A stretch of DNA of 64,000 bases. It comes from Nereocystis luetkeana (taxonomy: Eukaryota; Sar; Phaeophyceae; Laminariales; Laminariaceae). The notes under the pieces were generated by a model. That model was given only the letters and a program-made list of their open reading frames with translations. It searched no databases and was not told where the DNA came from. This document shows positions 1-64,000 of the stretch, piece by piece (within the stretch, counting starts at the first letter, position 1; each line of letters opens with the position of its first letter). The stretch lies in assembly GCA_031213475.1 (NCBI GenBank), contig JARUPZ010000002.1:16721069-16785068 (forward strand), given 5' to 3'. A program made the position numbers and the translations under genes.

Positions 1-189
1 ATATTATCAGGCACCGCGTACCACCTACCAAGCCACCGGGGACGTACCGCATGCTATTAGTAGTGCTTGTCTTGCCACACGTGCCATACGGTGTGTTTCG
101 ATATTACACGTATTAATACGGTATACCAAACAGTCAGTCATGGGAGCGGGTGAGCGGGGGGAAGGGGGTGGTCGAGGGGGAGGGGCGGT

Positions 190-375
190 GTACTCATTAT
201 GATGCATGGCCGTATGACCATAGACCCTAAAATGCCGGGACGGAGCACGTCGGGTTTTCACCGACCAGGCAGGCATTGCTTGCTTGCACCGAGCGCGAAG
301 CGAAACGTGAGGTGTTGGGCGAGTCTCCTGAAGGCTGAGCGGCATCCTACTAAGAACCGCTTTTGAGGCGGGTTC
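190..375 (-). repeat. Repeat family C, copy 1
   Basis: This copy contains ATGCATGGCCGTATGACC, then ATGCCGGGACGGAGCA, then a stretch ending near GCATCCTACTAAG. The same order is found at 48,013-48,232, and in reverse at 38,630-38,840, 51,695-51,900 and 51,962-52,195. A G-rich tract precedes it at about 140-185, as in the other copies. Termini are approximate. Confidence 0.7.
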
Positions 376-522
376 TCTCTTGCATGTGGATGACATCGTC
401 AGTGGATTGATTTATTCTCCGGTGTGACCTCTTCAAGATAACACCAATGGATTTACCACGTACCTGCCTCGCGGGTGCCTCACCATGTACACACTACGCG
501 ATACGAGTATCCCCCTTGCGCG

Positions 523-628
523 GAGATTAACCCCTTTAGAACCGCAGTCCCGTTTGGGGACAAAACTACTTGAAATTTGACTGGTTTATCCCCAGAACGG
601 GACTGCGGTTCTAAAAGGGTTAATCTCC
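523..628. mobile_element. Palindromic MITE-like repeat, family B, copy 1
   Basis: The termini are inverted: GGAGATTAACCCCTTTAGAA on the left mirrors the right end. The interior is two arms of GAACCGCAGTCCCGTTTGGG around a short AT-rich centre. At least six other copies occur in the window. No transposase is encoded; it is read as a non-autonomous foldback element. Confidence 0.7.
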
Positions 629-1257
629 CCGCACAAAAAAGTGATCTCACTCGACCGCCAGCCGTGATGGCAGCCAAAAAGACAAAAACACAAAAAAAAA
701 AAAAAACAGTACCCAGGTTGTTTAGCTCACGCAGCGAGAGGCGTGTTCTACAGCGCCGTCGCCAACCGACGCCAACCCAACCTATACATACCCGGTACAT
801 AGTACAGGGAGAGGGGTGACGGGACGGGGGGGGTTATCTAGCAGCTTCCTCACTAGCCCTTCGAGAAAGAAAATTGCTGTGGAGACATTGGGTAAAATCG
901 AGACACTTTTCTTACTACCTGGCATGCGGCATACATGCGGCATGCAATTGCTTCCTCACAGCTTTTTTGGGGGGGGGGCTTTCTCGCGCTCCCGTTCTTT
1001 TTTGGAGGCTTTCTCGCCCTCCCGTAGTGTACAAGTAGCATGCCATTGTGCTTTGTATTTACTTCGTGTGTGTCTGTAGAGTACCAGGTACGTCGTGGGA
1101 CTGGTTTGTCGTCCTGGGGCCCCCACTGTATTTCCCTTTAAAAAAAAATCCTACCTATAGTACCCATCTACTGTACAGGCAGGCTCCTTGTGTGTTTCAA
1201 GTAGTGACTGCGGGGGAAAGCATGGCAGGGGATTTTTTTGGCAACGAGCTGATGTGA

Positions 1258-1420
1258 CATCGGCAGCGCAGCGACAACAGCAGCAACAGCGAAGCGTATC
1301 AGCAACAGCAGCAGCAGCAGCAGCCGCAGCAACAGCAACAACAACAACAACAGCCGCAACAAACAGCAAACGGCAGCAACACAGTAGCCGCAACATCAAC
1401 ATCAACATCAACATCAACAT

Positions 1421-1462
<42 letters not shown>

Positions 1463-1478
1463 CAACAACAACAATAGC
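1258..1478. repeat. CAG/CAA trinucleotide tract with an AACATC block
   Basis: Long imperfect CAG, CAA and GCA triplets surround five to six tandem copies of AACATC at about 1390-1425. All frames through it give homopolymer-like peptides (Gln, Ala, Thr, Leu), so no protein is called. Confidence 0.85.
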
Positions 1479-2421
1479 AGATGAGTAATGCTGAGACTTT
1501 CGGACGAAAAGTTAACCGTCGTGTCCGAACGCGTCAAAACAATGAAACCGAGGGTGCGACCTGTCGCGGAAGATTCAACCATCGTGTGCCCCATCGTACC
1601 GAATACTCACTGTCGAAGGCCCAACCATCTACGATGTATGACACTGCAGTGGCTACAGAATGTGTTTGTACTGACACACACTTCAAATGTAACGTCTAAA
1701 AACCATCGTGTCTTGATAATTTGATAGTGAGATGTATTGTCGAAGAGTAGACCGCAACGTATTGGTGGTGGTACTATTATACCCACAGCAGCAGGACGTC
1801 TCGTGGAAATCTATATTGACCCAAATCCCGACTGTCTGGGAAATTTCTCGGAATTTTCTCTGGATCTTACACGTAATGAGGGAAGCAGTGTGGTCTTTCA
1901 ACCATCTTAAAATCGAAATTGGGGCTTACTCTGTGCTTCGTTGTGGAAGACCTAACCATCACGCACCTACACATACACAGAACGATGTCACCCCGAGAGT
2001 TCGTGCGGAGAAAGAAAGCTCCAGACAACTCGTGCGTGTGTTGTCCGTGTTGGGGTACAGCAGAGACCTCATTGTGCGGAAGGTTTACGCTTCAACCATC
2101 GTCCTGCACGTTTACCCCCCGAAAAACACGCAAAAGACATGCATGCATGATCGACGTATCGTGCACGTAATTACAACCACCGTATTACATCAACCGTTTT
2201 AGAGCAAGCTGCAGTCCCTCTTTCGGGACGGACCACTCAAAATATAACCAGCGTGTCGCCAAAAGCGGGACTGCCCCCCCTCGGCTGGGACGATTTTTCC
2301 GAAAAACAAGCGTGGCGCACACAGCAAAACGAACACGACGGCTTTGGGGAAGACGTCGTCGGGGTCGTCAAGACAACTTTTCCACACACGCATCGCTCGG
2401 CGTTTGCACTTACCGTACTTA

Positions 2422-2521
2422 CTTGACCCTTTTAGGACCGCAGTCCCGTTCTGGGGACAACTCACTTAGATTTTGAGTGGTTTGTCCCCAAAACGGGACT
2501 GCGGTCCTAAAGAGGGTCAAG
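2422..2521. mobile_element. Palindromic MITE-like repeat, family B, copy 2
   Basis: A near-perfect hairpin runs from CTTGACCCTTTTAGGACCGC to its mirror ending GGGTCAAG. The arms carry GGACCGCAGTCCCGTT and the centre is TAGATTTTGAGTGG. It is one of the best conserved copies. Confidence 0.75.
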
Positions 2522-2870
2522 TTCCCCACGGCCGAGAAAACCGGCTCGTGAAATTCGTGCGAGAGAGGGGGTGTGACATCTTGCGAGCTGCATACATACA
2601 CACGAGTATATTGCGAAAGAACATTGCAGTTTGCGGGAGATTTACATCCATCATGCAACGCATTGTATGTTTTTATGTCCGCACACATATACCTGGTACA
2701 CAGAAGAACTCTTTTCTTTCTTGTTTTTGAGTAGAAAAAAAATACTGTATTTATAAGTATTCTGACTCGTCGATGTCCTAAACCATTTGTATGTAAGTAT
2801 TGGATTTTTTGGATGAGTCTCGCCCATACTTCGTTGCGTCGTTGGACAGTATTTTGTTGTGTGTGTGCTC

Positions 2871-2968
2871 GTAACCCTTTTAGGACCGCAGTCCCGTTTT
2901 GGGGACAAACTATTTAGAATTTGACTGGTTTGTACCCTAAAACGGGACTGCAGTTCTAAAAGAGTTAA
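2871..2968. mobile_element. Palindromic MITE-like repeat, family B, copy 3
   Basis: The left arm GTAACCCTTTTAGGACCGCA mirrors the right end, GCAGTTCTAAAAGAGTTAA. It lies 350 bp from copy 2 in the same arrangement. Confidence 0.75.
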
Positions 2969-3763
2969 TAGACCACTGGTCGGATACGTAGTTGTCCCAC
3001 CCAAACTTCTTTACGCTCGCCTCAACCCTGTCTCCCACACGCTGCGAAATCTTTCTCGAACTCGGGCGACAGAGGTGGCCGGCAGGCGTCCGCGTAGCGC
3101 TGGCCGCGTTTTTTCTTGTCCCCCTGGACCCGGCCACTAGAAGTGGCCGCCGATGTAGTACTTTGCTATTCCCTCCGTCTTCCAACCACCGATTTTCATC
3201 ATCTCGCCCACCGCCGGTCCATGAGTGTATGCTCTAACGTTTGGAGCTGCCCTGATTTACCGGGACCCCGACCTGCTTTTGCTCCTCGGACATAGATGTG
3301 AGATACGAATCTACCAAGGGAATCGCGCAGGGGTTGCCTACCCGGCGGGCAGGGTCCCACTCTTCCCCTTTGCCGTGTTCTTTCATGGCCATTTTTAAGC
3401 TTAGAGACAAACATTTTTCCGATTGACTCAGCCGCGTAGCGTCTTCCGCATGAGGACCCCGCCCGACACGCGTCGTCGCCCGCCCGCCCGGCCTACGCCT
3501 GGGCAAGACGTCGCATGCACCAGCTTGGTGCCTTTTCCCCTAGTGTCAAAGTAGTCGAGAAAATGGAAGACATCATCCGGCTTTGCTGTCTTCCAACCAC
3601 GGGATCCGTACCTCGACTCGCTCAGCCGTGAGATCGATAAAATTTCCTCGAAAACTCTCATCTTTCTTCGTGGAAGCTGCGTGGTGCGATACTTACATAC
3701 ACTTTGATCAAAGCGAGCTATTATACGGGGTGTATCACCTCATCAAGGATGCATAGGTCGGGA

Positions 3764-4010
3764 ACTACCCTGGGTGATAGATACTACCCTGGGTGGTATA
3801 TAGTACCCTGGATTATATATACTACCCTGGAACAGGTATACTACCCTGGATGATACAAACTACCCTGGGTGATACGTAGTACCCTGGATTATGAATACTC
3901 CCCTGGATTACGTATATTACCCTGGGTGATACATACTACCCTGGGTGATACATACTATGCTGGATTGGGTATACTACCCTGGGTGATAAATACTACCAGG
4001 GCCAACAACA
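3764..4010 (+). repeat. 19-bp minisatellite (ACTACCCTGGGTGATAC)
   Basis: About twelve imperfect tandem units of roughly 19 bp share TACTACCCTGGGTGATACA. The last unit ends at ACTACCAGGG. Units vary mainly in the last six bases. Confidence 0.85.
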
Positions 4011-4113
4011 CGACTCTTTCGTGGACTCAAACAGAACGCACGGCTTGCAAGACAGAAGAAATCTTTGAAGTATCCCGTTTAGAAGTTTATGTCTTCATGG
4101 GGGGAGTGGAAAA

Positions 4114-4205
4114 GGAGCGGGGGGGGGGGGGGGGGGGTGATATCGACGCTTCAAGTGTTTCTCACCCACGTGCGTGCGTGCGTGCGTGCGTGCGTGCGTG
4201 TGTGT
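4114..4205. repeat. Poly(G) run followed by (GTGC)n
   Basis: An uninterrupted G run at about 4120-4137 is followed by a tandem GTGC tract at 4171-4205 that decays into GTGTGT. Confidence 0.85.
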
Positions 4206-5128
4206 GGGCGGGAGTGGGTCGGGGTTTTTGCTTGCGACTAATCGCTTGCCAATGAAAGCGTACCTGGCACGCAAAAAGAGACCCATCCCAAGGGCCAAAC
4301 TTCCTGGTCGGCTTTCGGCGAGTGTCCTCTTGGCAACGACGACTCATGAATAGGATAGGTCTCCCGGGGGTGTCTGGCTGCTGATGGTTCACGACCGAGT
4401 GTGCGCGCCAAGAAGCACTTCCGATGGTGGGGACAAAGGCCCGGGCGTAGGCCCAACCCAGCCTCTAACTCGGGGACCCGAGACGGGCTAGAAACGCGCT
4501 TGCGCCGTGTTCGAGTTTTCATTTCTCATTCGATTTTAAGTGTTCAAAAATATTCCGAGCTGGTTCTTGCGGAACACGATTGGCGAGCTGCGGATCACCC
4601 TTTTCTCCCCGGACGCTACTGCTCTACGTACGAGAGAGTGAGGTCGAAAATCTGCGGAAAGAAACAATCCAACGCTGGAAGGTCTTATCCTAAAGCCGTT
4701 GCCAGGTGCACTGGATTTTTCTGGCACAAGGTCCAACACTCGCGTACCTGGTACTATAATGTACTATTGCTGCACATGGAAGGTACATATCATGCAATTG
4801 TATACCTGGTACGAGTATATGATATGATCCAGCAACGTGATGGACACGGAAAATTCACTGAAATTTCTCGGGAAAAACATTTCAAGCGGCATGTACTGCT
4901 GCAGATACTTTCGGCGGAAGATTCGACCACGTATCCTGTACGTGCCGATAACTGTCTCAGATTAAAACCAACGCTCATGAATGTGTTCACCTTGGCCGAA
5001 AAAATAACTCTATTTTCCATGTTGGTAAATTTAATGCGAGCGAGCGGTATGAAACTTCTTCGAAGAGATAGATACCTTTACAACGGCGGCTGACGTCCTC
5101 CTTCTACCTACCAGGGTACCAGGTAGCT

Positions 5129-5289
5129 ATTACGGGGGGACATAGTTAATAGGACCAACTATTGTTAGTAAAAATAGCGAAATATGTACGTTTTCATGTG
5201 TACCACAGGTCCTATTAACTATGGTCCCCCGCAATAAAACCATTTTTACTAACAATATTTGGTCCTGTTAACTATGGCCCCCCGTAATA
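5129..5289. mobile_element. MITE family A, composite copy 1
   Basis: One full 107-bp unit runs from TATTACGGGGGGACATAG to ATGGTCCCCCGCAATA. It is followed directly by an extra right half (ACTAACAATATTTGGTCCTG to CCCCCCGTAATAG). The extra half suggests unequal exchange or insertion of one copy into another. Confidence 0.8.
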
Positions 5290-5584
5290 GAAATAGCCGG
5301 TACCGGCTTTTACCTTTGCCATTGCTCGCTCCACAGCAGCGTCCCCCTCCTTGGCCCCCGGCGGAATAGAGTCCTTCGCGTCGTCCGCGCAGTCCATCGT
5401 GCAGCGTTGCAAGCGGTTCTGTCGAAACATCGCAACAAAAATACAACATCAACGAAACAAGGAATAAGGAAAAAGGGCCAGCGAGCCAGCAAACACATGA
5501 AACGAGTCAACACCCAATCAAACAAATCTATCGATCAATCAACCAATCAGCCAACCCGTCAGTCAATCAAATTGAACAGTCAAC

Positions 5585-5709
5585 TATTATCGGGGAAACC
5601 ATACCGGTAGTAAATAGGACCAAAAATTGTTAGTAAAAATAGGTAAATATGTACCAGGTAGGTTTTTGTGTCTACCTTAGGTCCTATTTACTATGATCCC
5701 TCGCAATAA
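5585..5709. mobile_element. MITE family A, copy 2 (carries a TACCAGGTA insert)
   Basis: This is a family A unit with a damaged left end (TATTATCGGGGAAACCATA). Before GGTTTTTGTGT it has extra bases forming GTACCAGGTA that sibling copies such as 38,400 and 11,260 lack. Confidence 0.75.
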
Positions 5710-6066
5710 CGAACCAATCAAGCAATATACGAACAAAAGCACTCCATTTCTATTCTTTTGAACAGAAACGGAATGAACAGTCCACCATCATCATCCCTCC
5801 CCTGCCCATGATCGATTTCGCAGCAAGCCAGCCATCGCCGATGGTGGACCCGTGCAGCACAGGACACGCGTACAACAGCAGATCACACCACCTCAATTAA
5901 GCCCAGAGGAAAGCCCTACCGCCAACGAATCGTACAGGCTGGGTTTCCTACTCGAGAAGGGAGGCGTTTTGCACCGTCAGGAGCAGCACGACGACGACTC
6001 CTGAAACTTCGTATTCTCCAGTCATTTTTTTTTGCTCAGCCTGACTTTCTTCCTTCATACTCGTGT

Positions 6067-6176
6067 TATTACGGGGGGCCATAGTTAACAGGACCAAATA
6101 TTGTTAGTAAAAATGGTTAAACATATAGGTTTTTAATGTGTACCATAGGTCCTGTTAACTATGGTCCCCCGTAATA
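6067..6176. mobile_element. MITE family A, copy 3
   Basis: A full unit runs from TATTACGGGGGGCCATAG to GGTCCCCCGTAATA. The inverted termini are about 30 bp, with the conserved centre TTGTTAGTAAAAATGG. The ends sit at TA dinucleotides. Confidence 0.85.
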
Positions 6177-6892
6177 GCGCTCGCTTTCTTTCAGCAAGGA
6201 TGTCCCCTACCCTTCTGCCGCACATATAGTAGCAGGTCTGGAAACAAGCGCCCCGTAAAAATCGCGGCTGTTCTTGCGTCCACCTCTGGCCAACCATGGA
6301 CCAACTCTGGTCCGAGCCGCCAGCACGGGAGAACAACACCAGAGTCAGGTCAATCACGGTGTGTACACAATAGGGAACACACGGGTTTTTCGGTGCATCG
6401 TGGGTTCCGATTGGTACGGCCGGTACACCGGTCCAGCACGTACCCTATCTACACGGGATACGTAGCCTCGATACTAGCATACCCAGACTTCTCCCGCTTT
6501 TGGAGATGCTGCTGCATGGTCCTGCTTGCGGACTTTCGCAGAGGGCCCGTTCGTTGCTGTCTCACCGTTCGCGAAAAAGAAGCAAATGTTCGTTGGAGCG
6601 AAGGTTGAAAGCTATCACGGGATGCAAAAAGAGGATCCCCGCCCAACGGAGCCTCGCGCCATGGGTGCACGACGACTACTACCCACAGAGAGCAACAATT
6701 GCATCACACGCACCCGTTGCAAAGGTCAAGCAGAAACCACTGCTGCCGCCCTTTTTCGCTCCGGGCGTGACAAGAACGTCAATTAACATCGACTATGCTA
6801 CTTTGGTTCACCTCGATATACTCCGCCGTATAATGCCAGCGCCAAATTTGTAACAGTATGAATCGTTACCAGGTACCAGGTCGCCCCGGTGG

Positions 6893-7168
6893 TTCAAGTG
6901 GTTAACCTCGAATTCTACTTGTTTGAGTCCTGGGTTCGAGCCCCAGGTGGGTCGGACTTTGACTTTATTTGCAAAAATAAAAAAGGATTCAATTGTTGAG
7001 AGCGCCTTGCAGCGTGGGTAGGCACAATTCGATGCGAGTCGACGAGGGAAGAAAACGCTGAAATATTCTCGCGATAAAAATAAAGGCACGTACCGTAGCG
7101 GGTAGGGGGGAGAAGAGCCTACTATGTGACCCCGGATCTGAGTTACGAGTTGGAAGGAGAGAGAGAAG
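6893..7168 (+). mobile_element. SINE-like repeat with a tRNA-like head
   Basis: Around 6935-6955 the sequence CTGGGTTCGAGCCCCAG forms a 5-bp T-arm-like stem with loop TTCGAGC, and GGTTCGAGCCC matches the B box of RNA polymerase III promoters. An A-box-like GTGGTTCAAGTGGTT lies about 45 bp upstream. The downstream body (GCGATAAAAATAAAGGCACG through GAAGAGCCTACT) recurs without the head at about 54,460-54,590. A functional tRNA is unlikely because no acceptor stem closes. Confidence 0.5.
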
Positions 7169-10114
7169 AAGATGTGCGAAGATAATGAATGGGATGAGAA
7201 CAAAAAAAAAAAAAAGGTATGTGACGACAACACCGCTACCATCACCACGTGCATCCTACTGGGATCTCCACGTCTCAAAAGCACGCATCACATATGGAAC
7301 AGCACAACAATCAGCATCAGGCTGGCAGGAAAAAAGGAAGGAAGGAAGGAAGGAAGGGACGAAGAAAGTAAAAAACACACGGCAAAGATAGCAGTGTGCA
7401 TCAAAAACCACCATCATCTCCGCCGCAGTTGGCACCCCCCCCCCCACACACACACACCTCTCACCTGCATGCCTCCCACCTCTTGTTGAACCACCTGATT
7501 TATCCCTTGAAGAGGCTGCTCACACCGCCTCATGCACGCATTCACCCCCTCGCTGGACATGGAGATGTTGTCGTTACATTTCGCCATGCATAAGTACGCA
7601 GCCTTCACGTGTTATGCCGGTCCGGCGCATCAGGAGAAAGAGGACAGGAAACGGGCAGGTTAGACTAAAAACCCCACTGTAAGACCTATGCCAATGGAAA
7701 CGCGAAGTTCAAAAAAATATATTCAAATATATTGCTTTAAAAAAAAAGAAGCCGATTTTTTTCTCGTACCGCCGCTGTGGGAAAAAAAAAGAGAAAACAA
7801 GTTTTATTTTTTTATTTTTTTCCCCCCAACGGCTGCAGGCGGCGCAATTTCTTTTTTCTGGTTGCAAATTGTCAAGACGGTGATCGACGCTCGATCTCGA
7901 CATAGACTCAGCCCACGGCCAACCCGCTCGGTATCTGGCAAGGCCAACGAATATAGAGGACGGCCTCGAAGATATCAGGTGGATCCATGGTCTAGGGGGC
8001 GAGAGCTTGCCGGCGGCGTCCTACGGTATCCTCTCAAACCTGAAAAAAAGTCTATTTTTTGCCATTCGAGACGCATGGAGAAGTTTTGTCTTCTGTTTTG
8101 TGCAAACCAGTGGCCAAATGTCTTTTTATCATACGCCTCGTCAGCTCCCGCCACATGACACCGGCCATGGTGTGAAGACGGTGACCCAAGGGTGGGTCGG
8201 AGGCCCCAACGAGCGCACTCCGTTCAGAATTCATGACGCAATCGTTGGTTTTGTTGATCGACGTCTGTCGAGGACTCGGAATCTCGCCGCTTCGAACCAA
8301 AGATCGGCCTGGGTTTTTCTCAAGCCGATGTTGGCCATGTTGGCCCAACATCGGCCTCAGATTTGCTTTTTTCGGTCTTTTCCAAAAGTGAGGATTTTTT
8401 TTTTTTTTTCATGTGGCTCATAGGGATCGTGTTCTGGATTTTTTTTGGCGGGTATCTTTGAAATTCAAACTTTTTATCGAAACTTCGCTGTCCCATTGGC
8501 ACAGGTCTAACCCATACATTTTACGACGCACTCAAAAAACAACAACACAAATCAAACTCCAAGCGATTTTGTCCCCCCCCCCCCCCCCCGCCCCGCTCTT
8601 TTTCTCTCTGGGCTCGAGGGCTCACCGCAGCTCAGAAGCTTTCGGTCGATGGGCTCATTCATGTCTCACCATTCATCCTCCATCTACTACCCCCTCGGGA
8701 GGTGAACAAACTCCCTGCTGCCGTCTGCACTTGCGCCTAGGGAGAAGCACCACTCTCGAAATCATGACTCGGATTTTGCGGCATATCTGCCGCATATTAG
8801 ACTGATACCTCTACGAATGGCGTCGTCGGCAGGACACCTTGTCTGAGGGGAAGGGCTGTACTTTTTTTTCTTTTTTTCTTTTTCAAGCTGCGTCGCATTT
8901 CGGGGGGCCAAACTGGACTGCTTGGAAGCAAAAGCTGGGTCACACGTCTCGGGAACAGCCTGCCGTATGGCTGGGATAACAGGAAGAAATAGGAGCGTGG
9001 GCCGGGCCGCTATTTGGAGTTCGTCTGCACACGCACGGAGGGATCGCACAGCAGTGCCCCGTGCACTGTTCTTACGATACGCACGAGCGAACCGAGCTTC
9101 TCATCTATGGGGGGCCTCCTCTCCAGCCTTGCGTGCCCGGACCTTGTGGTCCCCGGCCGACCACCGCGAACTCCCAAAAACGGACATGAAAAAAAAGGAA
9201 CAGTTCGCACACGAGGCTCCAAAATTAAAGGAATCGTAGTATATTATTTTCCGAAAGACAAGACACCACGCCCACTCCTCGAATTCTGCAACCTTAGATT
9301 TTGTCTTCCTCCTATATATACGGACCTGTATAACCGGCACTAATTAGGCCATGTAAATCCGTAGTACGCGTGACCGATTTATCACACACGGCTTGCAAAG
9401 ATGAGCTTCGACCAAATCCTCGATCTCACAGCAGTTGTTTCTTTTTTTCATTTTATAAATATATGTACAGTGATGATGATGATGATGATGATGATGATGT
9501 TCTCACATTAGCTTACTTCCCTGAAATCCTGGCTGTGGTCACAAAATAGGCTGTAAACAAAAATGCACCTCGACGGGAGAAAACGAACAAGTACGAAATA
9601 GTGCGCACGGCACGACAGTATCCCACCAGTCCGTGAGGGAAACGGCACTAACGAGCAGTGGTATACCATCCCGTATCACGTGCAACCAAATAACACCAGG
9701 AACATAGTCCATGGTATTTTGTGCGCACTCGAAAAAAAAAGAAAACGGAAAAGAAAAAAGACAAACACACGAAGAGGGGACAAAAAGGAGGAATAAGTGA
9801 AATAAATAAAAGGAAAAAAAGAAAAGAAATAAAAACGAAGCAAGCGTGCGCTCAAGGAGCATTCCGAGTAACGAGGACAAGGTTGCTGTTTGCTGGTACG
9901 ATCAGTCCTATGATACAGCCAGCCGATGGACCAAACACAAGGACGTCACATGAATACCAGACGGAAGGCAAGAAGACAAGAAGAGAATAGAGACAAGAGA
10001 GCCAACAACAACAAAAATATTATCGGCGTACCGCTTGCCTTGTGTTCGGCCTTTCTGCTTCTCACCAACCAACGCCCACAGTTTGCGACAGCAACAAAAA
10101 TATACCAGGTACAC

Positions 10115-10223
10115 TATTACGGGGGACCATAGTTAATAGGACCTATGGTACACATAAAAACCTACATATTTGACCATTTTTACCAACAATATATGGTCCT
10201 ATTAACTATGGCCCCCCGCAATA
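10115..10223. mobile_element. MITE family A, copy 4
   Basis: A full unit runs from TATTACGGGGGACCATAG to TATGGCCCCCCGCAATA. It is in reverse orientation relative to copy 3, judged by the direction of the centre (ACCAACAATATATGGTCC). Confidence 0.85.
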
Positions 10224-10283
10224 GCGCGAACCCCTACAATAGCGAGGGGCATAGAACACCAGGTAAATCCGGTACTCCGTATT

Positions 10284-10391
10284 ATTACGGGGGGCCATAG
10301 TTAACAGGACCAAATTTTGTCAGTAAAAATGGTTAAACATACTGGTTTTTATGTATACCATAGGTCCTGTTAACTATGGTCCCCCGTAATA
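10284..10391. mobile_element. MITE family A, copy 5
   Basis: A full unit with both termini intact. It lies 60 bp from copy 4, has internal CAGTAAAAATGGTTAAAC, and is followed by a poly(G) run at 10,414-10,431. Confidence 0.85.
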
Positions 10392-10624
10392 CTACCTCTT
10401 TGGGCCTTCAAGAGGGGGGGGGGGGGGGGGGAAATGTCGAAAAAAAGGGAGCGGACAATTACGGCAGGCCACACGAAAGAAACCCGGGTGGCTGGCTGAT
10501 GTATGTAAGTATTGAGGATGTACCCGCTCAAGCCCGAGGTTTATCTCTGAAACACGAGCAGCAGCACGACGCTACTCCTGCGGTTGACAACACCGGACAG
10601 ACGATCGACGATTCTCGCTTCATG

Positions 10625-10860
10625 ATCTAAACCTCTCGACGTAGAACTATCTGTTCCCGATCTCGTACGTACGTACGACCTACAGAAGAAGCGGGTTGCC
10701 GGGTGGGGCCAGCGTCATCGGCACGATCTACCTGCAGTGGCACAGGTTTGTTTCGTGGGTTGGATCTGTACTGCTCTGCAGATCCCGAACAAATTATTCT
10801 CACAGCGGCAGGCGAGGGAGCTAGACGATACATCTGCAGATAGATAGATCATGACCTGTC
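10625..10860 (-). repeat. Repeat family D, inverted copy
   Basis: Read on the reverse strand it has the family D order: CTGCCGCTGTGAGA, then GGATCTGCAGAGCAGTACAG, then ATCCAACCCACGAAACA. Plus-strand copies lie at about 20,300, 35,404, 41,040 and 59,893. Confidence 0.55.
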
Positions 10861-11259
10861 TGATCAGTCCGAGGTGTTGCACTATTAATACTCGTACTAT
10901 ACAGCGCGCTCCCACTCGATGGTGGATAGCAGTGTGGAGGATACTATGGAAGGGTACGCATACGCACACGAGACCCGCTGACGAGATCTACTACTTCTGT
11001 CGTCTGCGAAATCGGAGTGCATCGCTATTTACACCAATGCAGCACAGCACAGCAGCGGCAGGTTCGAGGTGCCGTCAGCGAAGACAAGTAGACGAAGGCC
11101 CTCGGCGAGCAGAGTCGACGGAGGGACGCAAGGGGTGCAACCAGCGAGCGCCCTGCTTTGCAGTACCCCATGCTCTCCGGACCGGAGGAAAGACTAAACA
11201 TCGAACGAAGGTTACGAGTATCTCCATGCGTAGAGGCTTCATTCGGGTTCTACTACTAC

Positions 11260-11368
11260 TATTACGGGGGGCCATAGTTAACAGGACCATATATTGTTAG
11301 TAAAAAAGGTTAAACATATAGGTTTTTATGTAAACCATAGGTCCTGTTAACTATGGTCCCCCGTAATA
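11260..11368. mobile_element. MITE family A, copy 6
   Basis: A full unit from TATTACGGGGGGCCATAG to GGTCCCCCGTAATA with the undisturbed centre AACATATAGGTTTTTATG. It is a useful reference for copies carrying the TACCAGGTA insert. Confidence 0.85.
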
Positions 11369-12005
11369 TAATAGCAGTACAGATGTAAAGATAGGAGCAT
11401 TTGCACGTACTGATATATATCAAGCACATACCAGACTCGGCTAACCTGGCTAGTCTTCACTTTACTCCACAAACCATAAGCAGCACCGCACTGCGAATGG
11501 CTGATGTACTACAGCAGGAATACTACGAGCTACGTGAACGCCAGCACACAACTGCGGTGGTGTTTATTGTTTGCGTGTTGTGGCTGTCATCGCTTTTACT
11601 TTTCCGGCCCATCTCGCGCGGTGTTTTTATCCGGCGAGCTTCTGTACAACCCATGGCCACAATAACCCGCCCTTCCCCTCCCCCCGGTATCCTATAGGGT
11701 ACATTCCCGTATCACACCGGGTGATAGTAAGACAACACACCCCCTCCGGGGGAAAGTGCAGACGCCGACAGATGCGTCCATGGAAAGTGCTCGACGAGAC
11801 CTTTCCAGCGGCACCCTTCTCGCTCGTACATGTGCGCCCCCCTTGCTTTGAAGAAGATCGGCTCACTCAGCCCAGGGGGTGTGTAATCCTAGCACCCGTG
11901 TGTTAAACCGTACCTGGTGCATGCTAGCGCCGGAAACAGGTGGTGAAAAGTTGCGCTGGCGTACCTATTTTTCGAGAATTGGGCTTGGCGAACCACGTGG
12001 TGGCC

Positions 12006-12120
12006 CGAGGCCAGCGACCCGTCCTACTCCCGCCGCCGTGAGGCCAACTAAGCGAAGAGGGAATGGCGGAGAGTCCCGGTAAAGAACCTTGAGAGATATG
12101 TCGGGAAAAGGCAGAGTTGA
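12006..12120 (+). pseudogene. Fragmentary duplicate of the MGNT-type exon and its splice donor
   Basis: Bases 12,006-12,120 closely match 16,815-16,935, including GACCCGTCCTACTCCCGCCG, the following CCGTGAGGCC, AGCGAAGAGG and a donor-like CCCGGTAAAG. The match continues into the presumed intron (GTCGGGAAAAGG). The upstream half of the exon and its ATG are absent. It is most simply a segmental duplicate of the 3' part of the exon, though a decayed paralogue is possible. Confidence 0.5.
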
Positions 12121-13324
12121 GGGCCTGGTGCGGCTAGCCGCACCACGGTTATGAATTGAATTGCCTCATCATTTTTTATCCCCTGCCGGCGAAAAAGGTA
12201 GTGCGGCGTTCTTTTCGCCGCAGGCGGGAAAATAAAAGAAGAAGGTCCTGTTTCGCCGCAGGCGTTTAAAAATATATATATATATATATTTGGCTTGTTC
12301 TTCATCCGGGACCTGAAATTGGAAAATAAGCTGCTCTTACTCTCGGTTCTTCCTTCTCAACGTGTAAACTTCGAATTACATGCAACTGTGCAACGCTCAA
12401 GTGAGCGGCAACGAGGACCTTTCCAGTAGCAAAACCCGGTCGGGGATACCGTTGTTTCCCCATCGCAGCTAGCACTTCATGGTCTGTCTGCGATCGTTTC
12501 CATGGTTACAAGAGTTTTGCTCGTGCTTATTGCTCGTACAACTTTGTCCTTGTTTCTCTTTGCAAACTGCACGCCATTCCGAACCAGCGGGATCCACGCC
12601 CGCAAGAGGACAAGAGGAGCGGGTTATACCCATGTTTCGCGGATGTTGGCCCATACATGTCCAAATAAATAGGCCTCCGCGCACCACGAGCCGGACGCCT
12701 ATTTCCAGCCCTGGTACGTGTAAGTACCCAAATCCATTTTCTTAGCACACTTGCAAGCTTTTCTCCGACGGCTGCGGTCTTTTCTTGCGCTTCCGGCCAC
12801 GGAGCACGCAGGGAGGCCGCCGCTACAAATAACGGCAAACGATTGGGTCGCGGCCGAACTCTCCGTGGCGTCTGCTATGGGTGTCCGAAGTCGCGCCAGA
12901 CGGCTCAATTTCAAGGCATGGCATTCCGCCTCGCTGGGCCGCGCAGGGCCATGGAAACCCAAACAATTTCCTCTGAAGGCAGCCGAGCTTCAAGGCTTTT
13001 CACGTGCCACAGCAAAGGTACAACAGCAGCGGTGCTTCAAGCTGCATGTGTGTGAGCGTGCGCGTGCGTGTGTGTAACCTACAGCAGTAGGAACCGAGCG
13101 GTCAGGTGTAATTTCAGCTCCTTTTCGTTTGCTACCCTGGTATCGTGCTATCTGCTTCTTTCTGCTGTGTATCTGCGCAGGCACCCCCACCGCTGCTGTA
13201 AGCTCTAGCTTTTGACGTTGCAACGCCCATGGTACAGGCAGCAGTAGCCGTACATCAAAGCCTTAGTTTCGTGACACAGCAACTTTGCTTGATACCGTCT
13301 TCGCGCGTGTGATATTCTCCGGTG

Positions 13325-13480
13325 GGCGTGCCATCCAGAACACACCGAGCTGGTTTATCCCAACCCGCGCTTCTTCTGGATTTTTAAAGCCACCCGGGCA
13401 GCAGTACAAAGAGCAACGGTACAAAATCAGCAGAGGCATCGATTGCTGCAAACACCAGCGAACCTCACATAGGCTCATGT
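13325..13480 (+). repeat. Local duplicate, unit 1 (partner at 14,092-14,240)
   Basis: Shared blocks include GGGCGTGCCATCC, ACGAGCTGG or CCGAGCTGG, CGCGCTTC and a CAGCAGCA-rich tail. The units are about 770 bp apart in direct orientation. Flanking patches (about 13,022-13,130 with 13,570-13,700; 13,485-13,540 with 14,893-14,950) are also duplicated. Confidence 0.55.
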
Positions 13481-14091
13481 ACATGGGAACGCCTGTGTTT
13501 CTCCTTGTCAACTTGCGACACCGCCGGGATTTAGGTCAAAGGCTGGGCAGCCACGGTGCAACAGCAGCGCTTCAACTTTTTCCTTTTACGGTAGTGACAC
13601 CCACGAACGGTGCTGTTGCTGCGTGTGTGTGAGCGCGCGTGTGCGTGTGTGTATCATACAGCAGTAGGAACCGAGAGGTCAGATGCAATTTCAGCTTTAT
13701 TTTTTTTGCTACGGGTGTCATACTACCTGTGAGACGGGTGTGACTTGGGTTCGACCCGGGTCTGCAGCAAGCTTCTCCTAGTGTATGGTGTAACGCGTAA
13801 GACACGCCGGGTATCGGTGATGCTTGGCATGGTAGGTCGAGAGTGAGTGATCGTGAGACGAAGCACAAGTCCATTTCACGTATATACAGTAGACGACCAT
13901 GACGATAGCTGCCGTCGGCCATACCAGGTGATTCTCAGTCTCAACTGCCGAAAGATCTACGAAGATTTGTCACCGATTTAAAATAAGATCCAATATCCAC
14001 GATAGTGGGAGAATATCATTTGTTCATGCACGTTCTTCATGGCAGATATCGCCAACCGACGGTGGAAGAACTGTTTGTGCCGTGTGCGCTT

Positions 14092-14240
14092 CTGTGGGCG
14101 TGCCATCCTAAATAAACACAACGAGCTGGACGATTCCAACACGCGCTTCATCTGAATTTCAAAAGCACCCATGCAGCACATACAGCAGCGGTGCAGAAAT
14201 CAGCAGCATGATCGGTACAATACCAGCCACAGGTTCATTA
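14092..14240 (+). repeat. Local duplicate, unit 2 (partner at 13,325-13,480)
   Basis: Diverged direct copy of the preceding unit, with small gaps. Nothing indicates coding function. Confidence 0.5.
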
Positions 14241-15051
14241 GGGTCGTTATTATCGTCAGTTTTTTTTTTTTTTCTCGTTTCGCGAAAAACTCACGGAAAC
14301 GCGAAAAAAATGCGGTGGGTCCTATTATCGCCTGGTGTCATGTTTCGTGAGGTTGCAACGCTCGTCCATCTGATAGAATCGTCGAAGCCAGCGGCGAGCG
14401 CGTAGGCCGTCCGCTGGATCGTGCCGCTAATTGCGCCCCGACTCCTAGAGAGGCGACCATGTCTCGCCGTACCTCGCGAGCTCAACGTCTGGCGCGACAA
14501 CGCCCTCCACGACATGAAAATAGTTGGCGATTTCGTGTTGATCTCGGCTATGTCGGTGAGTCGGCTCTGTCGACTGGACGAATAGAGCTCTCGTTGTGCA
14601 CGGCGCTTTCTGCGACCAGCCACGGCCCGAGAATGACCCTGGGTATGACCCTGATGTATCCTATGCAGTGCCGGGTGGAGACACGGCGCACACGGCTCAC
14701 ACGGTGCGCCTACCAGATGTTCTGCGACGATGCGGGACTTTTCCGCGATACGGGATTTTTTTTTTTAGGCATTTTGCCGGGGTTGAAAAAATTCCTCGAA
14801 ACGCGAAAACCCCCCCGGAAATCCGGGAATATTCCTCGAAACGCGAAAAAAAACGTCCGGTTAATAACGACCCTTATACATACCAGGTAGTTAGGAACGC
14901 CTGTGTTCCGTGTTCCCCCTTTTCAGCTTGCGACACCCCCGGGATGTCAAGTCGACCACATCCCGAAGGGGAACCTTGTACGTACTTGTAAGTGCAACAT
15001 GGTTTTTCGTTTTATCGCGAACACCTGGTACCGTAGGGTTTAGTGCTCTTA

Positions 15052-15548
15052 GGCCACTTCTTATGCAGTCGGATTTGCAGTCAGTTGGAAATGGTGTTAT
15101 CAGCACGTTCGCAAGAGCTTTTGCCCCGAAAATGTGCGAAACTGCTGTTTCTCGCCTCAGAATGACTTGGACTTTTTTCCAAGACCTATCTAGAGGTGTT
15201 TCCCGCTTCTCCGTGCGCCCAGTTGCAAGAAATCACCTTCGGTACTTTTCCGATTCAATTGGGTCAAATACGATTACGATCAGGGATCGGATCGGAAAAA
15301 ACGTTTTTCCGATCCAATCGGGGGTTGTAATCGTATTTGACCCAGTTGGATCGGAAAAGTACCGGAGGTGATTTCCTGCAACTGGGCACCTGGACGGAAA
15401 GCAGCTCTACATAGGCCTTCGAGAAAAGTCCAAGCCATTCTGAGGCAAGAAACAGCAGTTTGGCACATTTTAGGGGCAAAAGCTCTTGCGAACGTGCCGA
15501 TAGCACCATTTCCAACTGACTGCAAATCCGACAGCATAAGAAGTGGCC
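15052..15548. mobile_element. Foldback DNA transposon with TTA target duplication
   Basis: Two arms of nearly 245 bp (15,052-15,295 and 15,301-15,548) are inverted copies meeting at GGAAAAAACGTTTTTCC. The ends are GGCCACTTCTTATGC and its complement. TTA flanks both sides (15,049-15,051 and 15,549-15,551), as expected for PIF/Harbinger elements (TWA targets). The arms differ by small changes, so both were once copies of one sequence. No transposase is encoded. Confidence 0.8.
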
Positions 15549-15551
15549 TTA

Positions 15552-16727
15552 CTGTGTGGATTTTCATCGAATTTGGACAACCCATGCACTCGCGCTTTCA
15601 GGTACGGCTGTCCTCGTACTCGAAGTCTGTACGACTACTACAGTTGTACGAGTATGACGCCTGGCACGCGTGGTATGATGAGGTATATACACGTATGATG
15701 GTATGTGTTACACAAGCGAGACAAGTCGTCGTATGCCAGGTGTATGATACGTACGTGAGTATATTGCTCTGCGGACGGGACGCTCCTGCTATACCATGAC
15801 ACGTATGATAGGTATGATAGTCTGCCGTATGTACGTACAGCAGTAGATATTACAGCAGTAGTAGTATCATGGGCTGTCACCAGTCACCAATTGAGTGCGC
15901 CGTGCGCATCCCATCGCGTCACCCAGTATCAGCAAGCAATCTCGTGCTCGCGGGACTTTCACAATCTACCCCACGGATCTGAGGCCACTATGATTCTAGC
16001 AGGCAACAACGGAGTCAACACCGCTGCTGCGATTCGCGCTTTACCCCCATCGCCGTTCACAGATTATGATTATACACCTGAAAAGGAGCAATCAACCTGA
16101 TTTCACGATTTCACCTTTTGCAACGGCCTGGCGTAGAGCTTATCGATGTTATCCCCGAGATTCCGGAGTCCTTTCTGAAGCGCCTCTTGGTCACGCTCCC
16201 CCATTTTTCCCCGTATTGTTGTCGTTCGTCGGTGCTTAGGCTGCAGGTGAGGTGCGTTACGTACGAGCGTGTGTGGGGTGTGTGGACGCTTCTCGCTTCT
16301 CGCTGTCCGGGTTTCAATCGTACACTTACGAATTTATTATACAGGGGACAGGGAGATCGATGAAGAGTTCGTTAAGATATTCGATGGCGTTATCAAAGCG
16401 GGCCCAAAACTCTAGCAATCGCTTCGTTTTTTTTTACGAAAACCCAAATGCAAAACAGACTTGTTGCCGGGACGTGGTACAGACGGGGAAGAAGCTTTCC
16501 AAGGAGCCTAACGGGTGTGCTAGAAGTAAGACTTAATCTACCGGGTGGGGGGGAGAGACGCGGTGGACGCATTCCGACTCGGTGACCCTTTCGTACGTTC
16601 GTTTGTTTGTCTTCTTTTATTTATTTTCGTCGAACACCCAGCTACAACTAGCTACTGCAGACTGCTGTAGCTGTTCACACTGGGTGCCGGGGCAAGCGTC
16701 GCTGCTCCGCGCGGGTATCGCTCGAGC
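15552..16727. other. Upstream flank of the proposed first exon
   Basis: The stretch holds GTACGTATGATAGG-like short repeats at about 15,640-15,850 and otherwise unique sequence. No TATA box or other promoter element can be assigned with confidence. Confidence 0.4.
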
Positions 16728-16898
16728 ATGGGGAATACAGACTCCAGTGCCTCTTCGTCTGGTCAAGCGAGCGGGGGAGGTCCCGCATCGGCCGCATCCG
16801 CGCAGGCCGCGAGCCGGAGGCCGACGACCCGTCCTACTCCCGCCGCCGTGAGGCCGACCGAGCGAAGAGGGGAGCGGAGAGGGTATGGCGCAGTCCCG
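16728..16898 (+). CDS. Probable first exon of the HECT ligase gene (N-terminus MGNT)
   Basis: The ATG at 16,728 opens a 57-codon frame ending at GCAGTCCCG before a good GTGAGA donor (phase 0). The peptide starts MGNTDSSASS, a consensus N-myristoylation start (Gly2 with small polar residues), and continues Ser/Ala/Gly-rich, then basic with TRPTPAAVRPTERRGERR. The next in-phase exon of the HECT gene begins at 31,140 in phase 0, so the two join in frame. That would require a 14.2-kb intron containing a whole MULE. It could instead be the first exon of another gene or an isolated fragment; a partial duplicate at 12,006 shows the segment has been copied. Confidence 0.4.
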
Positions 16899-18488
16899 GT
16901 GAGAACCTTGAGATGTCGGGAAAAGGGAGAGCTCGAAAACTCGTGAACTACTGCCGCTGCGGTTTGTGGATGGCGTAGTTTGTTCTGCCTGGCGTTGATG
17001 GTCGTGGTGTCAGTCTTGGCTGTTGACTGACAGGAATTTGGTGGATATACTGACTTGCAACAAAAGAGCTACCTGGTACAGCAGCAGCTCAGAAAAATCT
17101 ATCGACCCTGACTATCAGCAGAGGAGAGAGCAAGCAGTACGTAGAAGTTCGACTACACCCTTTGCTTTCTCGAACACACCAGGTGGACACGATATTGAAA
17201 ACGAAAAACTCGAACGAAATTGAATCGTTTTGTGTACGTCGTAGGTACTGACTGCTGTATGTGTACTGCTCTATGTGTGTCCCGTCTTGGGTCTGGTTTC
17301 TTTGTACGACACGTGCTCTCTGCTGCTGCTGTTTGGTGTGTGTTCCTTCTTGTTTTTCCTTGTTCGTGGATTGCTTTATGTTCTCAGGCATCAATCAATC
17401 ATTGCTTGAATGATCGAGAGAGCCGTCCGTCATACCTGGTACTTCGTAGCAGACCCGGGGGATGCAGCGACAGGTATTCAATAATTCGGCGGCTCGTTGT
17501 GGCTTGCAGAAAAGACGAGAACCTGTACGGCGGTATATAGCCTACAGCGCTAAGTTCCGGCGTGCCCGTTCAGCCTTGATCATACACCGCTCGGCCTGAT
17601 AATATTTGTACAACCAGGGCCGAGGTTCGGGTCTTACGAGGTCGTTGCAGGTCATGGTATTTATTCAAAGAAAATTCTTGGGAATATTCTGTGATCCTCC
17701 GGCCGTTTTGCCTCCACATCTTTACATTACAACATATAATATGTACAGGCGGGTTCCTCTTACGAACCTGGTATATTCTATGATACGGTATTGAATTTCC
17801 ATTTTTTTCTACACTTTCGTACAGCAGGAGGACAGCCAGGTTGGGACCCCACGTACTATTATTAATAATACAATAAGAAAATAAGAACCTCTTTATTTTT
17901 CGGGCCAGGCTCAAAGTCTGGTGTGTCCTACTCTGTCAATATTTTCAGTGTCAAAAGGGCCATGTTCTTATCTTCGTCCCAAACTCGAGCCTGAGATTAG
18001 GTTCTCACAAATTCGTAGACGAGCCCTATTCGCGCACCGGGTGTATGAACCATATCTGTTGTTTACGGCTTCTTGTGCGCACCTCCACCATGCGCTCCCT
18101 CTTGACACCCTGATTCCACGCCGACCTTATCCCACCCGATCCTGGGCCCTCCAAACCGAACATGGGTGCCAGGCACCTGGTGTATATTTATGCGTCCGCA
18201 GGGCCCACCTGGCACACCCAGTCCCGACCTAATCGGACGCAGCTATTTATAGACAGGAGCCTGCGGGAGAAAGCCACGGACATTATTATACTGGCTTGAG
18301 TGTTGTTTCCCGTTTATGCTGTGGCGGTTCTGGTGAAAACCAGGCATGCGTAGTTGCAGTGTAGCGGTAATTACCCAGGATGGAAACCTTGTAGCTTGTA
18401 GGGCTCAAGGTCATATTTTTTTCGGAGAAAATTCTTCGCGTCCCCTGTCCTCGGGAAAATAACGCCTTCGTATATCATGGGAACTCCC
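16899..18488. other. Probable intron 1, 5' part (no exon seen)
   Basis: No exon or domain is recognised. At about 18,100-18,240 the sequence resembles the right arm of the foldback at 28,549-28,870 (CCTGATTCCACGCCG, GATCCTGGGCCCTCCAAAC), so it is another copy of a dispersed repeat. Confidence 0.4.
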
Positions 18489-18497
18489 GATTTTTTG
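18489..18497. repeat. MULE target-site duplication, left
   Basis: GATTTTTTG immediately precedes the left TIR and is repeated exactly at 26,143-26,151. A 9-bp duplication is characteristic of Mutator-like elements. Confidence 0.85.
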
Positions 18498-18735
18498 GGC
18501 GCGTGCTATGTGCAGGCGCATCCTGCAAAAATATTTGTGCAGGCGCCGAACGCCTCGAGAACCAATCCACTACAAACCCATTTTCAAATACGAAACACCG
18601 GCCTCAAAACAGCAGTTCACAACAATTCACAGCAGCAGTAGACCAGCACCAGGCACACCAGCAGTAGACCAGCACCAGGCACAGCAGCAGTAGACCAGCA
18701 CCAGGTCTCGACGTAAGGCACAGGGCACGCGCAGT
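18498..18735 (+). repeat. MULE left terminal inverted repeat
   Basis: About 238 bp matching the complement of 25,939-26,142, for example GGCGCATCCTGCAAAAATAT and CACCAGGTCTCGACGTAAGG. It is longer than the right TIR because the AGCAGTAGACCAGCACCAGG unit is present three times here. The start codon of the internal gene lies at its inner edge, so the TIR probably supplies the promoter. Confidence 0.85.
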
Positions 18736-19192
18736 GACTGCGATGACCTCTCTGTTCGATATAGTAGGGAACTCTTCCGCAGGCGACGATGCGGAAGACG
18801 CGGGTAGCGCAGGTAGTGACGGAGGAGGTATGATCGAAGTGGACGCTACCAGCGAGGACGGTGCGTTTTCCTTTTTCTGCGCGAGAGCTGCAGGAGCTGC
18901 AGGCGATGACGACGACGGCGCGGCGTCGACTCCTGCGAGGGCGAGTGGCCCGACGTGTGACGGGGGCGTACCGGTAATCGAAGTGGATGACACCAGCGAG
19001 GAGGGTGCCTTTTCGTTTTTTTGCGCAAGAGCAGACCCTGCGTCGCCGACTCCGAGAGCGCGTGGCATCGGTGTCGACAGCAGTGCAGCGGCTGCAGGCA
19101 GCGGCGCTACAGACGGCGGCGATGCGCCGGCGACTCCGAGGAGTGACGGTGACCCGGCGCAGAACGTGGATGCCGAGAGCGACACAAATACG
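18734..19192 (+). CDS. MULE gene, exon 1: acidic N-terminal region with two SFFCARA repeats
   Basis: The ATG at 18,734 opens a frame to the donor ACG|GTGAGT (phase 0), giving residues 1-153 of the spliced 450-residue product. Without splicing the frame would stop at 19,217. The region is rich in Asp, Glu, Ala, Gly and Ser. It holds two diverged copies of one motif: MIEVDATSEDGAFSFFCARA, and a second copy about 45 residues on beginning VIEVDDTSEE. The hydrophobic I-E-V-D core followed by acidic and Ser residues resembles a SUMO-interaction motif. That is inference from pattern only. Confidence 0.65.
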
Positions 19193-19253
19193 GTGAGTTG
19201 GTCGGAGTTTGTTTTGTGACGCGAACAGTGTTGTTGGTACAGAGTACCGGACA

Positions 19254-19402
19254 CCTAATAAGAAACAGAAACTATGGTCCAGGCTGGATTTCTTATTTGA
19301 GAGAGGGTGCTTTCTAGACTAATTTCAAGATAACGCCTCATGAATTTAATATTTTCCTTTAAATATCAGCCTGGCTTTCGTATTAGCCTGTTTCTTATTA
19401 GG
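19254..19402. mobile_element. MITE family E, copy 1 (about 149 bp)
   Basis: The inverted ends are CCTAATAAGAAACAG and CTGTTTCTTATTAGG. The interior shares ATGGTCCAGGCTGGATTTC and TCAGCCTGGCTTTC with copy 2 at 25,493-25,653. It lies in intron 1 of the MULE gene, and the next element appears to have inserted at its right TTA. Confidence 0.8.
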
Positions 19403-19776
19403 CCAAGTATTATGGGAAATTTTTGAGACGTTATTTCTGTCTTTTTATTTTGTGAGTTTTCGGGCTACAGAAAAGTGTGGGTGAAAATATATAACGTGTA
19501 TTATGGGTTCTGATTTTTAAAAGTGGTTTTGTATAAAAGTGGCTTCGTCTGAGGTGGGGTCCAACAGCTTGGCTTCGGCCTGTAGCATCTTCATCCAAGT
19601 TGATTTTCTGTAGTCTGGGCGTGGCTTGGCACGTCGCGAGCGTTTTACGGCAGGCGTCTCAGCGTCCTCCTCGTCGTCTTCAAACGTTGCGAAGGCAGCG
19701 GCGGCCGCGAGCGTGGTTTCAGCATCCAAACACGGGAGGATTAGCGCCGGCGACATCGAGTCGCCATCGCTGCTGC

Positions 19777-19814
<38 letters not shown>

Positions 19815-20253
19815 GTGCTGCTGTTGCTGCTGCTGCTGCTGGCGGTGCTGCTGCTGCTTCTGCTACTGCTGGTGCCGCTGTTGCAGCTGCTGCTGCCACC
19901 GCTAATATTGCTTCCATGTGAAGGAGAAGCCATCTCTCTTTACACAAGCGCCGTAGTTACCGCCCGCCGTCGGCTTGATGCTTTCGCGTGGTGGGTGACG
20001 GGTGGCAGGTGCGCAGGTAGATAGGTGGGCTGGCAGTAGTAGTGAGATGTAGCACCCAAAATACGAAAAATCTCAGTTCTCAGAAATCAGCCTCAGTTCT
20101 GAGAGGTTTTGCTGATTTTTGCCCCCTCCAGGAACTGAGATCAAAAATATCGATGATTTCCTGTCCCATAATAGATGGTTCTGATTTTTGGGCTTCGGAG
20201 ATCGCTGAAAAAGCCAGAAATAACGTCTCAAAAATTTCCCATAATACTGGGCC
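19401..20253 (-). mobile_element. PIF/Harbinger-type element, 853 bp, with a truncated transposase gene
   Basis: The ends GGCCAAGTATTATGGG and CCCATAATACTGGGCC are inverted. Similarity continues inward (AAATTTTTGAGACGTTATTT). The flanks are TTA (19,398-19,400 and 20,254-20,256), the TWA target typical of PIF/Harbinger. The interior holds a minus-strand frame with a (CTG)n tract and a short transposase-like C-terminus. It is nested in intron 1 of the MULE gene. Confidence 0.85.
19517..19933 (-). pseudogene. Truncated PIF/Harbinger transposase, N-terminal part
   Basis: The frame of 138 codons begins MASPSHGSN. A poly-Ser stretch follows, encoded by the (CTG)n tract at 19,775-19,895. Then come acidic residues (FEDDEEDAE), a basic patch (KRSRRAKPRP), and the segment STWMKMLQAEAKLLDP followed by DEATFIQNHF. 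A Trp-containing STW segment and a phrase of the type xxFxxxF just before the catalytic region are seen upstream of the DDE_Tnp_4 domain in Harbinger-like nucleases. Here the frame stops right after NHF, so the DDE domain is absent. Assignment rests on this short match plus the TTA target and TIRs. Confidence 0.55.
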
Positions 20254-20299
20254 TTAGCTGTCCTGTACTGACTGTATAATACTTGCACACCTCGGACAG

Positions 20300-20565
20300 A
20301 TCATGATCTACTTCTTCTGTGGATAATCTGATAATGATCTACTGGTACTGCTGTAGATGATCTAGATAATCTACTATTAATAACATAATATAATGATCTA
20401 GATCACCCATTAGTACAACTAGTAGTTCCATACCTGCGGTTGCGAGAGGTTGTGCAGGATCTGCATGCTGTAGTACAGATCCAACCCAGACCTCTGGGAG
20501 ATCATGCAGATTATACCGCTCCGATCGGGCAACGTGAGCTAGATGGCATAAGATCGGAAATGCAT
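20300..20565 (+). repeat. Repeat family D, copy 2
   Basis: It contains CCTGCGGTTGCGAGAGGTTG, TGCAGGATCTGCATG, ACAGATCCAACCCAG and GGCAACGTGAGCTA in order, like copies at 35,404, 41,040 and 59,893. The surrounding bases are rich in GATC-containing short palindromes. Confidence 0.6.
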
Positions 20566-21581
20566 CTGGCTTGAAAAATCTAGACCATCCAACGGGAGTC
20601 GATGATCTGCCGCGAGCTGTGTAAAACTGTTCTTCGTATGATACGATATTGACAGCAGTGCCCTTGTGTACGGGTACTACAGTAGCTGTAATAGTGAGAC
20701 ACAATGTAAGCCGTAGGCCATAGGTCCACGTTGTACCACGTTGTACCTGGTAGGTTGTAGGCCGATGTTGCAGGTTGTTGGTGTTGTTGTTGGTGTTGTA
20801 TGTCGCAAACGGGCGCGCCACCCTGGGGCATTTCGGCCGCGGATTTCGCCGTGGGTAGGGGGGAAGGGTGCAGACAAGGGGAAACCGGCCGTCTCGCGCC
20901 GCGCCGGCCCGCGCTCGTCGTGGTGCGGGGGGGCAAGGTCAGGGGGCCGGATGCGGCGAGATCACGCATTACTTGGAAATAGAGGGGCGGGCTGCGGTGG
21001 TGGCACAAGCAGGGAGCAGCACTCAGTATTGTATACTCTTGCTGTAACCGCGCGCAGAAAAGCACGCTGATCCTGGTGACATACGTAGTAAATACGGGCT
21101 TTTGCTGAACAGCAGCAGTTCCCCCCTCCCCCAGCCTAACAAATTGCACAGCAGCAGTATTGCAGCAGCATACTGTATCATAGTAGCAGCAGCATGGGTA
21201 CAGAGAAACAGTTGTTTTCGACCGTGTACGATATACAACACAAAAAGTAGTACATTCCCAGCAGGTGCAATTGTGTTGTCCTCCTTTTCTACGGCCCTTC
21301 TCCACCAACACGATTGTCTGTTGAATATGGTACATATGATGGATAGTATGATACGTATACTTAACGGTGAAAATGTCCAAGGTAGCCAACGGTAAACCAG
21401 CTTCATCCTCTGTTTCAGCAGTACTCGTAGTGGTGGTGGATAACACGCACCTGCCAACGTTGACACCATTCATAACGCTGTATAATCACCGCTCTTTGCG
21501 TTCGGCGTCCGCAGTTCTCGTACTCCGCGGAAGCGTTGCGTGTTGCGCTGAACAACATTCGTATGGAGCATTCGTATGGAG

Positions 21582-21774
21582 GGAACAAACTTGGAGGACC
21601 TGGAATCGGTGGTGAAGCAGACTTGCGCGAAACATGGTGTGAAGCTTGCACGTGAGTCTTCAAGAAGGGAGAAAGGAAGTGGAAGCCGCCTTGTCATGGT
21701 CGCATGGAAATGCGTGCATGGCATGCGGAACCGGCAGACCGACCTGCAGGCCGAACGCAGGAGGAGTGCCCCTG
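21582..21774 (+). CDS. MULE gene, exon 2: start of the FAR1-type zinc finger
   Basis: Residues 154-217 include NLEDLESVVKQTCAKHGVKL and VAWKCVHGMRN. This matches the opening of the FAR1 / WRKY-GCM1 DNA-binding domain: helix, basic strand, then W-x-C with the first zinc-binding Cys. The donor CCTG|GTGAGT is phase 1. The acceptor (TATGGAG before GGAACAAAC) is the only nearby AG that keeps phase 0 with exon 1, but it lacks a good pyrimidine tract, so the left boundary is uncertain. Confidence 0.6.
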
Positions 21775-22171
21775 GTGAGTCTTCGATGAGGAATGAGTAG
21801 AAGGACTGGATAGAAGGGTAGGATATGAACCTGCGGTTTCTAATAAAGATACAGTAGAATATGCTGTCGCTAGAAACTTGCTCAGCAGGATCTTTATTAA
21901 CTGTCGTCAACTTGTTTGCGTTGCTACGTATTTTGTGTTGGTACTGCTGTCTACACTTATCGGCTTCCAGCTTCTAGCATGCTAGCTCCGACCGGGGCCG
22001 TGCTGTTTTGACCTCTTTTTTTTATGTCCAGGGTCCATAGACTGTTTTCTTGTATCATACCAGTACCAGGTTCTTCGTACGGATACCGTTCGTACTCGAA
22101 GGGAGACAAAAGGGCTCCTTCATATTTGGCGCGGTGCTAATCACAAACTCGCTTTTGCTCGTAGTATAATA

Positions 22172-22232
22172 GTGGCAGTCGTGTTTGCCCTAGGCAGTCG
22201 TGTTTGCCCTAGGCACTCGTGTTTACCGTAGG
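22172..22232 (+). repeat. Three tandem 22-bp units
   Basis: Three tandem copies of GGCAGTCGTGTTTGCCCTA, the last one diverged, in intron 2 of the MULE gene. Confidence 0.75.
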
Positions 22233-22307
22233 GAGCATCATGAGCATGGCGTCTAACAGCGGTGAATAATCTATCGGCTTACATGCCCTGCCTTGCGTCT
22301 GCACCAG

Positions 22308-22363
22308 GTTGTCACAGGGTGCCACGGCAAGCCTCGAGCCAGAGGACTGGCTGCGGCTTTAAG
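22308..22363 (+). CDS. MULE gene, exon 3: middle of the zinc finger
   Basis: The 56-nt exon lies between acceptor CACCAG and donor AAG|GTAGGG. The phase-1 junction with exon 2 recreates a Gly codon, then reads CHRVPRQ and SQRTGCGFK (residues 218-236). The T-G-C in a basic context is the second zinc-binding Cys of FAR1-type domains. Confidence 0.65.
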
Positions 22364-22704
22364 GTAGGGTGCAGCTTCGTATGTACAGTAGTACGTTCAT
22401 ATTGTACACGTGTCTCGTTCTTAGCTGAAGACCGGGATACTTTCAATTGTTGCTTGGTAGTCTACGAATGTACCTGGTGCTGCTAAACACAAACCCGGTT
22501 TATCGCGTTGGAACTCAATCAGTTGTGCTTGCACACGCTGATGAATCATGCGAGAACTACATTTTGCTCGTCACCTTGGTTGCATGAGGGTTACGTTGGA
22601 TTGATGCAGGCGCATTAATTGCCGGCGAAACGATGATGACGCGGCATTCTATATATTATTAGTAGACACCATTAAATCAATATGGCCACCGATTTCCCCT
22701 GCAG

Positions 22705-22870
22705 ATAACCGGACGATGGCCTCTTAAATGCCTGGTGAACAAGCACCCCCGACTGACGACGATGGTGCTGGAGCACGGGCATGAGGTAGACAAAGCGGCG
22801 ATGGACGTTCAGGACCAGATGAGGGCGCCTCTGTCATCGCCAATGAAGGCTGAGGCGGCGAAACTCACAG
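22705..22870 (+). CDS. MULE gene, exon 4: end of the zinc finger, HGHE motif
   Basis: The acceptor is CCCCTGCAG. Residues 237-291 include RWPLKCLVNKHPRL and VLEHGHEVD; the H-x-H completes a Cys-Cys-His-x-His zinc site. The frame then reads helical sequence to AAACTCACA + G. The only junction that preserves frame with exon 5 is at CAG|GCAGGT, which needs a GC-AG intron. Using the neighbouring GCAG|GTGGCG would shift exon 5 out of frame. Confidence 0.6.
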
Positions 22871-22963
22871 GCAGGTGGCGTGTAGAGAGTTTTGTCAAGC
22901 TGTAGCAAAGCTTACGATAGTGGCTTGGCATTTGGCTTTTCTTTGCCCTTGCCGACGCTGTTA

Positions 22964-23765
22964 GGGCTCGTCCCAACGGAGCATTTTGAGGCTAAAAATC
23001 AAAGCTATGTAGAAACAAAAAGCTAAACACAAAAAAAAGCGACGATGAGATATGAAGATGCACTCGTTCTGGTTCGCCAAATTAAAAAAAATGAGGGCCC
23101 AAGAGACCGGCGGATTTTATTGTAGCTTCTCCATTAAATTAATAATTTTGGAATTAAAATTTTATCTAGAAAGCAAAAGCTAAAACGAACTACTCAGTCA
23201 CAGGTTATACATGTTGAGGTACTCAGTCAGTGACTGTGTAGCTCAACAGGTATAACCTCGTAACAAACAGCGAGGAGCGAGGCCGTAGCGACACCCACAG
23301 CTACGAACGCCCCGTAGACTAGACTAGACAGCCAGAAGACAGAGAGCAGACAATACACAAGTAACATACCCCTGGTGCCGTCAGTGCTGTTCTGAATAAA
23401 ATCGTATGTTCTAGCAAGTGATGCTGCTGTTTGAACAGCACCCGTACTTTATCGAGCGCAGATCTCGCGCTTCAGGATGCCGGCGCCCTTGCAGCAGCAA
23501 ATAGTAATATATCGTGGACTAGCCGTGTGGGCACACTCCCCTATTTTTTTCAGGGCTGTGCGCCGCCTCTACCGCAGCTGGATTGTGAATCCGTGCTGGT
23601 GCTCCACCACGACCGTCGTCTCTATTGCGTTTTTTATTTTAGCTTTTGTTTTTCACGCGTGTCCTGCGTTTGTACTCCATTCTCTTGTGTCCCAAAACGA
23701 GCAAATTTCGTTTGTCTCTTCAGCTTTTGTTTTTAGCCTTCGTTTTTCTTCGTTTGGATGGGCCC
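22964..23765. mobile_element. PIF/Harbinger-type MITE, 802 bp, nested in MULE intron 4
   Basis: Left end GGGCTCGTCCCAACGGAGC and right end CGTTTGGATGGGCCC are diverged inverted repeats. Similarity extends inward as GGCTAAAAATCAAAGCT against its complement. TTA flanks both ends (22,961-22,963 and 23,766-23,768). The interior has a hairpin near 23,195-23,265 (ACAGGTTATACATGTTGAG with CTCAACAGGTATAACC) and no transposase. Confidence 0.75.
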
Positions 23766-24165
23766 TTAGTTTCATGGTGCGGCTGACGCCGGTAGACTAG
23801 AGAGAGCTACGTATTTTCTCGTAGATATCATTCATGTTGTGAGGCTCTATATCCCGTCAGCTAACGAGTAGAAATCACGAGTTATTCGACAATTCCCTGC
23901 CATTGGTCAACTACTGATGTTTCGGGGTGTGTCATTGGTCCGAAAACACACACACTTTCACAGAAACACGCATGTTTGCACCCCTCTCCCGTTTGGCCCC
24001 CTGATTCCATGCTACCTGGCACCGTGATCCCACGCCGACGAAATCGAGCGTCTGCGACAGCGAATCGAGCGTCGGCCACTAGCAGCAAACTACCAAATCT
24101 GTCGAATAAGTGGTAAGCAACCATCGGCTTAACACCACCATTCTCGTATTGCACCCCTCTTGCAG

Positions 24166-24644
24166 ATGCGGGACTTGCACCAGCCGTCCAGGCCAAGGTG
24201 TTGGAAGCCTTGCACGATCGTAGAGTCAACACTAAGGCAGTCCAGAACGCTGCATCCCAGCGTAGTGGCGGGGAAAACCTGTATGATGCACAGGAGCGTA
24301 GTGGCGAGACCATTAATTCTACCCTAGTGCGAATGAAGGAGCACGGGCCTACGGTACAAGACCGTCGCAAGTTGTACGTAGATCTCCTGAAGAAAAGCAC
24401 AGCAATCGTGGCGAAGGGGGTAGACACTGTGGACCCTGAAACACTGCGTCACATGTTCGCGACATTTGAGGCCCAAGTAGAGCAGGCAGCAAGGATCGGG
24501 TCGGGGACGGGAGTTGTCGTGGGCAACCCGGACACTGTACGTTTGCCCGCGGGGAAGAGACTTGGCAGCAAAAGGCATAAGTCGAGCGTGGAGGCGCGGT
24601 ATTCAGCTGCCGGGACCAGGAAGGCCAGTCAATCGTACAACTAG
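24166..24644 (+). CDS. MULE gene, exon 5: C-terminal region
   Basis: After acceptor CTCTTGCAG the frame completes a split Asp codon and runs to TAG at 24,642-24,644 (residues 292-450). It opens with DAGLAPAVQAKVLEAL and HDRRVNTKAVQN, like the segment that follows the zinc finger in MULE transposases. It ends with KRLGSKRHKSSVEARYS, like the basic tail after the SWIM domain. The DDE catalytic core and SWIM finger expected between them are missing, consistent with an in-frame internal deletion. The result would be a DNA-binding protein without transposase activity. Confidence 0.65.
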
Positions 24645-25492
24645 TAGTCTCCTACCCCCCCTGCTAGTATTACTGTAGTACTACGGTTTTTGTTGCGGCC
24701 GGCGAGATCCTTCGGTATCAGTACTCCATTTTATTTATTTGTGTGGCCGGAGACCCGTTGTACTCTGTCCCACCTTACTACTAAGGGCACGACTAGGGAT
24801 GCGACGACCTCTCATGCTGGCGAGTACATGATCATGAGTGCATTCCTACGATTTTGTCGTAAGGTTTATCGTGACCGCGTTTGGTGTGCGGTACCTGGTA
24901 CTTGCTTTGGCGGTTTCGTGTTTAGTTGATATTTACGAGGTAGTACTGTAGTCCATGCCCGAAGGCACGCGACAAGAAGAGGAAACAACACACGACAGAA
25001 TGGAAAACAAAGTGTTGTCATCGATAACTGGACGAAACACAAAATAAAATATTGGGATGTTAATTTTCATTTGCTTTTAGAGTATTCCCTGTTAATAGCC
25101 CCGGGGGGACTTCTGAGTGAAGAAATAATGTCGAAAAACGTTGATTATTGCAGCAGCATCGACCAACTGTCCGGGCTGTTGGGGTAAGGGGTGTGTCGGA
25201 ACTGCAATACTAGGAGCTGTGCGACCGCGTGCAGCATTATTACATTATACTCGTACGAGCGTCTGCTGTACGCTCGTACTGCTGTACGCTCGTACTGCTG
25301 CACGCTCTTTCTATCATTAGTCGCTTGATAACATGGCAATCGTCGATGCCTTATTTTTTGCTTGGTAGATTCGTACACATAAACCATAATAACCCCCGAA
25401 AAAAAGCAATGTCATTGAGGACAAACTTGTAGTAGTAAAAAAGTTTTTCACCTTTTGTTTTGGTCCACCCTCGGTACAAGTAGAACAGGGCA
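24645..25492. other. 3' part of the MULE, no further exon seen
   Basis: Between the stop codon and MITE E copy 2 there is no recognisable coding sequence. A short tandem CTCGTACTGCTGTACG patch lies at 25,250-25,310. Confidence 0.5.
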
Positions 25493-25653
25493 CCTATTAA
25501 TTAATAATAAGAAACAGGAATTATGGTCCAGGCTGGATTTCTTATTCGAGATAGGGTGCTTGCCCCCCTATAATTTCAAGATGACGACTCCATAATTTCT
25601 CATTTTCCTCAAAATCTCAGCCTGGCTTTCTTATTAGCCTGTTTCTTATTAGG
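25493..25653. mobile_element. MITE family E, copy 2
   Basis: It has the same ends and interior order as 19,254-19,402, with a small TTAATTAA-like expansion at the left end. It lies 285 bp inside the MULE right TIR. Confidence 0.75.
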
Positions 25654-25938
25654 CGTCTTGTACCTGTATATATACATGTTTGCTCTTTTGCTGTGCCCTT
25701 GTATGTCGCTTGGCGGCCTGCCCGAAATGCATCATGGCCCCGGGATGGCCTCGCACAACGGATGGCCCACTTGTTTTGCGTGCAGCAGTACTACTGCTGC
25801 TGTACAGCAGCACTACGAGTACTCTTCGCAACCTATCACAATCGCACAAGATAAATAAATATGGAACAGAGTTTGTATCATCAGCGCCAGGCACCTCAGC
25901 ACCGCCGTACCCGCTAACCAGTATCTGCGGCGGATCTC

Positions 25939-26142
25939 CTGCTGTGCGTGCCTTGTGCCTTACGTCGAGACCTGGTGCTGGTCTACTGCTGCTGTGAACT
26001 GTTGTGGTCTAACTGCTGTTTTGAGGGCTTCTTTGTGTGCGGTGTTTCGTATTTAAAAATGGGTTTATAGTGGATTGGTTCTCGAGGCGTTCGGCGCCTG
26101 CACAAATATTTTTGCAGGATGCGCCTGCACATAGCGCGCGCC
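25939..26142 (-). repeat. MULE right terminal inverted repeat
   Basis: It is the inverted counterpart of 18,498-18,735, ending CATAGCGCGCGCC. It lacks two of the three AGCAGTAGACCAGCACCAGG units and has a short extra segment near CTTCTTTGTGTGCG. Confidence 0.85.
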
Positions 26143-26151
26143 GATTTTTTG
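26143..26151. repeat. MULE target-site duplication, right
   Basis: GATTTTTTG is identical to 18,489-18,497. The absence of mismatches suggests insertion was fairly recent compared with the nested, more diverged elements, or that the flank is conserved. Confidence 0.85.
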
Positions 26152-28548
26152 TTTTTGTTGCCTGGTTTGAAATGCTTCAATCAGATATCGCTTTGCATCA
26201 ACACTATTGCAGCAGTATGATATATAGACTGCGTACGTATTGCTGGTTGTTTTTCCAGTATTCGATGGACAGCTGCAGGACGAAACCAACGAGGGCATGC
26301 GCAAGTTGATGAATCTTTGCTCAGGTACAAGCAGAAACTCGCATTCTGCGTCGTGGCTACTACTGTGTAAAGTGAAAGTGACTATACTGGGGACCATAGT
26401 TAATAGGACCAAATATTGTCAGTAAAAGTGGTTAAATGTATACCAGGTAGGTTTTTATGTGTACCGTAGGTCCTATTAACTATGGTCCCCCGTAATAGAA
26501 AGGACTGCCCGAAGGCGCTGAACGAATCGTATAGTTGTGTTTCATGTAGTGCGTCGGCCCCTCGGGGGAGATATTTTTTTGTCCCCCCCCCCCCCTCATA
26601 CGACTACGGCCATGCATGAGACCGAATACATCTCTCCTATCGAGTACGCCCCCCCTCAAATACGTCTTTTTTTGCCTGGAATGAGAGGATATCGGGGGGG
26701 GAAATTGCAAAGCTGAAAAAGGCTGTTCCCCGGAAAAAAATGGGCTCCAGTTGGGGAAATACGCATCCCTGGTGGAAACCCCTATTGTGCTGGACAAAGT
26801 CGCGTGGGAGCAGGGTACCTTTCCCTGCTGACGGCTAATTGTTTTTCTGCACCACTACGAGTACTAAAAGTGGGAGCAGGGTGCCGAGTGGGATAAGATC
26901 CATCAGAGCGCCAAGTGGCAGCAGGGTTGGTGGCAGCGTCGAACCGTGAAATTCTCTTGACAGGCTCATGTCTTCAACTGCGAACAGTCCCTGCAGATCT
27001 GATCCCACCAAAATCGAGTGTTTCCACCTTACGGCCAGCAAAACACAACACACACGTAAACCAGCATACCAGGTATACCTGGTATACTACAGGGTGTGCA
27101 GAGTAACATGCAATTTTCACACTGGGTGTAGTATTAGGGTTCACCAAATTCTCACCAAATTCTATTGTGCTGTCGCATACGTTGTACCCTCTCGCATGGT
27201 ATGGTATGGTACGGTCAACATTTTACCAATAGTAGCAACATTACTGAATGCCATGGGTACGTATTAATATTTTACGTGAGACATTGCTGTACCTTGACGG
27301 GTGACGAAATGAGTACAAGTGGAAGCACCATTCGACACATAGCCGGCGAAAGTTGTAGCCGGAAGACAGGCAATACAAACCCGCCGGGCGCCCAGAAAAA
27401 AAAAAAAAAAATCGCCCTCAACTTTCGACCGCGCCTACCTGAGTATTTTGTACCTGCTGGCACAAGGCTTGGTACCTGCTACCTGCGGCATGCGGGTGGT
27501 GTCAAGTGTTTACAGCATCTTGAATCGATCTATGCGTATACTCGAAGACATCGCACCTAAACGCACTACTCAACCTCGTTGGGACCCCAAAGAAGAGACC
27601 AAAAGACACAGGCAACTTTTTTTTATATTTTGGTGTTATCCACCGCCGTGTACAAGCAGCGGGAGCGCCCACCAGTACTGTACGGGTAGGTTAATACTTG
27701 CGCCCCGTGTCGTGCGACTTATTGCCGCGACTTATTGCTTTGTAACTGGAACACCAACTTGTAAAATCCCCCTATCACGCCGCATTAGTGGCTGTATGCC
27801 GTAAATCGTGACTTTTAAAGGTGTACTAGGTACTTTATCGACAAGTTTTACATCTGAAGCCCAAAGTTGGCCAACACCCTGAGCTGAGCCTTGACGGCTG
27901 CAAATAGGGTGTGTCCAGTTAGTCTGCTTGTGTGCTCTGCTACGGCTAGTCTATACTCCAAGGAATACTCCCACGTAAGGAATACTCATGCGAGTCGTGC
28001 TACTATCAACCTTCCCTGAGTCCATCCATGCCAAACAGCAGTATTTACCGGAAATTTACTGCTGCAGTATGTTCATGATACACCAGGTACCAGGCATAAC
28101 ACACCAGGTACCAGGTACATGATTTAGGGTTTTCGCGTGTCGTGTTTTGACGCGGGCGGGTCTCCCGCAAGCCCGTCCATGATCCTATCGGAACGAGCCC
28201 GTTTACGTGCTACGGAGCGAGCGGTAGTCTTTTGCGTACCACCTTAGTCTACCCCAGCAGTACTCGTAGTAATAATTTTTCCAGTACTCGGTACGAAAGG
28301 AAGGGAAGGACGGCGTGGTCAACATATACCCGTCTTTTTTTCTTTTTCTATTCCGACGTATTTTGTCACTGCATATCTCAGTCATCTGCAGCAGTAGATA
28401 TACCAGGTAAACAGCAGTACCAGGTGGCACAGAGCAGTAGCTCGGGTTGCCCCCGCCACTGGGCGCGACGATTTGTAGTATACTAGTGTCGGTATTGTTC
28501 CCGTTTAACTGTGGCCGTTCTGGTGGAAACCCTGTTTTTGGTGGATGA
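26152..28548. other. Region without a recognisable exon
   Basis: It contains a family A MITE, a fragment of family C at about 26,582-26,655 with its C run, and clusters of TACCAGGTA (27,060-27,080; 28,080-28,120). No coding exon can be supported. Confidence 0.5.
26393..26497. mobile_element. MITE family A, copy 7 (carries a TACCAGGTA insert)
   Basis: The left terminus is degraded (TATACTGGGGACCATAG) and the right terminus intact. The centre reads TAAATGTATACCAGGTAGG where siblings read AAACATATAGG. Confidence 0.8.
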
Positions 28549-28870
28549 AGGAAGTCGCGTGGAATCAGGGTGCTTGGTGAACCCTGCCGGCGGCTAATAT
28601 TATAGCCAGAGTCATGTTTGGAGGGCTCAGGTCCAGGTGGCAATCGGGTCGGGTTGGGATCAGGGTTTCAAGTGGCAACGGCTTTTCTTGATACGTACTG
28701 CTGTACTTACTAACCTGATATTCAAACGCAACCTCGTACCCCTCCACCCTGCTGCCGCTTGGCATCCTGATCCTACCCGGACCTGGTCTCGCCCGACCCG
28801 AGCCCTCCAAACTGATCCTGGGTGTGCAAGTAGCCGCCGGCAGGGCCACCATTCACCCTGATCCCAAGCG
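28549..28870. repeat. Imperfect foldback repeat
   Basis: The left arm (AATCAGGGTGCTTGGTGAAC, CCTGCCGGCGGCTA, GTTTGGAGGGCTC) is inverted in the right arm (GAGCCCTCCAAAC, TAGCCGCCGGCAGG, CACCCTGATCCC). Related single arms lie near 18,100, 24,000 and 26,780-26,950, so this is a dispersed family. Confidence 0.6.
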
Positions 28871-28924
28871 GTACCTCGAGCGGCGTCGCTTACGGAGTGC
28901 CTCCGTCCTTGCTCTCCGGTTTCC

Positions 28925-29023
28925 GTTAACCCTTTTTGGATTGCAGTCCAGTTTTGAGCACAAACTACTTGGAATTCGAGTGGTTTGTCCCTAAAATGGG
29001 ACAGCAGTTTGCTCTCTAAAGGG
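28925..29023. mobile_element. Palindromic MITE-like repeat, family B, copy 4
   Basis: A diverged copy: GTTAACCCTTTTTGGATTGC on the left, and a right end interrupted by GCTCTC. It keeps the GTTTGTCC centre. Confidence 0.65.
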
Positions 29024-29228
29024 AAAAAAATGGGATCTTGGGCTGTCTCTGTCTTCATCGTACGGTTCCCGGTGTTGAAATTAGGGGAAAGGGGGGGGAG
29101 GGGTGTACTCGTTTCAGATAGTTATGTTGGTGGAAAACGAAGGGTTTACACATATCAGGAAGGCGCTTATTTCGCTGAAATCGTGCCCTTCACGCTTACG
29201 GCGGAGTCTTCGCTCTTGCTATCCTGTT

Positions 29229-29310
29229 CGATCTCAATATCGATATCGGATGTCGATATCGGGTGCGTATCAGGTGTCGATATCGTATCGGATAGCGATA
29301 TTGAGATCCG
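29229..29310. repeat. GATATC-rich inverted repeat
   Basis: GATCTCAATATCG at the left and CGATATTGAGATC at the right are perfect 13-bp inverted arms. Between them GATATCG recurs in both orientations, so the segment can fold into several hairpins. Confidence 0.75.
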
Positions 29311-29400
29311 CGCCGATGTCGACGACGCACTTTCGCCTGTCGAGACTTGCCGTTGTTTACGTCGAGTATTATCCACACATCATGCCAATCTGATCGTGAA

Positions 29401-30298
29401 TATAAATATACCTATGATGGTCCTCAGCCTTATCCGATCCGTTATTTTTTGGTGGGCGGATCTCTCCCGCCTCTGACCGTCTTTCCGCGCGGTTTCTTCG
29501 CCGAGGCGTTCCCCCTCCATGCCTGAACCGCCCGGCGTTGGAGGGTCCGCCCGCTCAGCGCTGTGGTGCCCGCGCGAAGCCTTGACGTTGAGATCGACGA
29601 AGGAATCTCCGAAAATCCCTGCTCCGTCAGTGTTTTGGGCCTTGGTCTCTCGCCAGAGTGTATGCATTCGCGTGGTGCTTTCTGGCACATCCTCTCTGAT
29701 CTCCCACCCATGGGGAGGGTCACCTACCCGGCCGGCGTCGCCATTTGTGGGGGCGTGCGCGGGTGGCTGTATCTGGGACATCGGTGGAACGCCCCGATAG
29801 CGCATGCCACCCAGGCTTGGTTGAGAACTGCCATCCATCACTAATTTTGCCGGGATTTATGAGAGAGATATCGTATGTCACCTACAGCCAGCAGCACTTA
29901 CGACGGCCAGCAGCACTTATAGTGTGTATGCTGTCGTACAGCGGCTGCTGCACTACGTGGCTGCGGAGATGTTCAGCTGCAGCAGGACTGCTACAGCAGT
30001 TGCTGTGACGGCGCCTTTCTACGGAGCTGCACCGTCGGCAATCGCGTACTCCCTGAGTTCCTGAGTCAGAAGTTACACCGCCTTGTAGGATTCCGCCGCT
30101 TATCGGTCAATCGGCAAGTAATCGTCAGGACATTCTACCGCCTTGTCGAACCTTCATGGAGTGTGGAGCGCACCCTCTCGATCTCTAGGCATCGAGTCTC
30201 AACCTCCTCTATCCACCGCGCTAGTCTGCGACCGGCGGCCGTCCAGGCCGTCGGCGTAGCCCCTTGTATATATATATATACAGTTAGAAAGTATAGGG
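29401..30298. mobile_element. Retroelement-like repeat H, copy 1, with 13-bp target duplication
   Basis: ATCTGATCGTGAA occurs exactly on both sides (29,388-29,400 and 30,299-30,311), a length typical of target-primed retrotransposition. The body is shared with 43,606-44,527 and ends GTAGCCCCTTGTA plus a TA tract. Minus-strand open frames run across the left half (for example 29,841 to 29,380, with proline/glycine-rich and Arg-rich peptide), but no reverse transcriptase or gag motif was seen. It is most likely non-autonomous; its orientation is unresolved. Confidence 0.65.
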
Positions 30299-30311
30299 AT
30301 CTGATCGTGAA

Positions 30312-31139
30312 CGCATACATTACTATCCAGTGTAGGGGTGTTTCGCGCGTCCGACGACATTATTTCTGCTGGTTGACGATTGTATCACACTCGTTGTGGT
30401 TCTTGTATGGTGCCGTTCGAGCAGTGCCGGTTGGTCCCTCTATAGTTCCTATGGAACCTAGCGGCGCAGATGGAATTCTCCAGCGTGACAGTGTGCGGAG
30501 TGGTTAGTACCGATTGCCGCTACATATATAGTGCCGGGATTGTTCGGCTGGCGCGTGTCGGCACTGCTGTGGAGGGACCGCTACTACACCTCACCCCGTG
30601 ACCGCTCCTGCACCTCCCACCCCGTGAAATCGAGGATTTCGTCGAAACTCATATGTTGCAAGCTGTGCGTGATTTTACGATCAAAGCGTGGGGTGCGCTA
30701 CGGGGGGGGTGTATGGCCTCATTAAGGGTCGGCGATGCCCTTGAGGTGTTATTCCGAGGTCAACAGGACGGTTTTTATAGAGACGGTCGGCCCGTAATCA
30801 TTCTGTGCACGATGACTATGCTTGTAGCCCCCGTTTTGGGCTATCAAATCTGACAGCGTTTCCCTAGATAAGAAACAGTTTACGAATCGAGACTAGGTTT
30901 TTTCTCTCTTTCAAAATAGCACTCCATTTACGACGGACGACCGACCCAGACCGCGATGCGCACCACTATATGCCCCGCCTGCGCGGCTGCTGTACGTGGT
31001 GCATGTAGTACAACGCGAAAATGTTGCCTCGCTATTGTTTGGGCCCGATCGTTGCTTTGGGCCGTACATATCAACATGTCGCATGTTTTATCCCTTGCTT
31101 CTCTCACCCCCCCCCCCCCCCCCTCCCTCCCACTTTCAG
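30312..31139. other. Region upstream of exon 2
   Basis: The bases CCAGCGTGACAGTGTGCGG and ATAGTGCCGG near 30,480-30,540 recur around 34,290. A C-rich polypyrimidine tract ending TTTCAG at 31,139 marks the acceptor of exon 2. A partial family E end (AGATAAGAAACAG) lies at about 30,867. Confidence 0.5.
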
Positions 31140-31283
31140 GTCGAGCAGAAGCCCGGAGCGTATTCCATCCCGGGCGCGGGGGGGCGCACCCAGAGCGATT
31201 CCATACCGTACACCGTCACGGTTCCCACCGGAGTGAGACCTGGACAGGAGTTCCAGGTCATGGCCGGCGGTTTGCCAATGGTG
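31140..31283 (+). CDS. HECT gene exon 2: first VPxGVxPG repeat
   Basis: It is preceded by a long C/T tract and TTTCAG, and ends GGTG|GTGAGT (phase 0). It encodes VEQKPGAYSIPGAGG and then YTVTVPTGVRPGQEFQVMAG. The repeat continues in exon 3. An upstream in-frame ATG at 30,996 exists, but the acceptor is strong, so a spliced start is preferred. Confidence 0.85.
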
Positions 31284-32905
31284 GTGAGTAATCGTGTACT
31301 CGTATGTAAAGGCGTCGTATATATATCCGTATATATTCGTCGTATATTTATCCGTATATATTCGTCGTATATGTATCCGTATATATTCGTACAGTCTGCG
31401 AGTTTGGAATTAACGACATATTCGTACAGTCTGCGAGTTTGGAATTAACGACACGTTATGTTGTCCGTTAGATAGCTCTATACCACTGGCCTATTTAGTG
31501 AAGCACTCTGTCATAAGCCATCCACAGTGTCTCTGCTCGTAACGGTGTGATGGTAAATTTGGTGCTGTTTTGGAATTCCGTTAACCCTTTTTAAAACTGC
31601 AGTACCGTTTTGGGGACAAACCACTCAAACTTCAAGTAGTTTGTCCCCAAAACGGGACTGCAATCCTAAAGGGGATTAACCAGCCGACAGCAAAGATGCT
31701 GTTACTGCTGCGGTGCGCGTGCGTATGTGTGTATGTGTGCATCCTTTCGTACTTGGTTTTATTTCTCGTCATGCCGCTTTTTTAGCCTGTCTTGTTACCT
31801 CGGGCTGGGTCTCGAGGAAATGAGCTACATAATTGGGGTCGTGCTGCCGCTCGTGTCCTCACATCAACTCATCGCCGATATTCTAGTCCCGCGATCACCG
31901 GACAAGCTACACTACTATACTATGTGAGTTCTACGCTCTATTGCTTTGCCACACGGGTACACACCTGTGCATCTGCTTCCTCCTTCTCCCGGCTACTGGT
32001 ACATATACTGCTTCTTTCTGGCAGGTCCAGGTCGCTTTCACGAAATTGCAGTTTGAGCGTTTTCGCGGAGTCCGTTTGGCCGTGCAAATACTTTTTCGCT
32101 CCTGTTGTTGTTGCTGTTGCCTTGACATTACATCGTCATTTTCTACCCAGCTTCATCAGTACACCCAGCGTCCGTCCTGATTCCTTTATCCTAGAGAGAT
32201 ACTGATTATGTGGTCACAGACTGTGAGACAGAGGAAGACCCAAAAATATCCCTTCCCTTAATCCCCCGTAAATGTCTTGAGTGTCTCTCCGGTTCACCGT
32301 GTTTCTTAGCGCTAGCCTTTCCCTTCTTCCTGTCCTTTCTTCTACTTCTACCTTGTACCTTTTCCCTTCTTCCTGTCCTTTCTTCTACTTCTACCTTGTA
32401 CCTTTTCTCTGTGAAGATTATCTTTTCTTGGTCTCCTCCTGTATCCTTCCACATTCTCTCCACTACGCTATCCCACCTTATTCCAGCTCGCCCTTTTGTT
32501 ACTTTCTACCATACAGTGCTCTCGGCTACGGCTGGTAACCTCTTTTTTTTGGCACGTTCCTTATTTTGTATTGCCATTTCAACTTGGGGGGGGGGGGCGA
32601 TGCTGACGGAGTTTTCGATGGGCGAGCGAGTGGCTCGCTTTTCTTACTCTGGTCTTTCTGCGCAATTGGAAGAGCAGCCTCCGGTACCCGGAGGTCGGAA
32701 TGGTCGGGAAGGACCGCAGATGATCGCATAGCACCGCGCAGGATGAACGGATCGCACAGGATCGAAGGGGTGCAGGAGACGGGGGAACTTTTTGTCTGGG
32801 TTGTGGCTCGTGCCAGCGGCGCTTGAGCTCTTTTCCGTGAAGTGATCTTATGGTCGCTGAGGACGAGTTGCGGGTGTTACGGCGAATTTTGTAGTAGTGC
32901 TTCTC

Positions 32906-32946
<41 letters not shown>

Positions 32947-35900
32947 GGTTCTCAGTAGGTGTTGCAGTAGGTGTTACTGTGGATTTTGTAGTAGGTTTGC
33001 TCAGTAGTTATTACAATGGGTTTCTCAGTAGGTGTAAGCAGTAGGTGTTACAAGCAGTGGTGGATGTTACGTTGTGTCGGTAGAGTGTCGCAGCTGTTCT
33101 GCCCTTTGCCTACGTACGTACTTGGAAGTGGAAGTGCTCCAAAGGTTCGTCTCTCTTGTTTGGTTTTGTGCGTACCCCCGTCTCTCTGGCATAAACATTT
33201 TGTGTGAACCCCTTTTTACGGCAACGCGTTTCCACTATTACGGGGGGCCACATTAAATAGGACCTACGGCACACACTAAAACCTATATATTTCTCTTTTT
33301 TTTCTCACAACATTTGGTCCTATTTACTATGGTCCCCCGTAATATTAATACTGCTGTAGGTTCTGTCGTGAATGTCATTAGTGTGTGTCAAATCGCACAC
33401 TTCGTGGCTCACCTTTGGACGCCGCAACAAACACGGTGAGGTTACCCTCCTCATCCCCGGACCCCCCCGCGCTGTACTGTCGCACCGCCGGGGAGTCGGA
33501 GGAGGAGGAGGAGGAGGAGGAGGAGGCGTGTTTGTTGTGGGAGATTATCCTCCTCACACCCACCCGACTCCCCCGCTGTAGGGTCGCACCGCCGGAGAGT
33601 CGGAGGAGGAGAAGGAGGAGTAGGAGAAGAACATCACCACCACTAACACGCCTCTGAAAGCGAGCCACCAATATGTAGAGCTAGCGCAACACGCACGATT
33701 TTCACCATGGTCACCAGCGCACACCGTTAGTTGGACGATATCCATTGCACAATACCCACCCACCCTCGCGATTTACTAGCGAGAGCTACGTACCCTTGAC
33801 CTTTCTTTCCACCCGCGCTAATTCCTGGTGATTTCCTGGCGATTCCCTGGCGATTTCCCGGCGAACTCCTTGCGATCTCCTGGCGAGAGCTACGTACTCT
33901 CGATCTCTCTTCCCACCCGTGCGAGTTCCTACGTAGCGAAGTCCTAGCGAGAGCTATGCTACGTGCTCTGTTTTTAGTGCTATGAATATAGCATAACTAC
34001 AGGATGATAAGCATCAGCTGCCCGTGTCAGGTCAGGTGGGCTGAAGTTTTCCGACGCTCGCCCCGTGGCCCGCCCGCAATATGTTGGGCCAGATTCCGAC
34101 ACGGCATCAGGGGTCCCTCTAATAATGCCGGTCTAATAGTGCCGATACCCGATATAGTGCCGGTCTAACAATGCCGATGCCCTATATAGTGCCGGTCTAA
34201 TAATGCCGATACCCGATATACTGCCGGCTTAATACCGCCGATGCCCGATTTAGTGCGGGTGAAATCGCTTGGCACGGCAGCGATGGGTTTGACCAGTGTG
34301 ACAGCGTGCGGAATAATGCCGGTGTCCCGCTACCATGCCGGCCTGTTGGCCTGCTGGCACATATGTACCGGCAACACTTGAGAGACCACCACGTGCTGCA
34401 TACCTGGTAGCTAAAAAGCAACACCCCGGGATTCAATCCTTCTGGTTAAGAGCAGCGCGTACCTGTGGCATGTTTTTGGAGAGAAGGGGTCGGTCCGGTA
34501 TTGTTGTGTTATTGTTGCGGTGACGTACTGTAGGAAATGTGAAATATGCTATACTTGGTACCAGGTATACGAGTATCATACGAAGGGTAGACAGAAGTAT
34601 ACCTGGTATGAATACTTACACGTGGTTTTGTCGCGGACGACGTGGAATTATACCCTCGATGGAGTGGTTGTTTGACCGCGGGTCGATAACTCGGCGGCTG
34701 ATGTTGTGTACCAGGTATACTGCTTTCACAGCACTGATAGCAGTACAAATAATGGCTGGTACTTTCCGCATGTATGTGTGTGTGTGCATGTATTGGATAG
34801 AAAAGTTAAGTGCATGGGCTGCTTACACCTCGTACAACTCAGCGGTATGATCGAGATTTCCCTCGAAAATCATCTTTGCAAGCTGCGTGTGATATTCAGA
34901 TTTTTATGTGCAAGTATTACTGTACCAGTACCAGGCAACCAAGCGTGTACCGTATTTGCCCAAACGCGAACGTACGTGGCCTACTCACGAGAGCGTGCAG
35001 AGCAATGCGTGTTCTCATCCGACCCTTCTTCGCTTCTCCTTTGTCGCCGCTGTTCGTTCGGTCCCTCCTTCTTCCCATGTTCCCATGCAAAATAAAACCG
35101 AAACGAAAACACGGGGACAGGTGCGCTGCCCCCCCGACGTGACTGGCGGCAGCCGGATCATGGTGCTCGTACCCCGGCAACACCGTCAGCAGCAGTCCAG
35201 GAATGCCCAGGTGAGATTAGATAGGCGAGAGCTCGTTACCCGGAGCAGGAGGCCCTGATGCCACGACGTGCTACGACCTATAATATACTACAGTATTGCA
35301 CTGAGCATTACTCGTACGTGCAGCAGTGGTGTTTGTTTTGTTAGGCTGCAGATAGGAAGGACACTGCTGTGCTTTCCAGGGCACAATGATGCCGGTATGT
35401 GTGACAATCTTCCACACCTGCGGCGCAGATACGTAGATCATGATCTATCTGTATATCTATATATCTACTGTAGATTATCTAGTTCCTCAGCTGCCGTTGT
35501 GGGAGGTTGTACAGGATCTGTATTGCACAGATCTAAATCAGGAAAACTTGTGCCTAGATCATGCAGACAATTGCGGGTCCCATCCGGCAACGTGAGCTAC
35601 TACTCTTAATATTAATGTTACGGGGGACCATCGTAAATACGACCTACTGTTGACACAAAAACCTATATATTAACCTATTTTTACTAACAATGTTCGGTCC
35701 TATTTACTATGGTCCCCCGTAATAATACTGCTGCTGTAGATCATGCAAGACCGGGTCTTGTTGTATGTAGATCTGCCTTGAAGTATCTACGGGTAGATCG
35801 TGAAGTGTGATTTATCTGTAGATGATCTGTCCGAAGGTGCGCGAGGTTCCCCTTTCGGAGGCAATTGGACGTGGGGTTACTCATGGTGAAAAAATCTCGA

Positions 35901-37979
35901 TGGCGTTTTGTGCTCAGTGCATCTGAAAAAACAAATAAACGGCGTAATCGACCAGCAAAGGACAAATCGGTACATACATACCAGGTACAGTAAGTACATC
36001 CATACATGGTTGTCTGTCTGGTGAACATGTTTGTTTTTTCATGAGCGAGTCAGTCGCCTTCTGTATCGACCTCTGGAGGGGGGGGGAAACTGATGTCGAA
36101 ACTAAAAACCAAAACCTGCAACCGTCGTTGTTGTTGTTGTCGTCGTTGTTGGTCTTGATTGCCTCATTCCTGCCTTGTCCTTGTTGTTGTCCTATGTGTC
36201 GCTCTGGCGACCACCTCGATACGTTCTCCACACCGCACACCTTATCTCTCCTTCCCCCCTCCCCACCCCCTCCCTCCCCACCTTTCTTCCTCTTCCGCTC
36301 TCTCCCCTTCTCCCCCCTCCCCTCCCCCCCGTCCCCTTCCACACCAAATCCCGCCCCCTCCCCTTTCTTCCCCTCTACCCCCCCCCCCCCTTCCCCTCTA
36401 TCCCCTACCTGCCTTCCGCCTTTCTCTCCCTGACTCTAAAAGGTGTACATGGCCACGGTACCCCGGGGCGTGTCGCCCGGCGGGGAGTTCAATGTTATGG
36501 TGAACAGCCACCCTGTCAGGGTGACCTGCCCTCCTAACGTAACGCCGGGCATGCAGATTCGTATCCGCTTGGAAGAGCCGCAGGGAGCGCTGCACCAGAC
36601 GTTCGAGGTGGCGGTGCCGCAAGGGGTGCGGCCGGGGCAACCGTTTGCCCTGATTGGTCAGTTTTTTTTCTTCTGTTTTTCTTTTGGGTGGGTTGGGGAG
36701 GGAGGGGGGGGGGGGGGGTTAAGGAGAAGGAGAGGAGGGAGAGGGATGGAGGAGAAGGGGGCGGGGCGTACTGATTTGTTGCTTGTCTTTGTCATTTGAC
36801 CATTTACCACGCATCCCTTCCGAGACGGAGCACCGCGGGGGGGGGGGGGGGCGTACTCACTCGTTGATTGCCTTAGTCATTTGACCATTGACCACGCATC
36901 CCTTTCGAGACGGAGCACCGTTCCTACTCCTAATGGAGACACCTCCAACAATTGGGTGCTCATTACGTTGTTTCCATTTATTACATTCCTTTTTTTTGTT
37001 AGTTTTATCCCCTTATTTCGAAGCCTGTTGCCACCATCTACCCGCGGGGGGGGGATCAAGGAGGGATGGAAGGAGAGAAGGGGGGGGGGAGGGGGGGGGC
37101 ATTTGCCCTTTCGTTTTTGTCCATAGGTAGGCACAGTTGGTGGAGTTGGGTGTTGGGGTGTGTCGGTGTGAAGATTGATCCTTGCGCAGCGCTTTTTTTG
37201 CCAACGTGTCCAGGGTTTTGGGAAGGGAGGCGCGGTTGGTAGGCTACTTGCTTTCCGGTCACTGGGACTGCTTTCCGGGCGGTCCATCGGAGCGGCAGTC
37301 GACCCGTCGGTAGCGTCAGTCAACCAGTCGGTAGCGGCAATCGATCCGTCGGTAGTGGCAGTCAATGGGTCGATATCGACAGTCGATCTGTCGGTAGCGG
37401 TAGCGAATCCTTCGGTAGTGGCAGCCGGGCCGTCGGTAGCGACAATCGGTCTGTCGGTAGTCGCCGTCTATCCGTCGGTAGCGGCATTCGACCCGATAGT
37501 TGGTCCGTCGGCAGCGGTGGCCAATCCGTCGGTAGCGGTGGTCTATCCGTCGGTAGCGGCGGCCAACCCGTCGGTAGCGGTGGTCAGTTCGTCCGTGGCA
37601 ATAATCGGCCCGTGGGTAGCGGCAGTAGATCCGTCGGTAGCGACAATCGGTCCGTCGGTAGCCGTAGCATCGGTAGGTACGATATCTGGCTGGGTTGCGG
37701 ACGCTTTAGCTTTCGTCTCTGTTCCTGCTTTTTTGGGGGGAGGCTCTTGGGGCGGGGGTGGTCGAAGGACGAAACGTGTACGTAGCGCCGAGAGGACGGT
37801 TTGTTCTCAGTAAATATGTGATAGGACGCGGATGTGCCTGATCTCCACCTCCCGTCTCCCATCATCTGTGTGCCATCCCCGTCCGTATCTCCCTGAACCT
37901 GTGTCCCGCTGTCCCTGGCTGCTTTGCTCCTTCCGACGGCGTTTGTTTGCCGTTGCTGCTGCTGCTGTTGCCTGTGTTG

Positions 37980-38025
<46 letters not shown>

Positions 38026-41000
38026 TGTGTTGTTGTTGCTGCTGCTGGCGTTGCTGCTGCTGCTGCTGCTGGCGTTGCTGCTACTGTTGCTTCTGCTGTT
38101 GTTGCTGTTGATGTTGCTAATGTTGTTGCTGTGGCGGTGCCATGCAGCGGGCGGGCAGCGCGTGATGGTGCACTGCCCCCTCGACGCGAGACCGGGACAG
38201 AAAATTCGATTCCAGCTGCCCATACAACTGAGCGAGGCGCAGCTCCAGACGTACAGCATCCACTACTCGGGGAAGGTGAAAGTCTCATCCCCCCCCCCTA
38301 CCCCTTCCCTCCCAACCCCCTCCCACAACGCCCTCCCACCGTCCCCCACCCCCCCCCCCTCACCTGCCCCCACTAGACCCATGCCATGTGCCGTTTCGCT
38401 CTTACGGGGGACCATAGTAAATAGGACCAAGCATTGTTAGTAAAACTAGGTAAATATAGAGGTTTTTGTGTGTACCGTAGGTCCTATTTACTATGCCCCC
38501 CCGTAATAGGGCGTACTGCTGTACAATGCCCTCGATTCGTACCCACGTACGTGGATGCCGCGGGAGAGATGCAGCCATTCACCCCCTCCTCCCACACGCA
38601 CACCAGAAAATAAATCAAATTAGGCCGCCGCACGAGCGTTTTTCAGTAGGATGCAGCTCACGATTCATGCGACTCGCCGAACACCTCACGTTTCGCTTCG
38701 CGCTTGGTGCGAGCAATCAATGTCTGCCTGGTCCGTGGTGAAACCCCGACGTGCGCCGTCCCGGCATTGCACACAGGGGATGCGAGGGTATATGGTCATA
38801 ATATACGACTACGGCCATGCATGACATAAGTGCACCCCCCCCCGCTCCCCCTCCCATCCTCCCGCCTCCCACTTCTTCCTACTCCCTCCCCCCCCCGCCC
38901 CTCTCGACACATGTCACGAAATATCTAAAAGCGCTCGACCCCCCCCCCCTACCCGCCCGCTTCCCGCCCGCTCCCCCCCTCCAACTCCCACTCCCCCCCC
39001 CCTCTCACGAGACATAGAACGAATGTGACGGAAGAGCTAAAACGCAGCCAACCCTCTCTCCCTCCCACACCCGCCCCGCTCATTGGACACATAGTTCCCA
39101 TTGGATGTCAGTATAGAACGACGAGTGTAATCGCTCAACTCCCCCCCCCTTCACCCCCTCTCTATATATATGGTCATATAACTACGGCCATGCATGACAT
39201 GAGTACACCCCCCCCCCCCCCCTCGCCCTCTACCCCCCCTTCCTCTCACGCCCCATCCATCCCCCCCATCCTCTCTCCCCCCCCCCCCCCCCACCCCTCC
39301 ACCCTTCCTCCCAACTCCCCTCATTTCCTGGAAACCTTTTTTTGCCAGGACGGGTGGGTGAGGTGTGTAGGGACGGACCTTAAGTTCCATTGGGTCCGAC
39401 ACGACGAGGGAGACGCAGAAGCATCGGCATCTTTCGTGGGGGACGCGACTTCGACCGATGGAGGGGGAGGGGGAGCGGCGGGAGGAGGGGGGGGAGGCGG
39501 GGGCGGGGCGGGGGGAGGGGGCGCGGAAGGCGGGGAGGGCGATGCGAAGTCGGCGCAGCAACGGCGAGGGACGATCTCTGACAGGACTATGCTCAAGCGG
39601 AAGGTGCGCACTGCTAAAGGGACTCTTTGTAACGTTTTTTCGTGGCGCATGAGGAGTGAGATTGAAGGGAGAGGGGGGGGGGGGGGGGGGGGGAAGGGGT
39701 ACTCATTTGTTGTTTCTTTTGCCTTGGTTATTTGGCCATTGACCACGCACCCCTTCCGAGACGGAGGGCGGGGGGGGGATGCGGTAACGGCCGAGTATGA
39801 ATACGTTCCAGCTTTGGGGGAGGGGGGATGCGGTAACGGGTCGAGTGCGAATACGTTCCAGCTTTACTACTACAGAGACGTAGTGGGAGAGGTAACTACA
39901 GGGTTTATATAGGGAAGGTGGCGGCGGCGGGGGAGGGGCCAGGGGGGGGAACGGATCGTGCGTGCTTCGAGGCGTGTTATGGGCGAGATGGTTACGGTTG
40001 ATGTACGGATACATTCCGGTGATGCCACAGACAAGACGAGACAATATTTTTTTTTTTGACGAGACAGATAGATCGATTGAAAGATAGATGGACAGATAGG
40101 CAGATACCCGTAAAGAGGGAGAGCGTTGAGTTCGCAGAGCGGGGGTGCGCGATGGTTTCTCAGCGCTCGTTTTTCTCCCGACAACGAGTCTGCATGTGAG
40201 GATTGCTGCTAAGAAAAAGTGTCAAACTTTGTCCTTTCGGAAGGCTCTTCTCTCGACCACCATTATTCTCCGAAAACATCATGTCGTTCGGTATTTTTTT
40301 CTCTTGACAATGTTGCCGTTCCCGAATAGCCGAACGCTGGAAAACGATCGCACCTCTGTGTCAACTCAACGCCCTTTCCGGTACCTATTCCCATTACCGA
40401 ACAAGATGATTCGGAAAGGCAGATAGATCAGACAGATAGATAGATAGGTAGATAGATAGATAGACTAAGACAATAGCAGCGGTGGATGCCTACAGTACAT
40501 TTCAGTATTTCCGCGTTTTTTCTCCCCGCAATTCTGTGTGTTTCAGTCCCATACCAGTATTTTTTTCTGTTGTCGCGGTGTGGTACAGAGGGTGGGGGAG
40601 GGGGTGGGAGGAGGGGTTGTGGTGTGAGGGTTTTCGATGGTGCTGGCATGTTTGGTGAGGGATGCAGGGGTTGTGTTTGGAGTTTTGGGTGGAAATAGAT
40701 GTGAGATTTTTAGTGTGGGAGGGGGCATGGTGAGAAGGTGTTTTGTCTATCGCTCGGGCTTCGGTGTGTGATGGTGGCTATCGTAATGGTGGATGTTAGG
40801 TTATACCTTAGCGGCGGACGTTTGCCGCTGTTGTTGCTTTTCGCTCGATGTGGTGGGCACCGCATGCCACCACGCTGACCAGGAATGTAAGCTGCGTTCG
40901 ATATTCATATGAGACTCCAAATGGTGCCTATATTTCCGGTCAGAGTATATTTCGTATATATAACGAGCAAGTTACACGTAGCTGAGTTTTCTCGAAGCAA

Positions 41001-43407
41001 CAGAGAGAGTGCAGAAGAAAATCCGAGCGATGCGCCTGTGGAAAGGTCTCGACGACATCGTTCAACACCTCGAACAGATCATACAGGTCAGACAAATCAT
41101 GATCTAGATCATCTACTGTAGTTCCTCGCCTCCCGTTCTGGGGGGGTTGTGCAGAATCTGCATACGTACGTAACGACTACTACAGTAGCACACAAACATC
41201 AAGATTAGGAAACATGTCCTACAGATAGTGGATCATACTGGTATCGTTAGCTGCTGCTGCTGTAGACCATACGTACGAGATGGGGAATAGATTGATACAT
41301 CTGTCTCAAAAAATCTAGATCATTTAGTGGGATTTATCTGTACCTGGTATTACGCAGGACCATATTAAATAGGACCTACGGTACACACAACCTAAATATA
41401 TATTTCGCTATTTTTACTATTAATAACATTATCTGGTCCTACTTCCTTTAGGTCCCCCGTAATACGGTAGATGATCTGTCTGAACGGTGGATACCTGGTA
41501 GTTCTCAAGCCACCATCCTGGTTGCGTGCATCTTCTTTGTTTTGGAGATAACCTGCTGGGAAATTCGTCCCAGGGGGGGGTGTGTTATTTTATCACCCGT
41601 GTGTATAATCTGATCACCCGGTGTGTTATCCTATTACCCGTGTATTATCTTATCACACGTGTGTTACATATATCATCCGTGTGTTATGTTATCACCCGTG
41701 TGTTCTGTTATCACCCGTGTGTTATCTTATCACTTGTCACCAGTGTATTCTCTCATCATCCGTGTGTTAACTCACACGTGTGTTACCTTATCACCCGTGT
41801 GTTATACGATGACAAGACACCGACAAGAGTAAATTCCCTTTTTTGTTAACATCGATAGGCTGCGCTGTTGTAGTTTGTTGTTGACATGTGTATACGATTG
41901 CCTGTTAACTTTGTGTTTGCTTGTTGTCGTTTTTGTAGTTGTGGCGTGGTGTTTCCTTCCTTCGTTCCTTTTTTTTCTTCGTTTCGTTCGGGTGGTGGTA
42001 GTCGTGTCAGGCGTGAGACGCGACAGCGTACGAGTAGCTTTAGTAGATAGACGATGTTCTATCACGGGGGACCAGAGTAAATAGGACCAACTATTGTTCG
42101 TAAAAATAGCGAAATATATAGTTTTTTGTGTGTACCGTAGGTCCTATTTACTATGGTCCTCCGTGATAATCTTTTAGAACAGCAGTCCCATTGTGGGGAT
42201 GAACTACTTTGAATTTGAGTGATTGGTAATCATTAAAACGGGACCGCAGTCTTGTAAGTGTTAATAGCCTTTTTTTTCTACTGCTCTCACACTCACGATT
42301 TCAAGTAAGTTTGTGCCCAGTTCTGAAGGCGAGTAGGCAGTAACAGCTGCCCAAAAACGCCTTCCACACAAGACAGACCGGCAGGCTAACAGACAGACAG
42401 ACAGACCGACCGACGGGTAAACAGACAATTTCGACCAGACCAGACGGCCTTGCATGTGTGTGTGCGGGCGGATAGATGCGTAGACGAGAAAGCCTGGCAG
42501 ACATGGCAAGACACGACAAGAAGAGACTGGCACGGGAGACGGACAAACACGTCAGACAGACAGACAGACAGACAGAAAGGGCAGGCAGATAAAACGGAAA
42601 AGCCAGGCGGATGTATACGACAGAAGACGTAAACTGTCAAGACTGGCTGACAGATAGATGGACGAGAGAACCTTTCCGACAAGTCAAGACAAAACAGACA
42701 TCGAAGGCAGACAAACACTCGAATCAGACAGACAGACAAACAGACAATCAGCCCAAGCTCTATTTTTTGCCAACACGCCAGAAGACCGTTTATTATGGGA
42801 AGTTATTTGTGGGCTCCAGGAACCTGAGGTTTAAGGCCAAATACAGGTAGACTCCTCAGAGCGCTCCCCGGATTTTCCCGAGAGCTTTCTGGAACTGTTT
42901 TCCGTTTCTCCAGAGTGGTAGTTTGGTTTGTGGAGCAGCCAATCAGTTTTCTCTGCAGGGTCAAAAATAAGATTGTTATTAAGAACTGGAGCCAGAAACA
43001 ATGGATCTTCGAAGTTTTTTCTTTTTAGTGAACAATCATGGTGTTCTCAGAATTGGCATTATGGACGAACGGTCGAATCACTACTCTGGAAAAAGCGAAA
43101 ACTTCCCGAGAAAGCTCCCGGAAAACTATTAATATAGAGGGAGCATCCTGAGAAGTCTACCGATGTTGTTGACGGTCCCGCCGGGTCAATCACGGAGTTG
43201 CGGTTAAAAAACCCAGATGTTGGAGCTCTTCAAAACTTTTCTCATAGTGGTTGAGATAATAGTAACAAGAATAATAATAATAATAATAATAATACTACTC
43301 CCCCCTTCCTCACAATAGATAGTAATGAAGATGCTAATAATAATAATGATAATAACAAAAATAATAATAATGATAATAATACCAGGTAGTAATATAATAG
43401 TAGCAAC

Positions 43408-43501
<94 letters not shown>

Positions 43502-43551
43502 GTAATAATAATAGTAATAATAATAACAACAACAACAACAACAACAACAAC

Positions 43552-43586
<35 letters not shown>

Positions 43587-44618
43587 TCAAATTAAAATAA
43601 TTTTACATATACCTATGATGGTCCTCAGCCTTATCCGATCAATTATCAGTCGGTGAATGCCTCCCGCCTCTGACCGTCTTTCCGCGCGGTTTCTTCCCCC
43701 GAGGCGTTCCCCCTCCATGCCTGAACCGCCCGGCGTCGGAGGGTCCGTCCGCTCACCGCCGTGGTGCCCGCGCAAAGCCTTGACGTTGAGATCGACGAAG
43801 GAATATCCGAAAATCCCTGCTCTGTCAGTGTTTTAGGCCTTTGTCTCTCGCCAGAGTGTAGGCATTCGCGTGGTTCTTTCCGGCACATCCTCTCTGACCT
43901 CCCATCCATGGGGAGGGTCACCTACCCGGCCGGCGTCGCCATTTGTGGGGGCCTGCGCGGGCGCGGGTGGCTGTGTCTGGGGCATCGATGGAACGCCCCG
44001 ATAGCACATGCCGCCCAGGCTTAGTTGAGAACTGGCACCCATCAAAAGTTATGCCGGGGCGGGGGGGGGGGGGGGGGGGTTATACGAGAGAGATAACGCA
44101 CGTCACCTACAGCCAGCAGCACTTACGGTGTGTACGCTATCGTACAGCGGCAGCTGCAGTGGAGCTGCACCACGTGGCTGCGGAGATGTACGGCTATGTA
44201 GCTGCAGCAGGAAGTCTACAGCAGCTGATGTCGCGGCACCTTTCGACGGAGCTGCGCTGTCGGCCATCCCGTACTCCCTGATTTAGAAGTTGCACCCCTC
44301 CCTGCCTTCCAGGATTCCGCCGTTTTTTTTTGTTTTTCGGTTAATCGGCAAGTAATCGTCCGCACATTCTGCCGCCTTTTCGAACGTTCATGGAGTGTGT
44401 CTTAGGGCGCACCCTCCCGACCTCTTGGCATCGAGGCTCAGCCCCCTCCCTCCTCTACATTTATACGCATATCACGCAAGTCTGCGACCGGCGGCCGTCC
44501 TTGCCGCCGTCGGCGTAGCCCCTTGTAATGATGATGATGACCCTACAGTAAAAATATTAATAATAACAATGACAATGATAATAATAATGATATTAATAGT
44601 AGTAGTAATATTAATAAT

Positions 44619-44679
<61 letters not shown>

Positions 44680-47600
44680 GTAATAGTAATAATGATAATG
44701 ATAACGATAGTGATCTATACGGGTGGAGGACTCTTTTCGTTTCCTCTTTGATTATTTCTGTGGTGATTATTTTTCTTCCTTTTTGGCACTCGTTTCTCTG
44801 TTTGCCTTTGAACCAGCACCTACTGCTGTTGTGCTTCCCCCCTCATCCCTCCCCCTTCCCCCCCCCCCCCCCGCCCCCAAAGAAAAAAAGGAATGCCTCC
44901 CCCGCTGCTGGGCATTGCCCAACCATTGCTGCTGCTGGTTGCTGTCAGGTTGTCGCGGTGGTGGTGGTGGTGGTGGTGGTCGTGGTGGTGGTGGGTATCA
45001 TTCTTACGCTAAACCAGGTATACACGATTGATTTATCCAGGAGTCGGGAGGGGCGTTGGGCTTTCAGCGTGCTTAGGCGTGTGTGTGATGAGTCGCCGTT
45101 GCTTTCGGGCTTCCCACGGAAGAGATGTATCCGGAGGGTGGGGGGTGGGGGGAGGGGTGGGGGGAGGGGGGAGTCGTGCACCGAGCGAATCGTAGTCCGA
45201 CCGAACCGACGATTGAACAGTCCGCCTTCTTGGCGGGAAACACCGAGGCCTGTAAGAGTTGCCGACCTTTTCATTGGTGTCGTGGCCTTGTGCCTTGCAC
45301 GTCTACGAGATTTCTTGCATGGTTTGTGTTGGTTTGTAGCCGTGTCAACCGCGGGGCTATTATTGTTTTCCGATTTTTAGCGTGTATCGTCGTGCGAAGT
45401 TGTACGCGTTCTTGTGTACGAGTACCCCGCTCTTTCACGCGAGCAACCACCTTGTAAAAATAAGTGTTGGGAGAACTTTCGTGGAGAAAGGAAGTTCTCG
45501 AGGAACGTGTTTGGGAGGAGTTCTTGGAGAATTTTCATGGGATTATACGAAGTATGTACGCACTCATGCTACACCTTTTGGTCTGTTTCTGTCTTGCAAC
45601 GTCGACCCAGACCCAACCGGACCCCAACCCTACGATGTAACCCTATCCCTAACCCCAGCCCTTTTGGGCAGTCGAGGTGGGCAGGGGTGGTCGGGTGTTC
45701 CACCGCGGGTGTTTCGGCGGCAGTTTCCCCGAAATTCCGACGGGCCGAAAGGCCGGCCTCGAGACAAAATCGGACAGCAGTGGTGTTGCTCGAGTTTACT
45801 CACACGGTGGTGTTGTATTGAAAGTCCTCTCTCTTTCCCCGCGCTCTCGCTCTCACGGATATAGTACTTGTAACTGTTGTTTTCTTGGAGGCATGTCGGG
45901 GGGCGGGGAAGAGGTGCACACCGCGAGCGAGATAAAGGGAAGTGTTATGTGGCGACGGGGCAAGCTGTTTTGTGCTTTGAGGGGTTTGCTATTTTGCGTG
46001 TCTTGAAAACGTGTTGCAAGCGCGTGTCCGATTCTTCGTAGAAGCGACGGCTTCCTCTCGCTTTCTCCTTCGCTTTATGTCTCTGTCCTCCTTTTTTTGG
46101 CATGACTTGATGGTGATCTTTTGTGTTTCTGCTGGTCGGGTTTTGGTTCAACTCGATTTGGTTTGTTTTTGTTTTTGTTGGTTTGGTTTGGTTTGGTTCG
46201 GTTTGGTTTTCTCGCTTGGTTTTGGTTTTCGGTTCGGTTTTTTGTTTTGTGTCGCTCTCGTTTTCGCTTCGTCAACTGCTAGCAAGTGCGGTTTTTGCTG
46301 TTTTTCTTCGAATGGGTTGTTTATTTCGCGCTTGTCCCTCTCTCGCTCTTGGTTTCCGCCCTTTCTTCGCCATGCGCCCTCGCTTTTCAACGAGGGTCTT
46401 GTGGCATGTGCCCTGTGTGTGTTTTCTTTCTCTCTCGTTTTCCTCTTCTTTTGTTCGTGTCCATGTCCTTATTTTTCCCTTGTTCCCTTTCCTTTCCTTT
46501 CGCTTCGATTTCGTCGCGATTTCTTTTCGTCTGCTCTTTGCTGGTTTCGGCTTCGTGGCCTCGCAGTCTTTGCTGGCGGGGTCCAACTTCAGGATCGAGG
46601 GAAGCGCGTTCGTCCGTAAGCTGTCGAAGCTGAAACACCGCCACTACATGGTGGAGCTGGTGAGACTTACGAAAGAGGGCGAGAGGCCGAGAGAGACGGT
46701 ACACGTATTCGGTACAGCCGGCAGAATGTGTCAAGAGGAGGCAACGCATGCAGGCCTGGATCTCTTGCTGACCCGCTGCAACGCCTTCAGGGGGTATATC
46801 GCAACTACAGCGATAGAAGTAGCCTTTTGGTTACTATTGTTGAGGCATGTTCTTATAGGTAGAGAGTGCGTTTTGTACGAAATATGGGTATGTTTTGTAG
46901 ACCGGTGTAAAAACTACAGACGACCCGTAGTATGCGCGATCGGAGGGAGAATCACACACAGCTTGCGAACAAGAGTTTTGAAGGAAGGGTCGGGTTTCCG
47001 ATCTCACAGCTGATGGGTTTTTTTTGTTTGTTTTTTGGCTTGTTCAAGTACAGGCAGGCAGACAGGCAGGCAGGCAGGTAAGTAGATCGGCAGAACGAGG
47101 AGACAAAACAACCCCGGAGACAGGAGATAGCGGTGGGAGGCAGAAACAGACCGCCGCGCCGACCGACTCGAACGGAAAAGAACAGAACGTCACCGAATCG
47201 GTGATGATGATGACGATGATGTATGATGATGATGATGATGATCTATGAGGATGATGTATGATGATGACGATGAGGATAATGATGTACGATGATGTATGAT
47301 GATGATAATAATGTACGATGATGATGTATGATGGTGATGTCTATTATGACAACGTAACCGAATCGATGATGATGATGATGATCTATGATGATGATCTATG
47401 ATGTATGATATGATGATGACGATGATGATAATGATGTACGATGATGTATGATGATGATAATAATGTGCGATGATGATGTACTTGTATGATGATGATGTCT
47501 ATTATGACGATGATGACGATGCCGATGATGTCGACGGCTTCTACGGCGACGAGCAGGTTCGAGCAGAGGAAGCCACCCTCGACGCGAGTGTTCCCGAGGC

Positions 47601-50600
47601 CAACCTCACCTTCCAACACCTGAGCCGCGCGAGCCAGCTTCCCTTCAAGGAAAAGGTCGATTGGTTTAACAAGCAGTGCGACCTGCTCCGGGTGCCGTGG
47701 GATGTTGAGCATCAGCACCTCAAGGTATGACACGTGTCCACGGTTTGTTTTTTTTTGCTTGTCGTCTGCTCGCTTTGCTTGCTTTGTTTGTTTCGCTTGC
47801 TGTGCCTGTTTTGCTTGCTTGGCTGAGATTTTTCTCGAAGGAACCCTAACTTCACAACACAGCAAAACCACTAGAAGGGAAGTGAAAGCTACAGGTGTAC
47901 CCCCTTGTTGTTGGTCGAGATACAACTACGTATACTTACTACGACGTATGAACGGACAATCATGGTTTCCTATTGTTTTTTTGCTTTTACATGGGGGGGG
48001 GGGCGGGGGGGGGGGGGGGGGGTGTACTCGATAGGAGAGATGTACTCGATCTCATGCATGGCCGTAGTCGTATGACCATAGACCCTCGCATCCCTACAAT
48101 GCCGGGACGGAGCATGTCGGGTTTTTTCACCGACCAGGCAGACATTGCTTGCACCAAGCGCGAAACGCCATGAGAGGTGTCTGGCGAGTCGCGTGAAGGG
48201 TGAGCTGCATCCTACTAAGGGGGGGCACTTTTGCCGGCTGGCGCGGCTGGCAGGTACGGAGGAACAACTTGCTGGAAGACAGCATGGCGGCGATGGAGAG
48301 CGTGCGGTCGGAGAGCATGCGACAAAGGTTCCGCTTCGAGTTCCTGGGAGAGCCGGGGGTGGATGCCGGAGGCGTCGCCAGAGAGTGGTTCCACCTCGTC
48401 TCTGAAGGGTAAGAGTGCGCGGCACGATACGGAACTGATTTTCCCGGTGAAAAAAAATGGCCAAAATGTTCATGAGTAATGGGCAGGGCTGGGCACTGGC
48501 ACAGCATGTACTGGCAGTAGCAATCTACTGATTGACCTGGCCAGTATACTCGCCAGTAGTTTTGTCTGAACGTACGCCCGAGAAACGAGCCTTGTTTTTG
48601 TACGGGGACCCACTCTATACGTTTCGGGAGGAGAGTAGAGAGGAGAGTCGGTATACTGCTGCAAACCAGTGTACTGATTGATTTCGACGACAGCATAATC
48701 GCTACCGACTGAACCAAGCCAGTGCCCAGCTCTTGGTAGGTATTAATGCACGAATTATTTTTCGGACAAAGTATTTCTGAGTGATGAGACTTCTCAACTA
48801 CCGTAAGTCGAGTTTTTTTTCATCGGTACAGTTTCCCGCAACAAACCTTTTTGGCTTATGGGATTGATTGCTTATCGGGTTAGTAAGCGTATAAACACGT
48901 TGTTGTCCTACAGAAAAAGCGGCGTTTTGGGTAACATATGGTAATAGAGAAGAGGTCCCCCCAAGTGAGGAGGGGCCTTAAGAATTTTGCAGGTACTATT
49001 GTCACTACCACCACCGTAGCATGAGTCTATTCAACGAAAGGATAGTGCCGCAGCTAAAAGCGTTGAGCTCGCAGAACCGGGGTGCAATCGACCGTATTTC
49101 AGCGCCCGTGTTTTCTCCTCTTGGAATGGTGACGAGGGTGCTACTACTACAGTAGTAGTAAAACTCGAACTTTCTATTTTTGGAAGGCTCTCTCTCGATC
49201 GATCGATCGATCGATCGGCCAGCATACTTTTTCGAAAACGAAACCTCTTGTTCGGCGGCATTTTGGCAACAAACCTTTCACACCAACGCTGTACTCTTTC
49301 CGCCTTACCTCACGTGCTAGGGTCGATTTTGTAGACCCATGCTACTGTACTCTTTTCCTTCACCGAAAAACGCAAAGAGCGCCAAGCTCTCACAGGGAAG
49401 TGCGATGGTTTTTCAGAGCGTCATTTTTTCCCCCAGAACGCGGGTTAGTTTGTTGCCAAAAATGCCGAACCGCGAGCATTGTAAGGGTGGTACGTAGAAG
49501 GCTCTCGCTCCGCCGCCGCCGCTGCTGCTGCTGCGGCTGCTGTTGCTGCTTCTGCCACCCCCGCACGGCGTGCGTCCTCCGTGCACAAGGGCCAGCAGAG
49601 CCTCGTGGTCCCTTGTGCTCGTCGTTTTGCTGCTTAGGTCTCTCGTCGGCAGCTGCCTCAATAGTTGGCCAGAAGGGGTAACCTACTGGACCACCAAGCC
49701 AGCAACCGGCTGAGGGGTGTATACAGTAGTAGGTGGTCCCCCCGGCCCAATAAAATACCTGGTACATGTTTTGCGAGTTCCACCAAGTCAGCGGTGACTG
49801 AGTTGTAGAAGGTCATCCCTTCGGCCCAATAGTCAACTCCTGCCCATATCTGCCACGCAGGGCAAAAGGGAGGTACCGGAGAGGACAAAAGGCTGAAGTA
49901 AGCGAAAACGTAGGTGTGAAACAAACCATTAGTATTGGGTTTCGTAGCGAAGTGCGGGTAGCGACGGAAAAAGGGTACACGGGAAACTATCCCCTCTTGG
50001 AACCTCGTGAGGGCGAAATCGACGTTGATAAAGGCGGACCGTTGCCGGAACAGGCACTGCGCGATTGCGAGATGGATGACACAAATTGGCGTGTCCCGAG
50101 TAATAGTGGTTGACTGCGAGGCATCGTACGGAAGGGGCGTAGCGAGGTTCTACCCGCAATCACCGCTGGCCGCTCGCGCGGGTCGTTAAATGGTTGATGC
50201 TCTCCACAGGTTACCAACCATGTTTTTTTTTTTCGTTTATCGCCATCTGGGGGTCCGAAAGAGATTAACTTAAGTACAGTACGGGTGTGTGTATGGGTGG
50301 GTGGATGCTTCGAAAGGGTACAGACAACAATGGATGGTGGTCTTGGAAAGGGTACAGGTAGTACAGGAAAAGGTACAGGTAGTCGAGGAAAGGGTACACG
50401 GGTGGTGGTCGGGGTAAAAAGGGTGGGAAGGGAAAAGAGCGATCGAGGTTGGGCGAAGGAAGGGTCTGCGTTAGGGAAACGGTGAGGGTAGCGAGGGAAC
50501 GGGTAAAGGCAGCGACGAAAAGGACAAGGAGGGTAAAATAAAAGGGTCGGGATTGGGTAAGGTCTATGCTAGTAGAAGGGAAGGGTACGGGTTGCAAAGG

Positions 50601-53600
50601 AATGGGCATGTTGCTGTGAAGGATCGGGTAGGGGGAGAGCTATTGGTGGCGATGGAAAGAGTGCGGGTGATACGTGTTTCGTCTCATTGCCTCCTCCTCC
50701 CTCTTCCGCTTTTGGGTTTCATCTCATTGCTTCCCTCCTTCCCTCCTTCCGCTTTTCTTCGTGACACGTACCCCGCTGCCCACCCTGTTGTCGCTCTCTT
50801 TTCGTCTGTTTCACTTTTATGATTTCCTTCAAAAAATTCTTCTTCTTCTTCTTCTTAACTTGCTTTCCCCATGTTGTTGTTGTTGTTTTTTTTTTTTTTC
50901 GTCTCGCGCAGGGTTTTCAACCCGGACTTCGCGTTGTTCCAGTACTCTAGCATTAACCAGATGTGCATGCAGATCAGCGCCAACTCGGGCGTCGCGAACG
51001 AGCAGCACCTCCAGCACTTCCACTTTGTCGGCAGGTGGGTGCTCTTCTCCTCGTTTTATTTCTTCAAATACGTTTTTTAAGCTTTTTTTCTCCCCCCCTT
51101 TCTTTTTTTTTTTTTGTCACTTCTCATCCTTATACAGTACCTTGGTACCTTGGTACTTGGTATATGTATATTTTCCCTTCTATTTTCAACCGTCTTCTCT
51201 CGTTTTTTTTTTTTTTTTTTTTTTTCACGCTTTTTATCGCGCTTGTTGTTATCGTTTTCGCACGCGTGTTGTTTTTCCCATCAATCGCTGTTCGTCCTGC
51301 GTCGTTTCCACTGCAGGGTTATGACACGGCAATCGAAGTCAAATATCAAAATTTGTATTACAAAATAATTACCCCCCCCCAATATGAATACATATTGGGT
51401 TGGGTTGGCGTAGGTTGGCAACGACGCTGTAAAACACGCCTCTTACCTCGTGAGCTAGACAACCAGGGTACCTTTTCTTTGTCGGTCACCACGGCTGGCG
51501 GTCGAGTTAGATCACTTTCGTGCGAGGTGAACAACCTTTACTCCGCACAGGGGGGATGAACGTGTATATGGTAAGGCACCCACGAAGCAGTTACGTAGTA
51601 AACCCAGTGCTGTCTCTGGAAGTGGCTACACCAGAAAATAAAACAATTATTTTGACGCTGTTATCCGTATGTGAGAAAATCCGCCTCAAAAGCTTTTTTA
51701 GTACTGTAGGATGCAGCCCACCCTATATGCGACTCGCCCAACACCTCACGGTGCTTCGCGCTTGATACAAGTAAGGTCTGTCTGGTCGGCGAATACCCGA
51801 CGTGCTCCGTCCCGGCATTGTAGGGATGCGAGGGTCTATGGTCATACGACTACGGCCATGCATGGGATCGAGTACATCTCTCCTATCGAGTACACCCCCC
51901 TGCACTGGAATTGCCTACACCGGAAATTTAATTATCTCATTGAAGCTGTCATCCATATGCAAGTCCGCCTCACAAGCGGTTCTTAGTAGGATGCAGCTCA
52001 CCCTTCATGCGACTCGCCAGACACCTCACGGCGCTTCGCGCTTGGTACTAGCAATGTCTGCCTGGTCGGTTAAAACCCGACATGCTCCGTCCCGGCATTG
52101 CACATAGGGATGCGAGGGTCTATGGCCATACGACTACGGCCATGCATGAGATCGAGTACATCTCTCCTATCGAGTACACCCCCCGCCCCCCCCCCCCCCC
52201 CCCCCCCCCCCTCCCTGCACAGGCAGACATGAGGCGGTTTTTTTATAGCGTACCTTTGGGAAGGGAGAGGTGTCGTAGATTAGTGCACTATAAGTATGTT
52301 CGTTAGTGATACGGTACCGTAGTTCAAGTTTTTGATTCCGCTCTGAATATATAGCTGTACGAAGAGTCTTGCCAGGACAAAAGTGTGGCCGTGTGTGTTT
52401 TCTGTGGGTTCGGTCGCAAATAGCTCACTTTGTATTACACCTGGTACTCCTATGGTCATACGACTACGGCCATGCATGATAATGAGTAACACCCCCCACC
52501 CCCCCCCCCTCCCCCGTTCCCTCCCCCTCCCCCGTTCCTCGTCCCCGCTCCCTTCCATTATCTCCCCCCTCCCCGCGCCCCCCCCCCCCCCCCCCCCTGC
52601 TTGCCCAACCGTCAAGGTTGTTGGGCAAGGCGCTTTTCGACGGGCAGCTCGTGCAGGCGCATCTTGTGCGTCCCCTGTACAAGCATTTGCTCGGCTGGCC
52701 GATCGCCTTCAGCGATCTAGAGCACGTGGACCACTTCACGCACGAGTCGCTCATCAAGATGACCGAGCTTGATGATGTTGAGGTGGGTTGGGGGCCGTGG
52801 GGGTGGGGTGGGGGGGGGGGGGGGGGGGGGGGGGCGTACTCATTTGTTGCTTGCCTTAGTCATTTGACCATTTCGACCACGAATCCCTTTCGAGACGGAG
52901 CATTAGGGGGGCGTGGGAACAGGGGGGTCGGGATTCGGGGTGCATGATGAGAGCTGTTCTTTAAAGTTTTCCAGTCTGGGCCTAAATACGAGGATGGCTT
53001 CGTCTTGGTGTTAGTGTCGAAAACATCCTTGTATTTCCGATCAGAGTGGTGTTTACTACAGTACGTTTTGTCCTTGTTTGTTACATTTACCGGTATTTTT
53101 TTCTTGTTAGTATTTTTTTGTTGGTTCTCGTTTTCCCTACGGTGGCTGCTGTATCAGGTGCGCACGTGTAAAATGGGTGGTAATGTCGAGGTAGATTGGG
53201 TTTGTCGAGAAAGGATGTGGATGCATCTGAAGAGCTGTCTGTCGTTTCGTGCTCAATCTTTTTTTTTTTTTTTTTTGCGTTCGTTGGTACCGGCTAGTAT
53301 ATATCCTCGAAAGAAGTGTTTATATACGAAGTATCGATGGTTTCATTGTGCTGCAAGTGGATGTATCAGGTGGACGTGTAAAAAGCTCGATGTGGAGGTA
53401 GAGGGCTGGGAGGGGGGGGCGGGGGGGGGGCAAGAGGGGATGGATGCATCTGGAGAGGGACCACCACACGGTTCGGAAGCAGTGGGGTTGGGCGTTGGAC
53501 TGAATATCCAAGCGGATTCTACTCTTCACATAGTGCTACCGATGTGTCAATGCCTTTCTTCATTAGTGCACATGCTCGTGTCCATACAGTTGTATCAAGG

Positions 53601-53769
53601 CATATCATAGGGGGTGAACAGTTGTTCGATCATGGACTTATTGTTGCATTTTTTTGCAAAAATGTTTGTCTATGTTAGCCGTGAGTCCGAGTTTGAACTA
53701 GCGTGTAGCTGGTACGCACAATATTGACGTGCAGTTTCTGCTTCCCGTCCCAGATCCCCGGCCACCCCT

Positions 53770-53800
<31 letters not shown>

Positions 53801-56800
53801 GCCCTACTTCGTCCCCCCCCCCCCCCTCAATTAATCATGCGACAACGGCCATGCATGATATCGAGTCCCCCCTCCCCACTTCCTACCCCCCTCCTATGGT
53901 CATACGACCATGGCCATGCATGACATGATTACATCCTCCCATCCCCTCTTTATCCGTACTCCCCCCCCCCCCCCCCCCCTTCCTCCACCTCCACCGGAAA
54001 CCCATCGGGTCATGAAACAACAACAAACCGTATCGCATCTTGTCGTCGGGGAAAAAAAAAGGTGTGCTGCTTGGACTTCACGGTGACCGAAGACCGCCTG
54101 GGGTCGATGCAGGTGGTCGACCTTAAGGAAGGGGGTTCGGAGTTCGATGTGACGAACGAGAACATCGGGGAGTACGTCGAGCTCGTGCTGAAGCACCGGC
54201 TCCTCATGCGCATGCGCGACCAGCTGACGGCGTTCCTGGTGGGTTTCTACGACGTGATCCCGGAGGCGTTGCTGTCGGTGTTCGACTTCCAGGAGCTGGA
54301 GCTGCTGATGTGCGGGCTGCCGCAGATCGACCTCTCGGACTGGCAAAGGCACACTGACTACACGGGGGAGTTCGAGAGGAGAGCGGGGAACCACAAGGTG
54401 AGGGGGGGGGGGGGGGGCTGGGCTCTTGACCATTTCGTTGAACGCTTTCGATCCGTTCCCGCGATAAAAATGTCTGCCAAGGCAAGTGCCGTAGTGGGGG
54501 ATACAGGGAGAAGAAGAGCCTGCTTGCTTTTTGACCCCCGAATCTGAGCTGCGACTGCTGCACTGTACGGTAGGAAAAGGAGACAAGAGAAGTTGTTGAC
54601 GTACGAACAGCTGTCCTTACTTCTTTGGTTTTTTTTTTGGTAGATCGCTCTCGCCTGAAATACGACACCCGTTTGGTCTCTGATGCGAACACCAAACGTG
54701 GCTCATGTTACCGCTCAGAGTGGTGTCGGTAGTTATACTTTGGCGGGAGACCATATTAAATAGGACCTACGGCACACACAAAAAACTATATATTTCGCTA
54801 TTTTTATCATCAATATTTGGTCCTATTTACTATAGTCCCCCGTAGTAACGTTGGTTCGAAATTCCGGCACGTACCGCAGTTGTTTATGGATCAAGTATGC
54901 TTGTGTATACGTAGCTGTTATATATATATATATGATGTGAGTCGCGAACCGGCTGTGTTCGATGATGCTTCCCATCATTTTTGTTTCTTCGATTTCCCCT
55001 TGCTTCCTTTTTTTTTTTTTTTTTTTTTGACGTTTCGTTTTGTACGTTCTGTTTCATGCTTCATGCTCACATTTTCGTGTATTTCTAACAGCTAAAAGGT
55101 GCTCTCTCTCTCTCTCTCTTCCTCGATACAAATATGTGTTTTGTGTGTGTTGGTTTTCATGTTTCAAGGCCGGGCTGTTTACGGGTCGGGTCAAACCTCG
55201 CGGGTCAGGTCGGGTCGGGTCGGGTAAAGGGTGACTCGACCAGACCCGCGAGAGTTTGAAAACATCCGGACCTGGCCCGAATCGATCTGACCCGATCCGG
55301 CCCGACCCAACCCGACCCGATCCGACCCGACTCGACCCGTGACATGGAAAAAAAAACGGGTCGGCTCATGACCCGCGAAGAGCCTCGGTTATGGTGCACC
55401 CCTAACCTTGCGGCATTATTTTGTTTTACGATTACCGTTGTCTACCGAACGATTTTTTCCGAGTGCACCCAGTGGTTCTTACTGTTAGTTGGCTGGTATC
55501 GGTACCAGGTAGGTTTCATGGACTTTGTTTCGTTTTTTCCTACAGCATGTAATGCACTTTGACCAAAATACCCTTCTACTTTGTCTCATTTTTTTTTTTT
55601 TGCGACGGCTGTTGTAACACAATTTTCTCACGATTCGCTCCACCCACTGTTCAGCACGCCCCTCGTTGTTTGTTTCGGCGGTTTTCGACGATTTTCCTCT
55701 TCTGCGGCTATAAAATGGCGATCTCGTGTCCCCTCCCCACCCAGATCGTGAAGTGGTTCTGGGAGGTGATGGCGGGGTTCGAGACGGAGCAGTTGGCGCG
55801 TGTGTTGCAGTTTGTCACAGGGACAAGTGGGGTACCGAGTCAAGGGTTCGCGGTGCTTCAGGTAATTGCCGTCGGTCGGTGACAAGTTGACTGCCGTCGG
55901 TCGGCCGTTTTTTTTTTTTTTCATGTTTAGCCCTGTTTACCGTCGGGCGGTCGGTCGGTCTGTTGATGTCGATCGTGTCGATCCTGCCGGTGTCTCTGTA
56001 TTCATACCAATCGCGTGGAGCCTTGTCTTTTAGGTCGGTCGGTAAATAGTCGTGTTGACTGCCTTCCGCTCGGTCGGTTTATTAAAATTGATAGTCGGGT
56101 TGACCCTGTCCGTCGGTAATATTCTTGTTGGCCTTATTCGTCGGGAATATTCGTGTTGGTCCTATTTGTCGGTAGTGGTCGCGTGTCGGTCGGTAGTGGT
56201 CGTGTTCCGCGTGTCGGTCGGTGGTAGTGGTGTTGACCTTATCGGTCGGCAAGATTCGTGGTTACTCCGTCGGTCCGACATGGTCGTGTCCATCCCGTCA
56301 GTCTGTCGGTAGTAATCGTTCTGACCCTGCTGGTCGGCAATTATAGTGTGACCCTGTCGGTCAGTGTTGATCGTGTTGACCTCGTCGGTGGGCCAACTAT
56401 CGGTTGACCCTGTCGGTCGGTAATTATCGTGTTGATCCTGCCGGCCTGTCGGTAATAGTCGTGGTTCGTTTGCTCCGAGCTGAACTTCGTTCTCGTGTGT
56501 ATTTCTGGGTGTCTGAGCATATACATGTGTATGCGTGCGTGTGTGTGTTTATTTTTTCATTTTTGTGGCACTGGCCGTGTGTACGCCCGAATCGTCCCAC
56601 TGCCGCTCCTTGGGGGTGACTTTGAACTCGTGTTCGTCCCACCGCCGCCACAGCCGCCGCCATTGCTGCCGCTGACGCCGTTTTTTGTTTTTTTTTGTCT
56701 TCACGTTTTTATTTACGTATTCGTTTGTTTTTGTTTCCCTGGTCTCTTCCTTGTTGTTGTTGTTTTTGTTGTTTTTTTCTCCAGGGTAACGACGGAAACA

Positions 56801-59800
56801 TTCGAAGGTTTACCATCAACGGCTTGCCGGACTTGGATTCCGGCCTCTTCCCCAAGTGAGTATCTTACGGTGTATAGCGCATGTTGTTGATTTTATGCTG
56901 ACCGTCTTGGTAAAAGGACCCCGTTGACCCTGATACTGCAGCATCTCTGGCGTACCAGGTAGGGTAGTATCGATCACCCGGGGGGATCACCGACCGATAT
57001 ACCTATACCCTTCACGTGGCCACCCTTTACCCAGCTTTCAAATATGAGAATTCGACGGAGGTTCTCGATCCCAGAGCTGACGATTGCCTTCTTCTCCATC
57101 TCCTTCTTCTTTCTATTTCAATTTGGTTTATAGCCAACCCTTTTCACTTTCCAGCTCTCTGGGCAAGCCGTGGTCACAGACAGGTCGAAAGGTGTCTCCG
57201 CTCCCCCCCCCCCCCCCCTCCCAAATCTCACACGCTTATACGATTGGTCGGACCAAAGTAAGGGCCCATCTTGTCGAAGACTTCTATTTTCTTCAATTAT
57301 ATTTTATTTATTTTGTCTAATTTAATTTTGGATCTGATTGGCCGAAGAGTGAAAACACCAAGCAGGCATTTTCAAGGCAAATTCAAAAAATTTCAATTTG
57401 AGTGAACAGTCTTTTGGAACTTTTTTCGTGTGATTTTTATATCTCAATTTGGAATTTGGGGGTTGATCAGCCTCGATGTAGCATGTTCATGGTGGGTCAA
57501 CACCCCCGGGGTGGTCTGGGGAGATTCTTGGCTGCTTCGGTGACCACGATCGAGGCGATCGATAAAACACGAACCTCAACGAGAGGTGACCGGAGCAATA
57601 GCCGCGCCCACGCCCAAAGACGATAGCATAGCACATCGTACTCCGCGTGGCGCCCCAAGAATAATCATGGCGGCCGCAAGCCCAATTTTTCGGCCTGCTC
57701 GATCGGCCAACAATCACGAAAACCTAGCAAACGAGCAAAAACAAACGGAGGATACGCTCGAGACCTCGATAGCTGTATCACCGCTGCTGTTCCGCACGTG
57801 GCGCTTGCGGGCTCTCTCCGCCCACCCAAGACACCCTGAGAGTGATAGCTTCCTATCCTGCGCCACCAAAAATAAAACGAGGCGGGCGGCGGCGCGCAAG
57901 CGGCAACGCAAACCTTCGCTCTCGTCTACGCTCGTCGCTGTTTTGTCGGCTGGGCGTTGTGTAACACGGTGCGTTATTCCAGGTTAGTCCGAATTATGTT
58001 TTTGTTTTGACAATTAGTACGCCGTTCCTCGATAGGATACAAGAACGTTTTTTTTTTTCGAAATCAAACTAAAATTCATTGAAATTGAAAATGTATTTCC
58101 AAATAACGAAATTTCGTGTTCCCCGTTAAGATGGGCCCTAATCAGGACCCATCATATCACAAGAACGAGAAGATTATTAGGGATCGGGAACCTATATGAT
58201 AGCAACCTATAGTTTGTTGTTGTAGAGAGCATTAGGCGGTGTGGGAACCTATATGATAGTAACCTGCCGTTTGTTGTTGTAGAGAGCATTAGGCGGTATG
58301 GGAACCTATATGATAGTAACCTGCAGTTTGTTGTTGTAGAGAGCATTAGGCGTTATGGTTCATATTCTTCGGCTGAGTACGTAGTAGTAGTACGTACTGT
58401 TGTAGCTCACTTTGACAGCAGCCATTGTTTGGTTGATCGCGCTTTGTGGGAGCTTTGTGGGAGTACCAAGTGGATACCGCACGGCACGGTGCGGGCAGCA
58501 CCTGTACAACACGCGAAACGGGCCAGGGCTGTTGCTTGCACAGTTGTTCTGATTACTCTAGCCCTCCTAACAGCAGTATTCGAGGTCATCCACTAGGCCA
58601 TCGGGGCGACACGCATGATATTCTGTACTGAGTGCTGCAGAGGCGTTTAAATCGGTGTTCGGCCCGTTAGGCTGGCTGAGATAAGAGGGATGCGTTTGGG
58701 AGTTTGCTGCGCCGTGATTTCGAGCTCAAATGTACCGGGTAGTTTCTGCTGATTCCTCTTGTGTCCGGTGGCTCATGGCGCGCGCGGAGTCGCTTGTTTT
58801 GGGGAAGGGACTTCGAAACTCTTGTTAGAATTTTACTTCGAAAGATACATATTATACTGGCATGAATCACGCCGCAGTCGCACATTTTTCCTTTTGAAAA
58901 AACAAAAAAAAACGAGCTTTTATATATGCACCACTCTGTCCATGTACAAACGCCCCTTATATTTCCGTCCAGTCAAGTAATTTGTCTGCGGAAACATGTA
59001 CCACTTTGACCTGAAATATAGTGAACACCTTGGCCCGAAATATGGGGCCACATTGGGCCGAAATATAGTGCCACATTGGCCCAAAATATGAGTTGGTTTA
59101 GCAATTTGGGAGAAGGGATCTTAAGGGATGTTTTTGACTTGAAAATTGCGTAGCGTGGTCTGCACTTCGGAATCGTCGTCCGCAACTGAGAAATTTCCTG
59201 GTTCGATGCAAACGCGGCGCAGCCGCGTTTATGGCGACTTTTGGCCCGTTTTGGCTGCGGTTTGGGGTTAGGGTTAGGGTTAGAGTCAGGGGTTGGGTTG
59301 GGTCTTCGCCCGTACCTTGATCCCAACAGGAACCAAAACACCTGGACAGCCTACCAATCTAAATATCCCTTGTCCCAGATTGTTAAAAGTCCTCCAAAAT
59401 ATAGTACCACATTGGCCCGAAATATAGTCATATTGGGCCGAAATGTAGTACCACATTGACCCAAAATATAGCACCGCATTGACCCGAAGTATAGTACCAC
59501 CTTGCCCCGAAATATAGTGCCACATTGGCCCGAAATATAGTGCTATTTTGGCCCAAAAGATAGTGCCATATTGGCCCAAAAGATAGTGCCATATTGGCCC
59601 AAAAGATAGTGCCACATTGGCCCAAAAGATAGTACCACATTCCCCCAAAAGATAGTACCACATTGGCCCAAAATATAGTACCACATTGGCCCAAAATATA
59701 GTACCACATTGACCCAAAATATAGTACCACATTGACCCAAAATATAGTACCACATTGACCCAAAATATAGTACCACATTGACCCAAAATATAATGCCCGT

Positions 59801-60692
59801 TTCATACTGATTTTATCATTCAAACGGGTATTACATTCCCGACCAGAGGGGTGTGCATTTCTCAAGGGGTGGTGCTAACCGATTCACGCGTCAGATAGAT
59901 CACGATATATCTATCTACATATCAGATAGATCATCTAGGTCGTAACCTGCCGTTGTGAGGTATTGTGCAGGATCTGTGTGTGGTACAGATAGACCCAACC
60001 CAGGAAACATGTCCTAGATCGTGCAGGTTATACGCGGCTCCCACCCATCCGGCGAACATGAGCTACTGTAGGGTCGTAAAATATTAGTAATATGCGCGCC
60101 CTGCAAATAGTGCATGATGACGTAGGAAGTGTCTTCAGATGATCTGTCAAAATGACCTGTAGGTGATCTTCAGAAATGATCTGTAGGAATGATCTGTATA
60201 TGATCTGTCAGAATGATCTGTAGGTGATATGTGGATGACATGTCCGAGGCAACATGAGGTACTATATCATACCAGGTACAGGTTAGGACATGCGTCTGCC
60301 CTGATTGGGAAGCAGGAGTCGATGATCCGTCGCAGGCAATATTGAGCTTTAGTAGATGGTACAGATCAGGAATATCTCTGTCTGCCCAGATAGATCTATA
60401 GATCATGATGGAGTAGGAATCGATGATTTAGGTCATGATCCGCCCAAGGCGCGCTTAACCCTTTGAATTCGGAGGGAAGAAATGAAACGCACACCCCCAC
60501 CTCCACCTGCACCCCAACACCCCCACCCGCCCCCGCCCTCCCCCTCACGGTGATGTTGACCTCAACAACGTGCGCAGATCACACACATGCTTCAACCGCA
60601 TAGACTTGCCCATGTACTCGAACAAAAAGGAGATGGAGGAATACCTCACCATGGCCATCAACATGGAGTGTACGGGCTTCGGCATCGAGTAG
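31140..60692 (+). CDS. HECT-type E3 ubiquitin ligase, 14 exons (exons 2-15)
   Basis: The exons are 31140-31283, 35121-35210, 36443-36656, 38148-38275, 39349-39603, 46567-46659, 47557-47724, 48254-48408, 50912-51034, 52617-52782, 54062-54397, 55745-55861, 56785-56855 and 60578-60692. Together they give 2,175 nt (724 codons plus stop) with every splice phase matching. Residues 1-192 form three VPxGVxPGxxF / CPPxVxPGxxI repeats, 193-277 a linker with a Gly-rich run, 278-364 a pre-HECT region, and about 365-724 the HECT domain with catalytic Cys691. The product accepts ubiquitin from an E2 on that Cys and passes it to substrate lysines. The N-terminal repeats are probably the substrate or membrane-targeting part. 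Exon 1 is probably at 16,728. Confidence 0.9.
31580..31680. mobile_element. Palindromic MITE-like repeat, family B, copy 5
   Basis: Hairpin from GTTAACCCTTTTTAAAACTG to CTAAAGGGGATTAAC, with centre ACTCAAACTTCAAGTAG, in intron 2. Confidence 0.75.
33236..33344. mobile_element. MITE family A, copy 8
   Basis: A full unit running TATTACGGGGGGCCACAT to GGTCCCCCGTAATA, with a diverged T-rich centre. Confidence 0.8.
34120..34250 (+). repeat. About 43-bp tandem repeat (TAATGCCGATACCCGATA)
   Basis: About three diverged units of ATAGTGCCGGTCTAATAATG, then CCGATACCCGAT. The neighbouring CCAGTGTGACAGCGTGCGG also resembles 30,480, suggesting one dispersed element. Confidence 0.6.
35121..35210 (+). CDS. 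HECT gene exon 3: second half of repeat 1
   Basis: The acceptor is GGGGACAG and the donor GCCCAG|GTGAGA, both phase 0. Residues 49-78 begin VRCPPDVTGGSRIMVLVP, the CPPxVxxGxxI half of the repeat split from exon 2 by the intron, then a Gln/Arg-rich tail. Confidence 0.85.
35404..35606 (+). repeat. Repeat family D, copy 3
   Basis: GCTGCCGTTGTGGGAGGTTG, ACAGGATCTGTATTG, TAGATCATGCAGACAA and GGCAACGTGAGCTAC are in the family order. The copy ends just before a family A MITE. Confidence 0.65.
35616..35724. mobile_element. MITE family A, copy 9
   Basis: A full unit from TGTTACGGGGGACCATCG to GGTCCCCCGTAATA in intron 3. Confidence 0.8.
36443..36656 (+). CDS. HECT gene exon 4: repeat 2 and first half of repeat 3
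   Basis: After a 200-nt C/T-rich tract and CTAAAAG, it encodes residues 79-149. These include MATVPRGVSPGGEFNVMV, then VRVTCPPNVTPGMQIRIRLE, then FEVAVPQGVRPGQPFALI. One whole repeat is uninterrupted here, which shows the period. The donor ATTG|GTCAGT is phase 1, and a poly(G) run lies about 50 nt into the intron. Confidence 0.9.
36787..36925 (+). repeat. Two tandem short repeats related to family C
   Basis: TCATTTGACCATTTACCACG and TCATTTGACCATTGACCACG are each followed by CATCCCTTYCGAGACGGAGC. A poly(G) run (36,837-36,851) separates them. Further copies lie at about 39,705-39,765 and 52,835-52,905. The order GTACTC ... GACCA ... CGGAGCA parallels family C. Confidence 0.7.
37292..37672 (+). 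repeat. About 30-bp minisatellite in intron 4 (CCGTCGGTAGCGGCAGTC)
   Basis: At least twelve units of GTCGGTAGCGGCAGTCGAYCC occur here. Because the unit length is a multiple of three, a long open frame with Pro-Ser-Val-Ala repeats results. It is bounded by intron sequence and is not treated as coding. Confidence 0.8.
37955..38125 (+). repeat. (CTG)n tract abutting the exon 5 acceptor
   Basis: CTG and TTG triplets run for about 170 nt and end about 20 nt before the AG at 38,146-38,147. They replace the usual pyrimidine tract, so repeat length changes could affect splicing. Confidence 0.75.
38148..38275 (+). CDS. HECT gene exon 5: end of repeat 3
   Basis: The acceptor GCCATGCAG leaves CG to complete an Ala codon with the last G of exon 4. 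Residues 150-192 read GGQRVMVHCPLDARPGQ, then KIRFQLPIQLSEAQLQTYSI and HYSGK. The donor AAG|GTGAAA is phase 0. Confidence 0.9.
38400..38508. mobile_element. MITE family A, copy 10
   Basis: A full unit from TCTTACGGGGGACCATAG to CCCCCCCGTAATA. The centre AAATATAGAGGTTTTTG is undisturbed. Confidence 0.8.
38630..38840 (+). repeat. Repeat family C, copy 2
   Basis: It reads AGTAGGATGCAGCTCACG, CGTCCCGGCATTGCACAC, GACTACGGCCATGCATGA, then GTGCACC and a C run, the reverse orientation of copy 1. Confidence 0.7.
39160..39290 (+). repeat. Family C end fragment and poly(C) tracts in intron 5
   Basis: TATGGTCATATAACTACGGC, CATGCATGAC and GAGTACAC are followed by long C runs leading to the acceptor of exon 6. 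Confidence 0.6.
39349..39603 (+). CDS. HECT gene exon 6: GWVRCVG segment and Gly-rich linker
   Basis: After TTTTTGCCAG it encodes residues 193-277. DGWVRCVGTDLKFHWVRHDE joins directly to HYSGK of exon 5. A run of Gly/Ala (GGGGGAAGGGG type) follows, then QQRRGTISDRTMLKRK. The donor AAG|GTGCGC is weak but gives phase 0. The Gly run comes from a G-rich tract and may vary in length. Confidence 0.85.
41040..41250 (+). repeat. Repeat family D, copy 4
   Basis: TCGCCTCCCGTTCTGGGG, GTTGTGCAGAATCTGCATAC and AGGAAACATGTCCTAC match the other copies; the right end is more diverged. Confidence 0.5.
41348..41464. mobile_element. MITE family A, copy 11
   Basis: The left end is TATTACGCAGGACCATAT and the right end GGTCCCCCGTAATA; the arms are more diverged (ACTTCCTTTAGG replaces CTATTTACTATGG). 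Confidence 0.7.
41580..41820 (+). repeat. 18-20-bp minisatellite (TTATCACCCGTGTG)
   Basis: About twelve tandem units of TTATCACCCGTGTGTTATC vary by one to three bases, with occasional shorter units. Confidence 0.8.
42060..42168. mobile_element. MITE family A, copy 12
   Basis: A full unit from TATCACGGGGGACCAGAG to GGTCCTCCGTGATA. Both ends carry the matching change A-to-C/T-to-G, consistent with terminal co-variation or gene conversion. Confidence 0.8.
42169..42265. mobile_element. Palindromic MITE-like repeat, family B, copy 6
   Basis: Directly abuts the family A copy. AATCTTTTAGAACAGCAGTC mirrors the right end GACCGCAGTCTTGTAAGTG. Confidence 0.65.
42850..43157. mobile_element. TA-flanked MITE, 308 bp (Tc1/mariner-like)
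   Basis: Left end GACTCCTCAGAGCGCTCCC and right end GGGAGCATCCTGAGAAGTC are inverted and both flanked by TA. Inner arms also pair: CCGAGAGCTTTCTGG with CCGAGAAAGCTCCCGG, and CCAGAGTGGTAG with its complement CTACTCTGG. No coding sequence. Confidence 0.7.
43255..43605. repeat. (AAT)n tract, left of repeat H copy 2
   Basis: About 330 bp of AAT/AAC triplets with interruptions. One interruption is TACCAGGTA at about 43,380, inside otherwise regular AAT repeats. Confidence 0.9.
43606..44527. mobile_element. Retroelement-like repeat H, copy 2
   Basis: It matches 29,406-30,268 from ATATACCTATGATGGTCC to GTAGCCCCTTGTA, with a poly(G) run inserted at about 44,056-44,078. On the minus strand some frames of copy 1 persist while the longest is broken, so coding function is not supported. 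AAT tracts flank both sides, suggesting insertion into a microsatellite. Confidence 0.7.
44565..44706. repeat. (AAT)n tract, right of repeat H copy 2
   Basis: AAT, GAT and AGT triplets, the probable right half of the same microsatellite. Confidence 0.85.
46140..46245 (+). repeat. GGTTT-rich tract
   Basis: Repeated TTTGGTTTGG units upstream of exon 7, with no coding evidence. Confidence 0.7.
46567..46659 (+). CDS. HECT gene exon 7: pre-HECT segment
   Basis: After GGCCTCGCAG it encodes SLLAGSNFRIEGSAFVRKLS and KLKHRHYMVEL (residues 278-308), ending before GTGAGA in phase 0. Together with exon 8 it makes the FVRKLxK...ELVxAxEA segment that precedes the HECT domain in related stramenopile proteins, recalled by pattern. 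Confidence 0.75.
47187..47556 (+). repeat. (GAT)n tracts upstream of exon 8
   Basis: Two similar blocks of TGATGATGTATGATGATG (about 47,200-47,340 and 47,360-47,500) are a local duplication. They run into the acceptor GACGAGCAG, and in frame they would encode Asp-rich sequence, so the exon start is uncertain if that AG is not used. Confidence 0.75.
47557..47724 (+). CDS. HECT gene exon 8: helical segment before HECT
   Basis: Residues 309-364 begin VRAEEATLDASVPEANLTF and continue PFKEKVDWFNKQCDLLRVPW and VEHQHLK. The CDLLRVPW phrase and following helix correspond to the start of many HECT domains. The donor AAG|GTATGA is phase 0. The intron is only 529 bp and contains a family C repeat. Confidence 0.85.
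48013..48232 (-). repeat. Repeat family C, copy 3
   Basis: A complete copy from GTGTACTCGATAGGAGAGAT to GCATCCTACTAAGG, preceded by a G run (47,994-48,022). It ends 22 bp before exon 9 and supplies most of intron 8. Confidence 0.75.
48254..48408 (+). CDS. HECT gene exon 9: start of the HECT N-lobe
   Basis: After GGCTGGCAG it reads VRRNNLLEDSMAAMESV and later FEFLGEPGVDAGGVAREWF (residues 365-415). Both are hallmark N-lobe phrases. It ends TCTGAAGG before GTAAGA in phase 2. Confidence 0.92.
48409..50911 (+). other. Intron 9 (2.5 kb)
   Basis: Besides the tentative hAT-like element it holds a GATC tract at about 49,198-49,215, a (CTG)n patch at about 49,515-49,550 and a degenerate GAAAGGGTACAGGTAGT repeat at 50,310-50,620. 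No extra exon was recognised. Confidence 0.6.
48484..48735. mobile_element. Small TIR element, hAT-like ends (tentative)
   Basis: CAGGGCTGGGCACTGGC and GCCAGTGCCCAGCTCTTG are inverted, and the first resembles hAT termini. The 8-bp flanks (GTAATGGG and GTAGGTAT) do not match, so no target duplication is shown. Confidence 0.45.
50912..51034 (+). CDS. HECT gene exon 10: HECT N-lobe
   Basis: A T-rich tract and GTCTCGCGCAG precede it. The split Gly codon joins to VFNPDFALFQYSS; the exon ends QHFHFVG with AG before GTGGGT (phase 2). Residues 416-456. Confidence 0.92.
51695..51900 (+). repeat. Repeat family C, copy 4
   Basis: GTAGGATGCAGCCCACC, CCGTCCCGGCATTGTAGGG, GACTACGGCCATGCATGG and CTATCGAGTACACCCCCC are in family order. 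Confidence 0.75.
51962..52195 (+). repeat. Repeat family C, copy 5
   Basis: A near copy of 51,695-51,900 in direct orientation, 60 bp away, ending in a 29-base C run (52,184-52,212). The pair looks like a recent tandem duplication. Confidence 0.75.
52617..52782 (+). CDS. HECT gene exon 11: HECT N-lobe
   Basis: Acceptor ACCGTCAAG. The split Arg codon completes FVGRLLGKALFDGQLV, then LVRPLYKHLLGWPIAF, ending TELDDVE before GTGGGT (phase 0). Residues 457-512. G runs follow the donor. Confidence 0.93.
52783..54061 (+). other. Intron 11 with opposed poly(G) and poly(C) tracts
   Basis: G runs lie within 60 nt of the donor (52,809-52,833) and long C runs near the acceptor (53,768-53,830; 53,951-53,980). 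A family C-related fragment lies at 52,835-52,905 and further ACTACGGCCATGCATG-like fragments at 53,835 and 53,905. No exon seen. Confidence 0.6.
54062..54397 (+). CDS. HECT gene exon 12: N-lobe to hinge, including the E2-binding region
   Basis: The longest exon (112 codons, residues 513-624), phase 0 at both ends. It reads LDFTVTEDRLGSM, VVDLKEGG, VTNENIGEYVELV, FYDVIPEALLSVF and ELELLMCGLPQIDL. These follow the HECT N-lobe order, including the E2-contacting helices. A G run follows the donor AAG|GTGAGG. Confidence 0.93.
54460..54590 (+). repeat. SINE-like repeat body without the tRNA-like head
   Basis: CGCGATAAAAATG, GGGAGAAGAAGAGCCTGC and CCCGAATCTGAGCTGCGA match the body at 7,070-7,160. 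The tRNA-like head is missing, as in 5'-truncated SINE copies. Confidence 0.5.
54734..54847. mobile_element. MITE family A, copy 13
   Basis: A diverged left end (TATACTTTGGCGGGAGACC), with the right end CCCCCGTAGTA and a recognisable centre. Confidence 0.7.
55187..55345. repeat. GGGTC/GACCC inverted cluster
   Basis: Tandem GGGTCGGGTC on the left half is inverted as CCGACCCGATCCGACCC on the right half, around GAGAGTTTGAAAAC. It can form a long G-rich hairpin. Confidence 0.75.
55745..55861 (+). CDS. HECT gene exon 13: end of N-lobe / start of C-lobe
   Basis: After CCCACCCAG it reads IVKWFWEVMAGFETEQ and VLQFVTGTSGVPSQGF, residues 625-663, phase 0 at both ends. WFWEV and LQFVTGT are diagnostic of HECT ligases. 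Confidence 0.95.
55920..56470 (+). repeat. About 30-bp minisatellite (GGTCGGTAATAGTCGTGTTG)
   Basis: Diverged units of GTCGGTAATATTCGTGTTGAC fill intron 13. It resembles the GTCGGTAGCGGCAGTC array in intron 4. Confidence 0.75.
56785..56855 (+). CDS. HECT gene exon 14: C-lobe
   Basis: A 71-nt exon after TTTCTCCAG, reading GNDGNIRRFTINGLPDLDSG and LFP (residues 664-686), ending AA before GTGAGT in phase 2. Confidence 0.93.
57262..58138. mobile_element. PIF/Harbinger-type element, 877 bp, in intron 14
   Basis: GGGCCCATCTTGTCG and the right end CCGTTAAGATGGGCCC are inverted, and TAA flanks both sides (57,259-57,261 and 58,139-58,141). TAA fits the TWA target rule. Inner A/T-rich arms (TTTCAATTTGAG with GAAATTGAAAATG) also pair. 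A central open frame (57,586-57,987) has no recognisable domain. Confidence 0.75.
58182..58360 (+). repeat. Three tandem 57-bp units
   Basis: GGGAACCTATATGATAGTAA, then the CCTGCCGTTTGTTGTTGTAG and AGAGCATTAGGCG parts, repeated three times. Confidence 0.85.
59262..59300 (+). repeat. Short telomere-like TTAGGG tract
   Basis: GGGGTTAGGGTTAGGGTTAG, a few units only. It is internal, so no chromosome end is implied. Confidence 0.7.
59395..59795 (+). repeat. 23-24-bp minisatellite (ATAGTACCACATTGGCCC)
   Basis: About sixteen units of ATAGTACCACATTGACCCAAA. Single diverged units appear from about 59,000. The minus strand stays open through it and reads a repeated Trp-Tyr/Gly-Gln-Cys peptide; this is a consequence of unit length and is not called as coding. 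Confidence 0.9.
59893..60075 (+). repeat. Repeat family D, copy 5
   Basis: CCTGCCGTTGTGAGGTATTG, GCAGGATCTGTGTGTGG, AACCCAGGAAACATGTCC and TGAGCTAC in order. GATCTGTAGG-type repeats continue to about 60,430. Confidence 0.65.
60578..60692 (+). CDS. HECT gene exon 15: catalytic C-lobe and stop
   Basis: After GTGCGCAG the split Lys codon leads into SHTCFNRIDLPMYSNKKEM. The exon ends INMECTGFGIE and TAG at 60,690-60,692 (residues 687-724). The Cys codon at 60,588-60,590 (Cys691) is the ubiquitin-accepting residue. Its position 34 codons before the stop is normal for the family, so the enzyme looks intact. Confidence 0.96.
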
Positions 60693-60784
60693 AGGGCTGG
60701 CTGTCAGCGCAGCGTCGAAAGGGCCGCTCTGTTGGTTTGCTGGCTCTTGTTGGTTTGCTCGAGGCTCGCTTGCGACGTGTTTGA

Positions 60785-60828
<44 letters not shown>

Positions 60829-61892
60829 TGCTCGCTTTGCTCTGCTCTGCCTGCTTTGCTTGCTGGTCCGCGGCGCTTTCACCCAACCTACTCGAAAAAC
60901 TGCTCATAGCTATATACTAATAGCTATTGCTGTTGTTGAAATAGCTATCCGATAAGTCGTGGGGGGGGGGGGGGGGGGGTTCTGTAAGGGGGGCAGGACA
61001 CCCTGCCTTTTTTCGTGACCTTGTCCTTCGTCTTCACTTCTTTTTGGTTTGTGTCTCGTGCCCGGCGGGGGAGGGGGGGGGGGGGGAGGGTCACCGGATG
61101 CCGCCCGCCTCCCTCACCAAAACCACTGCCTCGCCCCGGGATGGATGCGCGGATTGGCACGAAGCGTGGCCTGAGTTTGGCCCCGTGCCGCTCTCGTCAC
61201 CAGGCGAAAAAAAGAGTTGTCTTGAGGAACCAACGGCATGCCGTATCACGCTTGTGATACGATAACGGACCGCCTGGGAGGGACGCATCTCGGGAAACCC
61301 ATTTTTCTTCGAGTTAGCCACGGGGGGGGGGGGGGGGGGCGGACGAGCACGCACTACGAAGAAAAATGGTGGCTTCGGAGAGATATCGTGGAGATTTACT
61401 TCCATAGACGCATCGCTTGTATGTTTGCACCCTCTCTCCGTGGTCGAGAAAATCAGATTCGTCCGAGGGGGGGGGGGGGGTGTTTTCTATTCACCCGGGT
61501 GATACGGGTAGGCACCGGTGCGCAATGAGGGGAGGGGGGACGCCGCGATTTCCGTCGATCCTGTTTTGGAGGTGGGGGGGGGGGGACAGGGGACGTTGAT
61601 ATTTCCGTCGGTCCTGTGGTTGTGCGATTTTTTTTTGTGGTTGTTTTGGGGTCGAGAGAGTGGGAGACTTGAAGAGATTGCTGTCCAGAGACGAACGTGT
61701 GCGGGGCAGGGAGAGGGCGGGGGGGGGGGGCAGCAGTACGATGTATACGCCAGGGTAGATAGGTCACGGCGCGCGGCAGGTTTTTGCCCGATTGTTTTGA
61801 CAGTAAGTATTAGGAGCGGTAGTGTTCCCCGTGGGTTTCGGCGAGGGAGTACGTACTTTCGTCGCTGCTGCTGCTGTTGCTGCTGTTGCTGC

Positions 61893-61939
<47 letters not shown>

Positions 61940-62384
61940 ATCATGGCGATGATGGTTACACTCTCTTGCGCGCGCGGCGATAAGTAGCTACTCGAGCAAG
62001 AGCGACGTCGCCTTTTGGCTTCCCTCGCTCGGCCACCCCTCCCCCCGCCCCCCGCCCCCCCCCCCCCCCCCCGCCGCCTCTCCCCTTGAGCAGCGCGAGC
62101 AAAGCGCACGTTGAGGAGTGCGCCTTTTGCCTCCCCCCCCCCCCCCCCCCAAGGGTGCGCAAGCGTTTCTGCAAACGGTTGTTCCCTCTTACTAGGTTGC
62201 GCTGTCTTTGTGTCGTGGGGGGTTTTCGTTGTTTAGGTGAGGGGTGATTTTTTTTTTTGTCTCTTCTTTTCTTGTGACTGTTTTCAGCGCGGCACGGGTT
62301 TTGACAATGCGCAGGCGTCGGCCTGGCAAATTACCACTGTATACACACTTCCATCGCCAATGGAAGGCATAACGCTTATTTCGT

Positions 62385-62700
62385 TTGGAAAACTGAAACG
62401 CTTCCTTCCTTTGGAAAACCGAAACGCTTACGTATGTTTGCCTCCTTTGGACAACCGAAACGCTTTCTTCCTTTTGAAGACCGAAAAATTGCTTCTTTCG
62501 GACATCATGAAACGCTTGTCCTTCCTTTGAAAAACCGGAACGCTTCCTTCTGACTTTGGAAAAACGAAAGGCTTCCTTCCTTTGGAAAACCGAAACGCTT
62601 CTTTTCCTTGGAAAAACCAAATGCCCCCATCCTCTTGAAAACCGAAACGCTCCCTTTGGAACACAAAAAAACGCTACTTCCTTTGGAAAACTGGAACGAT
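62385..62700 (+). repeat. About 26-bp minisatellite (CCTTTGGAAAACCGAAACGC)
   Basis: Ten or more units of TTTGGAAAACCGAAACGCTT with substitutions and short insertions. Confidence 0.85.
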
Positions 62701-63357
62701 GATATGTACCTGATGTATATATATACCTGGTATGTTTTTTCCTCTTGTTTGCTGTTTTCTTTTTCGATGCTGTCTCTATTTTGCTGTCGTGTGCTCTTCC
62801 CCGGTCGGGTCTCTGATCCGCACGGCACTGCGTCGCACCGCCTGTACCCTACTGTCCCGAGACAGAGAGAGACGGCATACAAGTACTAGCCCACTTAGTT
62901 GTTGGTTCTGTGTGTTTGTGCAGGTAGCTGAAGAGGGGCGGGGAGAAGGGGGGGGGTCCGAAATTATTATGGAGCGATGGTCAACGAGAAACAGGAATCG
63001 AAGAAAACAAAAATGAAATGTGTACTGGTACGTAAACAAGAAACAAATAAAAAATATCAATAGTGCCTGGTTGATTGAATAGGTGACCAGGGTATAATGT
63101 CCGAATATCTCGGTCCGTCGTCCGTCTGATTCAAATACTACTTACTGCTGTACTACCGGACGCAACACTCCGAGCGCATATATTTTTGATGAAAAGAAAC
63201 AGATAGATAGATGATAATACCGTGCATTTTGTCAAAAGGTAGTAAAAGTAGATTCCCAGTAACATGGAGCAAGCAGCAGCAGCAGCAATCACGACATGAA
63301 ACAAGACGTATTACTCGTACCGGATACCCAGGTATGCACGTACATATTCCTGGCGGG

Positions 63358-63459
63358 CTAACCCACCCCTTCAGAACTGCCATCCCGTTTATGGGGACAA
63401 ACCAGCCAAATTCTACCTGGTATGTAGTTTGTCCCAAAAACGGGGCTGCAGTCCTTAAC
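63358..63459. mobile_element. Palindromic MITE-like repeat, family B, copy 7 (carries TACCTGGTA)
   Basis: Arms CCCTTCAGAACTGCCATCCC and GGGGCTGCAGTCCTTAACG. In the centre, TTCTACCTGGTATGTAG replaces the TTTGAGTAG type of other copies. Confidence 0.7.
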
Positions 63460-63628
63460 GTATTTTTTCGACCTCACAACAAAAAAGATCGGAATGAAGA
63501 ACAAGCCGGAGCGCTATATATATATGTATACATCACAGTACAACAGGACGATTTAAGACTAAAAAACAAGTTTGGTTTCAATTTTATTATTTATTTGCCT
63601 TCTGACAATGTGCAGGGCGTACGTATTT

Positions 63629-63740
63629 GTTTCCCAATTTTAGATCACTCGCTCTTTATTTAGAAGAAAGGGGGGGGAGGGGGACGACAGACAGTTAGTA
63701 GTGGAGGATCTCTAGAACCAAGTGATCCAAAATTGGGAAA
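63629..63740. repeat. Inverted repeat with 19-bp arms
   Basis: TTTCCCAATTTTAGATCACT and AGTGATCCAAAATTGGGAAA pair with about 70 bp between them; could be the ends of a very small element. Confidence 0.7.
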
Positions 63741-64000
63741 ATAATAGACTTCACTTCGTTGCCATAAATCGTCCTATGATCACAGCTCTCCTGTTTGCTT
63801 GTCATTCTGGCTTTTTTTATGTGAGGTAGGTGTCGGAAAGAAGACAGTCAGTCGCGGGCGCCCTGGCAACTGTTACAGTGCTCGTACAGACTACGAGGCA
63901 GTTACGTACCAGGTAGTTTTATACTGCTGTTTTTATTTTTTATAATTATGAAATACGTCAGCTGTGAGTTCGACTGTTTACGAGTATATATATGTATAGT

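Follow-up and report, generated by a model that had tools for sequence, protein, structure and literature searches.

A nine-base word dispersed through the Nereocystis luetkeana genome is probably the excision scar of a TA-targeting transposon

Introduction

A stretch of 64,000 nt of Nereocystis luetkeana DNA (GCA_031213475.1, contig JARUPZ010000002.1, 16,721,069 to 16,785,068, forward strand; hereafter the window) is strewn with the near-palindrome TACCWGGTA, which occurs in two forms, TACCAGGTA and TACCTGGTA (W = A or T). How did this word come to be so frequent, and what left it there? A sequence-only reading of the window had proposed either that a transposon targeting TA, with ends CC...GG, leaves it as an excision footprint or that it is a binding site that spreads.

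Results

Abundance of TACCWGGTA

The window contains 33 exact TACCWGGTA sites (Table 1), compared with a mean of 0.34 and a maximum of 2 in 100 dinucleotide shuffles, and a further 29 sites with one mismatch. The strong excess claimed by the sequence-only reading, which expected fewer than one site in 64 kb, was thus confirmed, and the 14 positions that it had singled out all lie inside, or no more than 2 bases from, an exact site. The genome-wide count that it had recommended gave the same picture: the 465-Mb assembly holds 182,395 exact copies, or one per 2.5 kb, against 1,744 copies of the reversed pattern used as the control, and with up to one mismatch the numbers are 367,383 and 66,255. 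The over-representation is therefore real. Samples of 282 kb, 293 kb and 343 kb (<0.1% of the genome) were used for the scans described below. In the 343-kb sample, the 5-nt core CCWGG stood between two TAs at 127 sites compared with 4 in the control, and this one core predominates among the residues between TAs.

Table 1. Exact TACCWGGTA sites (putative excision footprints) in the window.
Word	Position	Strand	Remark
TACCAGGTA	1082..1090	.	exact match
TACCTGGTA	2690..2698	.	exact match
TACCTGGTA	4745..4753	.	exact match
TACCTGGTA	4803..4811	.	exact match; 58 bp from the 4745..4753 site
TACCAGGTA	5117..5125	.	adjoins MITE A copy; TACCAGGGTA variant overlaps on left
TACCAGGTA	5652..5660	.	within MITE A copy; siblings without insert
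TACCAGGTA	6867..6875	.	followed by decayed tandem copy (TACCAGGTC)
TACCAGGTA	10103..10111	.	adjoins MITE A copy
TACCAGGTA	14881..14889	.	exact match
TACCTGGTA	17070..17078	.	exact match
TACCTGGTA	17433..17441	.	exact match
TACCTGGTA	20744..20752	.	exact match
TACCTGGTA	24892..24900	.	exact match
TACCAGGTA	26441..26449	.	within MITE A copy; siblings without insert
TACCAGGTA	27067..27075	.	close pair, member 1
TACCTGGTA	27076..27084	.	close pair, member 2
TACCAGGTA	28109..28117	.	among clustered decayed copies (28081-28117)
TACCAGGTA	28401..28409	.	exact match
TACCTGGTA	34401..34409	.	exact match
TACCAGGTA	34559..34567	.	exact match
TACCTGGTA	34600..34608	.	exact match
TACCAGGTA	34709..34717	.	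exact match
TACCAGGTA	35979..35987	.	exact match
TACCTGGTA	41341..41349	.	on TA that borders MITE A copy
TACCTGGTA	41492..41500	.	exact match
TACCAGGTA	43380..43388	.	breaks AAT microsatellite
TACCTGGTA	49756..49764	.	exact match
TACCAGGTA	55503..55511	.	exact match
TACCAGGTA	56953..56961	.	exact match
TACCAGGTA	60270..60278	.	exact match
TACCTGGTA	62724..62732	.	exact match
TACCTGGTA	63414..63422	.	centre of family B repeat; siblings without insert
TACCAGGTA	63907..63915	.	exact match

Origin of the word by a 7-bp insertion at TA

Alignment with repeat relatives, which the sequence-only reading had proposed as a check for a precise 7-bp gain at TA, was carried out for 85 motif sites and 900 control words, of which 11 and 251, respectively, had a relative. 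The best relative lacked the extra 7 bp at 10 of the 11 motif sites compared with 7 of the 251 control words (Fisher p 6e-13), and its dinucleotide at the site was exactly TA in 7 of the 10 cases and GA or TG in the other 3. The single exception was the site in the AAT microsatellite (43380), which the word does interrupt as claimed, though alignment there is uninformative because any register fits. The examples cited for an insertion in MITEs were also borne out: the sites at 5652 and 26441 carry the insert where family A siblings have sequences such as ATATAGG or ATGTAGG, and the site at 63414 carries it in a family B copy, a sibling of which reads AATTCTAAATAG. Where relatives permit a test, TACCWGGTA is thus formed from TA by insertion, giving TA-CCWGG-TA. 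When gaps were scanned blind, some of the inserts were aligned as gaps of 5 bp instead of 7 bp, and therefore the two lengths are indistinguishable in some contexts, mainly TATA. The insert consists of 5 bp plus TA, with none of the internal sequence that a MITE carries between its terminal inverted repeats, and the sites are not confined to one kind of sequence, occurring in MITEs, in a microsatellite and in a tandem array.

Target preference of the flanks

Left and right flanks were pooled, with the sides separated for positions 1-3 only. In 172 pooled flanks compared with a TAN5TA background, T was enriched at +3 (0.41 vs 0.25, p 7e-5) and +6 (0.46 vs 0.27, p 2e-6) and A/T at +7 (0.80 vs 0.56, p 1e-8); A was scarce at +1, and purine at +2 was not significant (p 0.13). 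T is the commonest base at +3 on either side (36/79 and 31/79), and similar values were obtained after tandem-like neighbours were dropped (176 of 198 flanks kept). The preference is thus centred on TA and, as far as the sides were compared (positions 1-3), symmetric, a pattern to be expected if the transposase is specific for TA. Beyond TA, the flanks have no invariant base at a third or fourth target position, and TTAA, TNA or ANT targets were not seen, which does not fit a piggyBac or Harbinger scar. The flank scores of the tested substitution variants ranged from 0.51 to 1.05, with TACCWGGCA at -0.06 (n = 7 to 28 sites each); those of all TAN5TA, TACWGTA and TACAGGTA were -1.22, -1.94 and -2.28, respectively.

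Decay, tandem copies and related words

Copies with one mismatch are in excess by about 120,000 in the genome, compared with 181,000 intact copies. Observed and control changes were 50 and 14 at T1, 24 and 16 at A2, 30 and 9 at C3, and 33 and 17 at C4; changes without excess over the control were A2 to C (3 and 6) and C4 to T (6 and 6), and transitions lead the decay. These copies suggest a decay of about 7% per base with no protected core. Tandem copies of the word occur 15,917 times in the genome compared with 2 in the control. They exceed the prediction for independent events, and their central bases depend on each other (the same base in 40 of 59 tandem copies among the matches listed), which counts against the scar model. 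TA-CAGG-TA, which is enriched (35 vs 3) without the flank signature, likewise counts against the scar model. An excess of TACWGTA, TACGAGTA and TACAGGTA was also seen in the sample; these words were not called scars because their flanks lack the target signature. The words TACCAGGGTA (8 vs 0 in the control) and TACCAGTA (31 vs 23) may be inexact versions of the scar.

Search for the parent element

The sequence-only reading had also suggested a search for full elements with TA-CC...GG-TA ends, and none was found in 282-343 kb, under 0.1% of the genome. In 282 kb, no TA-flanked pair of terminal inverted repeats started with CCWGG, and inverted-repeat scans of 282 kb, 293 kb and 343 kb revealed no TA-CCWGG...CCWGG-TA element. 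A termini scan of 343 kb, which looked for words at TA whose copies agree downstream but are unrelated upstream, likewise yielded no TA-CCWGG-bounded element. Five of its words beginning with CC were checked closely and rejected as parent ends, four dispersed ones on account of upstream sequence much alike in many copies and the fifth as a tandem array; the CGGTGCGATTCAT repeat was rejected as it appears to carry an inherited scar. A scan of 343 kb for insertions against empty relatives recovered MITE A and gave 150 large inserts; none had CCWGG at both ends, as judged from the best 70 of the 150, CCWGG-bounded inserts being ranked first. Among TACC...GGTA pairs with similar ends there was one strong case (L039:4156-4489), in which, within the stretch compared, both arms of the inverted repeat run about 425 bp past TACC; it is therefore a long inverted duplication and not a TA-bounded element. 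Provided that no parent copy would have escaped recognition, the upper limit on their number is about 4,000, so that footprints outnumber parents by at least about 45 to 1.

An intact transposase of the IS630/Tc1/mariner type, matching PF13358, was present in ten copies with 99-100% identity, which indicates that the Tc1/mariner superfamily has been active in this genome. An earlier PF13358 profile search had given 0 matches, a result that is uninformative because this transposase matches the profile. PF01359 gave 0 matches with its control silent too, and PF03184 gave 46 at E up to 1, one multi-copy locus of which was read. The ten-copy family probably ends like MITE A, judging from a MITE A-like sequence in L046. 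MITE A and this probable partner are TA-flanked like the TACCWGGTA sites; however, MITE A ends with TTACGGGGG, which is unable to leave CCWGG, and its target flanks differ. The transposase probably belongs to MITE A. Separately, one ORF fuses NADAR and reverse transcriptase domains, a combination reported in Ectocarpus Gypsy elements (PMC12477816).

Discussion

TACCWGGTA is probably the excision scar of a cut-and-paste transposon that targets TA and is likely to be of the Tc1/mariner type. Such an element would insert at TA and duplicate it. At excision, its transposase would cut within the element, so that both broken ends would carry a few of the element's terminal bases as a short overhang. 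If the element ended in CCWGG and the overhang were the 5-nt CCAGG or CCTGG, the two ends could form four base pairs out of five (C:G, C:G, mismatch, G:C, G:C), and ligation, with the central mismatch (A:A or T:T) repaired, would leave CCAGG or CCTGG between two TAs. The footprint proposal of the sequence-only reading is thus favoured by the 7-bp gain, the target preference, the decay and a form like that of the Sleeping Beauty scar; its last link is missing because the CC...GG element was not found in the small part of the genome scanned.

The Sleeping Beauty footprint, TACAGTA or TACTGTA (PMC4378557), arises from 3-nt overhangs (PMC7827188), and it likewise has TA on each side, a symmetric core with a central A/T, and a net gain at TA, of 5 bp. 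TACCWGGTA differs in its core, CCWGG, which has one more C and G, and in its 7-bp net gain, and the Sleeping Beauty word TACWGTA shows no target-flank signature in the sample here. Tc1 of Caenorhabditis elegans likewise inserts at TA with a weak, symmetric preference, its consensus being CAYATATRTG with T at +3 (PMC8525568 and PMC9635669). T at +6 and A/T at +7 are additional features of the TACCWGGTA flanks. The Tc1 scar, TACATGTA, also differs from TACCWGGTA. The plant mariner-like elements Osmar5 and Ppmar2 make staggered cuts and leave varied residues of 1-4 nt between TAs (PMC9632168), and residues of 2-3 nt are also on record (PMC2170065), whereas a single 5-nt core predominates here. 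The 5-nt core is therefore outside the 1-4 nt given in these reports, residue length being no defining trait of the superfamily.

It is rather unlikely that the source was another superfamily whose target duplication is the 2-bp TA. The brown alga Ectocarpus has many superfamilies of DNA transposon, but Mariner-Tc1 is itself diverse there, with 17 families (PMC12477816); a member was recently active in the present genome, and T at +3 and a scar with a central W are both on record for Tc1/mariner in the sources above. A micro-insertion without a large parent, in which an enzyme adds 5 bp and the TA duplication directly (a stray transposase with its own terminal fragments, or end-joining that adds CCWGG at TA breaks), would fit the failure to find a parent in up to 343 kb, the ratio of footprints to parents (if all parents are recognisable) and the frequent tandems. 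We know of no precedent for such a process. TA duplication and a TA-centred preference are, however, the outcome of ordinary transposition, and few parent copies are expected of cut-and-paste elements whose scars accumulate, so that this explanation is improbable.

A protein-binding site or regulatory motif spread by selection would account for a near-palindromic and strongly enriched word. This alternative, the other proposal of the sequence-only reading, is largely refuted and has very little probability left: where a test is possible the word was inserted, not substituted; it lies in the varied contexts described above; and its core is not conserved against mutation as a regulatory or binding site would be, since changes exceed the control at the CC positions and the outer T alike and decayed copies are so numerous. 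Multiplication by copying, the word being part of a microsatellite or of a repeat family that was amplified, is scarcely credible. In one or more repeat families the word appears to have been inherited, and the tandem copies show an excess of the same central base; but the 33 window sites have differing flanks, and relatives spanning the site are rarer for motif sites than for control words (11/85 vs 251/900). Copying is refuted for most sampled sites because their flanks are unrelated.

To return to the excision scar, one possible account, which we hold tentatively, is that a single lineage with a 5-nt self-complementary overhang left scars that rejoined almost uniformly, producing 7-bp insertions estimated at about a third of a million, intact and decayed ones together; this lineage may itself be rare or dying out, the scars being its main visible trace. 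No description of such a genome-wide scar was found in the titles and abstract openings among the matches listed from the open-licence literature. Excision scars are normally examined in laboratory assays. If the words are scars, this genome documents past cut-and-paste transposition in readable form, offering a tally of transposition events that does not depend on surviving copies and a map of target preference. It would also hold a large natural supply of 7-bp, frame-shifting insertions, and the uniform core would tell how germ-line breaks were repaired.

Abundance of TACCWGGTA

The window contained 33 exact copies of TACCWGGTA, compared with 0.34 on average and 2 at most in 100 dinucleotide shuffles, and a further 29 sites differed by one base. 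In the whole genome (465,085,209 bases), there were 182,395 exact sites versus 1,744 for the reversed word used as a control, and 367,383 versus 66,255 when up to one mismatch was allowed. The strong over-representation claimed in the sequence-only reading was thus confirmed in the window and genome-wide; the excess is real and large. The genome density is approximately one site per 2.5 kb, and the window is denser than this mean (33 versus ca. 25 per 64 kb). Density is uneven, since 46 sites fell in 20 segments of 10 kb that were chosen by position.

Gain of the word at TA sites

Each site was reduced to a single TA, and relatives of its flanks were sought in ca. 279 kb of sequence. Relatives spanning the site were obtained for 11 of 85 motif sites, and for 10 of these 11 the additional 7 bp were absent from the best relative, with no gap nearby. 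By comparison, 251 of 900 controls, sampled from 962 other TAN5TA words, had relatives, and only seven of these lacked the 7 bp (Fisher p = 6e-13). The relative carried exactly TA at the site in seven of the 10 cases and GA or TG in three; one of these alignments (L010:782) is weak. These results indicate that the word was gained as a TA insertion, as had been proposed, and this is well supported at the few testable sites. Among the cases originally named, those in MITE A (5652 and 26441) and family B (63414) held, and that in the AAT microsatellite at 43380 was the sole exception of the 11. Further sites with relatives lay in other repeats. A separate blind scan covered 521 gaps between copies of repeats; in it the insert showed up as 7-bp and also as 5-bp gaps, because the aligner is free to place the second TA differently; the 7-bp reading depends on the collapsed-TA search.

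In three MITE A copies (5652, 26441, and L017:6350), the scar is apparently at the same TA. Because the bit score of each is higher against an empty copy than against a scarred copy (121 versus 115, 158 versus 115, and 108 versus 94, respectively), the comparison favors separate events at a preferred TA, although two of the margins are small.

Features examined (bare positions, window; L, sampled stretches of the genome assembly G000; C2, a contig)
Feature	Position	Description
Motif sites with relatives	5652, 26441, L017:6350, L020:975	Inside MITE A
Motif site with relatives	63414	Family B
Motif site with relatives	L023:7419	Tandem array
MITE A copies, examples	5129, 6068, 10116, 33237	Very abundant, palindromic, ca. 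110 bp, TA flanks, ends TTACGGGGGACCATAG
Multi-copy transposase locus	C2:6045201-6047700, within G000:C2:6045201-6049200 (L045, L046)	IS630/Tc1/mariner-type, open 513-codon frame
Inverted duplication	L039:3730-4940	Arms ca. 590 bp or more, most alike near the centre; scars at mirrored positions in both arms
Long array	L015, ca. 741-9614	Repeats of ca. 87 bp containing TACCAGACCCCGTAGGATCATACCC
Reading frame	L011:1-2730, minus	NADAR domain and reverse transcriptase

Target preference and decay

In 172 flanks with sides pooled and positions read outward from TA, T was preferred at +3 (0.41 versus 0.25, p = 7e-5) and +6 (0.46 versus 0.27, p = 2e-6); at +7 the preference was for either A or T (0.80 versus 0.56, p = 1e-8). 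A was avoided at +1 (p = 7e-4) and C at +5 (p = 3e-5), and the preference at +2 was not significant (p = 0.13). Values were similar when tandem-like neighbours were dropped (176 of 198 flanks left), and left and right flanks, compared separately at positions 1 to 3, agreed at +3. The published weak symmetric consensus of Tc1 targets, CAYATATRTG, shares T at +3.

The substitution variants tested appear to be decayed scar copies, because their flank scores mostly stayed positive, with wide errors; TACCWGGCA was the exception (−0.06). TACAGGTA, TACWGTA, and TACGAGTA were over-represented in the window and the samples, and their flank scores were well below zero, the signature of the scar being absent. 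The excess over the control was 120,477 one-mismatch and 180,651 intact copies, giving ca. 7% change per base and ca. 343,000 events in total if all sites were equally old; both figures are rough, since site ages must vary. In a 343-kb sample, changes exceeded the control at T1 (50 versus 14), C3 (30 versus 9), and C4 (33 versus 17), and only weakly at A2 (24 versus 16). Transitions led overall, except for C4 to T (6 versus 6), and the per-position changes gave no sign of a conserved core.

Tandem and clustered sites

The tandem scar TACCWGGTACCWGGTA had a genome count of 15,917 versus 2. In a 264-kb sample, 79 sites among 15,235 TAs (ca. 0.5%) were scarred, so that ca. 1% tandems would be expected if both TAs of a scar were hit independently; the observed ratio was 8.7%. 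In this sample, sites less than 150 bp apart were in excess, numbering 13 (simulated mean 5.3, maximum 12), and those less than 500 bp apart numbered 22, within the simulated range (mean 14.5, maximum 24). Local reinsertion could cause this excess, and so could regional age differences. Some tandems may instead be 7-bp duplications, because the central bases of the two copies are correlated: among the matches listed, 40 of 59 plus-strand tandems, all lying within 2.9 Mb of the start of contig C1, had the same base in both (p = 0.009). Among the mixed tandems in this set, the A-then-T order was in excess, with 14 cases versus five of T then A (p = 0.06); A-then-T tandems numbered 4,522 (28%) genome-wide.

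Search for a proposed parent transposon

The full element with TA-CC...GG-TA ends that the sequence-only reading called for was not encountered: no TA-bounded element with CCWGG ends was found in scans of 282 to 343 kb, less than 0.1% of the genome. The insertion scan can work, because it recovered MITE A, whose ends matched 60 times in 299 kb. Zero copies in 343 kb permits up to ca. 4,000 parent copies at 95% confidence if every copy is recognisable, and a low-copy parent is therefore fully possible.

With an E-value limit of 1, the search for DDE_1 domains yielded 46 matches. The frame of the transposase locus on C2 matched DDE_3 at 47 bits, and the locus has 10 copies on nine contigs, with all 2,500 bases matched at 99-100%; this family is recently active. 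Because a MITE A-like end (84-88% identical to MITE A ends) lies ca. 590 bases further downstream, in L046, this family is the likely autonomous partner for MITE A rather than the source of CCWGG. The insertion-site preference of MITE A is unlike that of the scars. What the family establishes is limited to past activity of the Tc1/mariner superfamily in this genome. In Ectocarpus, another brown alga, 17 Mariner-Tc1 families with ca. 12,000 copies are given in PMC12477816, the main text of which does not contain the word footprint. That paper also reports NADAR paired with reverse transcriptase in a Gypsy lineage, as in the L011 frame, a likeness that points to a brown-algal host.

Probable origin of the word

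Between TAs in 343 kb, the core CCWGG occurred 127 times versus 4 for the control, compared with CCSGG (7 versus 2) and CCGG (15 versus 13); CAGG (35 versus 3), the one other strong core, lacked the flank signature. The middle base of Sleeping Beauty scars varies because the overhangs pair everywhere except at the centre. Sleeping Beauty is cleaved three bases in from each end, which produces 3-nt 3' overhangs (PMC7827188), and its scars are TACAGTA or TACTGTA (PMC4378557). TACCWGGTA has a like layout with one C and one G more. The corresponding 5-nt overhang would be CCAGG or CCTGG, and its pairing at four of five positions is proposed as the reason that one core dominates. A 3-nt overhang joined with a one-base overlap is possible, but on reasoning it would give no stable pairing.

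The proposal that the word is the footprint of a TA-targeting transposon is supported by the TA insertion and by the Sleeping Beauty-like layout, and the CC...GG element did not appear in the 282-343 kb scanned. We consider a transposon excision scar the best explanation of TACCWGGTA, and a fairly probable one; the source superfamily and the 5-nt overhang are inferences. Residues between TAs are 1 to 4 nt in the published cases considered, and a 5-nt residue would be new among those.
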